Shown here piece after piece: positions 1-64,000 of a stretch of DNA of 64,000 bases; the stretch's first letter is position 1, and every line of letters starts with the position of its first letter. A program made the translations under genes and the position numbers. The notes under the pieces are model-generated. The model searched no databases, had not been told where the DNA came from, and saw only the letters and a program-made list of their open reading frames with translations. Origin of the DNA: Rhodoferax sp. AJA081-3 (GTDB taxonomy: Bacteria; Pseudomonadota; Gammaproteobacteria; Burkholderiales; Burkholderiaceae_C); contig NZ_CP059068.1 in assembly GCF_017798165.1 (NCBI RefSeq), positions 2,666,001 through 2,730,000 on the forward strand. The letters run 5' to 3'.

Positions 1-1
1 G

Positions 2-544
2 AACTGGGACGACTTCAATGTCTTCTTCGACAAGATGGCACGCACCGGCGTCGTCAAGAGCATGAAAGACTTCTACTGGGACATACGACCCAAACCGGAA
101 TACGGGACCATTGAAGTGCGGGTGTTGGACACACCGCTAACCATTGAGAAGGCCGCGGCCATGGCCGGCCTGGTGCAATGCCTGGCCCGCTGGATCAGCC
201 TGGAGCAGCCGTTCGAGCCCGCCGAGGACGACTACCTGCCCTACACCTTCAACCGTTTCCAGGCCTGCCGCTTTGGCCTGGACGGCACCTTTGTGGACCC
301 CAAGACCGGTGAACACCGCACGCTGCGCGACGATATTGCCACCACACTGGCCGCGCTGGCGCCCCACGCCCAGGCGCTGCATGCCGAAGCGGCCCTGGTC
401 TACTTGCAGGGCGAGCTGGCAGACCAAGGCAACGACGCGACATGGATTCGTGGTGTGGCACAGCATGAACGCCTGCTGCCCGAGGTGGTGCGCCAGCAGT
501 GCCAACGCTGGGCCGGGCATTCACGGTTTCACGGTAGTCGATAG
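2..544 (+). CDS. Carboxylate-amine ligase, YbdK/GCS2 family (5' truncated by window edge)
   Basis: This is the C-terminal 180 residues of a YbdK-type glutamate-cysteine ligase 2 family enzyme; the open frame runs from the first bases of the window to a TAG stop. The family makes an amide bond between a carboxylate (usually glutamate) and an amine with ATP. The visible part has the family's terminal block, including the [19 protein letters not shown] stretch that belongs to the active-site sheet. The ATP-binding N-terminal part lies outside the window. The true substrate of YbdK-like proteins is often unknown, so glutathione synthesis should not be assumed. Confidence 0.85.
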
Positions 545-737
545 ACGCACCACCGCTGCAGCGACCCGAACGCCAAATCAAGGCCGGCGTTGCTTGCTTA
601 GCCAGGCCGAATGGTCAAGGGTTTTTACGCAGCTTGCTACCAACATAGCCCGTTCATACTGGCGTTGAACTCTCTGAGGCAACACTGCAGTGCAATGCTG
701 TGCAGCCCGCAATAAAAACCCCTATGAGGACGACCCG
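545..737. other. Intergenic region before sensor kinase
   Basis: About 190 bases without a supported gene between the ligase stop and the kinase start. No strong hairpin or clear promoter was seen. A GAGGACG ribosome-binding site lies just ahead of position 738. Confidence 0.4.
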
Positions 738-3557
738 ATGCGCCAGTTGTACCTGCTTCTTGTTCTGATCGGTTTTCTGGCCGTCGCGCCCGCAGCCGTT
801 GCGCAGCAAGCCCGCCCAGGCTGTGATTCCTGCCAGATTGTGGTCAAGAACCTGGACGCACCCATCAAGCTCAGCGGCAAATGGTTGTTCACCCGTGACG
901 ACAACCCCCAGAACAAGGCCGTGGACCTGGACACCAGCACCTGGCCCATTATCAAGACGCCGGGCCCCTGGAAAGGTGCCTACCCTGACCACACCAATTT
1001 CCGGGTCGGTTGGTACCGCGGGGTGTTCCAGTTCGCCCCTGAACTGGTGGGCAAGGAGGTGGTCATCCTGGTCAACGCCTATATGGGGCGGGTCAATGTG
1101 TACAACAACGGCGAAGAGATCTACCGCCGCCCCGGCGACATCAACGTGGAGCGGTATTACGCCACGCAGCCGATTCCGATTCGTTTTAAGGTGACCCAAG
1201 CCCAGCACGTCATCGCCATCCGCGTGGATACGCTTTTGATGACCGGCATTTACCAGTTGCCGTTTGAGCTGCACCAGTACGACATGCACGACTACTCGCT
1301 GGCCTGGTACCAGTTCCAGAATGGCGAATCGCGCATCCTGGCGGCTTTTGCCGTCTTCTTCTTTGGTCTGTTCTTCCTGCTGGTCTACCGTAAAACGAAC
1401 TATCGCCTGTATTTGATTGCGGCACTGGGGAGCATTTCGGTTTTCCCGTTCTTTGTAGCGCCCAGCGACATCATGATGAAGGTGTTGCCGCCAGAGCCCA
1501 TGCTGTTGCTGCATTACACAGGCTTGTTTGCCTTTTTCTTTGCCTACATCTTCGCCCAGTATTTCTACAAATTCAAACCCAAAACCAACTGGGTGTTAGG
1601 CACGATTTACGCGTTGGCGGGGCTGGTCATTGCGGCGCAAATATTGCACTTCAACATCGACCTGTTTCAGAAGGCCAGATCGGTGTATTTCCTCACGAGC
1701 CTGATCCTTGGGACCATGGCGTTGTATTTTTCGTTTAGGGGCGCCTTGCTCAAAAATCCGGGCTCCCGGGTGTTGTTCGGGGGCATGCTGGGCTTCTATG
1801 CGGCCGGTGTGCACGACATGCTGCTGAGCTTTGGACTGATCAACTCGATGTCCATGCTGTTCTTTGGCGTGTTGATCTTTGAAATTTCCATGCTGAATGT
1901 CGCTATCACGATCTTTGCCAATACCTTTGTGGAGAACAAAGTCTTGGCGAACGACCTTAAGTCGATCAACGACAACCTGGAACATCTGGTGGCCGAGCGG
2001 ACCCTGCAACTGCGGCAGAAAACCAACGACATCCAGACCATGCTGCAAAACATGCCGCAGGGCATTTTGACGGTGGCAGACGGTGGGCTGATTCACCCCG
2101 AGTATTCAGCCTACCTGGAGCAAATATTCGAGACCCAAGACATTGCCGGCAAGGGCGTCATGGACGTGGTGTTTGCCCACACCAATCTCGGGGCCGATGT
2201 GTTGTCACAGGTGGAGGCGGCCTTTGGTGCCTGCATCGGTGAAGACCGCATGAACTTCGACTTCAACACCCATCTGATGGTCACTGAAATGGACAAGACC
2301 CTGCCAAACGGCAAGGTCAAGTCATTGGAGCTGAGCTGGTCCCCCATCTGCAACGACGACGATGTGTGTGAACGCCTGATGCTGTGTGTGCGCGACGTCA
2401 GTGAACTCAAAGGGCTGGCAGCAGAAGCCGACCAGCAGCGCATCGAGCTCAACATGATCGGAGAAATACTGGCCGTCAACCAGGAAAAATTCCACCAGTT
2501 CATCGACGGCGCGGTGCAGTTTATCGATGAGAACCGCAAGATCATTGAACACACCCCGCAGAAGGATCAGGAAGCCGTTGCACTGCTGTTTCGCAACATG
2601 CACACCATCAAGGGCAATGCCCGCACCTACGGCCTGCTGCAACTCACGAACACCGTCCACGAGACCGAGCAAACCTACGACAACCTGCGCAAGGACCCTG
2701 AGCAACCATGGGATCAGGCGCTGCTGCTGGCGCAACTCAAGCAGACGGCGCATCTCATTGCCGAGTATTCCCACATTAACGATATCAAGCTGGGCCGAAA
2801 GGGACCTGGCCGGCGCGGCGGGGTGGAAAAATTTCTCATGGTGCAGAAAGACCAGATCGAGTCCCTCATTTCAGCGCTGGAGGCCGCACCGTCCAAGCCC
2901 GAGGCACAGAACCAGGAGTCACTGGTCCGGCGTGTTCTCGCTACCTTGCGCCAAATTGGAACGGAGAAGCTCAGCGACATACTGGCCGGCGTGACCGATT
3001 CGCTGCCGTCCCTGGCCAAAGAGCTCGGCAAAGAGACACCCGTGGTCCAGGTGAACGATGGGCATATCGTGCTGCGCAGCCAGATTGCCGATTTGCTGAA
3101 GAACGCGTTTATGCACCTGCTGCGCAACTCGCTGGACCACGGAATCGAGCTGCCGGCTGAGCGCCAAGCCAAGGGTAAGGCGGCAGCGGGAGTAATTGCC
3201 ATTGATATGTCACTTGGGGACGGTCGCCTGTGGTTGCGCTTGCGCGACGACGGTAAAGGATTGGCGTTAGCCTTCATTCGGCGCAAGGCGATAGAGTCTG
3301 GCCTGCTGGCCGCCGACAGCGTGGTCAGCCCAGACGAAGTCGCCCAGTTGATCTTTGCCTCCGGCTTTTCCACAGCATCCGCAGTGACCGAAGTGTCCGG
3401 CCGCGGCGTGGGCATGGACGCAGTCAAGGGGTTCATCGAGCGCGAGGGCGGCACCATTTCACTGCATTTCCTGGACGACAACAGCGACGCCGACTTCCGG
3501 CCTTTTGAAACGGTGATCTCGTTGCCGGAGAAGTTCGCAGTGCGAACGACCGCCTAA
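738..3557 (+). CDS. 7TMR-DISM membrane sensor with Hpt and HATPase domains
   Basis: Predicted 939-residue sensor kinase. A signal peptide (about residues 1-24, ending AVAQQ) leads into a 7TMR-DISMED2-type extracellular domain (about 30-175). Then come seven or so hydrophobic segments (about 190-400), a coiled coil, a PAS-like stretch, an Hpt-type helix bundle and a C-terminal HATPase. The Hpt histidine is about H622 in the motif MHTIKGNAR. The HATPase N box is LLRNSLDHG (N about 797), followed by DDGKGL and GRGVGMDAV. This arrangement resembles CheA without a CheW-like regulatory domain; a canonical HisKA H-box is absent. Start 738 is preferred over the in-frame ATG at 690 because it is followed by the signal peptide and preceded by GAGGACG. 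Ligand and partner regulator are not identifiable here. Confidence 0.8.
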   Translation: MRQLYLLLVLIGFLAVAPAAVAQQARPGCDSCQIVVKNLDAPIKLSGKWLFTRDDNPQNKAVDLDTSTWPIIKTPGPWKGAYPDHTNFRVGWYRGVFQFAPELVGKEVVILVNAYMGRVNVYNNGEEIYRRPGDINVERYYATQPIPIRFKVTQAQHVIAIRVDTLLMTGIYQLPFELHQYDMHDYSLAWYQFQNGESRILAAFAVFFFGLFFLLVYRKTNYRLYLIAALGSISVFPFFVAPSDIMMKVLPPEPMLLLHYTGLFAFFFAYIFAQYFYKFKPKTNWVLGTIYALAGLVIAAQILHFNIDLFQKARSVYFLTSLILGTMALYFSFRGALLKNPGSRVLFGGMLGFYAAGVHDMLLSFGLINSMSMLFFGVLIFEISMLNVAITIFANTFVENKVLANDLKSINDNLEHLVAERTLQLRQKTNDIQTMLQNMPQGILTVADGGLIHPEYSAYLEQIFETQDIAGKGVMDVVFAHTNLGADVLSQVEAAFGACIGEDRMNFDFNTHLMVTEMDKTLPNGKVKSLELSWSPICNDDDVCERLMLCVRDVSELKGLAAEADQQRIELNMIGEILAVNQEKFHQFIDGAVQFIDENRKIIEHTPQKDQEAVALLFRNMHTIKGNARTYGLLQLTNTVHETEQTYDNLRKDPEQPWDQALLLAQLKQTAHLIAEYSHINDIKLGRKGPGRRGGVEKFLMVQKDQIESLISALEAAPSKPEAQNQESLVRRVLATLRQIGTEKLSDILAGVTDSLPSLAKELGKETPVVQVNDGHIVLRSQIADLLKNAFMHLLRNSLDHGIELPAERQAKGKAAAGVIAIDMSLGDGRLWLRLRDDGKGLALAFIRRKAIESGLLAADSVVSPDEVAQLIFASGFSTASAVTEVSGRGVGMDAVKGFIEREGGTISLHFLDDNSDADFRPFETVISLPEKFAVRTTA

Positions 3558-3589
3558 CACCGCGGCATCAAAACTCCCGTATGGGCAAC

Positions 3590-3621
3590 ATCAGGGCAGC
3601 TGGCAAGCCAACTGCCCTGAT
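3590..3621. terminator. Bidirectional hairpin between convergent genes
   Basis: ATCAGGGCAG (3590-3599) pairs perfectly with CTGCCCTGAT (3612-3621), and TGG/CCA inside the loop extends the stem. It lies between the convergent kinase and lpd genes, so it probably terminates both. No long T run follows. Confidence 0.6.
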
Positions 3622-3637
3622 CACAGCCGCTACACCG

Positions 3638-5041
3638 CTAGATATGCAGCGCGTGCCCCAGCGCCCGCAGGGCCGCCTCTTGCACGGCCTCGCCCAGCGT
3701 CGGGTGCGCGTGGATGGTGCCGGCCACGTCTTCCAGCGTCGCACCCATCTCCAGCGAATGCGAGAAGGCTGTGCTCAGCTCCGACACCCCCGCGCCGACC
3801 GCCTGCCAGCCGACGATGCGGTGGTTGTCGCGCCGGGCGACGACGCGCACAAACCCGTCGGTGGATTCCAGCGTCATCGCGCGGCCGTTGGCCGCGAACG
3901 GGAACTGGGCTGTGATGCAGTCCAGCCCGGCCTTGGCGGCCTCCAGCGGCGTCTGCCCCGCCACGACGACCTCGGGGTCGGTGAAACAAACGGCGGCGAT
4001 GGCCGCCGGGGCGAAGTGGCGGCGATGGCCCGAGATGATCTCGGCGACCATTTCACCCTGCGCCATGGCGCGGTGGGCCAGCATGGGCTCGCCGGTCAAG
4101 TCGCCAATCGCCCAGACATTGCGCATCGAGGTGCGGCACTGGTCGTCGACCTTGATGGCGCGGCCATTCATAGCCAACATCAGCTTCTCCAGCCCCCAAC
4201 CATGGGTGTGCGGCACACGGCCAATGGCCACCAGCACCTGGTCGGCGGCGAGTTCGCGCTCGCGGCCCGCAGCATCCAACACGCGCACGGCATCACCGGC
4301 AGCATTCAGGCCCTGTACCTTGCTGCCCAGCTGCACCTGCACGCCCAGCTTGCGCAGCGAAGTCGCCACCGGTTTCGTCAGCTCTTCGTCGTACAGCGGC
4401 AGGATGCGGTCTTGCGCCTCCACCACGGTCACGTCGCTGCCCAACTTGCGGTAGACCAGGCCCAGCTCCAGGCCGATATAGCCGCCACCGACGACGACCA
4501 GTTTCTTGGGAATGCTGTCGGGTGACAGCGCCTGCGTAGACGAGATGACGCGCCCACCAAAGGGCATGCCAGGCAGGCCCAGCTCGACCGAACCCGTGGC
4601 CAACACGATGTGCTCGCCCTGGATGCGCACGGGCTTGGTGTCCGCCTGATCCTTGGCTACATCGACGGTCTTGCCGTCCACGATGGTGGCCCAACCTTTG
4701 ACGACCTTGACGCCATGTTTCTTCAGCAAGGCGCCCACGCCACCGGTGAGCCTTGCGACAATGCCGTCCTTCCAGCGCACGGTCTGCGGAATGTCGATGC
4801 GCGCGCCGTCCACATGGATGCCCAGTGTGCTGTCGCCCATGAAGGTGCGAGCCTGGTGGAAGGCCTCGGCCGCGTGGATCATGGCCTTGGACGGGATGCA
4901 GCCCACATTCAGGCAGGTGCCGCCGAGCTGGTCACCCTCAATCAGCGTGGTGGCAATGCCCAGTTGTGCGGCGCGTATCGCCGTGATGTAGCCGCCGGGG
5001 CCACCGCCTATGACTAAGAGTGTTGTGTGTTGTATGTCCAT
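3638..5041 (-). CDS. lpdV: Dihydrolipoyl dehydrogenase (E3) of branched-chain keto acid dehydrogenase
   Basis: A 467-residue FAD flavoprotein that reoxidises the dihydrolipoyl groups of E2 with NAD+. The N-terminal FAD-binding GGGPGG motif (residues 12-17) is followed by the redox disulfide [12 protein letters not shown] (C43 and C48). A second dinucleotide fold begins near [10 protein letters not shown]. The C-terminal HAHPTLGE supplies the catalytic His (about H446) and Glu (about E451). It is the last gene of the minus-strand operon E1-alpha, E1-beta, E2, E3, starting 9 bases after the E2 stop. That order matches Pseudomonas bkdA1-bkdA2-bkdB-lpdV, so the symbol rests on context as well as sequence. 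Confidence 0.93.
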
Positions 5042-5050
5042 CTTCGCCCT

Positions 5051-6430
5051 CTATTCCACAAACAAGGTGGCCGGACATTCCAGGTAGCCACGTATCTTTT
5101 GCACAAATTCCGCCGCGTTCATGCCGTCCACCACGCGGTGGTCGAATGAGGACGACAGGTTCATCATCTGGCGCACCACGACGGCGCCGTTGCGCACCAT
5201 GGGGCGTTCGACCATGCGGTTGACGCCGACGATGGCCACCTCGGGGTGGTTGATCACCGGTGTGCTGACGATGCCGCCCAAGGCGCCCAGGCTGGTCAGC
5301 GTCAGCGTGGAGCCGGTCAGCTCGTCACGAGAGGCCTTGTTCGTGCGCGCGGCTTCCGCCAGGCGAACGATCTCGGCGGCGCAGGCCCACAGGTCCAGCG
5401 TTTCGGCGTGGCGAATCACCGGCACCATCAGGCCGCCTTCGGTCTGTGTGGCAATGCCTAAGTGCACCGCGCCAGAGCGGGTGACCACGGCCGCCTCGTC
5501 GTCGTAGCGGGCATTGACCTCGGGGTGCGCACGCACGGCCAGCACCATGGCACGCACCAGGAAGGGCAGCACCGTCAGGCGACCGCGCTCCTTGCCGTGC
5601 TGGGCGTTGAGCTTGACGCGCAAAACCTCCAGCTCGGTCATATCCACTTCTTCCACATAGGTGAAATGCGGAATGCGGCGCTTGGCCTCTTGCATCTTCT
5701 GCGCGATCTTGCGGCGCAGGCCGATGACGGGCACGGTCTGCTCGTCCAGGCGCTGCGCATAACGCTGATCCGCCACACCGGCCGGTTGGGCCTGTGCCGC
5801 GCGGGCCACATAGGCTTGCAGGTCTTCGTGGGTGATGCGGCCTGCGGTACCCGTGCCGGGCACGAACTGCAGTTCCACACCCAGGTCCCAGGCCTGGCGG
5901 CGCACCGCGGGTGAGGCAATGGGTTTGTCACCTGGGGCGCGGACCAAAGCGGCGGGGGCTTTGCTGCCGTTGCCGTTGCCATTGCGGGCTGGTGACGATG
6001 GGCCGTTGCCGGCTTTCGCTGCAGGTGCAGATGTGGACGCTGGCGCAGGCGTGGCGGGTGCCGCGGCAACAGCTGCCTCAGGTGTAGGGCCTGCGGCGGC
6101 AGGTTTTGCATTCGCTACTGAATTAGTAGCAACTTGCGCAGGTTTTGCGGGGGCTGCAGCCGATTCTGGCTTAAGGTTTCCTGCGCCGTCCACTTCGATA
6201 CGGATGACTTCAGACCCTACGGCCATGACCTGGCCGACAGCACCGCCCAGGGCCAGCACCTTGCCAGCCACGCTCGATGGAATCTCCACCGTCGCCTTGT
6301 CCGTCATCACATCGGCCAGGAGCTGGTCCTCGGCCACCATGTCGCCCACCTTCACATGCCAGGCGACCAATTCAACTTCTGCAATGCCTTCGCCAATGTC
6401 TGGCATCTTGATGATATGGATTCCCATCAT
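5051..6430 (-). CDS. bkdB: Branched-chain keto acid dehydrogenase E2, dihydrolipoamide acyltransferase
   Basis: A 459-residue lipoyl acyltransferase that moves the branched acyl group from E1 to CoA. Domains in order: one lipoyl domain with lipoyl-Lys in MTDKATVE (K45), a long Ala/Pro linker (about 85-165), a peripheral-subunit-binding domain near IASPAVRRQAWDLG, a second short linker, and the catalytic domain ending with SFDHRVVDG (H431, D435). It starts inside the end of E1-beta (ATGGAGGCATGATG), a 4-base overlap that suggests translational coupling. The first linker contains QVATNSVANA, encoded by a GCTACTAATTCAGTAGC palindrome that looks like part of a genome-wide dispersed element (see findings). 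Confidence 0.92.
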   Translation of the reverse strand: MMGIHIIKMPDIGEGIAEVELVAWHVKVGDMVAEDQLLADVMTDKATVEIPSSVAGKVLALGGAVGQVMAVGSEVIRIEVDGAGNLKPESAAAPAKPAQVATNSVANAKPAAAGPTPEAAVAAAPATPAPASTSAPAAKAGNGPSSPARNGNGNGSKAPAALVRAPGDKPIASPAVRRQAWDLGVELQFVPGTGTAGRITHEDLQAYVARAAQAQPAGVADQRYAQRLDEQTVPVIGLRRKIAQKMQEAKRRIPHFTYVEEVDMTELEVLRVKLNAQHGKERGRLTVLPFLVRAMVLAVRAHPEVNARYDDEAAVVTRSGAVHLGIATQTEGGLMVPVIRHAETLDLWACAAEIVRLAEAARTNKASRDELTGSTLTLTSLGALGGIVSTPVINHPEVAIVGVNRMVERPMVRNGAVVVRQMMNLSSSFDHRVVDGMNAAEFVQKIRGYLECPATLFVE

Positions 6431-7497
6431 GCCTCCATGGCGCGTTTGAACGCTTCAGCGACCCGCTTGGGGCCGGGAAAATACGCCCATTCCTGGGCGT
6501 GCGGGTAGGGGGTGTCCCAACCGGCGACACGCTCGATCGGCGCCTCCAGGTGGTAGAAGCAATGCTCCTGGATCAGCGACACCAGTTCGGCGCCAAAGCC
6601 GCTGGTGCGTGTGGCTTCATGCACCACGACACAACGGCCGGTCTTCTTCACGGAATTCACAATGGTCTCCAGATCCAGCGGCCAGATGGACCGCAGGTCG
6701 ATGATTTCAGCGTCCACGCCGCTCTCGGCAGCAGCCGCTTCCGACACATAAACCATGGTGCCGTAGGCAACCACGGTCAGGGCCTTGCCCGGGCGGAAGA
6801 TGGCCGCGGTGTCCAGCGGCACGGTGTAGTAACCCTCGGGCACATTGCCCATGGGGTGTTTGGACCAGGGAACGACCGGTTTGTCGTGGTGGCCGTCAAA
6901 CGGACCGTTGTACAGGCGCTTGGGCTCCAAAAAGATGACGGGGTCGTCGTTCTCAATGGATGCGATCAACAGGCCCTTGGCGTCATACGGGTTGGACGGC
7001 ATGACCGTGCGCAGGCCGCAGACCTGGGTGAACATGGCCTCTGGGCTTTGGCTGTGCGTCTGCCCTCCGTAGATGCCGCCGCCGCAGGGCATGCGTATCG
7101 TCATGGGGCAGGTGAAGTCACCGGCCGAGCGGTAGCGCAGGCGCGCCGCTTCGGAGACGATCTGGTCGGTGGCGGGGTAGACGTAATCCGCGAACTGAAT
7201 CTCGATCACGGGGCGCAAGCCGTAGGCGCCCATGCCCACTGCCGTGCCAACAATGCCGCCCTCGGAGATGGGGGCATCGAACACACGTGAGGTGCCGTAC
7301 TTCTTTTGCAGGCCTTCGGTGCAGCGGAACACGCCGCCGAAGTAACCCACGTCCTGGCCGTAGACGACGACGTTGTTGTCGCGCTCCAGCATCACATCCA
7401 TGGCGCTGCGCAGCGCCTGGATCATGGTCATGGCCGTCGTTTTATCTGCGCCAACTAGGGTCGCGTTCATGGTTGTTGTGGTGTTGTCTTGGTCCAT
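6427..7497 (-). CDS. bkdA2: Branched-chain keto acid dehydrogenase E1 beta subunit
   Basis: A 356-residue E1 beta subunit. It pairs with E1-alpha to form the thiamine-diphosphate enzyme that decarboxylates branched 2-oxo acids. Typical motifs are YGQDVGYFGGVFRCTEGL, FDAPISEGGIVG, the potassium- and TPP-binding region, and the C-terminal VVVHEATRTSGFGAEL. Its ATG follows the E1-alpha stop directly. The conserved core begins with a short disordered leader, so a start a few codons downstream is also possible. Confidence 0.92.
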   Translation of the reverse strand: MDQDNTTTTMNATLVGADKTTAMTMIQALRSAMDVMLERDNNVVVYGQDVGYFGGVFRCTEGLQKKYGTSRVFDAPISEGGIVGTAVGMGAYGLRPVIEIQFADYVYPATDQIVSEAARLRYRSAGDFTCPMTIRMPCGGGIYGGQTHSQSPEAMFTQVCGLRTVMPSNPYDAKGLLIASIENDDPVIFLEPKRLYNGPFDGHHDKPVVPWSKHPMGNVPEGYYTVPLDTAAIFRPGKALTVVAYGTMVYVSEAAAAESGVDAEIIDLRSIWPLDLETIVNSVKKTGRCVVVHEATRTSGFGAELVSLIQEHCFYHLEAPIERVAGWDTPYPHAQEWAYFPGPKRVAEAFKRAMEA

Positions 7498-8739
<1,242 letters not shown>

Positions 8740-8823
8740 TTACTCCTTGCAGGGTCGTGTCCTGCAGCATTTTTCAAGGGGGCTGAACGTTTGGCGGGTA
8801 GCCAAGCTCAGTCTGACAATACC

Positions 8824-8854
8824 GCAAACCCCACAGGATCACCATGGGGTTTGC
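8824..8854. terminator. Perfect 10-bp inverted repeat between bkd operon and DUF1992 gene
   Basis: GCAAACCCCA (8824-8833) pairs perfectly with TGGGGTTTGC (8845-8854) around an 11-base loop. It lies downstream of the minus-strand DUF1992 gene and about 90 bases upstream of bkdA1. It could be a terminator for the former or a regulatory hairpin or operator for the latter. There is no T tract on either strand. Confidence 0.45.
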
Positions 8855-8919
8855 ATGCGGTCGAGAGCATACCGCGGCTTGGGCGCATGGCCAGCCGCCC
8901 AGTACAGAATATTTGCGGT

Positions 8920-9276
8920 TCAGCCGCCGCGCAGCTTTTCCAGTTGCATGCTCAGCTTCTGGCGCAGGTCGGCCAGGCGCTTTTGGTTGGCGGGCGCGTC
9001 TGCCGCGTCGGGGGCGGTCTCCAGCGTGCGGCGCAGGGCTTCGATCTCCTGCATCAGCTCCACCTCGGGGGGCACATAACCCGCGTCTTTGAGGATTTTG
9101 TAGCCCATGCGCAGGTCTTCGGGCGTCTCGAAGTAGCCGTCGCCATAGTCCAGCGGTTTGCCAAAGCTGGGGGCGGCCTGCAGCTCGCCGGTTTTTTCAC
9201 TCTCGGCCAGGTGGCGGCCGATGTGGTCTTCCACCAGACGCAGTCCGTTTTCACGCTTCCGTTCTTCGAGATTCAT
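8920..9276 (-). CDS. DUF1992 (DnaJC28-like conserved) protein
   Basis: A 118-residue cytoplasmic protein with the DUF1992 core: an N-terminal helix with RLVEDHIGRHLAESEKTGEL, the GKPLDYGDGYFETPEDLRMGYKILKDAGYVPPEVEL motif region, and a C-terminal coiled coil. Eukaryotic relatives are DnaJ subfamily C member 28; bacterial members usually lack a J domain, as here. No biochemical role is established. It is a single gene, divergent from the DUF3034 gene, with AGGAGCT ahead of the start. Confidence 0.8.
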   Translation of the reverse strand: MNLEERKRENGLRLVEDHIGRHLAESEKTGELQAAPSFGKPLDYGDGYFETPEDLRMGYKILKDAGYVPPEVELMQEIEALRRTLETAPDAADAPANQKRLADLRQKLSMQLEKLRGG

Positions 9277-9404
9277 GGGTAGCTCCTGAAATTTTGTCGC
9301 CGCACACTATTTTTCAACTTTTACACCAATAGTTGAATCCAGCCCCGTTTGGCATGCGTATCTCCAAGGGATGCCCCCTCTCTTTTACCTTTGGAACAAC
9401 ACGC

Positions 9405-10337
9405 ATGAAAACACTCACCACAGCCCTTGTCATTGGCGCAGCAGGCCTGGCCTGCACGGCGGCCCAGGCCGACACCGGCAAACTTCTGCTGACCGGTGGG
9501 GTCAGCTCCATCGATGGCGCGGCCGGTGGCGGCCTGACGCCCTGGGCCGTGATTGGCAGCAACGCCACGGCCGGCGAAATCGGCGGCTCTGCCTTTGTGA
9601 CCCGCACCACCACACAAGACTATGGCCTGACCGCCTATGGCGCAGCGGCTGGCATCTATGACCGGGTTGAAGTGTCCTTGGCGCGCCAAGACTTTGACGC
9701 GTCCCCCGCCATCGCCCTCAACGGTGTGGCACCATTTGGTGTGATGCCCGGCCAGCACATCGTGATGGATATTGTGGGTATCAAAGTGAAGGTGGCGGGC
9801 GACGCCGTGCTGGACAGCGATTCGCTGATGCCACAAATTGCGGTGGGCTTGGAACACAAGTCGGTGTCCCCCGGCTCGCTGAGCTCGGTCTTCAATTTCC
9901 TGGGCACCAAGACCAACGGCACCGACTTTTATGTCAACGCCACCAAACTCTTCCTGGCCCAGGGCATTCTGGTGAACGCCACACTGCGCAATACCAATGC
10001 CAACCAGAACGGCCTTTTGGGTTTTGGCTCCGCCGCGCCGGGTAAAGACAGCCGCTCCTGGGTGCCCGAGGTGTCGGTGGCCTACCTGTTGAGCAAGAAC
10101 TGGGCAATTGGCGCCGAATACCGCGCCAAACCCAACAACCTGGAAGACCTGGGTCAGGCCGCCGGCCTGGGCAAGGGCCTGGCCGAAGACGCCTGGAAAG
10201 ATATTTTTGTGGCCTGGGCGCCAAACAAAAACGTGTCCATGACGCTGGCCTATGTGGACTTGGGCCGCATCGTGCCCGGGGTCACGGCGGCGCGCAACCA
10301 GAGCGGTTATTACCTGTCGGCGCAACTGGCGTTCTGA
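9405..10337 (+). CDS. DUF3034 family exported protein
   Basis: Predicted 310-residue exported protein. The signal peptide is MKTLTTALVIGAAGLACTAAQA. The mature part has the family's alternating glycine-rich strands (GKLLLTGGVSSIDGAAGGGLTPWAVIG) and ends in an aromatic strand YYLSAQLAF, as outer-membrane barrels do. The start at 9405 is chosen because an upstream in-frame extension would bury the signal peptide. It heads a same-strand group with the haemoglobin and cupredoxin genes, suggesting a shared redox or envelope function, which is inference. No enzyme motif is visible. Confidence 0.7.
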   Translation: MKTLTTALVIGAAGLACTAAQADTGKLLLTGGVSSIDGAAGGGLTPWAVIGSNATAGEIGGSAFVTRTTTQDYGLTAYGAAAGIYDRVEVSLARQDFDASPAIALNGVAPFGVMPGQHIVMDIVGIKVKVAGDAVLDSDSLMPQIAVGLEHKSVSPGSLSSVFNFLGTKTNGTDFYVNATKLFLAQGILVNATLRNTNANQNGLLGFGSAAPGKDSRSWVPEVSVAYLLSKNWAIGAEYRAKPNNLEDLGQAAGLGKGLAEDAWKDIFVAWAPNKNVSMTLAYVDLGRIVPGVTAARNQSGYYLSAQLAF

Positions 10338-10390
10338 GCCGGATCCCCGCCTTACCCATCGACCGAAACCATTTTCACCACGAGATTTCC

Positions 10391-10855
10391 ATGAAAAAAC
10401 GACTCACCTCCCTCGCCCCCGCTTTGCTGCTGGCCGCGTCTACCCTGCTGGCCCTGCCTGCGTCTGCCCAGACTGCTCCCACACCCATGGCGGCCAGCAG
10501 CGCGCTGTTTGACACCTTTGGTGGCAAAGCGGGCCTCGCCAAACTGATGGACAACTTTATGGTGGGCCTGCTGGCCGACCCCCGCACCGGCCCACACTTC
10601 AAACCCGCCAACCAGCAGCGTATCAAGGAGCAACTCGTAGACCAGTTCTGTGTGGTGATGGGCGGGCCCTGTGTGTACAAAGGTGCGGACATGAAGTCGT
10701 CCCATGAAGCGATGGACATTACCAAGGGTGACTTCAACGCGCTGGTCGAGGTATTGCAGCGATCCATGGACGCCCAAGGCATTCCGTTTGGTGCACAAAA
10801 CCAGCTGCTGGCCAAGCTGGCCCCTATGCACCGTGACGTGATCACGGTAAAGTGA
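10391..10855 (+). CDS. Exported truncated haemoglobin (group 1-like)
   Basis: A 154-residue protein with a clear signal peptide (residues 1-27, ending ALPASAQ) followed by a truncated globin: FDTFGGKAGLAKLMDNF, PHFKPANQQRIKEQLVDQFCVVMGGPCVYKG, then the proximal haem-ligand His in SSHEAMDI (about H105). Truncated globins bind O2 or NO; a secreted version points to the periplasm. The next gene's GTG start overlaps this stop, so the two are probably cotranslated with a copper-type partner. Confidence 0.85.
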   Translation: MKKRLTSLAPALLLAASTLLALPASAQTAPTPMAASSALFDTFGGKAGLAKLMDNFMVGLLADPRTGPHFKPANQQRIKEQLVDQFCVVMGGPCVYKGADMKSSHEAMDITKGDFNALVEVLQRSMDAQGIPFGAQNQLLAKLAPMHRDVITVK

Positions 10856-11571
10856 ACAGCACCATGATGAATTCAATTTCGCCCAATGGGCAATACACCT
10901 TCCAGCTGCGCGCCTTGTTTGCCGCGCTGGCCATGGGCCTGCTGGCCACCGCAGCCCAAGCCGGCACACTGGAGGTGCTGGTACTGGACCGGGATGGCAA
11001 GCCGGTGCCCGACGCCGTGGTGGTGGTACAGCCCAGCGCAGCGGGCGGCGCTGCCAAAAAGGCACTGCCCCTGAGCGCAACCGTCAACCAGGAAAAAATG
11101 CAGTTTCTGCCTGCGGTGTCCGTTGTTGGCGTGGGCGCCAAGGTGCGTTTCACCAACAACGATGCGTGGGACCACCATGTGCGGCTGACGGTGCCGGGCG
11201 CATTGGCCAGCGCCACGCCCAGCAACACCGATGGCCTGTCGCTGCGGTTGGAGGGCAAGACCGAAGGCAAACCGGCCAGTTCCACCGTGCTGACACTGGA
11301 CAAACCCGGTGCCACCGGGGCCGTGTTGCTGGGCTGTTTTATCCACGGCTCCATGAGTGGCCATGTGTATGTGGCCGAATCTCCGTGGACGGTGAAGACC
11401 GATGCCAACGGTGTGGCCTTGGTTGAAGACGTGCCCGGTGGCGCCGCCACGGTCAAGGTCTGGCACGCGGTCCAGCTCGTGGACAAGGCTCCGCAAAATC
11501 TGACGGTAGGCGCCGCCCCCGCCAAAGTGACTTTCCAGCTGGACATCGTGCCCCGGCGCCGCCGGGGTTGA
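10852..11571 (+). CDS. Cupredoxin-like exported protein (methylamine utilisation-type)
   Basis: About 235-239 residues with a signal anchor (ALFAALAMGLLATAAQA). The cupredoxin-like core has candidate copper ligands: His in NNDAWDHHV, Cys and His in GCFIHGSMSG, and a Met soon after. That pattern matches plastocyanin-like proteins often annotated as methylamine utilisation proteins. GTG at 10852 overlaps the haemoglobin stop; ATG at 10864 or 10867 are alternatives. Electron transfer with the adjacent haemoglobin is inference. The gene ends 6 bases from the convergent anti-sigma gene. Confidence 0.7.
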   Translation: MNSTMMNSISPNGQYTFQLRALFAALAMGLLATAAQAGTLEVLVLDRDGKPVPDAVVVVQPSAAGGAAKKALPLSATVNQEKMQFLPAVSVVGVGAKVRFTNNDAWDHHVRLTVPGALASATPSNTDGLSLRLEGKTEGKPASSTVLTLDKPGATGAVLLGCFIHGSMSGHVYVAESPWTVKTDANGVALVEDVPGGAATVKVWHAVQLVDKAPQNLTVGAAPAKVTFQLDIVPRRRRG

Positions 11572-11577
11572 TGACCC

Positions 11578-12363
11578 TTACAGCATCTTCTGGATCAAAG
11601 CACCCTTGAAGAGTACGGGCCCTGTGGGGCCCGTTTCGCTGGGCACGCCGCCTTTGGGCTCCAGGCTGATGGCCAAGGTGGGCACTTCGCGCACGTCACG
11701 CTCACCAGCGGTCAACTTCAGCAGCTTGTCGCGGCCCAGCACACCCAGTGACTTGGGCCCGCCGGTAGGCGGCAAGGCCCACAGCTGCAGCGAACGGTCG
11801 CCAGCCTCCTCAAAATCGCCCACACGCTGCAGTGTCAGCTTCTTGGCCTTGGGGTCAAAGGTGACCAGCATGGATGCAGCGGCCTTGTCATCGGCCAGCA
11901 CCGCCACGTATTCAATCTGCGGCGCCGCCAGCAGCTGGTTTTGCAGGCGGGCAATTTCGCCGCCAAACTCCTGGCGCTGGCCCACATTGACGGTGATGGC
12001 CGTCACCGTGGCCAGTGCGCCCACAGCGGTGGCCGCGCGCCACAGCGTGAGGCTGCGCAGCCAGGCGGCCAGGCCGGTCGACTCGGCCGCCGTCTGGGCA
12101 CGCACAGCCGCTTGACTGGCGCTGGTCTTTTCACCCTGCACCAGGTTGTGGATACGGGTCCAGACCACGGCATCGGGCTGTACCTGGGGCTGCAACTCGT
12201 TGATGCTGGCCAGGCGGCTTTGCCAGATCAGCGCGGCAGCACGCACCGGCGCCTGCTCACGGGCCATGGCTTCAAAACGGCGCCGCGCGCCACCGCGCAG
12301 TGTGCCCAGGGCGTAGGCGCTGGCCAGACGTTCCAGTAATTCGGGGTGGGTCAAGAGGTTCAT
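11578..12363 (-). CDS. Anti-sigma factor, RskA-like
   Basis: A 261-residue membrane anti-sigma factor. The N-terminal sigma-binding region (about 1-95, LTHPELLERLASAYALGTLRGGARRRFE) is followed by one transmembrane helix near LWRAATAVGALATVTAITV. A periplasmic RskA-type domain follows, with DDKAAASMLVTFDP and LQLWALPPTGGPKSLG. ATG at 12363 has GAGAGG 8 bases upstream; a longer frame from 12387 would overlap the sigma gene. Such proteins hold a partner ECF sigma factor at the membrane until a signal releases it. The partner is the gene immediately upstream. Confidence 0.88.
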   Translation of the reverse strand: MNLLTHPELLERLASAYALGTLRGGARRRFEAMAREQAPVRAAALIWQSRLASINELQPQVQPDAVVWTRIHNLVQGEKTSASQAAVRAQTAAESTGLAAWLRSLTLWRAATAVGALATVTAITVNVGQRQEFGGEIARLQNQLLAAPQIEYVAVLADDKAAASMLVTFDPKAKKLTLQRVGDFEEAGDRSLQLWALPPTGGPKSLGVLGRDKLLKLTAGERDVREVPTLAISLEPKGGVPSETGPTGPVLFKGALIQKML

Positions 12364-12379
12364 GGCTGTGCCTCTCTTA

Positions 12380-12955
12380 TTAAGCAAAACGCGCCATACA
12401 CAGGCGCAACTGGTCCAGCCCGCGGCGTATCCAGGTCTTGACCGTGCCCAGCGGCAGGCTCAGTTGCTGGGCCAGTTCGCCGTGGCTCAGGTCGCGCACA
12501 TAGGCCAGGCTCACCACTTCGCGCTGTTTGTGGTCCAGCTTGCCCAGGCACTGGTGCAAGGCCCAGGCCTGTTCGCTGGCCTGGGCTGTGTCCATGGGGG
12601 TGGGGTTGTCGCTGGCCAGCGTGTCGGCCAGCACCTCGTCCAGCTCCTGGGTCACATGGCTACGGTCCGCCGTGCGCCGGCGCAACATGTCCAGGCCGCG
12701 GCTGCGCACGATCAGGCCCATCCAGGCCATGGGCGGGCTCAACGAGGCGCGGTAGTCGGGGGCGGAGCGCCAGATGGACAAAAAGGCCTCCTGCAACACG
12801 TCTTCGGCCCAATCGCGGTGGGTGACGACGCGCAGGGCCAGGCCATAGAGCTTGGGCGCACATTGGCGGTACAAAACCTTGAGGGCGGCATCGTCCTGCT
12901 GCGCCACGCGCTCCAGCAGGGCAATCAGCAGGGCGTCGCTGGTGTCTGTATTCAT
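12380..12955 (-). CDS. ECF RNA polymerase sigma factor (SigK-like)
   Basis: A 191-residue ECF sigma factor. Region 2 contains YRQCAPKLYGLALRVVTHRDWAEDVLQEAFLSIWR; region 4 contains LDHKQREVVSLAYVRDLSHGELAQQLSLPLGTVKTWIRRGL, a full helix-turn-helix. ATG at 12955 is chosen; the upstream in-frame extension is unlike sigma factors and overlaps a dispersed repeat. It is followed within 16 bases by its RskA-type anti-sigma gene. The convergent haemoglobin/cupredoxin genes are plausible targets, but no matching promoters were demonstrated. Confidence 0.9.
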   Translation of the reverse strand: MNTDTSDALLIALLERVAQQDDAALKVLYRQCAPKLYGLALRVVTHRDWAEDVLQEAFLSIWRSAPDYRASLSPPMAWMGLIVRSRGLDMLRRRTADRSHVTQELDEVLADTLASDNPTPMDTAQASEQAWALHQCLGKLDHKQREVVSLAYVRDLSHGELAQQLSLPLGTVKTWIRRGLDQLRLCMARFA

Positions 12956-13024
12956 GTCAGCATTGTGCGGGAAGGCGCCGGGGTGGCGCGCAGGCCCCGC
13001 GGTATCCCATGGCAGCCGGGGGTC

Positions 13025-13074
13025 ACTATCAAATGGATAGCGACTAGCGCTTATTTCACGGGGGCTAGAGGGCA
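13025..13074 (-). repeat. CTCTAGCCCCCG dispersed element, copy 2
   Basis: On the minus strand CCCTCTAGCCCCCGTGAAAT is followed by GCGCTAGTCGCTATCCATTTGATAG, which contains CTATCCATTTGATAG, an imperfect palindrome. Similar sequences occur at about 6107-6137, 23418-23462 and 30839-30893. It sits just upstream of the ECF sigma gene. Confidence 0.6.
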
Positions 13075-13240
13075 AAAACATGGTGAGTGCTCCCTGGTGG
13101 GGCGGTTTGCATAAAAGGGTGTACGTACTGAATACGCAGGCCAGCGGCCATCGGATTCAAAGGGGATCCACATTTGGGGGTGTCCGAATCTGCGCCGCTC
13201 CGGCACAATCTCCTTAAATAGAAGCTGGGGAGGACAATCA

Positions 13241-13561
13241 ATGGGAGGCGTACGCTGGGCGGGCGGGGTAACCGGAATCGCCATGTTCCTTTTGGGCGCG
13301 TTCTGGATGTTTATGTGGCTGATTGGCAGCAACGGGTTCAGCAGCAGCCGCGGCAGCGTGATCCTGGGGGGCAACCTGTTGCTGGTGGTGCTGGCCATAC
13401 CGGGCGCCACCTGGCTGGCGTGCCGCCTGAGCCGCCGCTGGCTCACCGAGGGCTGGCCGCTCTGGAAAGCCACGCCACTGGCGATCGTTTGCGCGTTTGC
13501 GGCAGGCCTCGCTTTCCTGTCCGTCACCTGTTTTGGGGTGCTGGCTGTGGCCAGCGCCTGA
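13241..13561 (+). CDS. Small hydrophobic membrane protein
   Basis: A 106-residue protein with three hydrophobic helices (about 8-30, 41-62, 77-104) and short basic loops (CRLSRRW). A GGGGAGGA ribosome-binding site precedes the ATG. It is not recognised as a named family. It lies 27 bases upstream of the ABC_sub_bind gene and could be cotranscribed with the signalling genes that follow. Confidence 0.65.
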   Translation: MGGVRWAGGVTGIAMFLLGAFWMFMWLIGSNGFSSSRGSVILGGNLLLVVLAIPGATWLACRLSRRWLTEGWPLWKATPLAIVCAFAAGLAFLSVTCFGVLAVASA

Positions 13562-13588
13562 CCAAAACGCAGTGCGATACTGAACGCC

Positions 13589-14526
13589 ATGCGCCTGGTC
13601 TTCCTCTGTATCCTTGTGCTGGCCGGGCTCAGTTGCCACTGCCGCGCCTGGGCGGAAGATGCGGTCACGGTGGTGCTGAGTGAAGACGGTGGCGTCTACG
13701 CCGAATTTGCCAGCCAGCTCGGTCTGGCCCTGGGCCAGGCTGGCGGCGCCAGGCCCCCGCTGCGCGTAGTGACACTCAATAGCCTGAAGGACGAACCGAC
13801 AGGCCGCGGCAGCCAAGGCCAGTTGCTGGTTGCCGTGGGCACCCCGGCCATGACCGCCATGGCCCGCAAGCCGCCCAATGTGCCGGTGCTGAATGTGCTG
13901 GTGCCGCGTGCCAGCTTTCGCAGCCTGGCCCGCTCCAGCCCCCGCACACAAGACAGCAAACTTTTTTCTGCTGTATTTTTTGACCAGCCCTGGGCCCGGC
14001 AACTGTCCCTGATCCGCAACGCCGTGCCCGGCCGCCGGGTCGGTATTTTGCTGGGCAAGGATTCGGCCGACCTCAGCGCCACCCTGCTGACCGCCGCCCG
14101 CGAGGCGCAAATGGTGGCCAGCATAGAGATGGTTGCCGACGAGGCCGATTTGTTGCCCGCCCTCAAACGCCTGCTGCCCAACACCGATGCCCTGCTGGCG
14201 GTGCCCGATGCCACCATCTACAACCGCAGCAACATCGCCACCATCCTGCTGACCAGTTACCGCGCCAAGGTGCCGCTGTTCGGGTTTTCCCCGTCGTATG
14301 TGAAGGCAGGTGCGCTGGCGGCGGTCTACAGCCAGCCGGCACAAATCGCGCTGCAGGTGGCCGAAATCATCCAGAACCTGCCGGCCAGCGGCAGCCTGCC
14401 AGCGCCCCAATCGCCACGGTATTTTTCGGTCAACGTCAACCCACAGGTTCGCATGTCCCTGGAGCTGAGCATGGACGATGAGGCGCAGCTTCTGCAAAAA
14501 CTCAAGCAGGGCCCGGAGGGCACCCC

Positions 14527-14530
<4 letters not shown>
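13589..14530 (+). CDS. ABC-type substrate-binding-like protein (ABC_sub_bind family)
   Basis: A 313-residue exported protein with a signal peptide ending RAWAED and the ABC_sub_bind (TrpX-like) fold: [15 protein letters not shown], the central hinge [20 protein letters not shown] and [24 protein letters not shown]. No ABC permease or ATPase lies nearby. Its stop overlaps the start of the hybrid kinase by 4 bases (ATGA). This arrangement suggests a periplasmic ligand-binding partner that presents its ligand to the kinase rather than to a transporter; that role is inference. Confidence 0.8.
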
Positions 14531-17631
<3,101 letters not shown>

Positions 17632-17643
17632 GGTTCACAGGAC

Positions 17644-18582
17644 ATGGTGGTGCATATGAACAATATCCCCGCATTTGCGGGTGAGGCGACGGTTCTTGTG
17701 GTGGACGACACGCCCGCCAACCTGTCGCTGATGAGCAGCCTGCTCAAAGACACCTACAAGGTGAAAGTGGCCAATGGCGGCGAGCGCGCCCTGGAGATTG
17801 CGCAATCCGACACACCGCCTGATCTGATACTGCTGGACATCATGATGCCCGGGCTGGACGGTTATGAGGTGTGCCGCCGCCTCAAGGCCCAGGAGTCCAC
17901 CAAGGACATCCCCATCATTTTCATCACCGCCATGGCGGACGTTGAAAACGAAAGCATGGGTTTCGCCCTGGGTGCGGTGGACTACATCTCCAAACCCTTC
18001 AACAAAACCGTGGTCAAGGCACGCATCCGGGTGCACATGCAGCTCAAAAGGCAAAGCCGCCTGCTGGAAAACCTGGTGTTCCTGGATGCACTGACGGAGA
18101 TACCCAACCGCCGCGCCTTGGACCAGGCCTTTGCGCAGGAGTGGGCGCGCAGCATGCGCGCGGGCCAGCCGCTGTCCTACATCCTGATCGACATTGACCT
18201 GTTCAAGCAGTTCAACGACCACTATGGCCATGGCAGTGGGGACGAGTGCCTGGCACGTGTGGCCAAGGCGCTACACGCCTGTGTACAACGGCCCGGTGAC
18301 TGCCTGGGCCGGTATGGTGGTGAAGAATTTGGGGCCATTTTGGCCAATACCGATCTGGACCAGGCACTGCAGGTTGCACAGAATTTTCATACCAGTATTG
18401 CAGGCCTGCAAATTCCCCACGCACGCTCTGAAGTTGCGCCCCAGATAACCATCAGTATTGGTGTCGCGACCACTAAACCAGTTGCAGACCAGAGCAGCCA
18501 CGGTTTGAGCGATGCTGCAGACCGCATGTTGTACGCCGCCAAACACGGCGGCAAGAATACGACGCGTTACCAGCGGCTCTGA
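17644..18582 (+). CDS. Response regulator diguanylate cyclase (REC-GGDEF)
   Basis: A 312-residue protein. The receiver domain (about 16-130) has phospho-acceptor D65 in LILLDIMMPG and the conserved Lys in SKPF. The GGDEF domain (about 145-310) has the active motif GGEEF at 225-229. An inhibitory RxxD site (R216-D219) sits exactly five residues before it, so product feedback is expected. It should make cyclic di-GMP when phosphorylated by the upstream hybrid kinase. ATG at 17656 is an alternative start. Confidence 0.92.
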   Translation: MVVHMNNIPAFAGEATVLVVDDTPANLSLMSSLLKDTYKVKVANGGERALEIAQSDTPPDLILLDIMMPGLDGYEVCRRLKAQESTKDIPIIFITAMADVENESMGFALGAVDYISKPFNKTVVKARIRVHMQLKRQSRLLENLVFLDALTEIPNRRALDQAFAQEWARSMRAGQPLSYILIDIDLFKQFNDHYGHGSGDECLARVAKALHACVQRPGDCLGRYGGEEFGAILANTDLDQALQVAQNFHTSIAGLQIPHARSEVAPQITISIGVATTKPVADQSSHGLSDAADRMLYAAKHGGKNTTRYQRL

Positions 18583-18588
18583 GCCCCA

Positions 18589-18603
18589 AATTTGTTACAA
18601 ATT
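18589..18603. promoter_or_regulatory. 15-bp palindrome upstream of TonB receptor
   Basis: AATTTGTTACAAATT is a perfect palindrome around a central T, 47 bases before the chosen receptor start. It could be an operator or part of the promoter; no regulator is assigned. Confidence 0.35.
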
Positions 18604-18650
18604 GCGGGATAAGCATGGCATCATGGTGCAGCACCTGTACACCTGCAACC

Positions 18651-20714
18651 ATGTCCCATTCAGCATATTTCAAGCGACTGACACCGGCGGCGTTAGCATT
18701 TTTTGTAGGGCTGGCTTACGGACCTTGCGCCGCACAAGCCCAAGGGTCTGCGGACGATGTTTTTACCCAGGACCTTCCCCTGGTGCTCACCGCGTCGCGG
18801 CTGGCGCAACCCGTATCGGAAGCGCCCAGTGCGGTCACCGTGATCGACCGGCAAATGATTGTGGCATCGGGTTTTCGCACCGTGCCCGAGCTGATGCGGC
18901 TGGTACCGGGCATGTATGTGGGGTTTGTGGACGCCAACCGCCCGGTTGTGTCGCTGCATGGCTCTTCCGATGAGTACGCACACCGCATGCAGGTCTTGAT
19001 CGATGGGCGCAGTGCCTACCTTCCACCGTTTGGTGGTGTGCACTGGGCGGATCTGCCCTTGCTGACGGAAGACATTGAACGCATAGAAGTGGTGCGCGGC
19101 CCCTCGTCTGCATCCCACGGCGCCAATTCGTTCTACGGTGTGATCAACATCATTTCGCGTGACGCGGCAGACCAGACCGGCACCAGCGTATCGGCCAGCG
19201 GTGGACATGCGGCGGACGCTCTGGTTCGCTTTGGTCGCACAGCGGGCAATTTTGACTACCGGGTTTCACTGGGCTACCGCTCGGACCGGGGCCTGGACAA
19301 CTTTGTGCTGAACGACCGCAATGCCACGCGGGTGGTCAATTTTCGCGGCAACTACCACCCCAGTGCCACCGACAGTGTGGACATCCAGATGGGCAGCAGC
19401 GACGGCGTGTATGGCCTGGGTATAGAAGGCCGGCCGGAAGATGCCTTTCGCAACACCACGGCACGCAGCGACTTCCAACAATTCAGCTGGCTGCATGTGT
19501 GGCCCAGCGGGGACGAGAGCAAGCTGACCTATTCGCGGGCCAGCCGCCGATCCAGGGACCCCTATATCTGCATTGACAGTGAGGTATGCGAAAACAAGGT
19601 CATTGGCAAGACCGCCGCCGAAGGTTTTACCACCCGCGACGTCTACACCCGGCGCCATGATCTGGAGCTGCAAAACACCATGCAGTGGGGCGCAAACAAC
19701 CGCCTGGTTTGGGGGGCAGACCTGCGCAGCGACCATGCAGACTTCCCGCTGCTGTTTGCACGACCTTACACCGTCAACCCCTGGCAGTTTTTTGTCCACA
19801 ACGAATGGCGTTTGCCCAAGTCGGCTGTGTTCAATATCGGCACCATGCTGGAAGACGACGGCATGGGCAATCGCAGCCATTCACCACGGGCCTCGCTGAA
19901 CTACCATGTCTCGCCGGAGCACACCCTGCGGATTGGCGTCTCGACCGCTACCCGCAGCCCGGTGATGTCGGAGGCCTTTATTGCAGCCGACAACACCATC
20001 TGGGGTGGCGCCTATGTGCCACCCACACTGGCACTGACACCCGAACGTGTGGTGTCGCGCGAAATCGGTTACATCGGTGAATTGCGCCAGTTGGGCCTGT
20101 CCGTTGAGGCCCGGCTGTACAACGAGTCCGTTCGCAACCTGATCTGGTGGGACAAATGTGTTGAACTGTCCCGCTGCGCCGATGGTTTCGCCAACCTGTT
20201 GGCTGCCGAATACCAGGGCCTGGAAGTCACTGCGAAGTTTCGCTGGGACGAAGGGCGGAATTTTTTGATTGCCAACTACGCCCGCCAGCACGCATCGGCC
20301 CGCATGGACGCGTTTCCGACCCAGTACTTTCACCCCGTGATTGGTGGTGCGGTCAAAGACTTCTATGACAGCAAGTACCTGGCCCTGTTCCCGCAGTCTG
20401 CACCGCTGAACAGCGGCAGCCTGTTGTTGTCCATGGCACTGGCGGACACGTGGCGGCTGAGCACGGGGTATTACTTCAGGGACCAGGTGCGGGTTTTGGA
20501 TGTGGCGGAGGACGTGACACCGGAATACAGCATGCACCGCATCGACATGCGCCTGGCCAAGACGTTCAAGTTTGAACAGGGTCGCCAGGCAGAAGTGGCC
20601 GTGGTGGTGCAGAACCTCAACCGGGATGATTACCCGAAATACGGCACGGTCAACCGCGTCGCGGAAGTCCCCTTCACACGGCGCGCCTGGTTGACTGCGG
20701 CCCTGCATTTCTGA
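18651..20714 (+). CDS. TonB-dependent outer membrane receptor
   Basis: A 687-residue TonB-dependent receptor. The signal peptide (about 1-30, ending AQAQG) is followed by a TonB-box-like region (LPLVLTASRLAQPVSEAP). The plug domain has VLIDGRSAYLPPFGGVHW and the IERIEVVRGPSSASHGANSF signature. The C-terminal barrel closes on FTRRAWLTAALHF. The plug resembles vitamin B12/siderophore-type and CirA-like receptors, but the substrate cannot be read from sequence. It follows the c-di-GMP signalling genes on the same strand; regulation by them is possible but unproven. The frame opens at 18615, but 18651 places the signal peptide correctly. Confidence 0.9.
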   Translation: MSHSAYFKRLTPAALAFFVGLAYGPCAAQAQGSADDVFTQDLPLVLTASRLAQPVSEAPSAVTVIDRQMIVASGFRTVPELMRLVPGMYVGFVDANRPVVSLHGSSDEYAHRMQVLIDGRSAYLPPFGGVHWADLPLLTEDIERIEVVRGPSSASHGANSFYGVINIISRDAADQTGTSVSASGGHAADALVRFGRTAGNFDYRVSLGYRSDRGLDNFVLNDRNATRVVNFRGNYHPSATDSVDIQMGSSDGVYGLGIEGRPEDAFRNTTARSDFQQFSWLHVWPSGDESKLTYSRASRRSRDPYICIDSEVCENKVIGKTAAEGFTTRDVYTRRHDLELQNTMQWGANNRLVWGADLRSDHADFPLLFARPYTVNPWQFFVHNEWRLPKSAVFNIGTMLEDDGMGNRSHSPRASLNYHVSPEHTLRIGVSTATRSPVMSEAFIAADNTIWGGAYVPPTLALTPERVVSREIGYIGELRQLGLSVEARLYNESVRNLIWWDKCVELSRCADGFANLLAAEYQGLEVTAKFRWDEGRNFLIANYARQHASARMDAFPTQYFHPVIGGAVKDFYDSKYLALFPQSAPLNSGSLLLSMALADTWRLSTGYYFRDQVRVLDVAEDVTPEYSMHRIDMRLAKTFKFEQGRQAEVAVVVQNLNRDDYPKYGTVNRVAEVPFTRRAWLTAALHF

Positions 20715-20729
20715 CGGCCGCGCCCGGCG

Positions 20730-23700
20730 CTACATATTGCGCCGGTACTGACCACCCACCTCAAACAGCGCATTCGTGATCTGCCCCAGTGAGCAGACAC
20801 GCACCGCATCCATCAGCACCTCAAACACATTCTTGTTGTCGATAACCGCCTGTTGCAGGCGCTTCAAGATGGCTGGTGACTCTGCGGCGTGCGCGGCGTG
20901 GAAAGCAGCAAGGCGCTTCAGCTGGTTCTGTTTTTCCTCGTCGGTGGAGCGGGCCAGCTCCAGTTTGTCCATGACCTGGTCGCCATGCGGGTTACGGAAG
21001 GTGTTGACACCAATGATGGGCAGTTCACCGGTGTGTTTGAGCATTTCGTAGGTCATGCTCTCGTCCTGGATCTTGCCGCGCTGGTAACCGGTTTCCATCG
21101 CCCCCAACACACCACCCCGATCCGCAATCGCGTTGAACTCGGACAGCACGGCCTCCTCCACCAGCTCGGTCAGCTCTTCGATGATGAAGGAGCCCTGGTT
21201 CGGGTTCTCGTTTTTGGCCAGACCCCACTCGCGGTTGATGATCAACTGGATGGCCATGGCGCGGCGCACGGAATCTTCGGTCGGCGTGGTGATGGCCTCG
21301 TCGAATGCGTTGGTGTGCAAGCTGTTGCAGTTGTCGTAAATCGCAATCAGCGCCTGCAGCGTGGTGCGGATGTCGTTGAACTGGATCTCTTGCGCGTGCA
21401 GGCTGCGGCCACTGGTTTGGATGTGGTACTTGAGCTTTTGTGATCGCTCATTGGCACCGTATTTCTCTTTCATCGCCACAGCCCAGATGCGGCGCGCCAC
21501 GCGGCCCATGACCGTGTACTCGGGGTCCATGCCATTGCTGAAGAAGAACGACAGGTTGGGCGCAAAGTCGTCGATGTGCATGCCGCGGGCCAAATAGGCT
21601 TCGACCAGCGTAAAGCCATTCGACAACGTGAACGCCAGTTGGCTGATGGGGTTGGCCCCAGCCTCGGCAATGTGGTAGCCGCTGATGGATACGCTGTAGA
21701 AGTTGCGCACGTTGTGGTGCACAAAATACTCGGCTATGTCGCCCATGACTTTCAGCGAAAACTCGGTGGAGAAGATACAGGTGTTTTGCCCTTGGTCTTC
21801 TTTCAGAATGTCGGCCTGCACCGTGCCGCGCACATTGGCCAGCACCCATTCCTTGATCTTGGCCGCTTCGGTGTCCGTGGGTTCGCGCCCGTTGTCGGTC
21901 TTGAACTTTTCCAGGTTCTGGTCAATGGCGGTGTTCATGAACATGGCCAGGATGGACGGCGCGGGGCCGTTGATGGTCATGGAGACTGACGTGCTGGGGC
22001 TGCACAGATCAAAACCGCCGTACAGCACCTTCATGTCGTCCAACGTGGCGATGGACACACCACTGTTGCCAACCTTGCCGTAGATGTCGGGGCGTGGGTC
22101 GGGGTCGTTGCCGTAGAGCGTGACCGAGTCGAATGCGGTGGACAGGCGCTTGGCGGCCATGCCGCTACTCAGCAGCTTGAAGCGGGTATTGGTGCGGAAG
22201 GCATCACCTTCGCCCGCGAACATACGGGTCGGGTCCTCGCCTTCACGCTTGAAGGCAAAGGTGCCGGCGGTGTAGGGGTAGCTGCCGGGCACGTTGTCCA
22301 GCATCAGCCACTTCAGGATTTCGCCATGGTCCTCATACGTGGGCAGGGCCACCTTGCGGATGGTGGTGCCGCTCAGCGACTTGGTGGTGAGTGCAGTGCG
22401 CAGCTCCTTGTCGCGAATCTTGACCACATATTCGTCACCGGCATAGGCGCGTTGCATTTCGGGCCACTGGTTCACCAGTTTGCGGGCGGCAGGGTCTTGT
22501 GTCTCTTCGCGCAGCACGGCCAAGCCTATGACGGCCTCGCAAGCGCGTACCTTGTCCGGATTGGCAGCTTCCAGCATTTTTGCGGAGGCACGCAATTGCT
22601 GAATTTCACGCGCCAGGCGGGCCTGGGCGCGGGCGTGGTGTTTGTAACCACGCACCGTGTCGGTGATTTCTGCCAGGTAACGGGTACGGGCGGCGGGCAC
22701 GATGGGGGTCTGGTTGCTGCTGTGGCGCACGTTCACCGTGGGCAAACGGACACCGGTGGTGTCAGCTTGCAGCCCCAAAGCCTGTAAACGTGGCAGCAGA
22801 GCCTGGTACAGCGCCGTCACCCCGTCGTCGTTGAAACGCGCGGCCATAGTGCCAAAAACCGGCATTTGGTCCGGCATCGTGGTCCAGGCTTCCTTGTTGC
22901 GTTGCACCTGTTTGGCGACATCGCGCAGCGCGTCGCTGGCACCCTTGCGGTCAAATTTGTTGATGGCGACGAACTCGGCAAAGTCCAGCATGTCGATTTT
23001 TTCCAGCTGGCTGGCCGCACCAAACTCGGGCGTCATCACATACATGGGCACGTCCACCAAGGGCACAATGGCCGCGTCACCCTGACCAATGCCCGAGGTC
23101 TCGACGATGATGGCATCAAAACCCGCCACCTTGCAGGCGGCGATTACGTCGGGCAAGGCCTGGCTGATCTCGGAACCAAAGTCGCGTGTTGCGAGGCTGC
23201 GCATGAAGACACGCTCGCCGTTCTGCCACGGACTGATGGCGTTCATACGGATGCGGTCACCCAAGAGCGCTCCACCGCTCTTGCGGCGCGACGGGTCTAT
23301 GGAGATGACGGCCAGGCGCAAGCTATCGCCCAGGTCCAGCCGCAGACGGCGGATCAGCTCGTCGGTCAGCGAGGATTTGCCGGCGCCGCCGGTGCCGGTA
23401 ATACCCAGGACCGGTATCTTTTTTGTAGCAGCAGAAGCACGTAACTCGGGGGCTAGAGGGTGTTTTCCTTCAGAAGCTTCCAGCCCGGTGATCAGTTGTG
23501 CCAACGCGCGCCAGGATGCTGTGGTGTGGCCTTGTACCGCTTCAAGCGCTGCCGGCGCAAAACCCGTCAGATCTTTGTCGCAGCGCATCACCATCTCGCC
23601 AATCATGCCGGCCAGCCCCATGCGCTGGCCGTCTTCGGGGCTGTAGATGCGGGTCACGCCGTAGCCTTGCAGCTCGGCAATCTCGCTGGGCACAATGACG

Positions 23701-24029
23701 CCTCCGCCGCCGCCAAACACCTGGATGTGCGCGCCGCCGCGCTGTTTGAGCAGATCGACCATGTATTTGAAGTACTCGACATGGCCGCCCTGGTAGGAGC
23801 TGATGGCAATGCCCTGTGCATCCTCTTGCAGGGCTGCGGTCACCACCTCGTCCACGCTGCGGTTGTGGCCCAGGTGGATGACCTCGGCGCCCATGCCCTG
23901 CAGGATGCGGCGCATGATGTTGATGGCGGCGTCGTGCCCGTCGAACAGGCTGGCGGCGGTGACAAACCGCACCTTGTGCGTGGGGCGATAGTTGGCCAAG
24001 GCTTTGGCTTCTGCGGACAGGTCGGACAT
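20730..24029 (-). CDS. icmF: Fused isobutyryl-CoA mutase IcmF
   Basis: A 1099-residue fusion. The N-terminal B12-binding domain has DGHDAAIN (H32, the lower axial cobalamin ligand). A MeaB-like G-protein chaperone follows, with Walker [11 protein letters not shown] (K218) and [20 protein letters not shown]. The C-terminal mutase domain has [20 protein letters not shown]. It interconverts isobutyryl-CoA and n-butyryl-CoA with coenzyme B12 and repairs itself through the GTPase. It links naturally to the bkd operon, which makes isobutyryl-CoA from valine. Residues 190-204, between the B12 and GTPase domains, are encoded by a copy of the CTCTAGCCCCCG dispersed element. A 28-bp perfect palindrome lies just upstream. 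Confidence 0.95.
23418..23462 (-). repeat. CTCTAGCCCCCG dispersed element inside icmF, copy 3
   Basis: On the minus strand CCCTCTAGCCCCCGAGTTAC followed by GTGCTTCTGCTGCTAC matches the element at 13025 and 30839. It encodes [15 protein letters not shown] (residues 190-204), an in-frame interdomain linker. Confidence 0.6.
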
Positions 24030-24067
24030 GGGGATGCTCCTAAATCACTGCGCCTATTGGACTGGCG

Positions 24068-24095
24068 CAGTTGACGTTTACGTAAACGTCAACTG
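24068..24095. promoter_or_regulatory. 28-bp perfect palindrome upstream of icmF
   Basis: CAGTTGACGTTTAC (24068-24081) is followed directly by its exact reverse complement (24082-24095). The centre lies 52 bases before the icmF start, a typical operator position. The core TTTACGTAAA with flanking TTGACG resembles operators of MerR- or TetR-type regulators of acyl-CoA catabolism; the regulator is not in this window. Confidence 0.7.
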
Positions 24096-24251
24096 TAAAC
24101 CATTTTCCGCCGATCGTGGAACCGGGAACCCCACGGCAACCAGAACAGAGCGCTTGGCCCGCGCGGAACCCAGTGAGTTGCCTCTAAATTTGTGGCACTG
24201 ACCTTGCATCCACCGGTTGCAGCCATTTTGCGCATTGTTGGAAAGGTTTAT

Positions 24252-24848
24252 ATGAAGACACCCTTCGGTACCCGTCGCTCCGTCTTTGCCGCCCTGTGTT
24301 GTATCGCCGCCCTGGGCGCCGGCGCCCTTCACTCCCACGCTGCGGATGTTTTGCAGGTAGTTGCAAAACCGGGACAGGCAACGCTGGTGGTCAACGGAAC
24401 GGGTGTTCGGCGCGACGCGGCCGCAGAGCTGTACAGGGCAACCCTTTACATGGAGCACCCAACGTCCGACCCCGCCCAGGTGGCGCTCATCCGCGGCCAC
24501 GCGAAGTTCCGCGTTGTCCTGCTCAAGGATGCCAGGGCTTCGCAGCTGACCCACCTGTTGACCCAAGGCCTGGTGGCCAATGCCAGCGACGACGAGCTGA
24601 TTACGCTGGTGTCTGAAATCTTTGAGGTGAGTATGTTGCTCAATGAACAGGGCAGCTTGGCAGCCGGTGACAGTATTGAGGTGGCGTCCCACCCCGCCAG
24701 CGGAACGACCGTAAGCCTGCACACGGCCAAGCCCAGCGCCCAATCCTTTGCCAACCCCCTGTTTTTCAAGGTCATGATGGGCGTTTGGCTGGGCAAACAA
24801 CCAGCCGACCCCGGCCTGAAGCGTGCACTGCTGGGGCAGCCCAGCTAG
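24252..24848 (+). CDS. Chalcone isomerase-like exported protein
   Basis: A 198-residue protein with a signal peptide (about 1-30, ending HSHAA) and the chalcone isomerase-like fold seen in many proteobacterial periplasmic proteins: VVNGTGVRRDAAAELYRATLYMEHPT, VLLKDARASQLTHLL, ANPLFFKVMMGVWLGKQPAD. The family includes fatty-acid-binding proteins in plants, but bacterial members have no agreed role and isomerase activity should not be assumed. AAGGTTTAT precedes the chosen ATG. It is divergent from icmF and shares its upstream region. Confidence 0.75.
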   Translation: MKTPFGTRRSVFAALCCIAALGAGALHSHAADVLQVVAKPGQATLVVNGTGVRRDAAAELYRATLYMEHPTSDPAQVALIRGHAKFRVVLLKDARASQLTHLLTQGLVANASDDELITLVSEIFEVSMLLNEQGSLAAGDSIEVASHPASGTTVSLHTAKPSAQSFANPLFFKVMMGVWLGKQPADPGLKRALLGQPS

Positions 24849-24918
24849 GCGCTTGAATGAATTACAGTGGCACTCCCAACGGCGAGCCGCAGGCTCGCCC
24901 GCCATCCGGGAGAAGACC

Positions 24919-26031
24919 ATGCACCCTTTACAGCTTTTTGACGCCGCATCCAGCACCTACACCTACGTCGTTTTCGACGAAACCACCCGCGATGCCGTCA
25001 TCATCGACCCCGTAGACCAGCAGGTGGAGCGTGACCTGGCCGTGCTGAGCCAGTACGGGCTCAAGCTGCGCTGGACGGTGGAAACCCACACACACGCGGA
25101 CCACATCACCGCCGCCAGCCTGCTGGCCGAACACACCGGCGCCCAGACGGCGGCACCCCAGGCCTGTGGCATCAGCACCGCAGCATTACAAATGGTGGAC
25201 GGTGACCTGCTGCGTTTTGGGCGTGAAACGCTGTTGGCCTTACATACCCCAGGGCATACCGCGGGCAGCATGAGTTTTGTGTGGCGCAACCATGTGTTCA
25301 CCGGCGACACCCTGCTGATCAACGGCTGTGGCCGCACCGATTTCCAGTCGGGCAGTGCCGAGGCGCTGTACCACTCGCTGACCGAGGTCTTGTTCAAACT
25401 GCCGGATGAGACCACCGTATGGCCGGGGCATGACTACCAGGGCCGCACACACTCCACCATCGCCACCGAACGCAGCTGCAATGTGCGGATCGCTGGCCGA
25501 AGCCTGGAGGATTTTGTCGCCGTCATGGCGACGCTGAACCTGCCCAAACCCAAACGCATGGACGAAGCCGTGCCGGCCAACCAGAGTTCCGGCGTACGGC
25601 ACGACGCCGACAGCGCGGGTACCGCCGCCCCGCGCAGCGCCGATGGCTACGCGGGTGATGTGCCACCGGCTCTGGCCTACAGCTGGTGGCAGGCCGGCGA
25701 CGCCGTGTTAGTGGACGTGCGCACCGACGCCGAGCGCGAATGGGTGGGTTTTGTACCCGGCGCCGTGGCATTGGCCTGGAAGCAATGGCCGGGCATGGCC
25801 ATGAACCAGGGATTTGACGAAGGCCTGTGCGCCGCGGTGGAGCCGGGCAAAAAAGTGGTGCTGCTGTGCCGCAGCGGTGTGCGCTCGGTGGCGGCTGCCA
25901 AACGCGCCACCGAACTGGGTTTTGAGGCCTACAACATTCTGGAGGGTTTTGAGGGCGACCCCGATGCCAATGCCCAGCGCGGTCGCAAAGGTGGCTGGCG
26001 CCTGCGGGGCCTGCCCTGGCGCCAAGGATAA
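24919..26031 (+). CDS. Persulfide dioxygenase-rhodanese fusion
   Basis: A 370-residue two-domain sulfur enzyme. The N-terminal metallo-beta-lactamase domain of ETHE1 type has ETHTHADHITAA, HTPGHTAGS, FTGDTLLINGCGRTDFQSG and VWPGHDY, which provide the mononuclear iron ligands. The C-terminal rhodanese domain (about 255-365) has active-site Cys in VVLLCRSGVRS. The enzyme oxidises glutathione persulfide to sulfite while the rhodanese exchanges sulfane sulfur with thiosulfate. GGGAGAAG lies just before ATG 24919. Six bases separate it from coaX. Confidence 0.9.
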   Translation: MHPLQLFDAASSTYTYVVFDETTRDAVIIDPVDQQVERDLAVLSQYGLKLRWTVETHTHADHITAASLLAEHTGAQTAAPQACGISTAALQMVDGDLLRFGRETLLALHTPGHTAGSMSFVWRNHVFTGDTLLINGCGRTDFQSGSAEALYHSLTEVLFKLPDETTVWPGHDYQGRTHSTIATERSCNVRIAGRSLEDFVAVMATLNLPKPKRMDEAVPANQSSGVRHDADSAGTAAPRSADGYAGDVPPALAYSWWQAGDAVLVDVRTDAEREWVGFVPGAVALAWKQWPGMAMNQGFDEGLCAAVEPGKKVVLLCRSGVRSVAAAKRATELGFEAYNILEGFEGDPDANAQRGRKGGWRLRGLPWRQG

Positions 26032-26037
26032 TGGGGC

Positions 26038-26805
26038 ATGACCTTTCTCGCTCTGGATATCGGCAACACGCGGCTCAAGTGGGCGCACTATGCATCCCCC
26101 CGACCCAATGCCGCGCTGCTGGCCCAGGGTGCGGAGTTTTTGGAGAACATTGACAAGTTGTCCGAAGGCGCCTGGAAAGACCTGAAGGCGCCCCAGCACA
26201 TCCTGGGTTGTGTGGTGGCAGCCGATGCCGTCAAACGCCGCCTGCAAGAGCAGATGGAACTGTGGGACGTCGCCCCGCAATGGGTGGTGGCCAGCGAGGC
26301 CGAGGCCGGTTTGCGCAATGGGTATGACCACCCCACACGGCTAGGGTCGGACCGCTGGATTGCGATGATTGGCGCCTACCACCGCATGTTGTCGCAGGGT
26401 GCGCCCCGCCCCATGGTGGTGGTCATGGTGGGCACCGCGGTGACGGTGGAGGCTGTGGACGCCAGTGGCAAATTTTTAGGCGGCCTGATCTTGCCGGGCC
26501 ACGGCATCATGCTGCGGGCACTGGAATCCGGCACCGCCGGCCTGCACGTGCCCACGGGTGAAGTGAGCCTGTTCCCCACCAACACCAGCGACGCGTTGAC
26601 CAGCGGCGGCACCTATGCCATTTCGGGCGCGGTAGAACGCATGGTGCAACACGTGCGCCAGCACTGTGGCGCCGAGCCCCTGTGTGTGATGACGGGTGGT
26701 GCAGGCTGGAAAATGGCGCCGCACATGTCGGTGCCCTTCGAACTGGTCGACAACCTGATTTTTGACGGCCTGCTGGAACTGGCCGCCGTCCGGTTCCCGG
26801 GTTAG
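26038..26805 (+). CDS. coaX: Type III pantothenate kinase
   Basis: A 255-residue CoaX, the first enzyme of coenzyme A synthesis, phosphorylating pantothenate. Motifs seen: DIGNTRLKW (phosphate loop), [37 protein letters not shown] and GAGWK near the C-terminus. It probably shares a transcript with the dioxygenase upstream. The last four bases overlap the convergent gene at 26802. Confidence 0.93.
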
Positions 26806-27410
26806 ATATCCAGGAGTTGGGAGAAATCGGTGTCGGTGGCGCGGCGGCGTTCTACTTCCACCACTGCGCTGGACTCGAACATGTGGTCCACAATCGTGGC
26901 CTCGGTTTCACCGTCGCGCGGGCCGGCCAGCAGGGCACGGTCCACCATGCGCATCAGCAGGGTGCGGGCCACCTCAGGGCTTTCGCCATGCATGTCGAAT
27001 GTGGCGTTGATGGTGAGGCGCACCGTGGCCAGGTCGGGAATGCGTTCGGCCAGCCTTTGTACCGAGCCCGTGTCCTGCAAAACCGCGCCGTCGTGGCCCA
27101 CAAACAGAATCCGGGCGGGCACCTTGGGCGACAAGACATGGGACATGCCTTCGGTGTTGACGACCAGCATGGTGCCATTGGCAAAGTCACGTGCCCAAGC
27201 AGTTTTGCCGCCCTTAAAACCGCGAATCGTGAAGCCGTATTCGCGTGGGGACACAAAAAACCGGCCCGTGGAATCCACCGCGGGGTCATCCACTTCCAGG
27301 TCGTCGTGGATAAACACATACCGCACCACCCCGGGTGAAATCTGGCGATGGATGGCTTCTGGCAGGCCTTCCGGCTTGTCCCGGGAAGTCAACTCACTCC
27401 AAATCGTCAC
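26802..27410 (-). CDS. Conserved hypothetical protein, 202 aa
   Basis: A 202-residue soluble protein, not recognised. The N-terminal part is beta-rich ([58 protein letters not shown]). The C-terminal part is helical and acidic ([49 protein letters not shown]). There is no signal peptide or membrane helix. It has normal GC-rich codon use and a plausible start, so it is likely a real gene convergent with coaX. Confidence 0.6.
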
Positions 27411-27466
27411 GGCATAGCTCCCTTTGCGCTTAAACGCTATAAGCCTGCATCATACTAATTTTGTCG

Positions 27467-28651
27467 CTACGCGAGCCATGCTTCCGCCAGTTTTACCCAG
27501 TAAGTCGCGCCCAGCGGGATCAATGCGTCGTTGAAGTCATAACTGGGGTTGTGCAGCATGCAGGGGCCGCCGCCATGGCCCATTTCGCGGTGGGCGCCGT
27601 CACCGTTGGCAATAAAGGCGTAACAACCGGGCTTGGCCATCAGCATGTAGGCAAAGTCTTCCGCGCCCATGGTGGGCTCCTGGGCGGTCACATTGGCCTC
27701 ACCCACGATGCTGGCCATGACCTTGCGCGCAAATTCGGCTTCTTTGGCGGCGTTGATGGTGGGCGGGTAGTTGCGCACAAATTCAAAACTGCACTCCATG
27801 CCAAAGGCTGCGGCCGTGTGTTTGGCAATCTCGCCCATGCGCTGCTCGATCATGTCCAGCACCTCAATGCTGAAGGTGCGCACCGTGCCCCGCAATTCGC
27901 AGCTATCGGGGATGACATTGGTGGCCTCGCCGGCATGGATCATGGTGACGGAGATCACACCAGCGTCGATGGGTTTTTTGTTGCGGCTGATGATGGTCTG
28001 GAAGGCCTGCACCATCTGGCAGGCCACCGGCACCGGGTCTAGGCCATTGTGCGGCATGGCCGCGTGGCCGCCCTTGCCCCGTATGGTGACCGTGAACTCG
28101 TTGCTGGACGCCATCACCGGCCCGGCACTGACAGCAAACTTGCCCACCTCGGAGCCCGGCCAGTTGTGCATGCCAAACACAGCCTCCATGGGAAACTGCT
28201 CGAACAACCCGTCCTTGATCATCTCCCGGGCGCCGCCGCCGCCCTCTTCGGCGGGTTGGAAGATCAGGTAAACCGTGCCATCAAAGTTGCGCTGTTTGGC
28301 AAACTGCTGCGCCGCGGCCAGCAGCATGGCGGTGTGGCCATCGTGACCGCAGGCATGCATCTTTCCGGCATGTTGGCTGGCGTGGGCAAAGGTGTTGAAT
28401 TCCTGCATGGGCAGGGCGTCCATGTCGGCCCGCAGGCCAATGGCGCGGTTGGAGGTGCCGGCCTTGACAATGCCCACCACGCCGGTGGTGCCCATGCCAC
28501 GGTGAATGGGGATGCCCCAGGCGGTCAACTGGGCGGCCACCACATCGGCCGTGCGCTCTTCTTTGAAACAGAGTTCGGGGTGTGCATGGATGTCGCGGCG
28601 GATCGCCCCAATGGCGGGCGCGGCGGCAACCAGTTCGGGAATAAGCTTCAT
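27467..28651 (-). CDS. M20 family amidohydrolase (hippurate hydrolase / aminoacylase-like)
   Basis: A 394-residue M20D peptidase-like amidohydrolase. Metal-binding and catalytic motifs are HACGHDGHTAML, FQPAEEGGGGAREMI and the C-terminal MGAEDFAYML. The dimerisation lid is between. Relatives remove N-acyl groups from amino acids (hippurate, N-acetyl amino acids) or cleave indole conjugates, and substrate cannot be assigned. It is monocistronic and divergent from the molybdopterin oxidoreductase. Confidence 0.88.
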   Translation of the reverse strand: MKLIPELVAAAPAIGAIRRDIHAHPELCFKEERTADVVAAQLTAWGIPIHRGMGTTGVVGIVKAGTSNRAIGLRADMDALPMQEFNTFAHASQHAGKMHACGHDGHTAMLLAAAQQFAKQRNFDGTVYLIFQPAEEGGGGAREMIKDGLFEQFPMEAVFGMHNWPGSEVGKFAVSAGPVMASSNEFTVTIRGKGGHAAMPHNGLDPVPVACQMVQAFQTIISRNKKPIDAGVISVTMIHAGEATNVIPDSCELRGTVRTFSIEVLDMIEQRMGEIAKHTAAAFGMECSFEFVRNYPPTINAAKEAEFARKVMASIVGEANVTAQEPTMGAEDFAYMLMAKPGCYAFIANGDGAHREMGHGGGPCMLHNPSYDFNDALIPLGATYWVKLAEAWLA

Positions 28652-28703
28652 AACAGTCCTGGTGTTGGCGTTGAAAACACATTATTACGCCCAAGGCTTT
28701 ACC

Positions 28704-30839
28704 ATGGCGGCCATGCCTGATTCAACCCCTTCTATCGCTACCCCATCCGTCCGCGACGCCTCAGATGACGCTCCACATGACGTCCTTGGCGCCTGCCCGC
28801 ACGACTGCCCGGACACCTGCTCCCTGGTCACCACGGTGCAGGGCGGCATTGCCATCAAGGTGCATGGCAACCCCGCCCACCCCCACACCGACGGCGCGTT
28901 GTGCACCAAGGTCTCCCGCTACACCGAGCGCACCTACCACCCCGAACGCATCCTGCACCCGATGAAACGCAGCGGGCCCAAAGGTTCGGGCCAGTTTGAG
29001 CGCGTCACCTGGGACCAGGCGCTGACCGACATCGCGCAGAAGCTGACCGCCATTGCCGCCCGGGGGCCAGACGCCGCCCAGGCCATACAGCCCTACAGCT
29101 ACGCCGGCACCATGGGCCTGGTGCAGGCCGAAAGCATGGCGGCGCGTTTTTTCAACCAGTTGGGCGCATCGTTCCTAGACCGCACCATCTGCGCCACGGC
29201 CGGTGGCGAGGGCATGACCCAAACCCTGGGTCGCAAGGTTGGCATGCGGGTGGAGTTTTTTGCCGAATCCAAACTCATCATCATCTGGGGCAGCAACTCC
29301 ATTGCCAGCAACCTGCACTTCTGGCGCTATGCCCAGGTAGCCAAGCGCAATGGCGCCAAACTCATTTGTATAGACCCGCGCAAGAGCGAAACCGCAGACA
29401 AGTGCCACGAACACATCGCCCTGCGCCCCGGCACCGACGCGGCGCTGGCGCTGGCGCTGATGCACGAGCTGATCGCCAACAACTGGCTTGACCACGACTA
29501 CATCGCCCAGTACACGCTGGGCTGGGACGCCCTGAAGGCCCGCGCGCTGGAGTGGACGCCGGAGCGGGCCGCCGAAGTCTGCGGCATTGAGGCCGAACAG
29601 ATCCGCTCCCTGGCGCGCGACTACGGCGGCTGCTTCCAGCGTGGCGAGCCGGCCGCCATCCGCATGAACTACGGCCTGCAGCGTGTCCGCGGTGGTGGCA
29701 ATGCGGTGCGTGCCATAGCCTGCCTGCCGGCATTGATTGGCGCCTGGCGGCACCGGGCGGGTGGTGTGCTGTTGTCCAGCTCGGGCACCTTCCCGGTGGA
29801 CACCGCGGCCCTGCAGCGCCCGGATCTGCTGGCTGGGCGCACGCCGCGCACCATCAATATGTCCACCATTGGTGACGACCTGCTGCGCCCCGCGTCGCCC
29901 GACTTTGGCCCGGCGATCGAAGCCCTGGTGGTCTACAACAGCAACCCCGTGGCTGTGGCGCCCGAGTCCAGCAAGGTAGTGCAGGGCTTTGCGCGCGAAG
30001 ACCTGTTTACCGTGGTGCTGGAACACTTCCAGACCGACACCGCCGACTATGCCGACTACATATTGCCCGCCACCACCCAGCTGGAGCACTGGGATGTGCA
30101 CCTGAGCTACGGCCACACCGATGTGCTGCTGAACCGCCCGGCGATTACGCCCGTGGGAGAGGCCAAACCCAATACGCAGATCTTCCGCGAGCTAGCGGCG
30201 CGCATGGGCCAATACGACCCCGGATTTCTTGACCCCTGTTTTGCCGAAAGCGACGAAGACCTGTGCCGCGCCGCCTACGGCCCGGCGGTGGATTTTGAGC
30301 TGCTGCTCAGCCAGGGTTTTGCCACACTGAAGGGAGCCGACGCGCCTTTTGCCGAAGGCGGTTTCCCCACACCTTCGGGTCGCTGCGAGTTTTTCAGCGC
30401 GCGCCTGCAGGCCCAGGGCCTGGACCCGCTGCCCACCTACCTGCCCAACCATGAGCTGGCCGGCAGTTCGGCCGCCTACCCGCTGGCCATGATCTCGCCA
30501 CCGGCGCGCAATTTTCTGAACTCGACCTTTGTCAACGTGAAGAGTCTGCGCGACATCGAAGGCGAACCCATACTGGAAATGCACGCAGCGGATGCCGAAG
30601 CACGCGCCATACCCTCGGGCGCCGTGGTGCGGGTGTTCAACCAGCGCGGCGAGTACCTGTGCAAAGCCGTGGTCTCCAAACGGGCGCGGCCGGGTGTGGT
30701 CAACGGCCTGGGCGTGTGGTGGCGTAAGCTGGGGCTGGCAGGCACCAATGTCAACCAGCTCACCAGCCAGAAGCTGACCGATATGGGCAAGGGCCCTACC
30801 TTCTACGACTGTCTGGTTGAAGTGGCATTGGCAAAATAG
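28704..30839 (+). CDS. Molybdopterin-dependent oxidoreductase, DMSO reductase superfamily
   Basis: A 711-residue cytoplasmic-type molybdopterin enzyme. The N-terminal 4Fe-4S site has CPHDCPDTCSL and a later Cys in ALCTKVS. The body follows the formate dehydrogenase/DMSO reductase layout: WGSNSIASNLHFWRYAQ, IDPRKSETADKCHEHIALRPGTDAALALA, VVYNSNPVAVAPESSKV, with a C-terminal dinucleotide-binding domain (EGEPILEMHAADAEARAI). There is no Tat signal and no companion Fe-S or membrane subunit next to it, so electron partner and substrate remain unknown. The frame opens upstream, but 28704 is the first Met compatible with family length. Confidence 0.85.
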   Translation: MAAMPDSTPSIATPSVRDASDDAPHDVLGACPHDCPDTCSLVTTVQGGIAIKVHGNPAHPHTDGALCTKVSRYTERTYHPERILHPMKRSGPKGSGQFERVTWDQALTDIAQKLTAIAARGPDAAQAIQPYSYAGTMGLVQAESMAARFFNQLGASFLDRTICATAGGEGMTQTLGRKVGMRVEFFAESKLIIIWGSNSIASNLHFWRYAQVAKRNGAKLICIDPRKSETADKCHEHIALRPGTDAALALALMHELIANNWLDHDYIAQYTLGWDALKARALEWTPERAAEVCGIEAEQIRSLARDYGGCFQRGEPAAIRMNYGLQRVRGGGNAVRAIACLPALIGAWRHRAGGVLLSSSGTFPVDTAALQRPDLLAGRTPRTINMSTIGDDLLRPASPDFGPAIEALVVYNSNPVAVAPESSKVVQGFAREDLFTVVLEHFQTDTADYADYILPATTQLEHWDVHLSYGHTDVLLNRPAITPVGEAKPNTQIFRELAARMGQYDPGFLDPCFAESDEDLCRAAYGPAVDFELLLSQGFATLKGADAPFAEGGFPTPSGRCEFFSARLQAQGLDPLPTYLPNHELAGSSAAYPLAMISPPARNFLNSTFVNVKSLRDIEGEPILEMHAADAEARAIPSGAVVRVFNQRGEYLCKAVVSKRARPGVVNGLGVWWRKLGLAGTNVNQLTSQKLTDMGKGPTFYDCLVEVALAK

Positions 30840-30893
30840 GCCTCTAGCCCCCGTCAAATGGACAACTATTGCTATATTTTATATAGCAATTCG
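30839..30893 (+). repeat. CTCTAGCCCCCG dispersed element, copy 4
   Basis: CCTCTAGCCCCCGTCAAATG is followed by TTGCTATATTTTATATAGCAA, a palindrome of the GCTAT/ATAGC type. The element lies between two convergent genes and may act as a transcription stop. Confidence 0.6.
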
Positions 30894-30902
30894 CAACACC
30901 CC

Positions 30903-31493
30903 TTACGCTGGCTTCACATCGATGTGGTACACGCCCCAAGGGCACAGACCAAACCGCTGCTTCAGCGGTTTGTCCTTGAAGTCCGCCAGGTTGTCGGCAT
31001 CGTAGACCGCCCACTGCGGGCCCAGGCCGCCCAGAGACAGGGGCTGGCCGTCCATGTGGGTTGCCAGCACCATGCGGTAGCGCCGGATGTCGGCCAGGCT
31101 GATGGCCACGTTGTAGCCATCCACCGCCCGCAGGCCGACCAGGACGTTGCTGCCCGGTGCCACGCCCGCCGCTTCCAGCACGGTGCTGAGCAGGGGCCCG
31201 GACAGGGTGTGCACCTTGGCGTCGTACTCCAAGGTGGGTTTAATTTGCACGGCTGGCATGCGGTGCAGCGCGGCAGCGTCCAGGGCCAGGGCCTTGTCAA
31301 AATTGATGCCGTGTTTGACCATCATCTGGTCCAGCGCACTGTCCAGCGCGCCACGGTTGCTCTTGGTGACCGCCGCACCACTGATGGTCAGCAAAACCGG
31401 TCCGCGGGACGCGGGTGTGGCGGCCTGCACAGACACCGCAACCGGCAAAACACCCACCAGTGCAGAACCTGCCAAAAAATCGCGCTTGTGCAT
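30903..31493 (-). CDS. Exported molybdopterin-binding (sulfite oxidase fold) protein
   Basis: A 196-residue exported protein. The signal MHKRDFLAGSALVGVLPVAVSVQA resembles a Tat signal but has KR rather than RR. The mature part has features of the small oxidoreductase molybdopterin-binding group: LLTISGAAVTKSNRG, LRAVDGYNVAISLADIRRYRMVLATHMDG, FGLCPWGVYHIDV. The family's cysteine ligand position is not clear, so cofactor binding is uncertain. It is convergent with the large molybdopterin enzyme. Confidence 0.6.
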   Translation of the reverse strand: MHKRDFLAGSALVGVLPVAVSVQAATPASRGPVLLTISGAAVTKSNRGALDSALDQMMVKHGINFDKALALDAAALHRMPAVQIKPTLEYDAKVHTLSGPLLSTVLEAAGVAPGSNVLVGLRAVDGYNVAISLADIRRYRMVLATHMDGQPLSLGGLGPQWAVYDADNLADFKDKPLKQRFGLCPWGVYHIDVKPA

Positions 31494-31603
31494 GCATGCT
31501 CCCTTGATTGATTGCGTAGAAAAATCATTCTAGCCACGGCCTTCACAGCCTTGGCACACGCATGGGCATGGCCTTGACGGGCCTGTTCTTGTACAGTGCG
31601 GGC

Positions 31604-32110
31604 ATGATGACCGTTGACAAAACGCTGGCCCTCAGCCTAGTGACCCTTACCGTATTGCTGGTCGGCTGTGGCACCACCCCATCGGCAAGAAATTCACAAA
31701 ACTTTCCAGAAAACATAGAGTACCCGGCCCGCCTGACCGCAGACCAGGCGGGCGATGTCACCATCTATGCCATTGGCCTGGTGGGTACGCCCTACCGCTA
31801 CGGCGGCAATACGCCGGAATCGGGTTTTGACTGCAGCGGCCTGATCGGCCATGTCTACCAAACCCGGGCACAGGTCGCACCGCCCCGCACCGTGGCCAAG
31901 CTCAACGGCTGGGGTTATCCCGTTGCCAATGACAGGGTCCGCTCCGGTGATCTGGTGCTGTTCACCCAGCGCGGGGTTGTTTCCCACGCGGGTATTTACG
32001 TGGGCCAGGGGCGTTTTGTGCATGCCCCATCGACAGGTGGAGAGGTCAGGCTGGACTACCTGGCATCCAAGTACTGGTCCGCGCAACAGGTGGCTTTTCG
32101 GCGGCCGTAG
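31604..32110 (+). CDS. NlpC/P60 cysteine peptidase lipoprotein
   Basis: A 168-residue lipoprotein. The lipobox is VLLVGC (C22), followed by an NlpC/P60 domain with catalytic Cys in FDCSGLIG (C77), His in VSHAGIYVG (H128) and third residue His in FVHAPSTGG (H140). It cleaves peptide stems of peptidoglycan at the outer membrane or periplasm. Start 31604 is chosen because it fits lipoprotein signal length; the frame is open from 31562. Confidence 0.88.
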   Translation: MMTVDKTLALSLVTLTVLLVGCGTTPSARNSQNFPENIEYPARLTADQAGDVTIYAIGLVGTPYRYGGNTPESGFDCSGLIGHVYQTRAQVAPPRTVAKLNGWGYPVANDRVRSGDLVLFTQRGVVSHAGIYVGQGRFVHAPSTGGEVRLDYLASKYWSAQQVAFRRP

Positions 32111-32163
32111 TCAACGCGCAGGCATTCCAGCCGTTAAGCAGCAACGGCTCCGTCTGGAAAACC

Positions 32164-32589
32164 ATGAAATCCACCACCAAATCCCTCACCGTCGCCCTGC
32201 TCACCCTGGTCATTACAAGCAGCGCGCTTGCAGATGGTCCCCGGGGCCGCTACTCCCACAACCCGCACCGCGGTCACCATGAGCGGCACCACAACAACCA
32301 CTCCGCCAATTGGGTTGCACCACTGCTGTTCCTGGGGCTCGCCGGGGCGGTCATCGGTGCCGCGGCCAGCCAGCCAAGCCCACCACCACCGCAGCAAGTG
32401 TATGTACCGCCACCGGTCACCTATGTGCAACCCGCTCCTGTCTACGTGGCGCCCCCGGTTGCCATGCCGGCACCCGCCCCGCAGCCAGCCCAGGCCTGGT
32501 ACTTTTGCAGGTCGATCGGGCAGTATTACCCCTACACCCCAAGCTGCCCGGAAGCCTGGCAACTGGTATCCCCCACTCCCCAGCAGTAA
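32164..32589 (+). CDS. Proline-rich exported protein
   Basis: A 141-residue protein with a signal peptide ending SSALADG, then a His/Arg-rich stretch (NPHRGHHERHHNNH), one hydrophobic helix (WVAPLLFLGLAGAVIGAAA), a Pro/Val-rich segment, and a C-terminal WYFCRSIGQYYPYTPSCPEAW motif with two cysteines. That terminal motif occurs in many small beta-proteobacterial envelope proteins of unknown function. The His run may bind metal, which is inference. Confidence 0.7.
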   Translation: MKSTTKSLTVALLTLVITSSALADGPRGRYSHNPHRGHHERHHNNHSANWVAPLLFLGLAGAVIGAAASQPSPPPPQQVYVPPPVTYVQPAPVYVAPPVAMPAPAPQPAQAWYFCRSIGQYYPYTPSCPEAWQLVSPTPQQ

Positions 32590-32687
32590 CAAACCGGCCC
32601 TGCGCCGGTGTGTCTCAGCCGTGCTGGGAGGCCTTGGAATGCCATGTTCCAATATGGCATTACTTCTGCGTTTGAATTGACGACCCC

Positions 32688-33128
32688 ATGAACCACACTA
32701 CCCAAGGCCTGGAGCGATTTGTAGAGGCCCAGGCCCCGGTCTACCACACGGTCATTGCCGAGCTGTCCATGGGCCACAAAGAGACGCACTGGATGTGGTT
32801 CATCTTTCCGCAACTCAAAGAGCTGGGCAAAAGTGCGATGGCCAAACGTTACGGCATCGAATCAGCAGACGAAGCCAAGGCCTACCTCGCACACCCGTTG
32901 TTAGGCAGCCGCCTGGTGGAATGCACCAAGCTGTTGCTGGCCCAGAGAAATGCCAATGCGTTCGAGATTTTCGGGTCGCCGGATGAGTTGAAACTGCGGT
33001 CCTGCATGACCCTGTTCGCGGTGGCTGCACCCGAACAGCCGGTTTTCAAGCAGGCGCTGGATGTGTTCTTCAGGGGCAAGGCTGACGAGGTTACTGTGAA
33101 GCTGCTGGCACCGTCAGTTGGAAAATAA
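32688..33128 (+). CDS. DUF1810 family protein
   Basis: A 146-residue cytoplasmic protein of the DUF1810 type: LERFVEAQAPVYHTVIAELSMGHKETHWMWFIFPQLKELG, then YGIESADEAKAYLAHPLLGSRLVECT and DELKLRSCMTLF. The length matches the family. No activity is established. It is a single gene downstream of the proline-rich protein. Confidence 0.85.
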   Translation: MNHTTQGLERFVEAQAPVYHTVIAELSMGHKETHWMWFIFPQLKELGKSAMAKRYGIESADEAKAYLAHPLLGSRLVECTKLLLAQRNANAFEIFGSPDELKLRSCMTLFAVAAPEQPVFKQALDVFFRGKADEVTVKLLAPSVGK

Positions 33129-33146
33129 TGCCGCTGGGTTACAGAC

Positions 33147-33344
33147 TCAGGAGTTGAGCAGCCGCCACGCCAAGAAGGCGCCAAGCACCACATTCCCAAT
33201 TGCAAACACCACAATCATCAGACTGACCAGCACACCCAACGCATAGGTTTGTGCAATCCAACCCAAAACCATGGACATCAGGTTTAACGCCGCCATGAGC
33301 CAAAACAGTGGATTGCGTGGTTGGTACAAACGGCTGAGCTTCAT
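33147..33344 (-). CDS. Small two-helix membrane protein
   Basis: A 65-residue protein with a basic N-terminus (MKLSRLYQPRNP) and two hydrophobic helices (about 12-33 and 36-60). Not recognised. It marks the last core-like gene before the accessory region. Confidence 0.5.
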   Translation of the reverse strand: MKLSRLYQPRNPLFWLMAALNLMSMVLGWIAQTYALGVLVSLMIVVFAIGNVVLGAFLAWRLLNS

Positions 33345-33830
33345 CGCGCTAGTTGCAGTCTAGATTTGAGCCAGAACTGCGTGGTCGTGCTGAATCCAAT
33401 TGACCCACATGAACCACGCTGGAAACCGCCTTGAAACTGATTATTTCAAATGCCCAATTGCCTGGAATTTCGGCTAGAAAGTGGCGCGGTTTGAAAGCGA
33501 AATCAACACTTCGCTTAAACCAGGTACCGGCTTTCGTTGTGTAGGCATAAGTATTCCGAAACGGAACAGCTATGGTTCCAGGAACACGACCTGTCCCTGG
33601 AACCATAACCGTGCCGCGGAGTGAATCATAACCGTTCCGCTACCAGCAAATAGCTCACGATTCGATCCCTGATTGACTGATTTTTGGGCAGATTTCAATC
33701 CGCGGGCAAAGAGGCGTTCAACCTAAGAGAGCAATGGACATGCGTTGTCGCAGCGCCTGTGCTTGAAAATTGCCGACGCACAAGAAAAATTGATCGAACA
33801 GTGAGATTCTTCAGATCGACCGCAAAGGAG
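33345..33830. other. Non-coding stretch before IS remnant
   Basis: No supported gene in about 480 bases. It holds a perfect 12-bp inverted repeat at 33571-33607 and two copies of CATAACCGT(G/T)CCGC. It marks the left boundary of the accessory region. Confidence 0.5.
33571..33607. repeat. 12-bp perfect inverted repeat
   Basis: TATGGTTCCAGG (33571-33582) and CCTGGAACCATA (33596-33607) pair perfectly around 13 bases. It may be a terminator or an element end; no flanking gene explains it. Confidence 0.5.
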
Positions 33831-34893
33831 CCTGTCAGAAATTTTGTGTGCGAGGCATAACATGTCAACAAGGAGCATGAATGCCAAGCAAGACAAAGAG
33901 CGCCACGGTGGCGGACAACGCAACACAACTTCAAATCCCAGCCGAGTTGCTGGACCAACTGGTGACCGGCCCCATGACAGCCGGTCAAGTCCAGGGACTG
34001 TTTGACCAGTTCAAAAAGGCCGTGCTGGAGCGGGCACTGGCTGGAGAAATGAGCCATCACCTGGGCTACGCGCCGGGCAAGGCCAAACCCGAGGGAGCGC
34101 CTGCAAACCACCGCAACGGCAAAAGCGCTAAGACGGTACTGACCGATGCAGGAGCCCTGCGCATTGACGTCCCGCGCGACCGGGAAGGCACGTTCGAACC
34201 CCAACTCATCGGCAAACACGAGCGCCGTTTCACCGGCTTTGACGACAAGATCATCGCCATGTACGCGCGTGGCATGACCGTGCGCGAGATACAGGCGTTT
34301 TTGAGCGAGATGTACTCGGTCGATGTATCGCCCGACCTCATCAGCCGCGTGACTGACGAAGTCATGAGCGAGGTGACAGCCTGGCAGAGCCGCCCATTGG
34401 AATCCATGTACCCGGTGGTGTTCTTCGATGCGCTGCGCGTCAAGATTCGTGAGGACGGGGTGGTGCGCCCAAGGCCGTGTACTTGGCCCTGGGCGTGCTG
34501 GCCGATGGCAGCCGCGACATCCTGGGGATCTGGGTCGAGAACACCGAAGGGGCCAAATTCTGGATGAAAGTGTTCAACGATTTGAAGACCCGAGGTGTGC
34601 AGGATATCCTGATTGCCGTCACCGACGGGCTCAAAGGCATGCCAGAGGCCCTGGGCGCGGTGTTCCCGGCCACGACACTGCAAACGTGCATCGTGCACCT
34701 GATACGCAACAGCCTGGACTTTGCCAGTTGGAAGGATCGCAAGGCGCTGGCTGCGGCCATCAAACCCATCTACACGGCGGTGAGCGCAGAGGCAGCACAG
34801 GCTGAACTCGATGCATTTGAGGCAGGTCCCTGGGGCCAGAAGTTCCCCACCGTGGTGGGAGCCTGGCGCAGGGCTTGGGACAGAGTGATTCCC
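33831..34893 (+). mobile_element. IS256-family insertion sequence remnant, right end missing
   Basis: The left end is placed at CCTGTCAGAAATTTTGTGTG, which resembles IS256-type termini from beta-proteobacteria. The transposase frame follows. Homology stops at about 34893 inside the transposase, where an unrelated minus-strand gene begins, so the right third of the element is lost. Confidence 0.7.
33881..34893 (+). pseudogene. IS256-family transposase, frameshifted and 3' truncated
   Basis: The mutator-type transposase begins MPSKTKSATVADN with AAGGAG upstream. Near 34470 (GTGGTGCGCCCAAGG) the frame changes: homology resumes as AKAVYLALGVLADGSRDILGIW one base out, consistent with loss of one G or C. 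Catalytic Asp residues are visible in VVFFDALRVKIRED and AVTDGLKGMP. The protein ends at WRRAWDRVIP, before the TNAIES block that carries the catalytic Glu. It cannot be active. Confidence 0.9.
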
Positions 34894-35114
34894 TACCACC
34901 ATTTCATAAACTTGCCTACGCCCATCAGAGCCATCAGCATTCCGATGACGATGCATAAACTCTTGTTGAGCAGGAAGGTGGGGAGCTTTTCCCTTTGTTG
35001 AATTGGCAGACGATCTGCGGCAAACGCGAAGTAGAAGAACGTGGCCGAACCGAAAATCCAGCCAACTATGTCGTACCAAGGCCCAAAGACCTGACTGCCA
35101 AATGTTTGTGCCAT
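34893..35114 (-). CDS. Small membrane protein (possible gene cassette ORF)
   Basis: A 73-residue protein with three hydrophobic segments (VFGPWYDIVGWIFGSATFFYFAFAA; SLCIVIGMLMALMGVGKFMKWW) and a cytoplasmic basic loop. Its stop codon lies exactly at the junction with the truncated IS. Not recognised, but it is compositionally unlike a shadow of the transposase and continues well outside it. It resembles the small membrane proteins common in integron cassettes. Confidence 0.5.
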   Translation of the reverse strand: MAQTFGSQVFGPWYDIVGWIFGSATFFYFAFAADRLPIQQREKLPTFLLNKSLCIVIGMLMALMGVGKFMKWW

Positions 35115-35288
35115 CTGATTTTCCTAGTTCATTAAGAAAGCGCCTGTAGCTATTCCGATGTGCAGATCGCCCGGCTCATTTTGGCTGCAATTTGCACAAA
35201 CTGAGGGCCCTATAGCAACGACCGCTCCCGCCCCAATTCGGGGACGCAACGTAGCGTCCCAGAGGGGGCAAGTGGGTGCGATTGTCTT

Positions 35289-35328
35289 CCAGTAAGCGGG
35301 TACTGGCAAAAGACCGCAACTGGCCCGA
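35289..35328 (-). repeat. GGGCCAGTTGCGGTC stem-loop repeat, copy 1 (minus)
   Basis: On the minus strand TTCGGGCCAGTTGCGGTC, then TTTTGCCAGTACCCGCTTACTGG. This is the only copy seen in this orientation, matching the minus-strand direction of the neighbouring genes. The preceding TCTGGAACCGACCGCAGG also matches sequence before copy 9. Confidence 0.75.
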
Positions 35329-35361
35329 ACCTGCGGTCGGTTCCAGATACAAAGCGGTCAG

Positions 35362-35448
35362 AGGCAACGTCGGAGTTGTACGGCACACAACAAGTGCCTC
35401 GGAGCGGCCTTCTTATGTTGTGTATCCGTGTCAGGCGACCTGTTAGCC
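35362..35448 (-). other. attC-like integron recombination site (87 bp)
   Basis: Read on the minus strand it opens with GGCTAAC (R''-like) containing the TAA stop of the gene at 35443. It carries CACGGA at offset 17 and closes with GCCGTACAACTCCGACGTT then GCC. The plus-strand site at 44755-44841 has the same length, the same CACGGA offset and the same closing block with one change. CACGG/CCGT can pair. The R' heptamer GTTGCCT is degenerate. Confidence 0.65.
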
Positions 35449-35736
35449 ATGCGACCCGCCCTTTCCGCCTTTCTTCAACAGCTTTTGAACGACGAGGAAC
35501 AACAGAAACCAACCGAGCCAGATGATGAAACCTCCCAGCGTGTATCCGAACTGTGTGGGTTCAAAAAAACCGTTGTTCGGTTCGCCCAACCCGCGCATGC
35601 CCAACTCATGCAGCGACCAGAGCGGCAACATCACGGCGATCAATCCAAGAATGTTGAACCCGGGAATAAACATCACCACTGCCCAAATCATGGTTACGGC
35701 TAGTGCATTCTTTGCGGCGCGAAGCATATCTTGCAT
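35443..35736 (-). CDS. Small membrane protein encoded in an attC-flanked cassette
   Basis: A 97-residue protein with two long hydrophobic helices (VTMIWAVVMFIPGFNILGLIAVMLPL and FTLGG-like FGYTLGGFIIWLGWFLLFLVVQKLL) and a basic tail KKGGKGGSHG. The ATG follows GTTAGCC directly and the stop TAA lies inside GGCTAAC, exactly as in integron gene cassettes. Function unknown. Confidence 0.65.
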   Translation of the reverse strand: MQDMLRAAKNALAVTMIWAVVMFIPGFNILGLIAVMLPLWSLHELGMRGLGEPNNGFFEPTQFGYTLGGFIIWLGWFLLFLVVQKLLKKGGKGGSHG

Positions 35737-35785
35737 GGCTAACGTCCGAGGCTACAGGCACACGACACAACACGTCACTTCGACT
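35737..35785 (-). other. Partial attC-like site
   Basis: On the minus strand GTGTTGTGTCGTGTGCCTGT leads to CTCGGACGTTAGCC, ending in a canonical core GTTAGCC (35737-35743). It resembles the right half of the site at 35362-35448. The left R'' box is not recognisable. Confidence 0.45.
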
Positions 35786-36191
35786 CCAAAGCTCCCAGTA
35801 TCTGTTCGGTCGTGACGCTCCATGGCTGCACGAGGTGGTTTACATAGTACTGTTGTTCTTTGACGTATGCGCCCAGCCCATTGAAGAAGAAGACGTATTC
35901 AGCGCCCACCTTAAATGAATCAATTCCGCAACTGGATCTACCGCTGGTGACAACCTTATCGCCCACAAACTTGCCCTTCAAAACGCGAATGGGCTGAACC
36001 TGAGCAATAGAGGCCAATGATCCTTGCTCCTGAGACAAGACACGCAAATGAACCACGACATCGGCATTGTGAAACGCGGATTGAGGCGTAGGTGGCTTCC
36101 ATCCTGGCATGGGTGAGCAGGCAAGCACCGAATACGGCATCGCTGAAAGGATTGAGACAAGGATTGCAAGCAGTCGCATATTTTTCGTCAT
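35775..36191 (-). CDS. Netrin/TIMP-like domain lipoprotein candidate
   Basis: A 138-residue exported protein. The signal ends SVLAC, a possible lipobox, followed by SPMPGW. The rest resembles small NTR-like domains: ADVVVHLRVLSQEQG, VQPIRVLKGKFVGDKVVTSGRSSCGIDSFKVGAEYVFFF. The paired cysteines probably form a disulfide. It sits at the end of a run of minus-strand cassette-like genes. Family assignment is by pattern only. Alternatives at its N-terminus include Met at codon 5. Confidence 0.55.
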   Translation of the reverse strand: MTKNMRLLAILVSILSAMPYSVLACSPMPGWKPPTPQSAFHNADVVVHLRVLSQEQGSLASIAQVQPIRVLKGKFVGDKVVTSGRSSCGIDSFKVGAEYVFFFNGLGAYVKEQQYYVNHLVQPWSVTTEQILGALESK

Positions 36192-36593
36192 GTAATGTCA
36201 AAGACCGAAACTGGGCTCCGATCTTAACTACCGCTTCCGCCCCGCTGCCGACGAAAGCCGGCGACTCTGAATTTAGACCAGTCTACTTCCCGTAAGCAGT
36301 CATACGACCAACGGACGCCGCTACATTCATTACTACGCGACTACGTGCTCGTCAACCTGGACCACCGGCTCAAGGAGCTGGGTACAACGCGCGCCGAGTT
36401 GCTGCGGATCGGCGCCGCCCCAGGGATCGGCTTTGGCGGCGTGATTCGTAACATTGCGAATCATTTGATGGGCCGGCGAAGCGCAGGCGATACCAAGGCG
36501 AAAGTGAGTTCTTAGGAAGCGATTGCCGAACGGGAGTCTGCTCGCCGCTGCACAGCGACCCATCGCGAGGCGACCGGCGCAGTGGGTCACATG
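36192..36593. other. Unassigned stretch with a possible gene remnant
   Basis: On the plus strand a frame ending at 36515 reads VNLDHRLKELGTTRAELLRI followed by GAAPGIGFGGVIRNIANHLMGRR, which looks like real protein but lacks a start. GTG at 36345 is possible. The longer antisense frame here is low complexity and unlikely. A degenerate stem-loop repeat may lie near 36204-36222 on the minus strand. Confidence 0.3.
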
Positions 36594-36620
36594 CTGACTT
36601 CCGCAAAAGACCGCTATCGG
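36594..36620 (+). repeat. GGGCCAGTTGCGGTC stem-loop repeat, copy 2 (degenerate)
   Basis: GGGTCACATGCTGACTTCCG, then CAAAAGACCGCTATCGG. The right arm is canonical and the left arm diverged. Confidence 0.5.
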
Positions 36621-36733
36621 CGACAAGACTGGGGAAAATCTAGAGTTGCCGTCTTTGCGGACACGGGGCGAAAGCAGTGCTCCAGATGGTTGGACTAGCG
36701 GGCTATAGTTGCGACTCATGACATCCAATATTC

Positions 36734-36740
36734 GTTAGAC
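36734..36740 (+). other. attC-like core GTTAGAC before GFA gene
   Basis: GTTAGAC fits the GTTRRRY core consensus and lies 37 bases before a short stand-alone gene, as in cassettes. No full attC fold was demonstrated; a 7-mer alone is weak. Confidence 0.3.
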
Positions 36741-36777
36741 GGCATCATTCACTACCGGTCCCCACGGAGAACACAAA

Positions 36778-37140
36778 ATGCACGAAGGTTCCTGCCACTG
36801 TGGCGCAGTTAGGTTGAAATTGCCTTCCACGCCGGAAGTAGCCACCGCCTGCAACTGTTCCTTGTGCCGACGCATTGGTGGGCCGTGGGTCTACTTCGAG
36901 TTTGGTACCGTCGAAATCCAGGGGCATCCGGAGGCAACTAAAGAGTACATCCAGGGCGACAAAACGCTGCGCACTATCCACTGCAGGACGTGTGGATGCG
37001 TCACGCACTGGGAACCACTGCAGCCGACGCCTGGCTGCAAGCATGGTGTCAACCTCGGAAACTTCCATCCTAAGCTCATAGCGGCGGTCCGCGTACGCCG
37101 GCTCGATGGTGCCGACACTTGGAAATTCCTTGACGACTGA
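36778..37140 (+). CDS. GFA family (glutathione-dependent formaldehyde-activating-like) protein
   Basis: A 120-residue zinc protein of the GFA/CENP-V fold. Zinc-binding cysteines are CHC (C6, C8), CNCSLC (C25, C27, C30) and HCRTCGC (C69, C72, C74). This full set is usual for the family. Most members are not proven to act on formaldehyde. It stands alone, preceded by GGAGAACACAAA and a GTTAGAC core. Confidence 0.88.
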   Translation: MHEGSCHCGAVRLKLPSTPEVATACNCSLCRRIGGPWVYFEFGTVEIQGHPEATKEYIQGDKTLRTIHCRTCGCVTHWEPLQPTPGCKHGVNLGNFHPKLIAAVRVRRLDGADTWKFLDD

Positions 37141-37224
37141 GCATGCCCTGTGGGCCATCTTCGGACATTAGTCCGTGACCGCTTTGTCGAAGATAAAAAC
37201 GCTGACTCAGCGCCAAGCGCATGC

Positions 37225-37692
37225 TTACTTGTACTTTGCGGCCGTGATGAACTGTCCGAACGACTCGCACCATACGATGACGGTGTTGTACTGAGAAGGG
37301 TCTACGCCTTGCGGCACGACCAAAAGGAAGTTATCAAAGGTTTTCACGTCCCCCACGCGAACCATACTCTCCTTCAATCGCCTAAAGTCCGCCTCCGTCT
37401 CCACAAATGCCGGGGAAAGGTAGAGCTTGTAGTCGGGACCCGGAGCAAGCTTACCTACCAAGCTGATGCTCTTGGGACCAACTGAGACCCTGCCTTCTCC
37501 CCAGTGGAGAGCATCGCTGTCCTTCAAGTCGCGCCGAAACTGCCCCGTCCACTGCGCGGGACCCATCAAAGACGCGATTTCGGCGCCGGACAAGGCGTTT
37601 GGGGCTATGAGGATTGGTAAGACATACACACCCAGGGCAAACCCGAGCAAGAGCGCCACCAGATGGGTGCCAAAGAGCAGAAGTCGCTTCAT
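37225..37692 (-). CDS. DM13 domain membrane protein
   Basis: A 155-residue protein with one N-terminal transmembrane helix (LLLFGTHLVALLLGFALGVYVLPIL) and a DM13-like electron-transfer domain: GEGRVSVGPKSISLVGKLAPGPDYKLYLSP, VRVGDVKTFDNFLLVVPQGVDPSQYNTVIVWCESFGQFITAA. The single Cys in VWCESFGQFI is the family's conserved redox-candidate residue. Start 37692 is chosen since the sequence upstream (MEHHRRPALV) does not look like signal. Confidence 0.8.
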   Translation of the reverse strand: MKRLLLFGTHLVALLLGFALGVYVLPILIAPNALSGAEIASLMGPAQWTGQFRRDLKDSDALHWGEGRVSVGPKSISLVGKLAPGPDYKLYLSPAFVETEADFRRLKESMVRVGDVKTFDNFLLVVPQGVDPSQYNTVIVWCESFGQFITAAKYK

Positions 37693-37758
37693 ACTCGTAT
37701 TGTCGGCTGTGGATACGTCGAAGAATGGCACAAGCGCCGGCCGCCGGTGGTGCTCCAA

Positions 37759-38143
37759 TCGATCAACAGGTTATGGCGCTTGGGCATTACTACTCCGAGA
37801 AATTCGTTACTTTGAAACGACGCGACCATCCGCAGAATACCCGACTCCATACTCCATACTCCGTACGAAAGTACTCGTAACCCTCTTCCGTGAGACAACG
37901 GCCATCATTGTGGGCACTGTACTTTGAATCGTCAACCACCAAAAAGGTTTTTCCACATGTGCGAACCACGTCCGGGCCCGCGCAGCCACTACTGCCGCTC
38001 ACGGAGCGTTTTCAGCGACTTCGAAGGGCCAGGTGCAGTCATTGGCCAATGGCAGCTCTCTGGAAGACAATCATCCTGTCTTACACCTTGTATATGGACT
38101 CCCCCACAAGTGCAAGAAACTGGCAGGGTTGCAGTTTGAGGGC
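37759..38143. other. Intergenic region with one repeat copy
   Basis: About 385 bases with no supported gene. It contains stem-loop repeat copy 3 and CTCCATACTCCATACTCCGT, a short imperfect triplet of CTCCATA(C/T). Confidence 0.4.
38025..38063 (+). repeat. GGGCCAGTTGCGGTC stem-loop repeat, copy 3
   Basis: AGGGCCAGGTGCAGTCATTG, then GCCAATGGCAGCTCTCTGG. The tail CTCTGGAAGACAATC matches those of copies 1 and 7. Confidence 0.6.
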
Positions 38144-39838
38144 CTACACACCAAGCCAACGCTTGGCCTGACCGACGACATCGGTTAGGCATCCGTCATC
38201 AAAGGGTGAGACGAGACCAGCTCCCCGCACCAGCGACTGGAAAGGCGCCTCGCCGCCGCGGCGGCACAGCGCGACATAGTCCTCCATCGCGGCCGCTCGT
38301 TCCTTTTCAGCGCGCACCCAAAATTGCATGGCACACGTCTCGGCAAGCACGTAGTCAATGTAATAGAAGGGTGAGCCATAGATGTGGGACTGCGCCTGCC
38401 ACATGCCACCCTGGCTCGCATGCGGCATCCCGCCGTAGTTTCGCCAAGGGAGGTAGGTCTGCTCCATCTCCTTCCACATCTCACGGCGGCGCTGGGCAGT
38501 CGCATCCGGCTCGGCATATACAAGATGCTGGAAATGGTCAACCGCGACGCCATAAGGCAAAAAGGCGATTTTTGCCTGCAACTCTTGGCGACGGAAGCGG
38601 TCGGCGTCTTCTTCACCAAAAAACTGCTCCATCCACGGCCAAGTCAGGTACTCCAGACTCATCGAATGAATTTCAGCCGCGTCATAGGTCGGCCAAAAGT
38701 AGTCGGACAAGCGCTGTTTACGTGAGGAATAGTTCTGGTACGCGTGACCCATCTCGTGGGTAAAGACGGTAACGTCGGCACTGGTGCCGTTGAAATTTGC
38801 AAAAATGAAAGGTAGGCCCCACTCAGTGATGCTGGTGCAATAGCCACCACCCGCCTTGCCGTTGCGGGCCTTGAGGTCAAGCAGACCACGCTCGCGCATC
38901 TGTGCGAAGAACTCGCCCATGTCGCTGCCAAGCTCTTCAAACATTGTTTGGGCGCGCGCCACCATCCAATCGTGGTCACCTTTGGGGCGGGGGCTGCCCT
39001 GGATGTCCCAGATCTTTTCATCCCAATACATCACTTTGTCTATGCCAAGGTCCTTGGCTTGCGTTTGTTTGAGTGCAAAGGCCAGCGGTACGATGCCATC
39101 GCGAACCTGCGCGCGAAACTTGGCGACTGCCACCTGGTCGTAGTCGTTGCGCTGGCGGATGCGGTAGGCCATTTCAACGTAGTTTTTGAAACCGAGCTTT
39201 TGGGACATTGCGTGGCGCAACTTGACCAGTTCGTCATAGATCGCGTCAAGTTCGGCTACGTTGGAAGCGAACCATCCCCACTGTGCCTCGCTCGCAGCCT
39301 GCCGGGTTGCACGGTCAGCGTCCATCGCGAATGCAGCAAGGCGTGAAAGGTTGTAGCTCTCACCACGAAAGAGGATTTGGGCACCAGACTTTAATGACGT
39401 GTACTTCGAGGCCAGCTTGCTTTCGGCGACAAGGTCGGCCTCAATCTTTGGATCGAAGGTAATCACATCGTTTTCCCACAAGCGAAACGCTTGTGCACCG
39501 AACTCTGCTTCGAGCTCGGCCCGGTACGGCGACTTCAGGAGCATCTTCTTGAACTCGGTTTCAGGGCCCAGGAACTTGGGCGAAAGTTCTGACTCTCGAT
39601 CCTTGGCCGCCTTGTAGTCCTCGTTCCTGGTGTCCTGCGTGAAACGGGCGTGAACCACGCTCTGCCATGTGCCCAGCTTGATGCGCAAAGCATCCCAGCG
39701 CTTGATCGTTGCGACGCGCCCACCAGCGTCCTTTGCTGCTTCAAACGCCGCGTTTATTGTTGCGTACTCGGAGACGACGGAGTCAACGTTTGGGGTCTCA
39801 GGATTGAACGTGTCGAAGTTCGGAAGCGTGGTGTGCAT
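38144..39838 (-). CDS. M3 family oligoendopeptidase
   Basis: A 564-residue zinc metallopeptidase of the oligoendopeptidase F type. The metal site is HEMGH (about H361 to H365) in FTHEMGHAYQNYSS, with the downstream Glu in AAEIHSMSLEYLTW. It degrades short peptides in the cytoplasm. ATG at 39838 is chosen; the longer frame from 39982 adds 48 residues unlike the family. This is an ordinary full-length enzyme embedded among short orphan genes. Confidence 0.9.
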   Translation of the reverse strand: MHTTLPNFDTFNPETPNVDSVVSEYATINAAFEAAKDAGGRVATIKRWDALRIKLGTWQSVVHARFTQDTRNEDYKAAKDRESELSPKFLGPETEFKKMLLKSPYRAELEAEFGAQAFRLWENDVITFDPKIEADLVAESKLASKYTSLKSGAQILFRGESYNLSRLAAFAMDADRATRQAASEAQWGWFASNVAELDAIYDELVKLRHAMSQKLGFKNYVEMAYRIRQRNDYDQVAVAKFRAQVRDGIVPLAFALKQTQAKDLGIDKVMYWDEKIWDIQGSPRPKGDHDWMVARAQTMFEELGSDMGEFFAQMRERGLLDLKARNGKAGGGYCTSITEWGLPFIFANFNGTSADVTVFTHEMGHAYQNYSSRKQRLSDYFWPTYDAAEIHSMSLEYLTWPWMEQFFGEEDADRFRRQELQAKIAFLPYGVAVDHFQHLVYAEPDATAQRRREMWKEMEQTYLPWRNYGGMPHASQGGMWQAQSHIYGSPFYYIDYVLAETCAMQFWVRAEKERAAAMEDYVALCRRGGEAPFQSLVRGAGLVSPFDDGCLTDVVGQAKRWLGV

Positions 39839-40006
39839 GCGTGCCTTTGTTCTGCGGGAACGTGAAATGGTACGCCATGTACTCAAGTCACGATGCAGGT
39901 CGCGTTTGGGCCACCTGCAGCCATTGGCGAAGGACTTCAGGTGGGGCGTACGTTGACAGAGGTCGGCTATATTCTTCCGCATTCCAACATCAGATGAGTT
40001 CGTTGA

Positions 40007-40507
40007 ATGAAGCGCTTGCTGTTCCTCCTATTGATGATGACATCGCTATCGGCTTCAGCAGATGCCTTTTACGTTCTTGCTGGCTACGTTTGCGACAAGA
40101 AGGCTGATGAGCTTCGCATTACCTATGACGGCGCCTACAACGAGGCGGGCAAGGCCATGATGGCCAGCCGCAGAAAAACCCAATGGGACCCGTGGGATCT
40201 GACAGTCGCAAAGGATGACGACCATATCGGATCGTTAAAGACGGTGAGAGCAAATTGTCGCTTATCAAACGGAGTCTATGCAGTAGAGATCACACCTTCG
40301 CCTGGAAATTTCAACGTACAAGGCCGGTGCGGCGCATGGATGACGGCGGGAGCGAAAGTTTTCAAGGGGAGGAAGCAGATTTACTCTATCGGTCGATTTG
40401 ACAGTGACTGCTTCGGCGAGGAGCCGATAGTGACTCGCGTGGCTGTCGGTCCCAAGTTGACGAAGCCTGTCGAAACTTCAGTGAGCTCCGCAGAGTTCTA
40501 CAAGTAG
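40007..40507 (+). CDS. Exported hypothetical protein, 166 aa
   Basis: A 166-residue protein with a signal peptide (MKRLLFLLLMMTSLSASADA). Four cysteines in the mature chain (GYVCDKK, ANCRLSNG, GRCGAW, DSDCFGEE) could form two disulfides. Not recognised. A stem-loop repeat follows the stop by 23 bases, as for many genes in this region. Confidence 0.6.
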   Translation: MKRLLFLLLMMTSLSASADAFYVLAGYVCDKKADELRITYDGAYNEAGKAMMASRRKTQWDPWDLTVAKDDDHIGSLKTVRANCRLSNGVYAVEITPSPGNFNVQGRCGAWMTAGAKVFKGRKQIYSIGRFDSDCFGEEPIVTRVAVGPKLTKPVETSVSSAEFYK

Positions 40508-40518
40508 GGGTTCAATTT

Positions 40519-40692
40519 TTAGTTAGAGTAGGGCCACTTGCAGACTTTCACGAACGACTGGTATCGGGTACCATTACTGCAACCATTCAGGTCCCAAGAC
40601 AACTTTATGCACCGCGCCGCCTGGCCCCCTTTGACGAACCGCTGAACGCATAACGCCACCTTGCACTCGCTGCAGGCGGCCACGTGCATTAA
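40519..40692 (-). CDS. Possible small Cys-rich protein
   Basis: A 57-residue frame, MHVAACSECKVALCVQRFVK and onward, with six cysteines (CSEC, C, C, C, C). It overlaps stem-loop copy 4 at its 3' end, which weighs against it. No signal peptide if begun at this Met; the open frame reaches 40839. Low confidence, kept because cysteine spacing looks non-random. Confidence 0.2.
   Translation of the reverse strand, partial: LMHVAACSECKVALCVQRFVKGGQAARCIKLSWDLNGCSNGTRYQSFVKVCKWPYSN
40531..40568 (+). repeat. GGGCCAGTTGCGGTC stem-loop repeat, copy 4
   Basis: GGGCCACTTGCAGACTTTCA, then CGAACGACTGGTATCGGG. It resembles copy 9 at 44334 in its right arm (GACTGGTATC). Confidence 0.7.
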
Positions 40693-40804
40693 AGCGCCAG
40701 TACGGTAGTAATCCGCACTGGCAATACCCCTTTGCCCCAACCTTTTCGGTCCCTTTTGTCGGCCGGGTTGAGGCTGTTCGTCTTCCGTTCTCTTGGATAC
40801 CCAC

Positions 40805-41713
40805 ATGCAACTCTTCAATTCCGTGGTGGCGCACGCCATCCCCTGGATTCCCCGCGCGCTCGTGCAAAAAATGGCCCGCCGCTACATCGCCGGCGACGAC
40901 ATCAACGCTGCCGTCAAGCGTCTACAGCAACTTCAAACGCAGGGGTTTTGCGCGACCATCGACGTTCTCGGCGAAACAGCCGCCACGCCGGCTCAAGCTC
41001 ACAATACTGCAGCCGAATACCTGCGGGTTCTCGACGCCATCCACACCTACGGGCTCCATGCCAGCATCTCAGTCAAGCCCACGGCAATGGGTCTCTTGTT
41101 GGACGAGGACCTATGCGAGCGGTTGTTGACTGAAATTCTGCAATCAGCCTGTCGCATCGGGGCGTCGGTGTGTATGGATATGGAAGATGTGCGTTGCACA
41201 CAAATGCAGATTGATCTATTTCAACGGCTGCAGGCTCACCACAGTGACTTCGGCCTTGCCTTGCAAGCCTACCTGCGGCGTACCTATCAGGACATTGAAT
41301 CCCTGGCGCACGCACGCAACACGCTGCGTCTGTGCAAGGGCATTTACCGCGAAGAGGCCGCCCACCTGGTGGACAACGCGGGTCGAGACCGCAACGCGAT
41401 CAACCCGCACTTTCTCGCACACCTGGCGCGCTGCTTTGATGCTGGATGCTTCGTGGCCATTGCCACCCACGACGCGGCTCTGATTGACCAAGCGGTCGCG
41501 CTGGCGCACAGTCGTGGCATAGACCGCTCCCGCTTTGAGTTCCAGATGCTACTGGGCGTTAGTGAGTCCTTGCGCGATCGCCTACTGGTGCAAGGCTTCG
41601 GTGTCCGAATCTATGTTCCGTTCGGGAAAGACTGGTATGGCTATAGCACGCGCCGGCTGAAGGAGAACCCCCGCATTGCCGGACATGTGCTGCGGGCAAT
41701 GCTGCAGCGCTGA
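40805..41713 (+). CDS. Proline dehydrogenase (monofunctional)
   Basis: A 302-residue FAD-dependent proline dehydrogenase, oxidising proline to pyrroline-5-carboxylate. Family motifs: SVKPTAMGL, VCMDMEDVRCTQMQIDLF, LQAYLRRTYQDIESL, RLCKGIYRE and the C-terminal RIYVPFGKDWYGYSTRRLKENP that contacts proline and FAD. Monofunctional enzymes of this length are usual in Gram-positives; many beta-proteobacteria carry the large PutA instead. No P5C dehydrogenase gene is adjacent. A TTG at 40793 is an alternative start; ATG 40805 is preferred. Confidence 0.9.
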   Translation: MQLFNSVVAHAIPWIPRALVQKMARRYIAGDDINAAVKRLQQLQTQGFCATIDVLGETAATPAQAHNTAAEYLRVLDAIHTYGLHASISVKPTAMGLLLDEDLCERLLTEILQSACRIGASVCMDMEDVRCTQMQIDLFQRLQAHHSDFGLALQAYLRRTYQDIESLAHARNTLRLCKGIYREEAAHLVDNAGRDRNAINPHFLAHLARCFDAGCFVAIATHDAALIDQAVALAHSRGIDRSRFEFQMLLGVSESLRDRLLVQGFGVRIYVPFGKDWYGYSTRRLKENPRIAGHVLRAMLQR

Positions 41714-42132
41714 TCACCACAAGGGGGGCTACAGCAGGGCCATGGTGCACAAGAGCGGTGGCCTAGCAGCGATTGAAACGCCGGTGTCATATGAACTTGT
41801 GCCAACGAACGTTTGCATAGTCGCTAATCGCTCGTCGTTCGCGAGAGCAATTAGCGCAATATCAGCTTGGAATATCGACCTTTCCTTCTGAGCAACGAGT
41901 TTCGCATTCGTCAGGAGGGGGCCACTTGCGGTCCTCTCACAATGACTGCTTTGAGTTGTTTCATTGGCTACGCGGCACGACCGGCTGCTGCCGGGTTGTC
42001 AGATCACTGCCTGACAAGGTTTGCAAAGCAACTGCCCGCAATGCCGTTGGCCATCACTTTGGCGATGTCGCAGTAGAAATCACACGCCGCCGTTAGACGA
42101 ACCGTTCCGCATGAGACGTGAGGGCCATCAAC
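41714..42132. other. Intergenic region with repeat and attC-like core
   Basis: No supported gene in about 420 bases. It contains stem-loop copy 5 (41919-41955) and ACACGCCGCCGTTAGAC (ending 42097), which resembles the right end of the attC-like site at 44755-44841. Confidence 0.4.
41919..41955 (+). repeat. GGGCCAGTTGCGGTC stem-loop repeat, copy 5
   Basis: GGGCCACTTGCGGTCCTCTC, then ACAATGACTGCTTTGAG. GCGGTC/GACTGC pairs with one G-U. Confidence 0.75.
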
Positions 42133-42444
42133 ATGAGCAAACCTTGGGTCGAACGTAGCGGAGGTATTTGGCTTAGCAGAGCACAAACGTTCGATAAGCT
42201 CCTGGTTGAGGAATACGACCAGGAGCACGATGCATTCATATTGATCTGGCAACGCGCATCTGACGGACACTTCCAAGTCGAGTATCTGGTCAAGGGAAAA
42301 GAGCACCGTGATCCACAGTGGTCATTGCCATTCTGGGGCAACATCGCTGGCCAGGGAATTTATGGGACACTAGCTGATGCAAACGCAGACTTGAATGCAA
42401 TTGCCAAAGAGCACCACCGAAAAGTCGCTGATGCCCAACAATAG
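42133..42444 (+). CDS. Hypothetical protein, 103 aa, cassette-like
   Basis: A 103-residue soluble protein (MSKPWVERSGGIWLSRAQTF; VEYLVKGKEHRDPQWSLPFW) with an alternating strand/helix pattern. Not recognised. A GTTAGAC core lies 35 bases upstream, and GCCCAAC, matching the R'' consensus RYYYAAC, overlaps the end of the gene. Both fit a cassette origin. Confidence 0.6.
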   Translation: MSKPWVERSGGIWLSRAQTFDKLLVEEYDQEHDAFILIWQRASDGHFQVEYLVKGKEHRDPQWSLPFWGNIAGQGIYGTLADANADLNAIAKEHHRKVADAQQ

Positions 42445-42507
42445 CTTCATCCGACGACTGCGAGCGCAGCGAGCGTCAGCAATGTGTCTGGAAGCGACCT
42501 CGGGTTC

Positions 42508-42544
42508 GGGCCAGTTGCGGTAGTGGCCAGCGACCGCTATTGGG
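42508..42544 (+). repeat. GGGCCAGTTGCGGTC stem-loop repeat, copy 6
   Basis: GGGCCAGTTGCGGTAGTGGC, then CAGCGACCGCTATTGGG. Preceded by TCTGGAAGCGACCTCGGGTTC, which matches the upstream context of copies 1 and 10. Confidence 0.8.
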
Positions 42545-42622
42545 ATGATCCCGGCTGCGCCAATCTACTTCGTGGCGGGGCTATAGTGACCGGTTGAGTG
42601 TTCAATTTTTCAAAAGTATCCA

Positions 42623-43000
42623 ATGAAGAGTCTGCTTGTCTGTGCAGTTGAGCCATACAGCCCCGGAGATGGTGCCGACGTTACCCTGCGAAGCGACAAG
42701 GCTGAAATTGTTGTCTTATGCTATCCCTGCGGGCTAGTTGTGGGTGACACAGTTGAAAATAGACTGTCGATTCTGAGCGGTAATGTTCATTCCGCATACC
42801 TCTCCGATTGGCCGGAAGAGGACAAAGTCTTGCGTTCCCATCACAAGCTTGAGCGCGTTGGCAACTACGCCTATCGTGGGGTCGGTCAGGTGGTGAATCA
42901 CGCAGAGGGGCTTGTGGACGTCCTCGGATTTGTTATTGATTTTGGTAGCGTCCCGTGCGATGGAGCAGTTGAGTTCGAGGTCAGCCGCGTTGACATATGA
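42623..43000 (+). CDS. Hypothetical protein, 125 aa
   Basis: A 125-residue soluble protein (MKSLLVCAVEPYSPGDGADV; LVDVLGFVIDFGSVPCDGAVEFEV). Not recognised. The all-beta look and lack of signal resemble small immunity- or cassette-encoded proteins. GGGGCTATAGTG lies 35 bases upstream of the start, a motif also seen before the GFA and DUF2007 genes. Confidence 0.55.
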   Translation: MKSLLVCAVEPYSPGDGADVTLRSDKAEIVVLCYPCGLVVGDTVENRLSILSGNVHSAYLSDWPEEDKVLRSHHKLERVGNYAYRGVGQVVNHAEGLVDVLGFVIDFGSVPCDGAVEFEVSRVDI

Positions 43001-43025
43001 AGTTTCCGACTAATCTGCTCACTTT

Positions 43026-43053
43026 GGGCCAGGTGCGGACTTTGGTCAATGCC
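43026..43053 (+). repeat. GGGCCAGTTGCGGTC stem-loop repeat, copy 7
   Basis: GGGCCAGGTGCGGACTTTGG, then TCAATGCCCGCTTTTGGAAG. It begins 25 bases after the preceding stop codon. Confidence 0.65.
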
Positions 43054-43325
43054 CGCTTTTGGAAGACAATTCCGCAGTCAAATTGCTATTTTTTTGAGGT
43101 GCTTCGCCGTAAGTGGCGAGCTCCGATTCGCGCTGAAGTTAATCTGCCTCACGCCAACAGGGTGAAAATGACTTCACTTTCTTTGCGAAATGGCTGCGAA
43201 TCAAGCCTTTGTGCGCCTTGCTGTCGTCTGCGTGATGAGCATTGGCAAGGGAAATTTGGCTCTATCCCGTCGGATATCCTAGGAGCCCAGGATATCCGCC
43301 ATCTACATCACGTTGGGCAAAGAAC

Positions 43326-43922
43326 ATGAAACACCTTCTCGCAATCGTCCTCTCTGCTGTCTTGCTCGGGTGTGGAACCACGTCAAACGTTGCACCCGGT
43401 ACCGCCATCTCGGTTGACCAGTCCAGCAGTGTCTTACTTCTGCGAGTCAGTCCTCAATATAGGATCCACCTTCTCCGGGGAAAAATTGAAGGCAACCAGT
43501 GGGTACGCCCCCATCTGGATATCCCGGAAGTAAATATCGTGCCAGGCTCGGACGGGTACATCTTCGTAAAGCTTAAGAACAATGCTGCAAGCGAAAAGCT
43601 CGGGGTGTCTCTTGTGTTTCCAGAAGGCAAGCCCTACGGGCCTTGCGAGGGGTCCATCGGAGCCACATTTGACCTACGACCCGGCGCGATCACCTACGCT
43701 GGTGAATTGGTGTACACCTACGACGGCAAGAATCTCAAGTACAGCCACAGATTTGATGAGCAGGATGCGAAGAACTACGTTGAGAACCATCTCGGAAAAA
43801 CACACCCTCCTATAGAAGCGGCGCCTATGACCCCGATGAAGGTTAAAACAAGTTTCTGTGAGCCCAAAGCGACGGCCTATATTCCGATCTATATTCCGAT
43901 CTATGTGCCGCGTGGACGATGA
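43326..43922 (+). CDS. Lipoprotein of unknown function
   Basis: A 198-residue lipoprotein. Lipobox SAVLLGC, then a Ser/Thr linker and a beta-rich domain (VLLLRVSPQYRIHLLRGKIEG; PGSDGYIFVKLKNNAASEKLG). It ends with a short tandem IPIYIPIYVP. Not recognised. ATG at 43326 is chosen for the lipoprotein signal; the open frame begins further upstream. Confidence 0.6.
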   Translation: MKHLLAIVLSAVLLGCGTTSNVAPGTAISVDQSSSVLLLRVSPQYRIHLLRGKIEGNQWVRPHLDIPEVNIVPGSDGYIFVKLKNNAASEKLGVSLVFPEGKPYGPCEGSIGATFDLRPGAITYAGELVYTYDGKNLKYSHRFDEQDAKNYVENHLGKTHPPIEAAPMTPMKVKTSFCEPKATAYIPIYIPIYVPRGR

Positions 43923-43990
43923 ACTATTAACAAGTCCTCTCGTGCGCTGAAGCTGCTTGCCTAGGGCTGAACTGTCATTACAGCCGGACC

Positions 43991-44029
43991 GGGCCAGTTG
44001 CGGTAGTAAACCAACGACCGCTCTGAGGC
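43991..44029 (+). repeat. GGGCCAGTTGCGGTC stem-loop repeat, copy 8
   Basis: GGGCCAGTTGCGGTAGTAAA, then CCAACGACCGCTCTGAGG. Lies at the edge of the 181-bp duplication. Confidence 0.85.
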
Positions 44030-44072
44030 TCACCATCGGCAAAATCTAGTGCAGCGAATGCTCCCAGTCTGT

Positions 44073-44170
44073 CTACTGATAGTGAATGGCGTTAGGTTTC
44101 TGAAATTTACAGCAGGCTTCAAGTACCTTCTCTGCTGCAGCGGGATTTACGTGGTTAAGTCCCGAACCCA
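44073..44170 (-). pseudogene. 3' fragment of the DUF2846-type lipoprotein gene
   Basis: It encodes SGLNHVNPAAAEKVLEACCK and the same terminus NAIHYQ as the intact gene at 51489-52010. The rest of the gene is absent; beyond 44170 the frame enters unrelated sequence. Confidence 0.85.
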
Positions 44171-44286
44171 GCATTCGTGAACGGTTTGGTTCAGCGATTG
44201 CTGTTGACATCGGCAGGGCGACTGACCGCAAATGGAAAAATGAATTCATTGCTTGGCTGGCGAAGATTGGCATTGCACCAGTTTAG
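44171..44286 (+). pseudogene. 3' fragment of an unknown gene
   Basis: A plus-strand frame reads IRERFGSAIAVDIGRATDRK then WKNEFIAWLAKIGIAPV and stops. It has no start because the sequence is fused at 44170 to the duplicated segment. Probably the tail of a gene truncated by the same event. Confidence 0.4.
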
Positions 44287-44333
44287 CCAGTTGAACTGCT
44301 TGTCCAATCTTTTGTCATTGTCATTTCTGCCAC

Positions 44334-44371
44334 GGGCCAATTGCATTCTTTCGTGAATGACTGGTATCAGG
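44334..44371 (+). repeat. GGGCCAGTTGCGGTC stem-loop repeat, copy 9
   Basis: GGGCCAATTGCATTCTTTCG, then TGAATGACTGGTATCAGG. It lies 48 bases before a GTG-started cassette gene. Confidence 0.7.
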
Positions 44372-44418
44372 AAGTAGACTGAGGTTACCTAGAGCATTCC
44401 GCATTTGAAAAGTGGGTT

Positions 44419-44760
44419 GTGATCAACACTGTATTTGCGTACGTGACATTTACAGTGGCAGCAGGAATCTCCCATTTTGTTCTGAAAGCCTTGCGCCTTG
44501 CAGCCGCGTGGCAGTATTGCCTGGTCATGTTTTGTGTGGCTTTGGTCGCAAATCTAGGTCTTGGTTTTTATGGCCTCCAGGGTTACAGCGAGCTTTACCA
44601 CTCGCAAACACAGGTAGTCCAAAACGGATCGATCACTGGCGCAGGATTTGTCCTCGAAATCACCAATGCTGTTCAAGGTGCGGCTCTTCTCTCCGCTGTT
44701 TTCCTACTCTTTTGGTTCATCAGCATCGGACGACGAACCGGGGGTGGTACTCATGTTTAA
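44419..44760 (+). CDS. Small membrane protein, cassette-encoded
   Basis: A 113-residue protein with three hydrophobic helices (about 5-25, 29-52, 81-103). GTG start. The TAA stop lies within GTTTAAC, the R'' box of the following attC-like site, which is the classic cassette arrangement. Function unknown; short membrane proteins are very common in integron cassettes. Confidence 0.65.
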   Translation: MINTVFAYVTFTVAAGISHFVLKALRLAAAWQYCLVMFCVALVANLGLGFYGLQGYSELYHSQTQVVQNGSITGAGFVLEITNAVQGAALLSAVFLLFWFISIGRRTGGGTHV

Positions 44761-44841
44761 CAAGTTGTTCGTCACGGACATGCAGTCGCAGAATACCGCT
44801 GCGCGGCGTATACTGCCCGCCGTACAACGCCGACGTTAAAT
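44755..44841 (+). other. attC-like integron recombination site (87 bp)
   Basis: R'' GTTTAAC (44755-44761) and R' GTTAAAT (44835-44841) both fit the consensus and pair. An inner palindrome ATACCGC/GCGGCGTAT lies at the centre. CACGGA and GCCGTACAACGCCGACGTT occupy the same offsets as in the minus-strand site at 35362-35448. Confidence 0.75.
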
Positions 44842-44846
44842 TTCAA

Positions 44847-45161
44847 ATGAAGCGTATTAAAAATGCGGTAGCTTTGAATCCGCTTGTGGGCACTTGGAAA
44901 TGCGGTGACGGCTTTTCTGATTTGGAAATCAGCGTCCAATTCAAAGGCGACATCCCGAGCGTTTCGGTAGTAGACAAGTACGACGACGAGGCCCCACAAG
45001 TTTTTGAAGTACTGTGGGACGCAGAAAAGGGAATCTTGAGCTTTGGAACTCTGTGGTCTACCGGTCGTTTCGTAAAGTACTCTTTCATGTCGTCGCCCAT
45101 TGTGGGCCGCGCCGGTGTCACGTTTTCTTATACCGATCAAGAGTTGTGGGTGCGTCAATGA
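44847..45161 (+). CDS. Hypothetical protein, 104 aa, cassette-encoded
   Basis: A 104-residue lipocalin-like small protein: LNPLVGTWKCGDGFSDLEISVQF, VSVVDKYDDEAPQVFEVLWD, GRAGVTFSYTDQELWVRQ. Such short beta-sandwich proteins with GTWKC openings are frequent in cassettes. The start lies 5 bases after the R' core of the upstream site. The longer frame that reads through the attC site was rejected. Confidence 0.65.
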   Translation: MKRIKNAVALNPLVGTWKCGDGFSDLEISVQFKGDIPSVSVVDKYDDEAPQVFEVLWDAEKGILSFGTLWSTGRFVKYSFMSSPIVGRAGVTFSYTDQELWVRQ

Positions 45162-45249
45162 AATTTGAGATTTCGCTCGGCGCGGACACGCAGCAGCAGG
45201 ATGCCGCTGCGCTGCAAGTGCTGCGTGCTGGGCAGCTTTGACGTTATGC
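45162..45249 (+). other. attC-like integron recombination site
   Basis: It ends in GTTATGC (45243-45249). The inner stem CACGCAGCA/TGCTGCGTG is a perfect 9-bp pair. The R'' box next to the gene stop is not clear. Confidence 0.55.
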
Positions 45250-45611
45250 CTCATAGAAGCGCCCCGATCTGGCGGCAACTGGGTAGCGCCTCTGGCCGTC
45301 GCCGGAGTTCTCCATCCAAGCTGCAAATCGAAAACCCACTAAAGCGTAGGCGTTCTTTCTGGAGTCGCCTCACCAAGCCTGAGCTTCGTTTGCTCATGGC
45401 GGGGTTGGCAAATTGGGAACGACGTTCACGCGGCCCTACTCGTTCCCGTGTACGGCGCAAGCGCTTGGATGCAGTGGAGTATTACGGCCGCAGGTTTGGC
45501 GCTCTCGCGAGTGAGCGCCTTTGGGCGAGTCCGAGGACAAGCGGCAGGGCACTACCTACACACAATCCACGGAGTGAGAACGCTAGAGGAGTGTTGTGGC
45601 ATGAGGCATAA
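45246..45611 (+). CDS. Basic hypothetical protein, 121 aa, cassette-encoded
   Basis: A 121-residue Arg/Ser-rich protein (RRRSFWSRLTKPELRLLMAGL; TRSRVRRKRLDAVEYYGRRF). The ATG is inside GTTATGC and the TAA is inside GCATAAC, so the frame fits exactly between two recombination cores. That fit supports a real cassette although the low-complexity sequence would otherwise look doubtful. Function unknown. Confidence 0.5.
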   Translation: MPHRSAPIWRQLGSASGRRRSSPSKLQIENPLKRRRSFWSRLTKPELRLLMAGLANWERRSRGPTRSRVRRKRLDAVEYYGRRFGALASERLWASPRTSGRALPTHNPRSENARGVLWHEA

Positions 45612-45706
45612 CATGTTCGTCGATTGGACCAACAACAGCGCGCCGCGCGCTTGCGATTCTTCACAATTGAGCGCGCTGTTGTATTCCACTCGCGGCCGAC
45701 TTTAAA
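45606..45706 (+). other. attC-like integron recombination site (about 100 bp)
   Basis: Opens with GCATAAC (45606-45612). A strong inner stem CAACAGCGCGC pairs with GCGCGCTGTTG (around 45634-45682). The right core is degenerate (CTTTAAAC). Confidence 0.6.
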
Positions 45707-45721
45707 CCGCACAGACGAGCA

Positions 45722-45868
45722 ATGAGGTACTACTGCACTTTCTTCCTGCGGTCCGACGACAGGGATGCACCGTCGAAGATATTGCTTTCCGACGTCGTCG
45801 ATGCGCTCGACTTCGATGACAACCAGTCTGCGACTAGGTTAACCTCCAACGCTAAATCTGCATTTTGA
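45722..45868 (+). CDS. Short ORF after attC, possibly truncated cassette gene
   Basis: A 48-residue frame, MRYYCTFFLRSDDRDAPSKI to NAKSAF, starting shortly after the site above. It may be the 5' part of a decayed cassette gene. The downstream sequence contains ACCGCTATTGTCTGGAACAG and repeat copy 10. Confidence 0.35.
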   Translation: MRYYCTFFLRSDDRDAPSKILLSDVVDALDFDDNQSATRLTSNAKSAF

Positions 45869-45925
45869 GCGACTGCTTTGGAGCTCCGCCCTTGACCGCT
45901 ATTGTCTGGAACAGACCGCAGGTTC

Positions 45926-45962
45926 GGGCCACTTGCAGTCTTGGGCGAATGTCCGCTGCCAG
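45926..45962 (+). repeat. GGGCCAGTTGCGGTC stem-loop repeat, copy 10
   Basis: GGGCCACTTGCAGTCTTGGG, then CGAATGTCCGCTGCCAG. The preceding TCTGGAACAGACCGCAGGTTC matches copy 1 upstream. Confidence 0.75.
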
Positions 45963-46159
45963 GAGCTGAGGCAAGAGCCTTGAGTCGGACGGAATCAGCT
46001 TACCGCACCGTTGGCAGAGAGTTACAGCGAGCCAATCTGTTTCGTCAATAATTGCTGGGGCATCGAATATTCGATCGAAACCGCGTAGGCTTCAGGCCGG
46101 ACGCCGTCTCCCACTCCGAACGATGCCAGTTCTTCAACAACAATAACAAAGACAAAACC

Positions 46160-46714
46160 ATGACAGAAATTTACATCAGTACAGACGTTGAGACCGATGG
46201 CCCGATACCGGGCCCGCATTCAATGCTGAGTTTCGGCTCTGCCGCTTACACAGCAGACAAGAAGTTGATCGCCACTTTTGAGGCCAATCTAGAAACGCTT
46301 CCAGATGCATCCCCCCATCCAAAAACTGCGGAGTGGTGGGCTACCCAGCCGGAAGCATGGGAAGCATGCAGGAAAAATACTGTTCCGCCATCGGACGCGA
46401 TGAACCGATATGTTGAGTGGCTCAAGTCCATGCCTGGTCGGCCAGTTTTCGTTGCCTACCCCGCGGGCTTTGACTTTCTGTTCGTGTACTGGTACCTCAT
46501 CCGATTCGCCGGAGAGAGTCCCTTTAGTCATTCCGCGCTCGATATGAAGTCCTTCGCAATGGCGCTACTGAAGACAGACTATCGAGAAAGCACCAAGCGA
46601 AATATGCCAAAACACTGGTTTGACAAGCTTCCACATACCCATGTCGCGTTGGACGACGCTATTGAACAAGGGGCGCTGTTCTGCAACATGTTGAGGGAAA
46701 ACCGAGGGGGATAG
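46160..46714 (+). CDS. DEDD-type 3'-5' exonuclease family protein
   Basis: A 184-residue protein with exonuclease motifs: Exo [13 protein letters not shown] (D9, E11), a central region [17 protein letters not shown] with Asp, and Exo [14 protein letters not shown]. This fits DnaQ-like ribonuclease T/proofreading nucleases. Metal-dependent removal of 3' nucleotides is expected, substrate unknown. Five bases separate it from the next gene, so the two are probably cotranscribed. Confidence 0.75.
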
Positions 46715-46719
46715 AGTTT

Positions 46720-47088
46720 ATGCAATTCGTTCGCCTCGGCGACTACTTCTGCGCCTCCCATATTACCGGGCCAAAGCACAACCTACTTCAAGTGCGTCTG
46801 TCGAACGCTGTGGGAGTCCAACGTCCAGTTCTTGAGACGCTCCCGGCAATTGGCAACTGCTCACACGCGCCGCTGAACGATGAAGTAGTAGTGCAGAAGG
46901 TTGTCGAGGGAGTCGATGAGGCCAATCGTCGTTTGGGTACGAGCTTCCATGTCACACACATTCGTCGGGTTGCCAACGACACCGGTCCCGAAGTCTTGCT
47001 CGCCTACATGGCAGGAAAAATAGTTGAACGCATTGTGGAAGGTGGCCAGTTCCAAGAAGCTGAGCGCCAATCGACAGGAGAGTCTTAA
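46720..47088 (+). CDS. Hypothetical protein, 122 aa
   Basis: A 122-residue soluble protein (MQFVRLGDYFCASHITGPKH; DEVVVQKVVEGVDEANRRLG; HIRRVANDTGPEVLLAYMAGKIVERIVEGGQF). Not recognised. Tight linkage to the exonuclease suggests a partner function. Confidence 0.6.
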   Translation: MQFVRLGDYFCASHITGPKHNLLQVRLSNAVGVQRPVLETLPAIGNCSHAPLNDEVVVQKVVEGVDEANRRLGTSFHVTHIRRVANDTGPEVLLAYMAGKIVERIVEGGQFQEAERQSTGES

Positions 47089-47139
47089 GTAGCCAATCAC
47101 CACTAACCCCGCGGAGAGTCTTGGCCTGTCGTGGGCTTC

Positions 47140-47176
47140 GGGCCAGTTGCAGTCGATTACAGATGACTGTTATGAG
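47140..47176 (+). repeat. GGGCCAGTTGCGGTC stem-loop repeat, copy 11
   Basis: GGGCCAGTTGCAGTCGATTA, then CAGATGACTGTTATGAGG. GCAGTC/GACTGT keeps the stem with a changed base pair, which supports selection for pairing. Confidence 0.8.
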
Positions 47177-47244
47177 GCACAGAGTTGATAGACTACGCTG
47201 AAGCGACAGCGGTAATAGAGAGTTGAATTGACTAGAAGGACGCT

Positions 47245-47829
47245 ATGGGACTTTGGGAAAAGCTGTTCAAGCGCAATGGCAACGATGTCGATGAGACAAG
47301 TTGGGCCGGTATTTTGGCAAACTCTGTTGAAACGCATGGTGCGGTCACAACTGTTAAAGACGGGGGAACAGTTGTGAAAGAAATTCGTGGAAAGGAGTTT
47401 TTTGGCCCGGCGGCTGAATGCCAAGACTTCGAGGCCGTGACCAGTCTCCTAAGGGATGTTGTTGACGAAGATGCCAAGAAATCCGTAGTGGCGTTTGGCA
47501 TGTTGATGGCGGCCAATTCAACAGAAGGCGGCGTTTACCGCAAGGACGCATTAGCAGTTCTTACCAAGCTCGCGTTTGCGAAGGCGGAACTGGACTCGAC
47601 TATCTGTCATACACATCCAACAATTGACGTTACGGCTGATATCCTGTCACAGGCGCAGGAGTTTGCTGATCGAAACACTATTCCGTGCAACGAATGGCCA
47701 ACTTCAGAGGAAGTCGTCGCAAACGTATTGGAAAACGCGATGAAATATACCCAGGTGAAGGAGTGGAGAAGGCACACTTATAGCGCCAACGGGTTGGTGA
47801 TTGGCGTAGAAGCCTTTAGCAAAACTTAG
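47245..47829 (+). CDS. Hypothetical protein, 194 aa
   Basis: A 194-residue soluble protein (MGLWEKLFKRNGNDVDETSW; VTSLLRDVVDEDAKKSVVAFGMLMAANS; ANVLENAMKYTQVKEWRRHTY). Mostly helical. Not recognised. Followed after 37 bases by a stem-loop repeat. Confidence 0.6.
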   Translation: MGLWEKLFKRNGNDVDETSWAGILANSVETHGAVTTVKDGGTVVKEIRGKEFFGPAAECQDFEAVTSLLRDVVDEDAKKSVVAFGMLMAANSTEGGVYRKDALAVLTKLAFAKAELDSTICHTHPTIDVTADILSQAQEFADRNTIPCNEWPTSEEVVANVLENAMKYTQVKEWRRHTYSANGLVIGVEAFSKT

Positions 47830-47866
47830 GACGTTGATTGGGCTTTTTGGAAACGATCGCTGGTCT

Positions 47867-47903
47867 GGGCCAATTGCCGTCGTTGGTGAATGTCCTAAGT
47901 CGG
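47867..47903 (+). repeat. GGGCCAGTTGCGGTC stem-loop repeat, copy 12
   Basis: GGGCCAATTGCCGTCGTTGG, then TGAATGTCCTAAGTCGGG. Preceded by TTGGAAACGATCGCTGGTC, related to the TCTGGAA context of other copies. Confidence 0.65.
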
Positions 47904-47947
47904 GCGGTAGACTGAGTCAGTTTCAAACCAATTGCGACACCAACTTC

Positions 47948-48181
47948 ATGTCAATCCAACCCGCCCCTGTGTTTTGTAGTGAGGCCTGCGCTAATGCAGA
48001 CACTGTCCGATCATTTGGAGAATGTCCCGACTGTAGGAAGAGCTGGGATGGCGGTGGCGGGGGCAACTGGGACCACTACAGAAACAACGCTTGGGCAGTT
48101 TGCAACACGTGTTCAAGGGCCCAGAACCGATGCGCGCGATGTGGCAAAGACGCTTCTGGCTTAGGAATCAACGGTGCTTGA
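47948..48181 (+). CDS. Small zinc-ribbon-like protein
   Basis: A 77-residue Cys-rich protein: FCSEAC, ECPDC, VCNTCS, CARCG, likely two zinc-binding ribbons with a Gly-rich spacer (DGGGGGNW). ATG 47948 is chosen because an earlier in-frame start would include the stem-loop repeat. It overlaps the next gene by 8 bases. Confidence 0.55.
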   Translation: MSIQPAPVFCSEACANADTVRSFGECPDCRKSWDGGGGGNWDHYRNNAWAVCNTCSRAQNRCARCGKDASGLGINGA

Positions 48182-48695
48182 TCGCTTTCGTCGAGTCCGC
48201 GAGCCGTATCGTGGACTGCTAATTGCTTTGGCCACTTTCATCGTGCTAATGGCAAGCAATACCTGGCCGAGCCTGAGCTATGCAATCTGGGGTCTATTTG
48301 TTGCCACTATGGCGGCGATGCTTTACGGAGACCTTCGGGAACCTGTTAACTATGAGTCGATGCGGATATCGGATGGAGCCATCGAATACGTTGCCTTTGG
48401 CCAAACGACCCTAGTCCGACTGGACAAAGTTTCAAAGCTGGAGTTCGTACGCGAAGAGGCACTCTTTCCAGATATTGATGGGCCATACCGTGAGACAAAG
48501 TGGGTGGTGCAGTACGGTGGTGGCCTTCGGGTTGAAATCATGGATGAGTGGCCGCACCGACGAGCATTGCTCCAGGCATTCAGGAAGCACTTACCAAAAT
48601 TCGATGATCAAGCAGCCCGAGGTGGTATCGCGGCACGGAGGGAAGGCCAGTGGCTTTGCTACGAGTTAAAAGCTGATGAAAAGTTATGCGTTTGA
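48174..48695 (+). CDS. Membrane protein with C-terminal PH-like domain
   Basis: A 173-residue protein with two transmembrane helices (YRGLLIALATFIVLMASNTW and LSYAIWGLFVATMAAMLYG), then a small beta-rich domain (MRISDGAIEYVAFGQTTLVRLDKVSKLEF). GTG start overlapping the zinc-ribbon gene. Not recognised by family. Confidence 0.6.
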   Translation: MLDRFRRVREPYRGLLIALATFIVLMASNTWPSLSYAIWGLFVATMAAMLYGDLREPVNYESMRISDGAIEYVAFGQTTLVRLDKVSKLEFVREEALFPDIDGPYRETKWVVQYGGGLRVEIMDEWPHRRALLQAFRKHLPKFDDQAARGGIAARREGQWLCYELKADEKLCV

Positions 48696-49195
48696 TGCGC
48701 AGATATGAGTTCAAGTACGAGGGATTCGAAGTGGCAAAACTATCAGACGAAATTCATTCCGAAATACAGCGTCTTTGTGCGACGGGAGATGAACTCGCTA
48801 AGGCAAGAAGATTTGCCGATGCGATCCCCATGTATTGGACTGCCTGGGATCTGTTGCCAGAACCCAAAACAGACTGGAGTGCGGCCCTTTGGATTCTGGC
48901 TGCGATTGGCGATGCAAATTTTCTAGGGGGTGATTACGTCGCCGGCCGGGACAACTTGTCTCAAGCAATGCATTGTCCAGGTGCAATAGGGAACCCATTT
49001 GTGCATATGCGCCTTGGGCAATGCCAGTTCGAACTCAACGCCGTAGATCGCGCTGCTGACGAGCTAATGAGAGCCTATATGGGTGCTGGGCCGGACATAT
49101 TCAAAGACGAAAACCCACGCTATCTGGCCTTTCTAAAGACCAAGGCAAAAGACATAGAGACACCAAAAAAGCCATGGCAGTTTTGGAAGAGGTGA
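48686..49195 (+). CDS. TPR-like helical protein
   Basis: A 169-residue helical protein resembling tetratricopeptide repeats: ELAKARRFADAIPMYWTAWDLLPEP, ALWILAAIGDANFLGGDYVAGRDNLSQAM, MRLGQCQFELNAVDRAADELMRAYMGAG. It ends PKKPWQFWKR. Similar proteins often accompany polymorphic toxins as immunity proteins, but no toxin lies nearby. It overlaps the gene upstream by 10 bases; a later start (MRRYEF or in VAKL) is possible. Confidence 0.6.
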   Translation: MRLMRRYEFKYEGFEVAKLSDEIHSEIQRLCATGDELAKARRFADAIPMYWTAWDLLPEPKTDWSAALWILAAIGDANFLGGDYVAGRDNLSQAMHCPGAIGNPFVHMRLGQCQFELNAVDRAADELMRAYMGAGPDIFKDENPRYLAFLKTKAKDIETPKKPWQFWKR

Positions 49196-49219
49196 TTCGA
49201 AAGAAATGGGAGAGACTAA

Positions 49220-49825
49220 GTGTTTCCAAGTCACTACGAATGCAGCAGCTGCCGTGAGAAATTCCAATTCGGCTTCACTGAAGTACGCTACTATCTAGGT
49301 GGCGACTCAGCCACTGCTTCTGTCCGGGATGAAGACACCCTCTTGGCGCCTGTTCGCCCAGCATGGTGCAAGGATTGCGAAGTCGTCACCGTTGTCGAGG
49401 ACATCCAATCAGTGCGGGCCTTTGAAGACGCCTATGGCGCTGTTAGGGGTGGACACCCGGTCGACTATCCGTTCGGAACTGAGTTCATGGATACAGCCGG
49501 GGCCATAGAGTTTGTAGGGAGGTACCTACGTTGGAGGATGGCTCGCCAACATACTCCAAGGGCACTTTGCTGCGGTAGATCGAACTTTCAATTCCTAGAC
49601 GTTGCACAGCCGCTGCTTAAGCATGCTGAATGTGACTTCGGCTTCATTGAGCCTCTGTACTCCATTTCTCCATACTGTGGGCCTGGTCCCGGCATTCTTG
49701 GTCCAGCGAACATTCGTCTCTACAGCGCAGAGGGAGTGCTTGTTGGCCTGCTTACTTGGCGAAACCGTGATGACGAAAGATGGGATGTCCAGAGTCTCAG
49801 CTACGGGCAGGTGATAGTTGAGTAA
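49220..49825 (+). CDS. Hypothetical protein with N-terminal zinc ribbon, 201 aa
   Basis: A 201-residue protein. Candidate metal site CSSCREKF and CKDCEVV near the N-terminus, further Cys in LCCGRSNFQF, and a beta-rich end. GTG start 24 bases after the TPR gene, so part of the 47.9-49.8 kb operon-like set. Not recognised. Confidence 0.6.
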   Translation: MFPSHYECSSCREKFQFGFTEVRYYLGGDSATASVRDEDTLLAPVRPAWCKDCEVVTVVEDIQSVRAFEDAYGAVRGGHPVDYPFGTEFMDTAGAIEFVGRYLRWRMARQHTPRALCCGRSNFQFLDVAQPLLKHAECDFGFIEPLYSISPYCGPGPGILGPANIRLYSAEGVLVGLLTWRNRDDERWDVQSLSYGQVIVE

Positions 49826-49910
49826 ATAGTAATCGGAGGGCTTAGGCTCCCTTATCAGCGGGAGGCTGTCACTGCTTGTTTGTCAGCCTTGACATTTACT
49901 GAGGCAATAG

Positions 49911-50267
49911 ATGAGTTACTACACGAGATTGGAACTGAGCTGGGATGATGGCGACTACGCCGCCGGTGACATGACACCGGAGGCGGTGCTTTTGGCAGCA
50001 AGGCCGTTCGTTGTTGCGAGCGACTGGGGGGTTGAAGACGTTCTTTCCGACTTAAGGGAGTCCGCCGAAGGAAACGGTCTTGACCGTCAGGGATACAACC
50101 GTATCGTCGCATTCGACTTAATCGAACTCATCGCCACAGTTTCTCGTGCCTATCCTGATGTGACGTTCTACGCTCGCGGAGTTGGTGAGGAGTACTTTGA
50201 TACATGGGCAAGACACTTCCGCGGTGGAGCAGTGTTGTGGGAATTCGGCCCGTTCGATCCTGACTGA
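49911..50267 (+). CDS. Hypothetical protein, 118 aa
   Basis: A 118-residue acidic soluble protein (MSYYTRLELSWDDGDYAAGD; VTFYARGVGEEYFDTWARHF; VLWEFGPFDPD). It has the look of small cassette or immunity proteins of the type with Y-T-R-L-E-L starts. Not recognised. Confidence 0.55.
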   Translation: MSYYTRLELSWDDGDYAAGDMTPEAVLLAARPFVVASDWGVEDVLSDLRESAEGNGLDRQGYNRIVAFDLIELIATVSRAYPDVTFYARGVGEEYFDTWARHFRGGAVLWEFGPFDPD

Positions 50268-50348
50268 CTTCAGATGGAGAAAGTGCCCCGTCTAAGTTCG
50301 TAAAACTGTGGGCTATAGTTCCGTAACATTCTCGCTCTTGAACTCGCT

Positions 50349-50768
50349 GTGGACCAAGTCATTGCATTTACCGTCGTTGAAGTCCACCTGAGCCCTTGGG
50401 AGGCTCATGTTGCACGAGCACTGCTGGAGTCAGAGGGCATTCGGGCCTATCTGGGTAGTGAGCACGTTGTGGCGGCGTGGTGGCCGATGTCATTGGGTTT
50501 TGGCGGCGTTCGCTTGCTTGTCCGTCGTGAGCATGCTGATCAAGCGCATGCTGTTCTGAATTTGCGTGATCGAGGCGAGCTTGAAGCTGCGTTGATTGAG
50601 GCATATCCACCGGACGTCGTCCAGTGCTCGCATTGTGGATCTGGGCAGTTCGTAGAGTGCCGCAGTTGGCCCGCTATCTCACTTGCATTCATGCTGCTAT
50701 TTGTCGGCCGCGCCATCTTTCCACCAGCGAAGGATTTTCGATGCCAGTCCTGCGGTCAATTGAGATGA
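50349..50768 (+). CDS. DUF2007-like protein with zinc ribbon
   Basis: A 139-residue protein. The N-terminal DUF2007-type domain has VHLSPWEAHVARALLESEGIRAYLGSEHVV and GGVRLLVRREHADQAHAVL. The C-terminal half has CSHCGSGQF, one hydrophobic segment and CQSCGQ. GTG start; GGGCTATAGTT lies 29 bases upstream. Signal-transduction roles proposed for the family are unproven. Confidence 0.75.
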   Translation: MDQVIAFTVVEVHLSPWEAHVARALLESEGIRAYLGSEHVVAAWWPMSLGFGGVRLLVRREHADQAHAVLNLRDRGELEAALIEAYPPDVVQCSHCGSGQFVECRSWPAISLAFMLLFVGRAIFPPAKDFRCQSCGQLR

Positions 50769-50780
50769 TCCGTGAGCTTC

Positions 50781-50817
50781 GGGCCAAGTGCTGACATCGA
50801 CGAATGACCGCAATCGG
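50781..50817 (+). repeat. GGGCCAGTTGCGGTC stem-loop repeat, copy 13
   Basis: GGGCCAAGTGCTGACATCGA, then CGAATGACCGCAATCGG. It starts 12 bases after the preceding stop codon. Confidence 0.7.
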
Positions 50818-50923
50818 TATGCAAGTTGATCAGGTGCCTGGAGGCAGAAGTTGCTACTCTTCGTGTCGATGCTCTAGCTAATATAGTTGTCACCCTCGAC
50901 GTCAACTATTTGTCGCACCTTCT

Positions 50924-51334
50924 ATGAGTTTTCGATCACTTGATACGCTGTATTCCCTAGCCAAATCGGGCGAAGAGCCCGTTTTTATCGCCCACCTTCT
51001 GGAGCTGGAGTCAATGTACCCGGGAGATCAGGACCTGCAGAACTGGGCTCTTATAGCGGCGGCCGAAGAGAACCGTATCGAGATTGTCGAATCATTGCTG
51101 AAGAGAGGCGCAAACATCGAGGGCGCGTCAGAACGGCCTTGGATTCGGCCACTCTGGAAAGCCGCGAAAAAGGGTAATTTGGCGATGGTCGAACTACTTC
51201 TGAACAATGGAGCAAACATCCATGCTACCGATAACTCGGGAATGAGCGCTCTGGACTATGCGAGGAGGTACTCACGCGCCGATGTGGCGAATCTCCTAGA
51301 GGTTCGCAATCGTGAGATCGACCAGAACATTTGA
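50924..51334 (+). CDS. Ankyrin repeat protein
   Basis: A 136-residue protein with about three ankyrin repeats: NWALIAAAEENRIEIVESLLKRGANIEG, PLWKAAKKGNLAMVELLLNNGANIHATDN, SALDYARRYSRADVANLLEVR. A protein-binding scaffold without enzyme motif. Followed by repeat copy 14. Confidence 0.85.
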   Translation: MSFRSLDTLYSLAKSGEEPVFIAHLLELESMYPGDQDLQNWALIAAAEENRIEIVESLLKRGANIEGASERPWIRPLWKAAKKGNLAMVELLLNNGANIHATDNSGMSALDYARRYSRADVANLLEVRNREIDQNI

Positions 51335-51405
51335 GGCGGCACTTGATAAAACTGTCGCCCTGGTGTTCATTCAGCGTCGGCAGTATTTTGTGGCTACCGC
51401 GGCTA

Positions 51406-51586
51406 CGGGCCAGTTGCGGTAGTAAACCAACGACCGCTCTGAGGCTCACCATCGGCAAAATCTAGTGCAGCGAATGCTCCCAGTCTGTCTACTGATAGTG
51501 AATGGCGTTAGGTTTCTGAAATTTACAGCAGGCTTCAAGTACCTTCTCTGCTGCAGCGGGATTTACGTGGTTAAGTCCCGAACCCA
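51406..51586. repeat. 181-bp direct duplication, right copy
   Basis: Identical by eye to 43990-44170, 7416 bases apart. Here it contains the 3' end of the intact lipoprotein gene and stem-loop copy 14. This copy is the likely source. Confidence 0.9.
51407..51445 (+). repeat. GGGCCAGTTGCGGTC stem-loop repeat, copy 14
   Basis: Same sequence as copy 8 since both lie in the 181-bp duplication. Confidence 0.85.
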
Positions 51587-52010
51587 TCTGAACATTAAAC
51601 TCTTGCATCGTTACTCCGCTACCGCCACCCAAGGTAGCTCCCGTGAACTTAGACATTCCGGTCAGCTCAATAAAGTAGGTTGTCGCTGGCTTCAGGTTTA
51701 GCGATATCAGCGAGTCCCTTTGGCCTGACAGGCCAGCCCACACTGCCCGAATTTCCGTTGTCCCCGGAGCTACTGTGGCCCACGTGTAACCATTTTGATT
51801 GAGGCTCGTGACTTCGGTGCCGTTGATCTTGATCGTGGTCCCAAATGCCGTTGGCTCAGCGTACTTTCGAAAAATGTACACAGTTGATCGGTCCGACTGT
51901 AGGGTTTTCGCCTTACTTTCCGAGTAGCTTGGGCCTTGTGCAACGGTCGCGCAAGCCGTCACAGAAAAGACGAAGGCTGAGACGATGGCAAATCGAAGAA
52001 ATGACTGCAT
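51489..52010 (-). CDS. DUF2846-like lipoprotein
   Basis: A 173-residue lipoprotein. Lipobox in FVFSVTAC, then a DUF2846-type domain: SDRSTVYIFRKYAEPTAFGTTIKINGTEV, NGYTWATVAPGTTEIRA, SLISLNLKPATTYFIELTG. ATG at 52010 fits the lipoprotein signal; the open frame reaches 52073. It is the only minus-strand gene in the 40-52 kb stretch. Its 3' end is duplicated at 43990-44170. Confidence 0.75.
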   Translation of the reverse strand: MQSFLRFAIVSAFVFSVTACATVAQGPSYSESKAKTLQSDRSTVYIFRKYAEPTAFGTTIKINGTEVTSLNQNGYTWATVAPGTTEIRAVWAGLSGQRDSLISLNLKPATTYFIELTGMSKFTGATLGGGSGVTMQEFNVQMGSGLNHVNPAAAEKVLEACCKFQKPNAIHYQ

Positions 52011-52138
52011 AAATGGTTTTCGCTTGAAAGGGTACTGTGATGAAGCGCCCAGTGTAAGTGTTGAATTTGGCAAATCTACTGTAGTTGCCAGTTCCAGTTT
52101 GAACGCTTGCTGCAGTTTCTGCTGATGGAGACCGTAGG

Positions 52139-52175
52139 GGGCCAGTTGCGGTCATTGTCGAATAACCGCAATCAG
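52139..52175 (+). repeat. GGGCCAGTTGCGGTC stem-loop repeat, copy 15
   Basis: GGGCCAGTTGCGGTCATTGT, then CGAATAACCGCAATCAGG. The last copy; the accessory region ends near here. Confidence 0.8.
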
Positions 52176-52423
52176 GAACTGCGTTGATAAATTTCAGTGG
52201 TAGGGAGCTTCCAGTCACGGCAAGCTTCAGTTGAGCTCCGAGATAGCGCGTGGAGGCCCCTGTCCTTTGCCATCGCCAATATGCAGCTATCCGATAGTTA
52301 GCTCTTTCTAAGTAAAACAATAGTTTCAATTGAATGCAAGGCGAATTGCTGACGCCGCTCAGTTTGGCAGACTGCCGCAAATATTTACGATCTGTTTACG
52401 CTGCTCCCGTTCCAATCAGGAAC

Positions 52424-52966
52424 ATGAACGACGGCCTGCTGATGAAAGATATTTTGTGTCGGGAGCGAGTGTTGCTGGATGCTCCAGTGACTTCGCAGGC
52501 GGAGGCGTTTGCAGCAATTGGGCAGGTGGTGCAATCGTGTAGTCTCGCCAAGGCAGCGGAAGTAGCTTACCGGCTCTCAACACGTGAGCGCCACGGCTCC
52601 ACTGCGATGGGTTATGGCGTGGCGATTCCGCACGCGCAGATCTCGGGCTTGCGGCGGCCGCTGGTCGTGTTTCTAAGGCCGAAAACCCCGATCCCCTTCC
52701 AAACGCCCGATGGAAATCTCGTCACCGACTTGCTGGTGCTTCTGGTTCCCAAACCAGCAGTGGCTCAGCATTTTGCGCTGCTGAGTGATTTCATCCAATT
52801 GCTGTCGGACCCTGACTTCCGCCAGGCCTTGGTCGCTTGTGTGGATACCCTGGAGGTTTGGCAGTTGTTTGAGCAGTGGCCGTTTTACAAGGGCGTTACC
52901 AAGTCAAGGCCACCCGTGAATGGTGTCTCGGGCTCACGCATGCAACAATGCGACGCCACCTCCTGA
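52424..52966 (+). CDS. PTS EIIA (nitrogen-type, PtsN-like) protein
   Basis: A 180-residue PTS type-2 EIIA protein. The phosphorylatable His is in GYGVAIPHAQ (H70), preceded by LSTRERHGSTAMG as in PtsN. It continues FLRPKTPIPFQTPDGNLVTDLLVLLVP. ATG 52424 has CAGGAA upstream. PtsN is known in E. coli to bind KdpD; here the next gene, 11 bases on, is KdpD-like, so the pair probably work together. It is unlikely to be the general ptsN, which normally sits beside rpoN. Confidence 0.88.
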   Translation: MNDGLLMKDILCRERVLLDAPVTSQAEAFAAIGQVVQSCSLAKAAEVAYRLSTRERHGSTAMGYGVAIPHAQISGLRRPLVVFLRPKTPIPFQTPDGNLVTDLLVLLVPKPAVAQHFALLSDFIQLLSDPDFRQALVACVDTLEVWQLFEQWPFYKGVTKSRPPVNGVSGSRMQQCDATS

Positions 52967-52977
52967 CACACTGTTTC

Positions 52978-54603
52978 ATGCGCGCCAATCCGACTGACGA
53001 TCTGGCACATTGCAATGCCCGAAAAACTGCCGCGGCCGGTCTGGCTTCAGGCGTGCTGTCCCGTTGGGCGAGTCCTGTGCAACGTTACGGCTGGGTCTAT
53101 GCGTTGCTGGTCGTGCTGATGTGTACCGGGCTTTGTGCCCTGATGACGCCGTATTTCGATCTGGCCAATCTCATCATGGTCTATCTCGCAGGGGTTGTTT
53201 ATACCGCCTTGAGATTTGGCCAATCGGCCTCGGTGGTCGCCGTTCTGTCGAGCCTTTTCCTCTTTGACCTGATTTTTGTACCGCCGCGCTGGTCACTCAA
53301 TCCAACCAATACCCAGCACGTTTTCACGCTGATTGTGATGCTGCTGGTGGGTTTGCTGATCAGCCGCTTGGTGGCACAAGCCCGCACCCAGGCGCTTGTC
53401 GCGGACGAACGGTCACGGCGTGAGCAAGCGCTCAACGAACTCGCACGAGAGCTCGCGGTTGCCCGGACCCCCGACGCAATTGCAGTGGGGCTGACAAAGG
53501 CGGTTCGCTCCACTTTCGGCGCGTCCGGCGTCCTGTTGTTGCCGGACGAGTCTGGAAGGCTTCGGGATACGGAGGGATTTTGTCGTGGACTCCTTGGGGA
53601 CACTTCGAACCGGCTGGCGCGGGGAGGCGTCGGTGCGGAACTGCATGAAGCGCAGAAGACGTTTGATCGAGGTGAAATCACGGGAGCCGGATTGCACAAC
53701 GCTTCGCAGCCAAGGGCACTGTATGTACCTTTGCGTGGAGCCGCCGGCTCGCTTGGCGTGCTTGCCATACATCCCGGTCAATCGGGCTTGCATAACCCTC
53801 AAGAGCATGATCTGCTTAAAGCCATCGCCAACCAGGCCGCACTTGCCCTGGAGCGTTCGATCTTTGAACACAAGAGTGCGAACGCAGTGGTCGAAGTTGA
53901 AACCGAGCGGTTGCGCAGTACTCTGCTCTCAGGAATTTCACACGATTTTCGTACCCCGCTGACGACGATAGTCGGCGCGGCGACCAGTCTGCAGCAGCAG
54001 GACAAGTTGCTGGATACCTCCCGTCGAAGCGCGCTGACCCAGTCCATTCTGGATGAGGCAAGGCGCATGCACGCACTGGTCAGTGATCTGCTCGATCTCA
54101 CCCGCCTGGAAGACGGCGGCGTTCAACCGGCCTATGAATGGTGTCCAGCCGATGAATTGGTGGAGGAGGCACGCAAAGCGTTGGCTACACGGCTGAAAAC
54201 CCACATCCTTCTGATACAGGTGCCCCCCGATGCGGTTGTCTGGTGTGATCCGCGCCTGCTGGTGCAAGTGTTGACCAATCTGCTCGACAACGCTTTGCGT
54301 TACACCCCACCAGGGAGCACCATTGTGGTGGCCGTGGATGTGATGAAAGAGTACTGGCGGCTTACAGTGAGCGATAACGGCCCGGGCCTACCCGTCGGGC
54401 ATGAACGCGATGTGTTCAAGAAGTTTTACAGAGGGCGGCCCGAGCCGGCAGGTGCGGGTACTGGCCTCGGGCTTGCCATCAGCGCGGCGGCGGTGCGGCT
54501 GCACCATGGAACCATAGAAGGGGTCACCCGCGACGGGGCTAGCTTCGAAATCCGCTTGCCCCAGCCGGAGCGCCATGCACCACCAATGGACGAGGTGGCC
54601 TGA
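52978..54603 (+). CDS. KdpD-like sensor histidine kinase lacking the KdpD N-terminal domain
   Basis: A 541-residue kinase. Four hydrophobic helices (about 37-130, the DUF4118 region of KdpD), a GAF domain (about 165-290), HisKA with GISHDFRTPLTT (H322) and HATPase (NLLDNALRYTPPG, DNGPGL, GAGTGLGLAI). The cytoplasmic KdpD/Usp N-terminal half, about 400 residues in E. coli, is absent. kdpE-like starts within its stop codon. No kdpFABC is present, so its target may be the TRAP genes downstream. Confidence 0.88.
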   Translation: MRANPTDDLAHCNARKTAAAGLASGVLSRWASPVQRYGWVYALLVVLMCTGLCALMTPYFDLANLIMVYLAGVVYTALRFGQSASVVAVLSSLFLFDLIFVPPRWSLNPTNTQHVFTLIVMLLVGLLISRLVAQARTQALVADERSRREQALNELARELAVARTPDAIAVGLTKAVRSTFGASGVLLLPDESGRLRDTEGFCRGLLGDTSNRLARGGVGAELHEAQKTFDRGEITGAGLHNASQPRALYVPLRGAAGSLGVLAIHPGQSGLHNPQEHDLLKAIANQAALALERSIFEHKSANAVVEVETERLRSTLLSGISHDFRTPLTTIVGAATSLQQQDKLLDTSRRSALTQSILDEARRMHALVSDLLDLTRLEDGGVQPAYEWCPADELVEEARKALATRLKTHILLIQVPPDAVVWCDPRLLVQVLTNLLDNALRYTPPGSTIVVAVDVMKEYWRLTVSDNGPGLPVGHERDVFKKFYRGRPEPAGAGTGLGLAISAAAVRLHHGTIEGVTRDGASFEIRLPQPERHAPPMDEVA

Positions 54604-55340
54604 TGTCATTGCGCGCGCCGGTCACACGGGTACTGCTGGTGGAAGATGAGGAACCGATCCGCCGTTTTCTTGTGACCACGCTGGAGGCGGAGGGGTACGA
54701 GGTCTTCGAAGCTGCCAATGCGCTGGAAGGCGAGACCCTTGCCGGAAACAGGCGAATCGATGTCTTCCTGGTTGATCTGGGGTTGCCCGACCGCGACGGG
54801 GTTGATCTGATACGCCAGTTGCGCACCTGGACGCAGCGACCCATCCTGGTGTTGTCTGCGCGGTCGCAGGAACGGCAGAAAGTCGATGCTTTAGACGCTG
54901 GCGCCGACGACTACCTGAGCAAACCTTTTGGAGTTGATGAATTGCATGCCCGTCTCCGCGTGGCTTTGCGCCATGCCGCCCAGACGACGCGGGCGGGCGC
55001 ATCGACACTGCGCATTGGTGATGTGCGCATCGATCTGGAAACCAAAACGGTCTATCGCGCCGGGCTGGTGGTTCGCCTGACGGCCACGGAGTGGCGATTG
55101 CTGGAAGCGCTGGCCAAACGCGCAGATCGGGTGGTGACCTCGCGCCAGCTCTTGCATGAAGTCTGGGGCCCTGGGTATGCAGAGCAAGGTCACTACCTGC
55201 GTATCTATATACGCCAGTTGCGGCAGAAGCTGGAGGTGCAACCGGCCAGCCCAGTTCTGTTGCTGACCGAAACCAGTGTCGGTTATCGCCTGCTTGTTCA
55301 GTCCGACGGCATGCCCTTGCGCTCGGCAGCGTCATCCTAG
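54603..55340 (+). CDS. KdpE-like response regulator (OmpR family)
   Basis: A 245-residue regulator. Receiver with EDEEP and phospho-acceptor D58 in FLVDLGLPDRDG, Lys in SKPFG. Winged-helix DNA-binding domain with LTATEWRLLEALAKRADRVVTSRQLLHEVWGPGYAEQGHYLRIYIRQLRQKLE, very close to KdpE. It overlaps the kinase stop by one base (TGATG). Targets may include the TRAP promoter 130 bases downstream. Confidence 0.9.
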   Translation: MSLRAPVTRVLLVEDEEPIRRFLVTTLEAEGYEVFEAANALEGETLAGNRRIDVFLVDLGLPDRDGVDLIRQLRTWTQRPILVLSARSQERQKVDALDAGADDYLSKPFGVDELHARLRVALRHAAQTTRAGASTLRIGDVRIDLETKTVYRAGLVVRLTATEWRLLEALAKRADRVVTSRQLLHEVWGPGYAEQGHYLRIYIRQLRQKLEVQPASPVLLLTETSVGYRLLVQSDGMPLRSAASS

Positions 55341-55473
55341 GGTCAGCTGAAGATCGGGCCCAGTGTGGGCCGTCAGCCTTTCGTCAGCGCACAGCCGTTT
55401 TCTTTACGGCCTCTTTACACCCTGCTGGATAGAGTCAACCGGTCCTTTCCTGACAGGTTTCGGAGGCTCCGCT

Positions 55474-56013
55474 TTGAAAACACTTCTTTCTTTCGCCCAT
55501 CTGGTTGACTGGGTCAACGACCGCTTCGCCAGCATTGCCAAATGGGCCGTCATCCTTTCGTGCGCAATCAGCGCCGGCAACGCTGTGATCCGCTATACCT
55601 TCGACATCAGTTCGAACGCCTGGCTCGAAATCCAGTGGTACATGTTTGCCGCTTGCGTCATGCTGGGCGCTGCCCAGGTACTGCGGGTCAATGAACATGT
55701 CCGTGTAGATGTGATCTATGGGCAGTTTTCCAGCCGGGGCAGGGTGTGGATCGACCTGTTTGGCCTGGTTTTCTTCCTCCTGCCAGCAATGGCCCTGATG
55801 CTCCATTTTTCTGCCCCTCTGTTTTTGCGCATGTATCTCATGCATGAAATGTCGAGCAATGCTGGCGGTCTGATCCGCTGGCCTGCCATGCTGATGCTGC
55901 CGCTGGGCTTCACTTTGGTGTTTTTTCAGGGCCTGTCAGAGATCATCAAGCGCATCGGCTGGCTCCTGCATGTTTATGACATGGACCTCCATTACGAAAG
56001 GCCTCTGCAATGA
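55474..56013 (+). CDS. TRAP transporter small membrane subunit (DctQ type)
   Basis: A 179-residue four-helix protein of the DctQ family: WLEIQWYMFAACVMLGAAQVLRVNEHVRVDVIYG is characteristic. TTG is proposed as start since CGGAGG lies 7 bases upstream; no ATG is in a suitable place. Together with the next gene it forms a TRAP permease. No periplasmic DctP protein gene is found near it. Confidence 0.82.
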   Translation: MKTLLSFAHLVDWVNDRFASIAKWAVILSCAISAGNAVIRYTFDISSNAWLEIQWYMFAACVMLGAAQVLRVNEHVRVDVIYGQFSSRGRVWIDLFGLVFFLLPAMALMLHFSAPLFLRMYLMHEMSSNAGGLIRWPAMLMLPLGFTLVFFQGLSEIIKRIGWLLHVYDMDLHYERPLQ

Positions 56014-56089
56014 GTTTCCACATTTATGTTGGACCGCAATGGATGGGCGGCTCGCATACCAACGCCACAGTACTTTTCCGGAGAGCAGC

Positions 56090-57619
56090 ATGAACATGCA
56101 AGATTTCGCCCCGCTGATGTTTGGCGGACTGATTGTCATCATGCTGATCGGTTTTCCGGTTGCTTTCTCGTTGTCGGCGCTCGGCTTGCTTTGCGGTTTC
56201 ATTGCCATCGCGATGGGCTGGTTTCCAGCCGCCTTCATGGCCAACCTGCCGCTGAACGTCTTTGGCATCTTGTCCAACGAGTTGTTGCTTGCGATTCCCT
56301 TCTTCACCTTGATGGGTTCGATTCTCGAAAAGTGCGGTCTGGCCGGAGACATGCTCGATTCCATGGGGCAACTGTTTGGCCCGATGCGCGGCGGGCTGGG
56401 TTACTCTGTCATCATTGTTGGCTTCATTCTGGGAGCCATCACAGGCACTGTAGCTGGACAGGTCATTGCCATGGCCATGATTTCACTGCCAGTGATGATG
56501 CGTTACGGCTACAACATGCGCTACGCCACGGGCGTGCTGGCAGCATCTGGAACCATAACCCAGCTGGTGCCGCCTTCGCTGGTGTTGGTGGTGATGGCAG
56601 ACCAGCTAGGCCGCTCTGTCGGCGACATGTACAAGGGCGCTTGGGGGCCATCCATCCTGCAGGTCGTGATTTTTGCGCTTTACACCTTTTTCCTGACGCG
56701 TTTCCGCCCGACCTATCTGCCGGGTGTTCCCGCGGAGGCGCGTACGCTCGGCGGCTGGGCCTTGTGGAAGAAGTGCCTGCGAGGGATCATCCCCTCTGCC
56801 ATTCTGATCTTTGCCGTGCTTGGCAGCATGGGTGGTTTGCCAGGCATTAACACCGCCATTGCAACGCCGACAGAAGCCGGGGCCATGGGTGCGGTCGGCG
56901 CATTTATTCTGGCCGCCATTCACAGGCGTCTTTCGTGGGATCTGATCAAGGACGGCATGACCGGCACCATGCGTATTACCGCCATGGTGGTGTTTATCCT
57001 GATTGGTTCACGTGTCTTCTCGCTGGTGTTCCAGGGCGTTGATGGTGGGATCTGGATTGAACACCTGTTGACCGGCCTGCCTGGCGGTCAGATCGGGTTC
57101 CTGATCGTTGTCAACGTCTTCATTTTCTTTCTGGCGTTTTTTCTCGACTTCTTCGAAATAGCCTTCATCATCCTACCAATGCTTGGCCCGGTAGCCGACA
57201 AGATGGGAATCGACATGATCTGGTTTGGTGTGCTGCTTTGCGTCAATATGCAAACCAGTTTCATGCATCCGCCTTTCGGTTTTGCGCTGTTTTACTTACG
57301 AGGAATTTCCGATACGCTGTTCAAGTCCGGTGCCATCCCGGACAAGGTGAAGTCACGAGACATTTACCTGGGTGCCATTCCTTGGGTTCTGCTTCAATTG
57401 CTGTTGGTCGTCATTGTTATTTTTGTTCCCCAGACGGTGACAATCTTCCTCGACAAAGAAGAGAAGGTCGACATCGACAAGGTTCAGATCGAGATGCCGG
57501 CGCAGGAAGAGTTCAACGCCATGGATGATCAAAGAAACGTCGAAGAACTGTTTAAAAGCGCCTCCAAGTCAGACGCGGCGTCTGGCGCACCGGCAGCCAC
57601 AGACAATGCTCGGAAATAA
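56090..57619 (+). CDS. TRAP transporter large membrane subunit (DctM type)
   Basis: A 509-residue permease with about 12 hydrophobic helices. DctM signatures: IPFFTLMGSILEKCGLAGDMLDSMGQLFGPMRGGLGYSVIIVG and ATPTEAGAMGAVGAF. The C-terminus carries a hydrophilic tail of about 55 residues (DKEEKVDIDKVQIEMPAQEE) seen in a subset of DctM proteins. CGGAGAGC precedes ATG 56090. Substrate probably an organic acid, unresolved. Confidence 0.9.
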   Translation: MNMQDFAPLMFGGLIVIMLIGFPVAFSLSALGLLCGFIAIAMGWFPAAFMANLPLNVFGILSNELLLAIPFFTLMGSILEKCGLAGDMLDSMGQLFGPMRGGLGYSVIIVGFILGAITGTVAGQVIAMAMISLPVMMRYGYNMRYATGVLAASGTITQLVPPSLVLVVMADQLGRSVGDMYKGAWGPSILQVVIFALYTFFLTRFRPTYLPGVPAEARTLGGWALWKKCLRGIIPSAILIFAVLGSMGGLPGINTAIATPTEAGAMGAVGAFILAAIHRRLSWDLIKDGMTGTMRITAMVVFILIGSRVFSLVFQGVDGGIWIEHLLTGLPGGQIGFLIVVNVFIFFLAFFLDFFEIAFIILPMLGPVADKMGIDMIWFGVLLCVNMQTSFMHPPFGFALFYLRGISDTLFKSGAIPDKVKSRDIYLGAIPWVLLQLLLVVIVIFVPQTVTIFLDKEEKVDIDKVQIEMPAQEEFNAMDDQRNVEELFKSASKSDAASGAPAATDNARK

Positions 57620-57620
57620 C

Positions 57621-58127
57621 ATGTCACCAGCTTCCGCAACTATGGATGAAGTGGCAGAAGGCGCCGCCTTTCCCATGGCTGTAAAGATACTGGCGAGCCT
57701 TTTCATGGCCGCGCTGCTGTACTGGGGAACTCGGGCGGCCCACCAGATCATCGGGACAGGCTGGTCCATCCACGCGGCATTGTTCATGGCGGTGACTTTT
57801 TCTGTCATCGCGTTTTGCTATTACTGGATCTTGCAGAGCCGTACCATGATTGACGAGAACTGCATTCACCAGAGCTGGATGTGGTCCAAGCGGGTCGCTT
57901 TGGCGGATATCAGTCAGATCAAGTTCGTTTACGTGCCTTACCTGCAATGGTTGATTGCACCGCGCTTGATTGTTCGTGCCCGAGGTCGGGGTTTGTTTGT
58001 GTTCCATGCCGCCGACAACAGGGTGCTGCAGAAGTTTGCGCATCTTAGTCTCGGCGGCGCATTTTTTACGGGCACGACAACGACCGGGTTGGATACTGCT
58101 GATGCCCGGAAGTCTGCCAAAGACTAG
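57621..58127 (+). CDS. Small membrane protein after TRAP genes
   Basis: A 168-residue protein with two transmembrane helices (AVKILASLFMAALLYWGTRAA and HAALFMAVTFSVIAFCYYWI), then a PH-like beta-rich cytoplasmic domain (RTMIDENCIHQSWMWSKRVALADISQIKF). It begins 1 base after the DctM stop, so it is part of the same operon. No family name; possibly a regulator of the permease. Confidence 0.65.
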   Translation: MSPASATMDEVAEGAAFPMAVKILASLFMAALLYWGTRAAHQIIGTGWSIHAALFMAVTFSVIAFCYYWILQSRTMIDENCIHQSWMWSKRVALADISQIKFVYVPYLQWLIAPRLIVRARGRGLFVFHAADNRVLQKFAHLSLGGAFFTGTTTTGLDTADARKSAKD

Positions 58128-58689
58128 TTTTTCCTTGTGGCTGGCTGTAAGGCCGAACATGAGGCCGAGGCAGGCTTCCTTCACCGCGACCCGCAAAACC
58201 AGTACCGCACCACGTTCGGACAGAGGGGCGGCCCGTGTCGGTACTTCGTTCAGACGTGCCGTAGGAGATAGCATTCAAAACTGGAGGCGGAGCTAACCCG
58301 CTCGTTGCAAGCGATCCTGCAGCTTCTGCTGTGTGCGCAATCGGCGTGGTGCAGGTACTTTCTGCATTTTCAGATCGCTGTTCATCGCGGCTGCGCGGAC
58401 CAGAACGTGCTGAGGGCCAGAAGCAGCAGGGGTCTTGCGGCTGTTACTTGAACCGCCGGGAGAGTTGTACACCTAGAAGTTCGTTCAACACAGCAGAGTG
58501 TACGGTTAGCATTGGCGAAACCGATGGCGCATCACAATTGTTATTGGTCCTGGGTATAAGCATTGCATCCGTGCGTGTTTAGCGCCGCTACGCGCGCATT
58601 CATTTCAACTTAGCCGACATCGCTGGGAAGGCGGATCTCCACGTAATACCGTAGGGTCTCCTTTACCCAGGTGTCTGAAAGAAGAGTTC
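58128..58689. other. Long intergenic region
   Basis: About 560 bases with no convincing gene, RNA or repeat. Short frames on both strands look random. It probably holds the promoter of the barrel-protein gene. Confidence 0.5.
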
Positions 58690-59460
58690 ATGATTGACAA
58701 GAAGAAACTGCTGTCACCCGAGCTGATAGCCATCGCCACCGGCAACCCTGCCGCAATTGCCAACCGCTGCACGAGCGCAGACCATCGCTTGGCTTGCCAG
58801 TTGCTGGGCCTGACGGTCGGCTTATTCGGTCTGAGCTTGCAAGTGCATGCGGCAGGCGGACACCATGCGGTGGATGACGCCGCCATTCTCGCGCCGGGTC
58901 AGTGTCAACTTGAAACATGGTTCGACCGGGACAGCCACGGCGCACGCTCGCTCATCCACATCGGCCCAGCCTGTCGCGTGGGTCCGGTCGAGCTGGGCCT
59001 AAATCTGGATAACACACACGTGACCGACATAGGCGCCACCACCGCGGTAGGCCCGCAGATCAAATGGGCGCACCAGCTTACGGAGGCATTGAGCGCCGGG
59101 GTGGTGTTTGGAGCCAACTGGCAAGATCGGTCGCCGAGCTTCGTAGCCAGCACCGTGGTGTTCCCGTTGACTTGGGCTGCGAGTGAGACCGTGACCATCC
59201 ACGTCAATGTCGGCCGCGATTTTCGCCGTGGTGGTGAACCAGACACCGATCGCGCGGGCGCGGCACTGGAATGGGCGCCAGTGCCAGCGTGGACCTTTGT
59301 GGCGGAGCGTTTCCGTGAAAGCAATATGGACCACTGGCGCGCGGGTGTGCGCTATGTGTTGAGCCAGAACGCCAGCATTGATCTCAGTCGGGCCAAAGGA
59401 CTCCATGGAAGCGAGCCCGCCTGGTGGACGGTGGGGCTGAGCTGGGCCTTTGCCCGCTGA
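58690..59460 (+). CDS. Outer membrane beta-barrel protein
   Basis: A 256-residue protein. A long N-terminus (about 50 residues) ends with a hydrophobic stretch LACQLLGLTVGLFGLSLQVHAAGG, probably the signal. The mature chain has alternating strands (LETWFDRDSHGARSLIHIGPACRVGPVELGLNL; WWTVGLSWAFAR with terminal aromatic pattern). The real start may be later than 58690. Substrate unknown. Confidence 0.65.
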   Translation: MIDKKKLLSPELIAIATGNPAAIANRCTSADHRLACQLLGLTVGLFGLSLQVHAAGGHHAVDDAAILAPGQCQLETWFDRDSHGARSLIHIGPACRVGPVELGLNLDNTHVTDIGATTAVGPQIKWAHQLTEALSAGVVFGANWQDRSPSFVASTVVFPLTWAASETVTIHVNVGRDFRRGGEPDTDRAGAALEWAPVPAWTFVAERFRESNMDHWRAGVRYVLSQNASIDLSRAKGLHGSEPAWWTVGLSWAFAR

Positions 59461-59473
59461 GCGAACGCGACCG

Positions 59474-60454
59474 CTACAACCAGCGAGCGCGCTTGAATTT
59501 CCAGTAGAGGAAAGAACACGCCACCGCCATGACGCCCAGTGCCATGGCGTAGCCATATTTCCACTTCAACTCCGGCATGTTCTCGAAGTTCATGCCCCAG
59601 ACACCGGCAAGCGCGGTCCATATTGCAAAGATACTGGCCCATGCCGCCAGACGTTTGGTGACCTCGTTTTCTTCAATCGTGGCCATGGCCAGATTCACCT
59701 GGATGGCCGTGCCTATCGTGTCGCGCATGGTGTCGATCAGCGAATTGATGCGCGACAGATGGTCCATCACGTCGCGAAAGTAATCCTGTACCCCGAGGCA
59801 GATACTGGGAACCCTGCCTCCAGAAAGCTTGCTGGTTCCCTCCAACAAGGGGGCCACCGCGTGCTTGAGAACCATCACGCGGCCCTTGAGTTCATACAGG
59901 CGTTCGATGTTGGAACGTGCCATTTTTTTGGTAAAAATGTCCTTTTCGATCAACTCCAGCTCGGTCTCGAACCCATCAATGATGGGGAAGTAGCGGTCCA
60001 CCACCGAGTCCATCAGCGCATAGAGTACAAAACCAGAGCCGTGGCGCAGCAGTTCAGGCTCCCGTTCACACCGGGCTCGCACACCCAGGAAGCCCTGCTG
60101 GCTGCGATTGCGTACCGAGAGCACGTAGTTACTACCGGTGAAGATGTTGACTTCGCCGATGTTGAGTTCGCTGGGCTTGTCCGGCACAACCAGCGGTTCG
60201 ATGAGGTGCAACACGGTAAACAGTGAAGCTCCGTATTCCTCGACTTTTGGGCGTTGGTGGCCATGCCGGGCGTCCTCGACTGCCAGTTCATGCAGTGCGA
60301 ACTCTTCCCGCATTTCTTCAAGCTCTTCCGGCGTGGCGTCTTGCAAGGCGACCCAGACGAAGGTGTCTGGTTTGGCAATGTAGTCGCTGATTTCGCTGAC
60401 GGGTATGTCGGCGAGCTTGGTGCCATGTTGATAGACGACACAGTTGATCAACAT
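59474..60454 (-). CDS. corA: Magnesium and cobalt transporter CorA
   Basis: A 326-residue CorA family channel. Long cytoplasmic N-domain, then two C-terminal helices. The pore signature is GMNFENMPEL (GMN at about 287-289). It imports Mg2+ as a pentamer. ATG 60454 is chosen with GGAGCACTGAG upstream; a longer frame to 60532 is unlike the family. It is convergent with the barrel gene. Confidence 0.92.
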   Translation of the reverse strand: MLINCVVYQHGTKLADIPVSEISDYIAKPDTFVWVALQDATPEELEEMREEFALHELAVEDARHGHQRPKVEEYGASLFTVLHLIEPLVVPDKPSELNIGEVNIFTGSNYVLSVRNRSQQGFLGVRARCEREPELLRHGSGFVLYALMDSVVDRYFPIIDGFETELELIEKDIFTKKMARSNIERLYELKGRVMVLKHAVAPLLEGTSKLSGGRVPSICLGVQDYFRDVMDHLSRINSLIDTMRDTIGTAIQVNLAMATIEENEVTKRLAAWASIFAIWTALAGVWGMNFENMPELKWKYGYAMALGVMAVACSFLYWKFKRARWL

Positions 60455-60532
60455 CTCAGTGCTCCGTGGATTGTTGAAATCTCGGATTTTGACATTGATT
60501 TTTGACAGAAACTCAGACTCCCGCCGTGCCAC

Positions 60533-61099
60533 GCGGACAAAGACATGCTCGGCGATCAGTCCCTCGAATGCCGTGATCCCGCTTATGAGGATCTATGTTG
60601 GTGAAGATGGCAGCAGTGCAAGCTGCCATTGCGGTATTTACACGAACAAAAGCGTGCCAATCTTGGGTGACCTTGTACTAGCTTGTAGAGCTTGTGCGAT
60701 ACCCAAATACCAATTGCTGAGCGTGAACTTATCGGTAGTACCAATGATCCTAAGAAGGCCAAAAAGGGTGTGTCCGACTCCGGTCGACTTGGTTTATCTG
60801 TCTCAAACACATAGTCACGAAAGTCCGCTTTCAGGCGCCGAGTCGGCGGTGGTCTAATTCCGCTTTGGGTCGGAACCGGCTGTACGCGGAGCTCGTCAAA
60901 GGATTGCAACCGGCGGTTAGCGAATACCACAGCGGGGGTTGGAATCAGCAACTGCAGAATATGCACTCTGTCATCGTTAGCTCACTGCTGAACCTGTGAC
61001 CTGACCTGTGGTGTCAAGCAGCTTACTCCGACGGCAAGACCCATAGTTAAAAAAAGCGGGGGTCTTTGCGAGTTCTGTCCTTTGACCCCGGGCCATCGT
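60533..61099. other. Long intergenic region
   Basis: About 570 bases. No convincing gene, tRNA or repeat was seen; frames on both strands lack coding character. Confidence 0.45.
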
Positions 61100-61405
61100 T
61101 TAGGAACTCTTCATCGATCGCGTGCGTGCGGGTTTTATCCCGGAGTCCGCGACAGATTGTTCCACTTGATACCGCTGCTCGACTCGCCCCATGAAGTCAC
61201 CGAGTGGGTATTGCAACCCCTCTGCCAAACGCAATAGGACGCTAATCGTAGGCTGTTTGCTACCCACTTCTATCAAAGAAATATAGGGTCGATCCAGCTG
61301 GCAGATCCCCGCCAAATCCTCTTGCGTAAAGCCCAGTTCCTGGCGGCGAAGTTTGATCTCCGTCGCCAAGGCGCTGATTAAAGGCTGATTCTTGCTGGGC
61401 CGCAT
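61100..61405 (-). CDS. XRE-family transcriptional regulator
   Basis: A 101-residue protein with a Cro/C1-type helix-turn-helix: IKLRRQELGFTQEDLAGICQLDRPYISLIEVGSKQPTISVLLRLAEGL (about 17-64). The C-terminal tail is short and charged. A palindrome TAGACACGTGTCTA lies 31 bases upstream and probably serves autoregulation. Confidence 0.88.
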   Translation of the reverse strand: MRPSKNQPLISALATEIKLRRQELGFTQEDLAGICQLDRPYISLIEVGSKQPTISVLLRLAEGLQYPLGDFMGRVEQRYQVEQSVADSGIKPARTRSMKSS

Positions 61406-61435
61406 ATGGCCCTACTATTTCTGTTATGTATACTT

Positions 61436-61449
61436 TAGACACGTGTCTA
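61436..61449. promoter_or_regulatory. Palindromic operator candidate of the XRE gene
   Basis: TAGACACGTGTCTA is a perfect 14-bp palindrome between the divergent XRE and lipoprotein genes, followed by a further half TAGACA (61449-61454). Typical for an XRE autoregulatory site. Confidence 0.55.
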
Positions 61450-61549
61450 TAGACAGCTAAATGCCGCTTTTGGCCGATTTCCATGGAGTGCCGCTACGGA
61501 GTGGTCGCTGCTCCAGCTGAGATGTATTCAACAGAACTAAGAGGCCGGT

Positions 61550-61888
61550 ATGAAAGACTCCTTAATACTGACAACATTCGCCTGCATGGTGCTACTTGTT
61601 GGGGCGTGCAGCATGCAAGCAAAACCGACTCCAGAAGAAGTTGCAGGCGTCGTAGCGAAACGATTTCAGAAGCTTGGCATCCGGTTCGTGGACTTGACTG
61701 TCTCTGATCTGAACTGCGCCTACGAATCCCCAAAGTGGCGGTGCACGTTCACAAATTCCGCGAGGGATCTGGATTTCTCCAAGTCCGATTCAACCGGCAA
61801 AGAGGTCTACAACGACAAATTGACCGTCACCCCCAACGTCCAGTTGACTCTGATCAAAGGCGATGGGGGATGGATGGAAACGCGTTGA
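61550..61888 (+). CDS. Small lipoprotein
   Basis: A 112-residue lipoprotein, lipobox VLLVGAC, then a helix (TPEEVAGVVAKRFQKLGIRFV) and a beta-rich end with one disulfide-capable pair (LNCAYESPKWRCTF). Not recognised. Confidence 0.65.
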   Translation: MKDSLILTTFACMVLLVGACSMQAKPTPEEVAGVVAKRFQKLGIRFVDLTVSDLNCAYESPKWRCTFTNSARDLDFSKSDSTGKEVYNDKLTVTPNVQLTLIKGDGGWMETR

Positions 61889-61953
61889 CAGCGGGGAAAC
61901 GCAGTCCAACTCTCCAGCTCGCTCAAAAGCCTATTCAACTCCCGGAGACCCTC

Positions 61954-62397
61954 ATGGATCTGAACTGCCCGAAATGCCATAGCGAAAACACCCAGCGCCT
62001 TTCCCAAGCATTTGAAAACGGGCTCTCCCACATCAATACAGCGACCAAGGGCGTCGGCATCGGTGTCGGCCCCGATGGCATTGGCGTTGGAGTGGGTGGT
62101 GCCAAGACATCCGGGACTTCCCAGACGGCCGCATCCCAGCGCGCTGCACCACCGGCCAAGATGAAATACCTCTACCCCCTTATCGGCATCTTCGTGATGG
62201 CCCTGGTCGGCGTGCTGGTGGCCGGCATCATCTGGAAGCCCTTGGGTTTCTTCGCACAACTGTTCTGGGTCGTAGGTTCCATTGCCTACATCTACCGTGC
62301 CTACCAGTTCAACGCAAAGACCTGGCCCCTACTATTCCAGGATTGGCAAAACACTTACGTATGCAAGAGGTGCGACCACGCCTTTCTAGTGAACTGA
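61954..62397 (+). CDS. Zinc-ribbon membrane protein
   Basis: A 147-residue protein. N-terminal CPKC and C-terminal CKRC form a split zinc ribbon around a Gly/Val repeat (GVGIGVGPDGIGVGVGG) and two transmembrane helices (LYPLIGIFVMALVGVLVAGII; LGFFAQLFWVVGSIAYIYRAY). CCGGAG precedes ATG 61954. Unknown function. Confidence 0.7.
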   Translation: MDLNCPKCHSENTQRLSQAFENGLSHINTATKGVGIGVGPDGIGVGVGGAKTSGTSQTAASQRAAPPAKMKYLYPLIGIFVMALVGVLVAGIIWKPLGFFAQLFWVVGSIAYIYRAYQFNAKTWPLLFQDWQNTYVCKRCDHAFLVN

Positions 62398-62771
62398 CCC
62401 ATATCGGGATTGTTAGCGTGATGGGCCTTGCTATGCCCCACGTTGAGATTGCGTTGTCGAACTGTTCAATCTAAAAACCAAGGGTGCTTTGCCGCTTGCT
62501 CATGGCCGCATGTTTGCATGTGTGATTTGCGCCCCACTCTGAGCTCCTACTCATCAAGCCCTGCGCCGATTTGTTGATCCGCGCAGGGCTTGCTGCTGCG
62601 CGTTGTCTAAGCAATAGGTGACCGTTTATGGTATCCCTCTAGCCGGCTCGGATTCTCCAGGTGACCATTTGTGGGGAACCCCCATATCGAGGGACTATTG
62701 CTTCACACAAAACGCAATCCAGCGTGCTGTGAATGGATGGGTTTAACCATCACGCCTTTTGGAGCAAAACC
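62398..62771. other. Intergenic region with hairpin and IS21-end-like repeats
   Basis: No gene. It contains the hairpin at 62555-62592 and two copies of AGGTGACC(G/A)TTT(A/G)TGG at 62616-62631 and 62659-62674. Such repeats resemble the multiple termini of IS21-family elements; no istA or istB is present. Confidence 0.45.
62555..62592. terminator. 12-bp perfect hairpin
   Basis: CAAGCCCTGCGC (62555-62566) and GCGCAGGGCTTG (62581-62592) pair perfectly around 14 bases. Strong terminator-like stem without a T tract, 158 bases after the zinc-ribbon gene. Confidence 0.5.
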
Positions 62772-63179
62772 ATGAGCGAGCAATCCAAGTCCACAGATGC
62801 TGGCAGTGATACACCCATTGCAGAAGTCACTGTCCCAGACGATTTTCCGCGCGATCCATTTCCGGCCGCACTGTCCGGTACCCAGGCCAAGTTCGCAGCA
62901 CGTCTGATTGATGGGAGATACGTAGTCGGCCTGACACCGGATGAGCGGGCCGAGCGCTACCTTGGTTGCCTTGACCTGGTCGACCAACTCACCGCCTACG
63001 TCAACAGAAAAGCGCTAGAGAAGCCGGAGCTTACGCAGTCCGTTGTATTGGACAGCCTGGTCAGCCGTATGCCCCATCAGGGATGGAACTTGGGAAATGC
63101 AGAGCTGGCATGGATGGAGAAACATCTGCGAGCCCGGTTCTCGATCGCGACGATCGTTTCTGACTTGCTCGATCTCTGA
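62772..63179 (+). CDS. Hypothetical protein, 135 aa
   Basis: A 135-residue soluble protein (DDFPRDPFPAALSGTQAKFAARLIDGRYVVGLTPDERAERYLGC; LDSLVSRMPHQGWNLGNAELAWMEKHLRARFSI). Not recognised. It precedes the HAD gene by 48 bases and may share a transcript. Confidence 0.6.
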   Translation: MSEQSKSTDAGSDTPIAEVTVPDDFPRDPFPAALSGTQAKFAARLIDGRYVVGLTPDERAERYLGCLDLVDQLTAYVNRKALEKPELTQSVVLDSLVSRMPHQGWNLGNAELAWMEKHLRARFSIATIVSDLLDL

Positions 63180-63227
63180 CCCAACGCCGAGCCGGCGAAG
63201 TCCCACCCATCTCTCCTTGGAGCGCGT

Positions 63228-63836
63228 ATGCAAAATCGAATCATCGCCTTGGACGCAGACGGCGTCCTGCTGGACTACAACCTAGGGTACGCCGCCGCCT
63301 GGAAGCGAGCTTTCGGCATCTATCCAAAAGAAGTAGACCCAAATGCCTATTGGGCACAGGACCGCTGGGATGTCGAGCAACTGGATGGCGATCGGCTTGA
63401 ACACTTTCGGGCGAGCTTTGATGAAACGTTCTGGGAGTCCCTATATGCATTGCCCGGCGCCATCCAGGCTTGCAAGGATTTGAAGTCCGCCGGATACCTC
63501 TTGGTTTGTGTCACTGCTCTAACAGGACGGTTCGTCGCGGCGCGTAAGCGCAACCTCCAGCAACTGGGATTCCCAATCGAAACTGTCATTGCAACCGGTA
63601 AATACGCTGAGGGCAAGAGTCCCAAGGCTGTTGCCCTGAATCTCCTAAGCCCAGCAGTATTTGTGGACGACTACTTGCCTTACATGGCCGGCGTGCGTCC
63701 TGGCATTCACCGGGCGCTCATCACCCGCGATCCCAACGGCTCGCCGAATGCCGGTGCGGCTTTGCAATCCGTCGCGTCCAAACACAACAACCTTAGAGAA
63801 TTCAGCGACTGGTGGTTGTCGACTGCGACGGTTTAG
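63228..63836 (+). CDS. HAD-superfamily hydrolase
   Basis: A 202-residue HAD phosphatase. Motif I IALDADGVLLDYN (nucleophile D8, acid D10), motif II in LLVCVTALTGRF, Lys in GKSPKAVA, motif IV VFVDDYLPYM. Cap helices lie after motif I. Substrate unknown. Confidence 0.82.
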   Translation: MQNRIIALDADGVLLDYNLGYAAAWKRAFGIYPKEVDPNAYWAQDRWDVEQLDGDRLEHFRASFDETFWESLYALPGAIQACKDLKSAGYLLVCVTALTGRFVAARKRNLQQLGFPIETVIATGKYAEGKSPKAVALNLLSPAVFVDDYLPYMAGVRPGIHRALITRDPNGSPNAGAALQSVASKHNNLREFSDWWLSTATV

Positions 63837-63877
63837 AGACGAATTGCCAATACAACCCTGCTTAGAAACTACTCACC

Positions 63878-64000
63878 ATGAATGAACGCAAAGTCTCGAT
63901 GCCACGGCTGTCCCTTTGGCTGGTGCGCCTGATTGCTAGCGACCAGGTGCAAAGGCGCATGGTGCTGGACCCCATGCTCTTCGCCAGCTGGTATGCCATG
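63878..64000 (+). CDS. Start of a gene truncated by the window end
   Basis: An open frame begins MNERKVSMPRLSLWLVRLIA and continues to the last base. It lies 41 bases after the HAD gene. Too short to assign. Confidence 0.45.
   Translation, partial: MNERKVSMPRLSLWLVRLIASDQVQRRMVLDPMLFASWYAM

Follow-up and report, generated by a model that had tools for sequence, protein, structure and literature searches.

Among the closest described counterparts of the array studied here are the dif/pdif modules of Acinetobacter plasmids which, in the excerpts of the published accounts available to us, are likewise gene modules bounded by short core sites of tyrosine recombinases and shuffled between replicons. 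As those excerpts have it, the modules depend on XerC/XerD and dif-type sites, whereas the sites described here have a GGGCCA centre, arms of the GACCGC type and a third arm. In addition, most neighbouring sites here point the same way, the arrays examined lie for the most part on chromosomes, and the proposed enzyme is a distinct protein of 207 amino acids. Integron arrays, so far as the accessible passages on them go, are likewise built mostly of single-gene units in one orientation. Arrays of the integron type without a nearby integrase are known. The present array differs from integrons in that its genome has no integron integrase above the cut-off, the sites show neither an attC consensus nor a convincing covarying fold, and the breakpoint is another.

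The enzymes FimB and FimE are small in size. DNA invertases of the FimB/FimE type are, according to extracts from two papers, likewise tyrosine recombinases (PMC9820224, PMC6083910), and the fimS inverted repeat TTGGGGCCA given in one of them (PMC9820224) resembles the centre TTTGGGCCA of our sites; these enzymes invert a promoter segment, whereas units are exchanged here. The NCBIfam model for tyrosine-type DNA invertases gave our candidate enzyme 23 bits, far below its cut-off of 222. RIT, BIM, GInt and SE are mobile elements or islands that depend on tyrosine recombinases (PMC3414803, PMC8138268); in the available portions of these sources RIT come as trios, a second protein is found in BIM and GInts are defined by four genes, and single-gene arrays at GGGCCA cores were not found in those portions. 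A literature text search with four core 9-mers returned, among the matches listed, none on the repeat by title, and no description of a GGGCCA cassette system was found in the titles, abstract starts and passages searched.

We analysed a window of 64,000 nucleotides from the chromosome of Rhodoferax sp. AJA081-3. Collinearity of the window with the compared relatives ends at 32.1 kb, and the array occupies 35.3–52.2 kb. Its left flanking gene is present in 57 of 61 genus genomes, and its right flanking gene, among the same 61, only in this genome. The units hold one gene in one orientation, as in integrons, with two exceptions; the ORFs assigned to them are a hand-picked part of the ORF list. 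The features are as follows, with the basis of each call in brackets.

35282..35326, minus strand: leftmost junction site of the cluster, the sole minus-strand copy (motif match, alignment, scan)
36584..36621, plus strand: degenerate junction site GGGTCACATGC..., placed at 36594 by the sequence-only reading (scan)
37152..37196, plus strand: junction site GGGCCATCTTCGGACATTAGTCCGTGACCGC, not listed in that reading (scan)
38026..38070, plus strand: junction site ahead of an M3-family peptidase gene (alignment)
38144..39982, minus strand: the M3-family peptidase gene behind the 38026 site, its true start codon probably near 39840, by eye
39908..39945, plus strand: weak junction site (scan)
40531..40575, plus strand: junction site; the next unit holds a proline dehydrogenase-like gene, 40793–41713 (alignment)
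41919..41957, plus strand: junction site; the next unit holds ORF 42118–42444 (alignment)
42508..42546, plus strand: junction site with a 1-base gap; the next unit holds ORF 42623–43000 (alignment)
43026..43064, plus strand: junction site; the next unit holds ORF 43242–43922 (alignment)
43991..44029, plus strand: junction site heading a 343-bp unit without a listed ORF (alignment)
43990..44170 and 51406..51586, both plus strand: duplicated 181-bp segments, 100% identical (sequence identity)
44334..44371, plus strand: junction site (alignment)
45926..45970, plus strand: junction site whose upstream tail is common with 35326, homology running from -33 to +16 (alignment)
47140..47177, plus strand: junction site; the next unit holds ORF 47245–47829 (alignment)
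47867..47904, plus strand: junction site followed by a 2.9-kb stretch with at least 5 ORFs (alignment)
50781..50818, plus strand: junction site; the next unit holds ORF 50924–51334 (alignment)
51407..51445, plus strand: junction site heading a unit whose first 180 bp recur at 43990 (alignment)
52139..52176, plus strand: final junction site, marking the right end of the array (alignment, scan)

At up to 3 mismatches, GGGCCAGTTGCGGTC has 18 matches in the window, 14 of them within 35–52 kb, against 4.2 expected and a maximum of 10 in 100 shuffles. The second half of the repeat, GAATGACCGCTATCGGG, is far more variable and gave 5 matches at the same threshold. Of the 15 copies listed in the sequence-only reading, 14 could be aligned with 11 invariant columns, GGGCCA and TGC among these, and GGGCCA..TGC is the constant portion of the repeat; the copy listed at 36594 is a degenerate member that really starts at 36584 as GGGTCACATGCTGAC. 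The minus-strand copy is real, with its first base at 35326 and not at 35289, and the shared orientation held, all listed copies but one lying on the plus strand. The list was incomplete, since the site at 37152 and the weak one at 39908 had been overlooked. A position-weight scan (score ≥18) found 16 copies in the window, all from 35326 to 52139 and zero elsewhere in it, and reversed versions of all 122 sequences scanned gave 0 sites. The copy at 42508 is real and the 17th in the window, and was missed by this ungapped scan because of its 1-base gap. Across 65 sites GGGCCA is conserved at 95–100% per column, a constancy partly built in because the scans weigh GGGCCA; the right and third arms are well conserved and the left arm is weak.

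Breakpoints of homology were counted as one best homology per site pair, with both anchors agreeing within 30 bp and with homologies starting more than 15 bp beyond the anchor omitted. Among 123 homology-linked site pairs, 78 start within 15 bp of the first G of GGGCCA (17 unit families), 11 end within 15 bp of it and 11 end within the repeat (7 and 10 families), and 2 cross the junction, with 21 short or other pairs kept apart. When the anchors were moved by 150–500 bp, 79–100% of homologies crossed (-500, 13/14; -300, 14/14; -150, 14/17; +150, 75/94; +300, 60/76; +500, 61/61). This count supersedes an earlier, looser one (128 head, 18 tail, 2 cross, 26 other), which took starts up to 95 bp inside the unit. 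At 18 sites upstream homology halts within 15 bp, and at 21 it halts inside the repeat, two sets that may overlap; both ends of gene units can therefore be precise.

Whole units are exchanged between species. A 1.9-kb unit is common to genomes G020 and G287 and a 0.73-kb unit to G264 and G272, each from site to site, and the 1-kb flanks of both units showed no homology (best E 0.41). The 0.73-kb unit also occurs in G003, where it extends as far as the next GGGCCA, and in G022, where the contig end cuts it; locus L115 departs from it 47 bp early, and a 3-kb unit of L115 and L116 stops 214–280 bp short of the site. At an orthologous locus with flanks about 88% identical, G020 carries 4756 bp with two sites and G277 carries 1450 bp with one site, and these contents are unalignable with one another. 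The shared left flank halts 28 and ~6 bp before GGGCCA, and the shared right flank begins at a variant core, CCGCTTYGGGTCG. The first unit of this G020 locus recurs in G001 in another context, the two being alike from GGGCCA on. Within the window, identity between the duplicates at 43990–44170 and 51406–51586 starts one base before GGGCCA. Locus L310, from another species, has the same M3-family peptidase gene following a site copy of its own: homology runs from 38121, the DNA ahead of the site differs, and the stretch from site to gene contains an insertion/deletion; this peptidase unit fits the picture of unit exchange, less sharply than the duplicate does.

Since homology breaks at GGGCCA and two complete units each occur in two species with unrelated flanks, the repeat acts as a recombination junction with GGGCCA at its centre. 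The earlier suggestion of a recombination-site family that builds gene arrays is thus well supported, cross-species homologies mostly beginning or ending at GGGCCA, and the presence or absence of gene-plus-repeat units between species is clear. The comparison proposed there with a repeat scattered through the genome gave a mixed picture: copies are dispersed in some complete genomes (G267, G270), but units vary between species.

It is likely, on this sequence evidence, that the array is a gene-cassette system other than the integron, with units joined at GGGCCA by a small and little-studied tyrosine recombinase. The repeat would serve a site-specific recombination system as its core site, consisting of a degenerate left arm GACCGCTTT, the constant centre GGGCCA and a right arm GTTGCGGTCATT, and a third arm GAATGACCGCTTTC after the right arm would produce the apparent stem-loop. 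Units, mostly single-gene, would be joined at the centre of the core, each site receiving its left arm from the preceding unit and the right arm together with the 'hairpin' from the following unit. Strand exchange at GGGCCA would insert, remove or swap units, and would therefore generate arrays of unrelated genes mostly in one orientation. The catalyst is likely to be a 207-aa tyrosine recombinase encoded beside such sites in relatives; that it carries out the exchange, that the arms serve as its half-sites, where exactly cleavage falls and that intermediates are circular are presumed parts of this scheme. The array in the window would be stranded without its own enzyme, and no close copy of the recombinase was found in this genome.

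The arms had earlier been read as covarying and the fold as probably selected, and this reading is not supported. RNAalifold gave no pair for the 14 aligned copies, and scores of the 65 copies were also reached by column shuffles, the covariation score in 19 of 500 and the pairing of the 9-bp hairpin (74.2%) in 62 of 500. Pairing between left and right arms was 56.3%, versus 56.4% in shuffles, and a register slid by 3 scored 58.2%. A stem acting as a selected RNA or single-strand fold was rejected for want of any RNAalifold pair in the 14 copies, of convincing covariation in the 65, and of any between left and right arm. Arms that do not covary are as expected for protein-binding half-sites, and not for a selected fold. 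Rfam at gathering scores gave no match in the window.

The candidate recombinase comprises a catalytic domain without a core-binding domain, and its profile, searched against solved structures, matched only the C-terminal parts of XerH and XerD. The catalytic R, K, HxxR, H and Y are all present in 29 of 32 aligned rows, the exceptions being L142, with R for the first H, and L185 and L193, with Q for the last H. Of 13 copies of the candidate gene in loci chosen because they bear sites (one copy is a gene fragment, and L336 is without a fitting site), 12 have a site behind them; in 11 the site is 77–97 bp past the last codon and in one at 173 bp, and all 12 sites point into the gene. Loci fetched by the gene form a less biased set, in which a half-site (above the 95% control level, within 120 bp behind the gene) accompanied 17 of 34 copies, among them 12 of the 25 that lie outside the genus (Mann–Whitney p 4.7e-5), the other 17 copies being without one; gene fragments whose alignment stops short of residue 200, duplicate entries and loci extending less than 120 bp past the gene are omitted from this set, six genomes contribute two copies each, and its rows L199 and L202, retrieved with the exact core pattern, are genes also fetched by protein as L170 and L188.

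Across 37 genus genomes, sites were present in 5 of 9 recombinase-positive versus 8 of 28 recombinase-negative genomes, a difference that was not significant (p 0.14), and a better site model gave 6 of 9 versus 15 of 28 in the same genomes. The exact distant-type core GGCCANAAGCGGACATT occurred in 5 of 200 phylum genomes, 3 of the 5 with a recombinase gene (p 0.009); as a marker it was rejected as too strict. The recombinase family has at least 8000 proteins, and those that carry a name are called no more than 'integrase' or similar. Should the recombinase be confirmed, this large family would gain a function and a site that can be searched for, and a compact site-specific recombinase (207 aa) whose core is defined would become available.

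A transposon-end model appears unlikely, although several loci resemble it. GGGCCA and the hairpin would then be one end of small insertion elements, with the recombinase gene between unlike ends GGGCAC...TGGCCC, non-autonomous copies of 102 bp, and gene units that are one-ended or composite insertions and not circular cassettes. In recombinase loci L283, L100 and L093 the gene is flanked on both sides by sites that face inward. Pairs with the same inward arrangement, spaced about 102 bp, were seen in 7 loci, and some units have a precise left and a ragged right end. However, the two gene units shared exactly from site to site are in the same orientation between unrelated flanks, and the upstream homology stops counted above also speak against it. 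The earlier proposal of a MITE is partly right: three recombinase loci and the inward-facing 102-bp pairs in relatives match it, the gene units shared site to site do not.

A cassette system might still be an integron in disguise, an attC cluster without integrase, with the repeat as a passenger or as an attC that has decayed; we regard this as very improbable. Besides the mostly single-gene units in one orientation, a single strict attC-like site was found in 33–53 kb under a home-made rule, at 44755–44841 (shuffled control: mean 0.25, largest 4), but it lies inside a unit and not at a border. The conserved motif of the repeat is not GTTRRRY/RYYYAAC, there is no R/L box consensus, and homology breaks at GGGCCA and not at the G/TT of GTTRRRY, which already contradicts the model. 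The genome gave 12 loose matches to the integron integrase model TIGR02249, none over the 265-bit cut-off (best 100.4). Membership of the integrons fails, and the decayed attC type proposed earlier is not supported.

That an ordinary interspersed repeat, REP-like or a transcription terminator, has gathered between genes is scarcely credible: copies are intergenic, follow stop codons, are dispersed in some genomes and have a hairpin-like consensus, but cross-species homology breaks, with controls, at one repeat position, and none of 21 terminator-like matches (19.5 expected) falls on any copy; the earlier terminator reading is likewise not supported.

Cassette arrays are a main bacterial route to stock and exchange small accessory genes, and software based on attC or the integron integrase would be expected to miss GGGCCA arrays. 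We see about an even chance that the recombination sites described here mark a third natural cassette system beside integrons and dif modules, with recombinases lacking the core-binding domain that would act on GGCC-centred, partly palindromic double-stranded cores to assemble, rearrange and disseminate single-gene arrays on chromosomes and plasmids of Pseudomonadota. As the central GGCC is palindromic, a single type of site could then allow insertion, deletion and inversion. The repeat had been called region-specific, which is true within the window; further clusters lie on the same chromosome at 2.068–2.0745 Mb and 3.683–3.686 Mb, with a few strays. The family is present in 57 of 103 genus genomes, Rhodoferax sp. 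AJA081-3 counted. A chosen part of the loci, with L083 left out, yielded 230 sites in 122 sequences (1.26 Mb, window counted), and neighbouring sites less than 4 kb apart had the same orientation in 80 of 100 pairs. A contig pattern search returned 22 stretches; 14, from varied taxa, may be chance matches, and 8, from Rhodoferax or other beta-proteobacteria, have by eye the usual surroundings of the repeat.

A family of stem-loop repeats between 35289 and 52175, with 15 listed copies, had been proposed from a sequence-only reading of the window. The family was borne out, as 14 of the 15 copies aligned with GGGCCA and TGC invariant, and its list of copies needed correction. Neighbouring sites mostly enclosed one gene or gene pair (from an ORF list picked by hand), with clear exceptions.

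Corrected repeat copies and exceptional inter-site stretches (window positions)
36584 (start): degenerate copy, listed earlier as 36594
37152: additional copy, absent from the earlier list
39908: additional weak copy, absent from the earlier list
47867-50781: exceptional inter-site stretch with at least 5 ORFs
43991-44334: exceptional inter-site stretch with no ORF

All 16 copies found by a site scan of the window were confined to 35.3-52.2 kb, where G+C content was 53.8%, compared with 60.8% in the window outside 33-53 kb. Immediately left of the array, at 33881-34567, lies a match to a Mutator-family transposase (PF00872) that covers only about half of the profile. The claimed restriction to 35-52 kb held inside the window and failed beyond it. 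A sequence model built from 14 copies detected, on the same chromosome (5.17 Mb, single contig, of which the window covers 2,666,001-2,730,000), a second cluster of 4 copies at 2.068-2.0745 Mb, a third of 4 copies, 2 of them weak, at 3.683-3.686 Mb, and stray copies elsewhere. A larger model, built from 65 copies, matched 57 of 103 genus genomes and 67 of 299 in a family sample (E <= 0.001; the host genome is part of both counts), and copies were scattered in some complete genomes (G267 and G270 in our numbering). In these bacteria, then, the repeat is a family trait, clustered in places and single in others.

We then examined where homology between site-bearing sequences begins and ends. In the 35 sequences examined first, many homologies started or stopped at the first G of GGGCCA. 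The enlarged set held 122 sequences including the window (1.26 Mb, 230 sites), and the identical scan on their reversed versions gave 0 sites. Among 123 homology-linked site pairs, 78 began within 15 bp of the first G (head pairs fell into 17 unit families), 11 ended within 15 bp of it, 11 ended inside the repeat, 2 crossed the repeat, and 21 were short or other. At control anchors displaced by -500, -300, -150, +150, +300 and +500 bp, crossing homologies numbered 13/14, 14/14, 14/17, 75/94, 60/76 and 61/61, respectively. Since homologies break at GGGCCA and the shifted anchors were mostly crossed, the junction lies at this core, as fits a recombination junction or the end of an element; an ordinary repeat does not behave in this way.

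Whole units, running from one site to the next, are exchanged between genomes, and presence or absence of a gene together with its repeat was seen among the species compared. A 1.9-kb unit, whose longest ORF resembles an aldo/keto reductase by eye, was common to G020 and G287 from site to site, as was a 0.73-kb unit to G264 and G272; the 1 kb flanking each unit on both sides gave no homology (best E 0.41). The 0.73-kb unit was also present in G003, in G022, where the contig ends within it, and in G020, where homology was lost 47 bp ahead of the next site. One orthologous locus with the same flanks held two units in G020 and one unrelated unit in G277; the common left flank stopped 28 and ~6 bp ahead of GGGCCA, and the right flank started at a variant core. 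The first of these G020 units recurred in a different context in G001, alike from GGGCCA on until homology was lost past the gene. Within the window, 43990-44170 is a mismatch-free copy of 51406-51586 that starts one base ahead of GGGCCA. The peptidase gene behind window site 38026 was also found in G284, preceded by that genome's own copy of the site, with unlike DNA upstream and a different site-to-gene length. Separately, the fetched locus L108 (8660-10675) contains many internal copies in ~150-bp steps (blastn self-matches, 64-70% identity), probably encoding a long repetitive protein.

In the 65 copies, the conserved columns were GGGCCA (95-100% per column), TGC-G, TT and an arm AATGACCGCT-T; a weaker left arm occupied positions -7 to -3. 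The covariation between arms noticed earlier was not found in these copies; left-right pairing was no better than in shuffles or with the register slid by 3, the left arm being the weak point. Taken as double-stranded DNA, the site has the core form GACCGCTTT-GGGCCA-GTTGCGGTCATT, then a third arm giving an apparent hairpin. A second variant core, TTGGGTCGAC, lies ~20 bp ahead of GGGCCA in several left flanks (L116 9771 and 17005, L113 17964, L128 2609) and also borders the L115/L314 locus on the right.

A search of six repeat-bearing genomes for tyrosine recombinases found two small ones adjoining repeats. The candidate is 207 residues long; its profile aligned with XerH and XerD over their C-terminal parts only, its matches to NCBIfam recombinase models were far below cut-off, and the complete set of catalytic residues was present in 29 of 32 aligned rows. 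It does not fit the simple group of the 2021 classification of tyrosine recombinases, whose members are described with a core-binding plus a catalytic domain (PMC8138268). In loci that carry sites, the gene is linked to the site: 11 of 13 gene copies had a site 77-97 bp past the last codon and a twelfth had one at 173 bp, every one of these 12 sites pointing into the gene (the 13 copies include a fragment, and L336 has no site in place). These loci had been chosen by their sites, which is why the reverse test, on genes fetched by protein, matters. Of 34 such copies, 17 had a half-site no more than 120 bp behind the gene and the rest showed none; outside the genus it was 12 of 25, and control windows give 5% by construction (p 4.7e-5). 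The half-site resembles GGCCANAAGCGGACATT in several distant genera and is a near-perfect palindrome in G089. The recombinase family comprises at least 8000 proteins at E <= 1e-20 and occurs in 21 of 200 phylum genomes (E <= 1e-30), 399 of 72,556 plasmid records and 3 of 50,697 phage records.

Our best reading is a cassette-like system, in which the small candidate tyrosine recombinase would join units at GGGCCA cores, bind the arms as its sites and pass units through a circular intermediate. The host genome lacks the 207-aa protein, its best relatives there being ~30% identical and of another type, and the window would be an array left behind without its own recombinase. Integron cassette arrays can likewise occur without integrase. 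The main rival is a family of insertion elements with unlike ends (GGGCAC...TGGCCC), which gains support from three recombinase genes flanked by inward-facing sites and from inward-facing site pairs ~102 bp apart (L312 3972-4073, L300 3676-3777, L326 2652-2753, L309 901-1002, L306 3948-4049, L341 3969-4070, L273 290-391). Such pairs form a minimal, MITE-like element in which a GGGCCA end is mostly combined with a GGGCAC end, and by eye most have arm-like half-sites outside. The cassette-like system and the insertion elements may be two views of one system. The integron reading fails on three counts: the integrase, the site and the point of crossover.

Among the open-licence papers listed by our searches, none described a GGGCCA cassette system, which does not prove its absence from print. 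The closest known systems among these papers were Acinetobacter dif modules, integrons and FimB-type inversion, whose repeat, given as TTGGGGCCA (PMC9820224), resembles the centre of the site described here.

By the rule used, the sole strict attC-like site in 33-53 kb (GTTTAAC...GTTAAAT, 87 bp) lies at 44755-44841, inside the unit 44334-45926. Elsewhere on the host chromosome, at ~2.072-2.0745 Mb (L017 3885-6501), two outward-pointing repeats enclose the gene for a 304-aa tyrosine recombinase that shares ~30% identity with the 207-aa protein, in what may be an IS91-type element carrying an integrase; pieces resembling it occur at 0.208 and 1.12 Mb, without a match to the repeat model there. 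Upstream of site 7266 in L134, repeated GTTTCCACGTGGAAAC palindromes, seen by eye, adjoin the recombinase locus. On a Pseudomonas plasmid (L353), the gene for the small recombinase, with a GGCC half-site behind it, follows a phosphonate-uptake/ptxD group and a LysR-type regulator, and this recombinase may have a role in moving whole operons.
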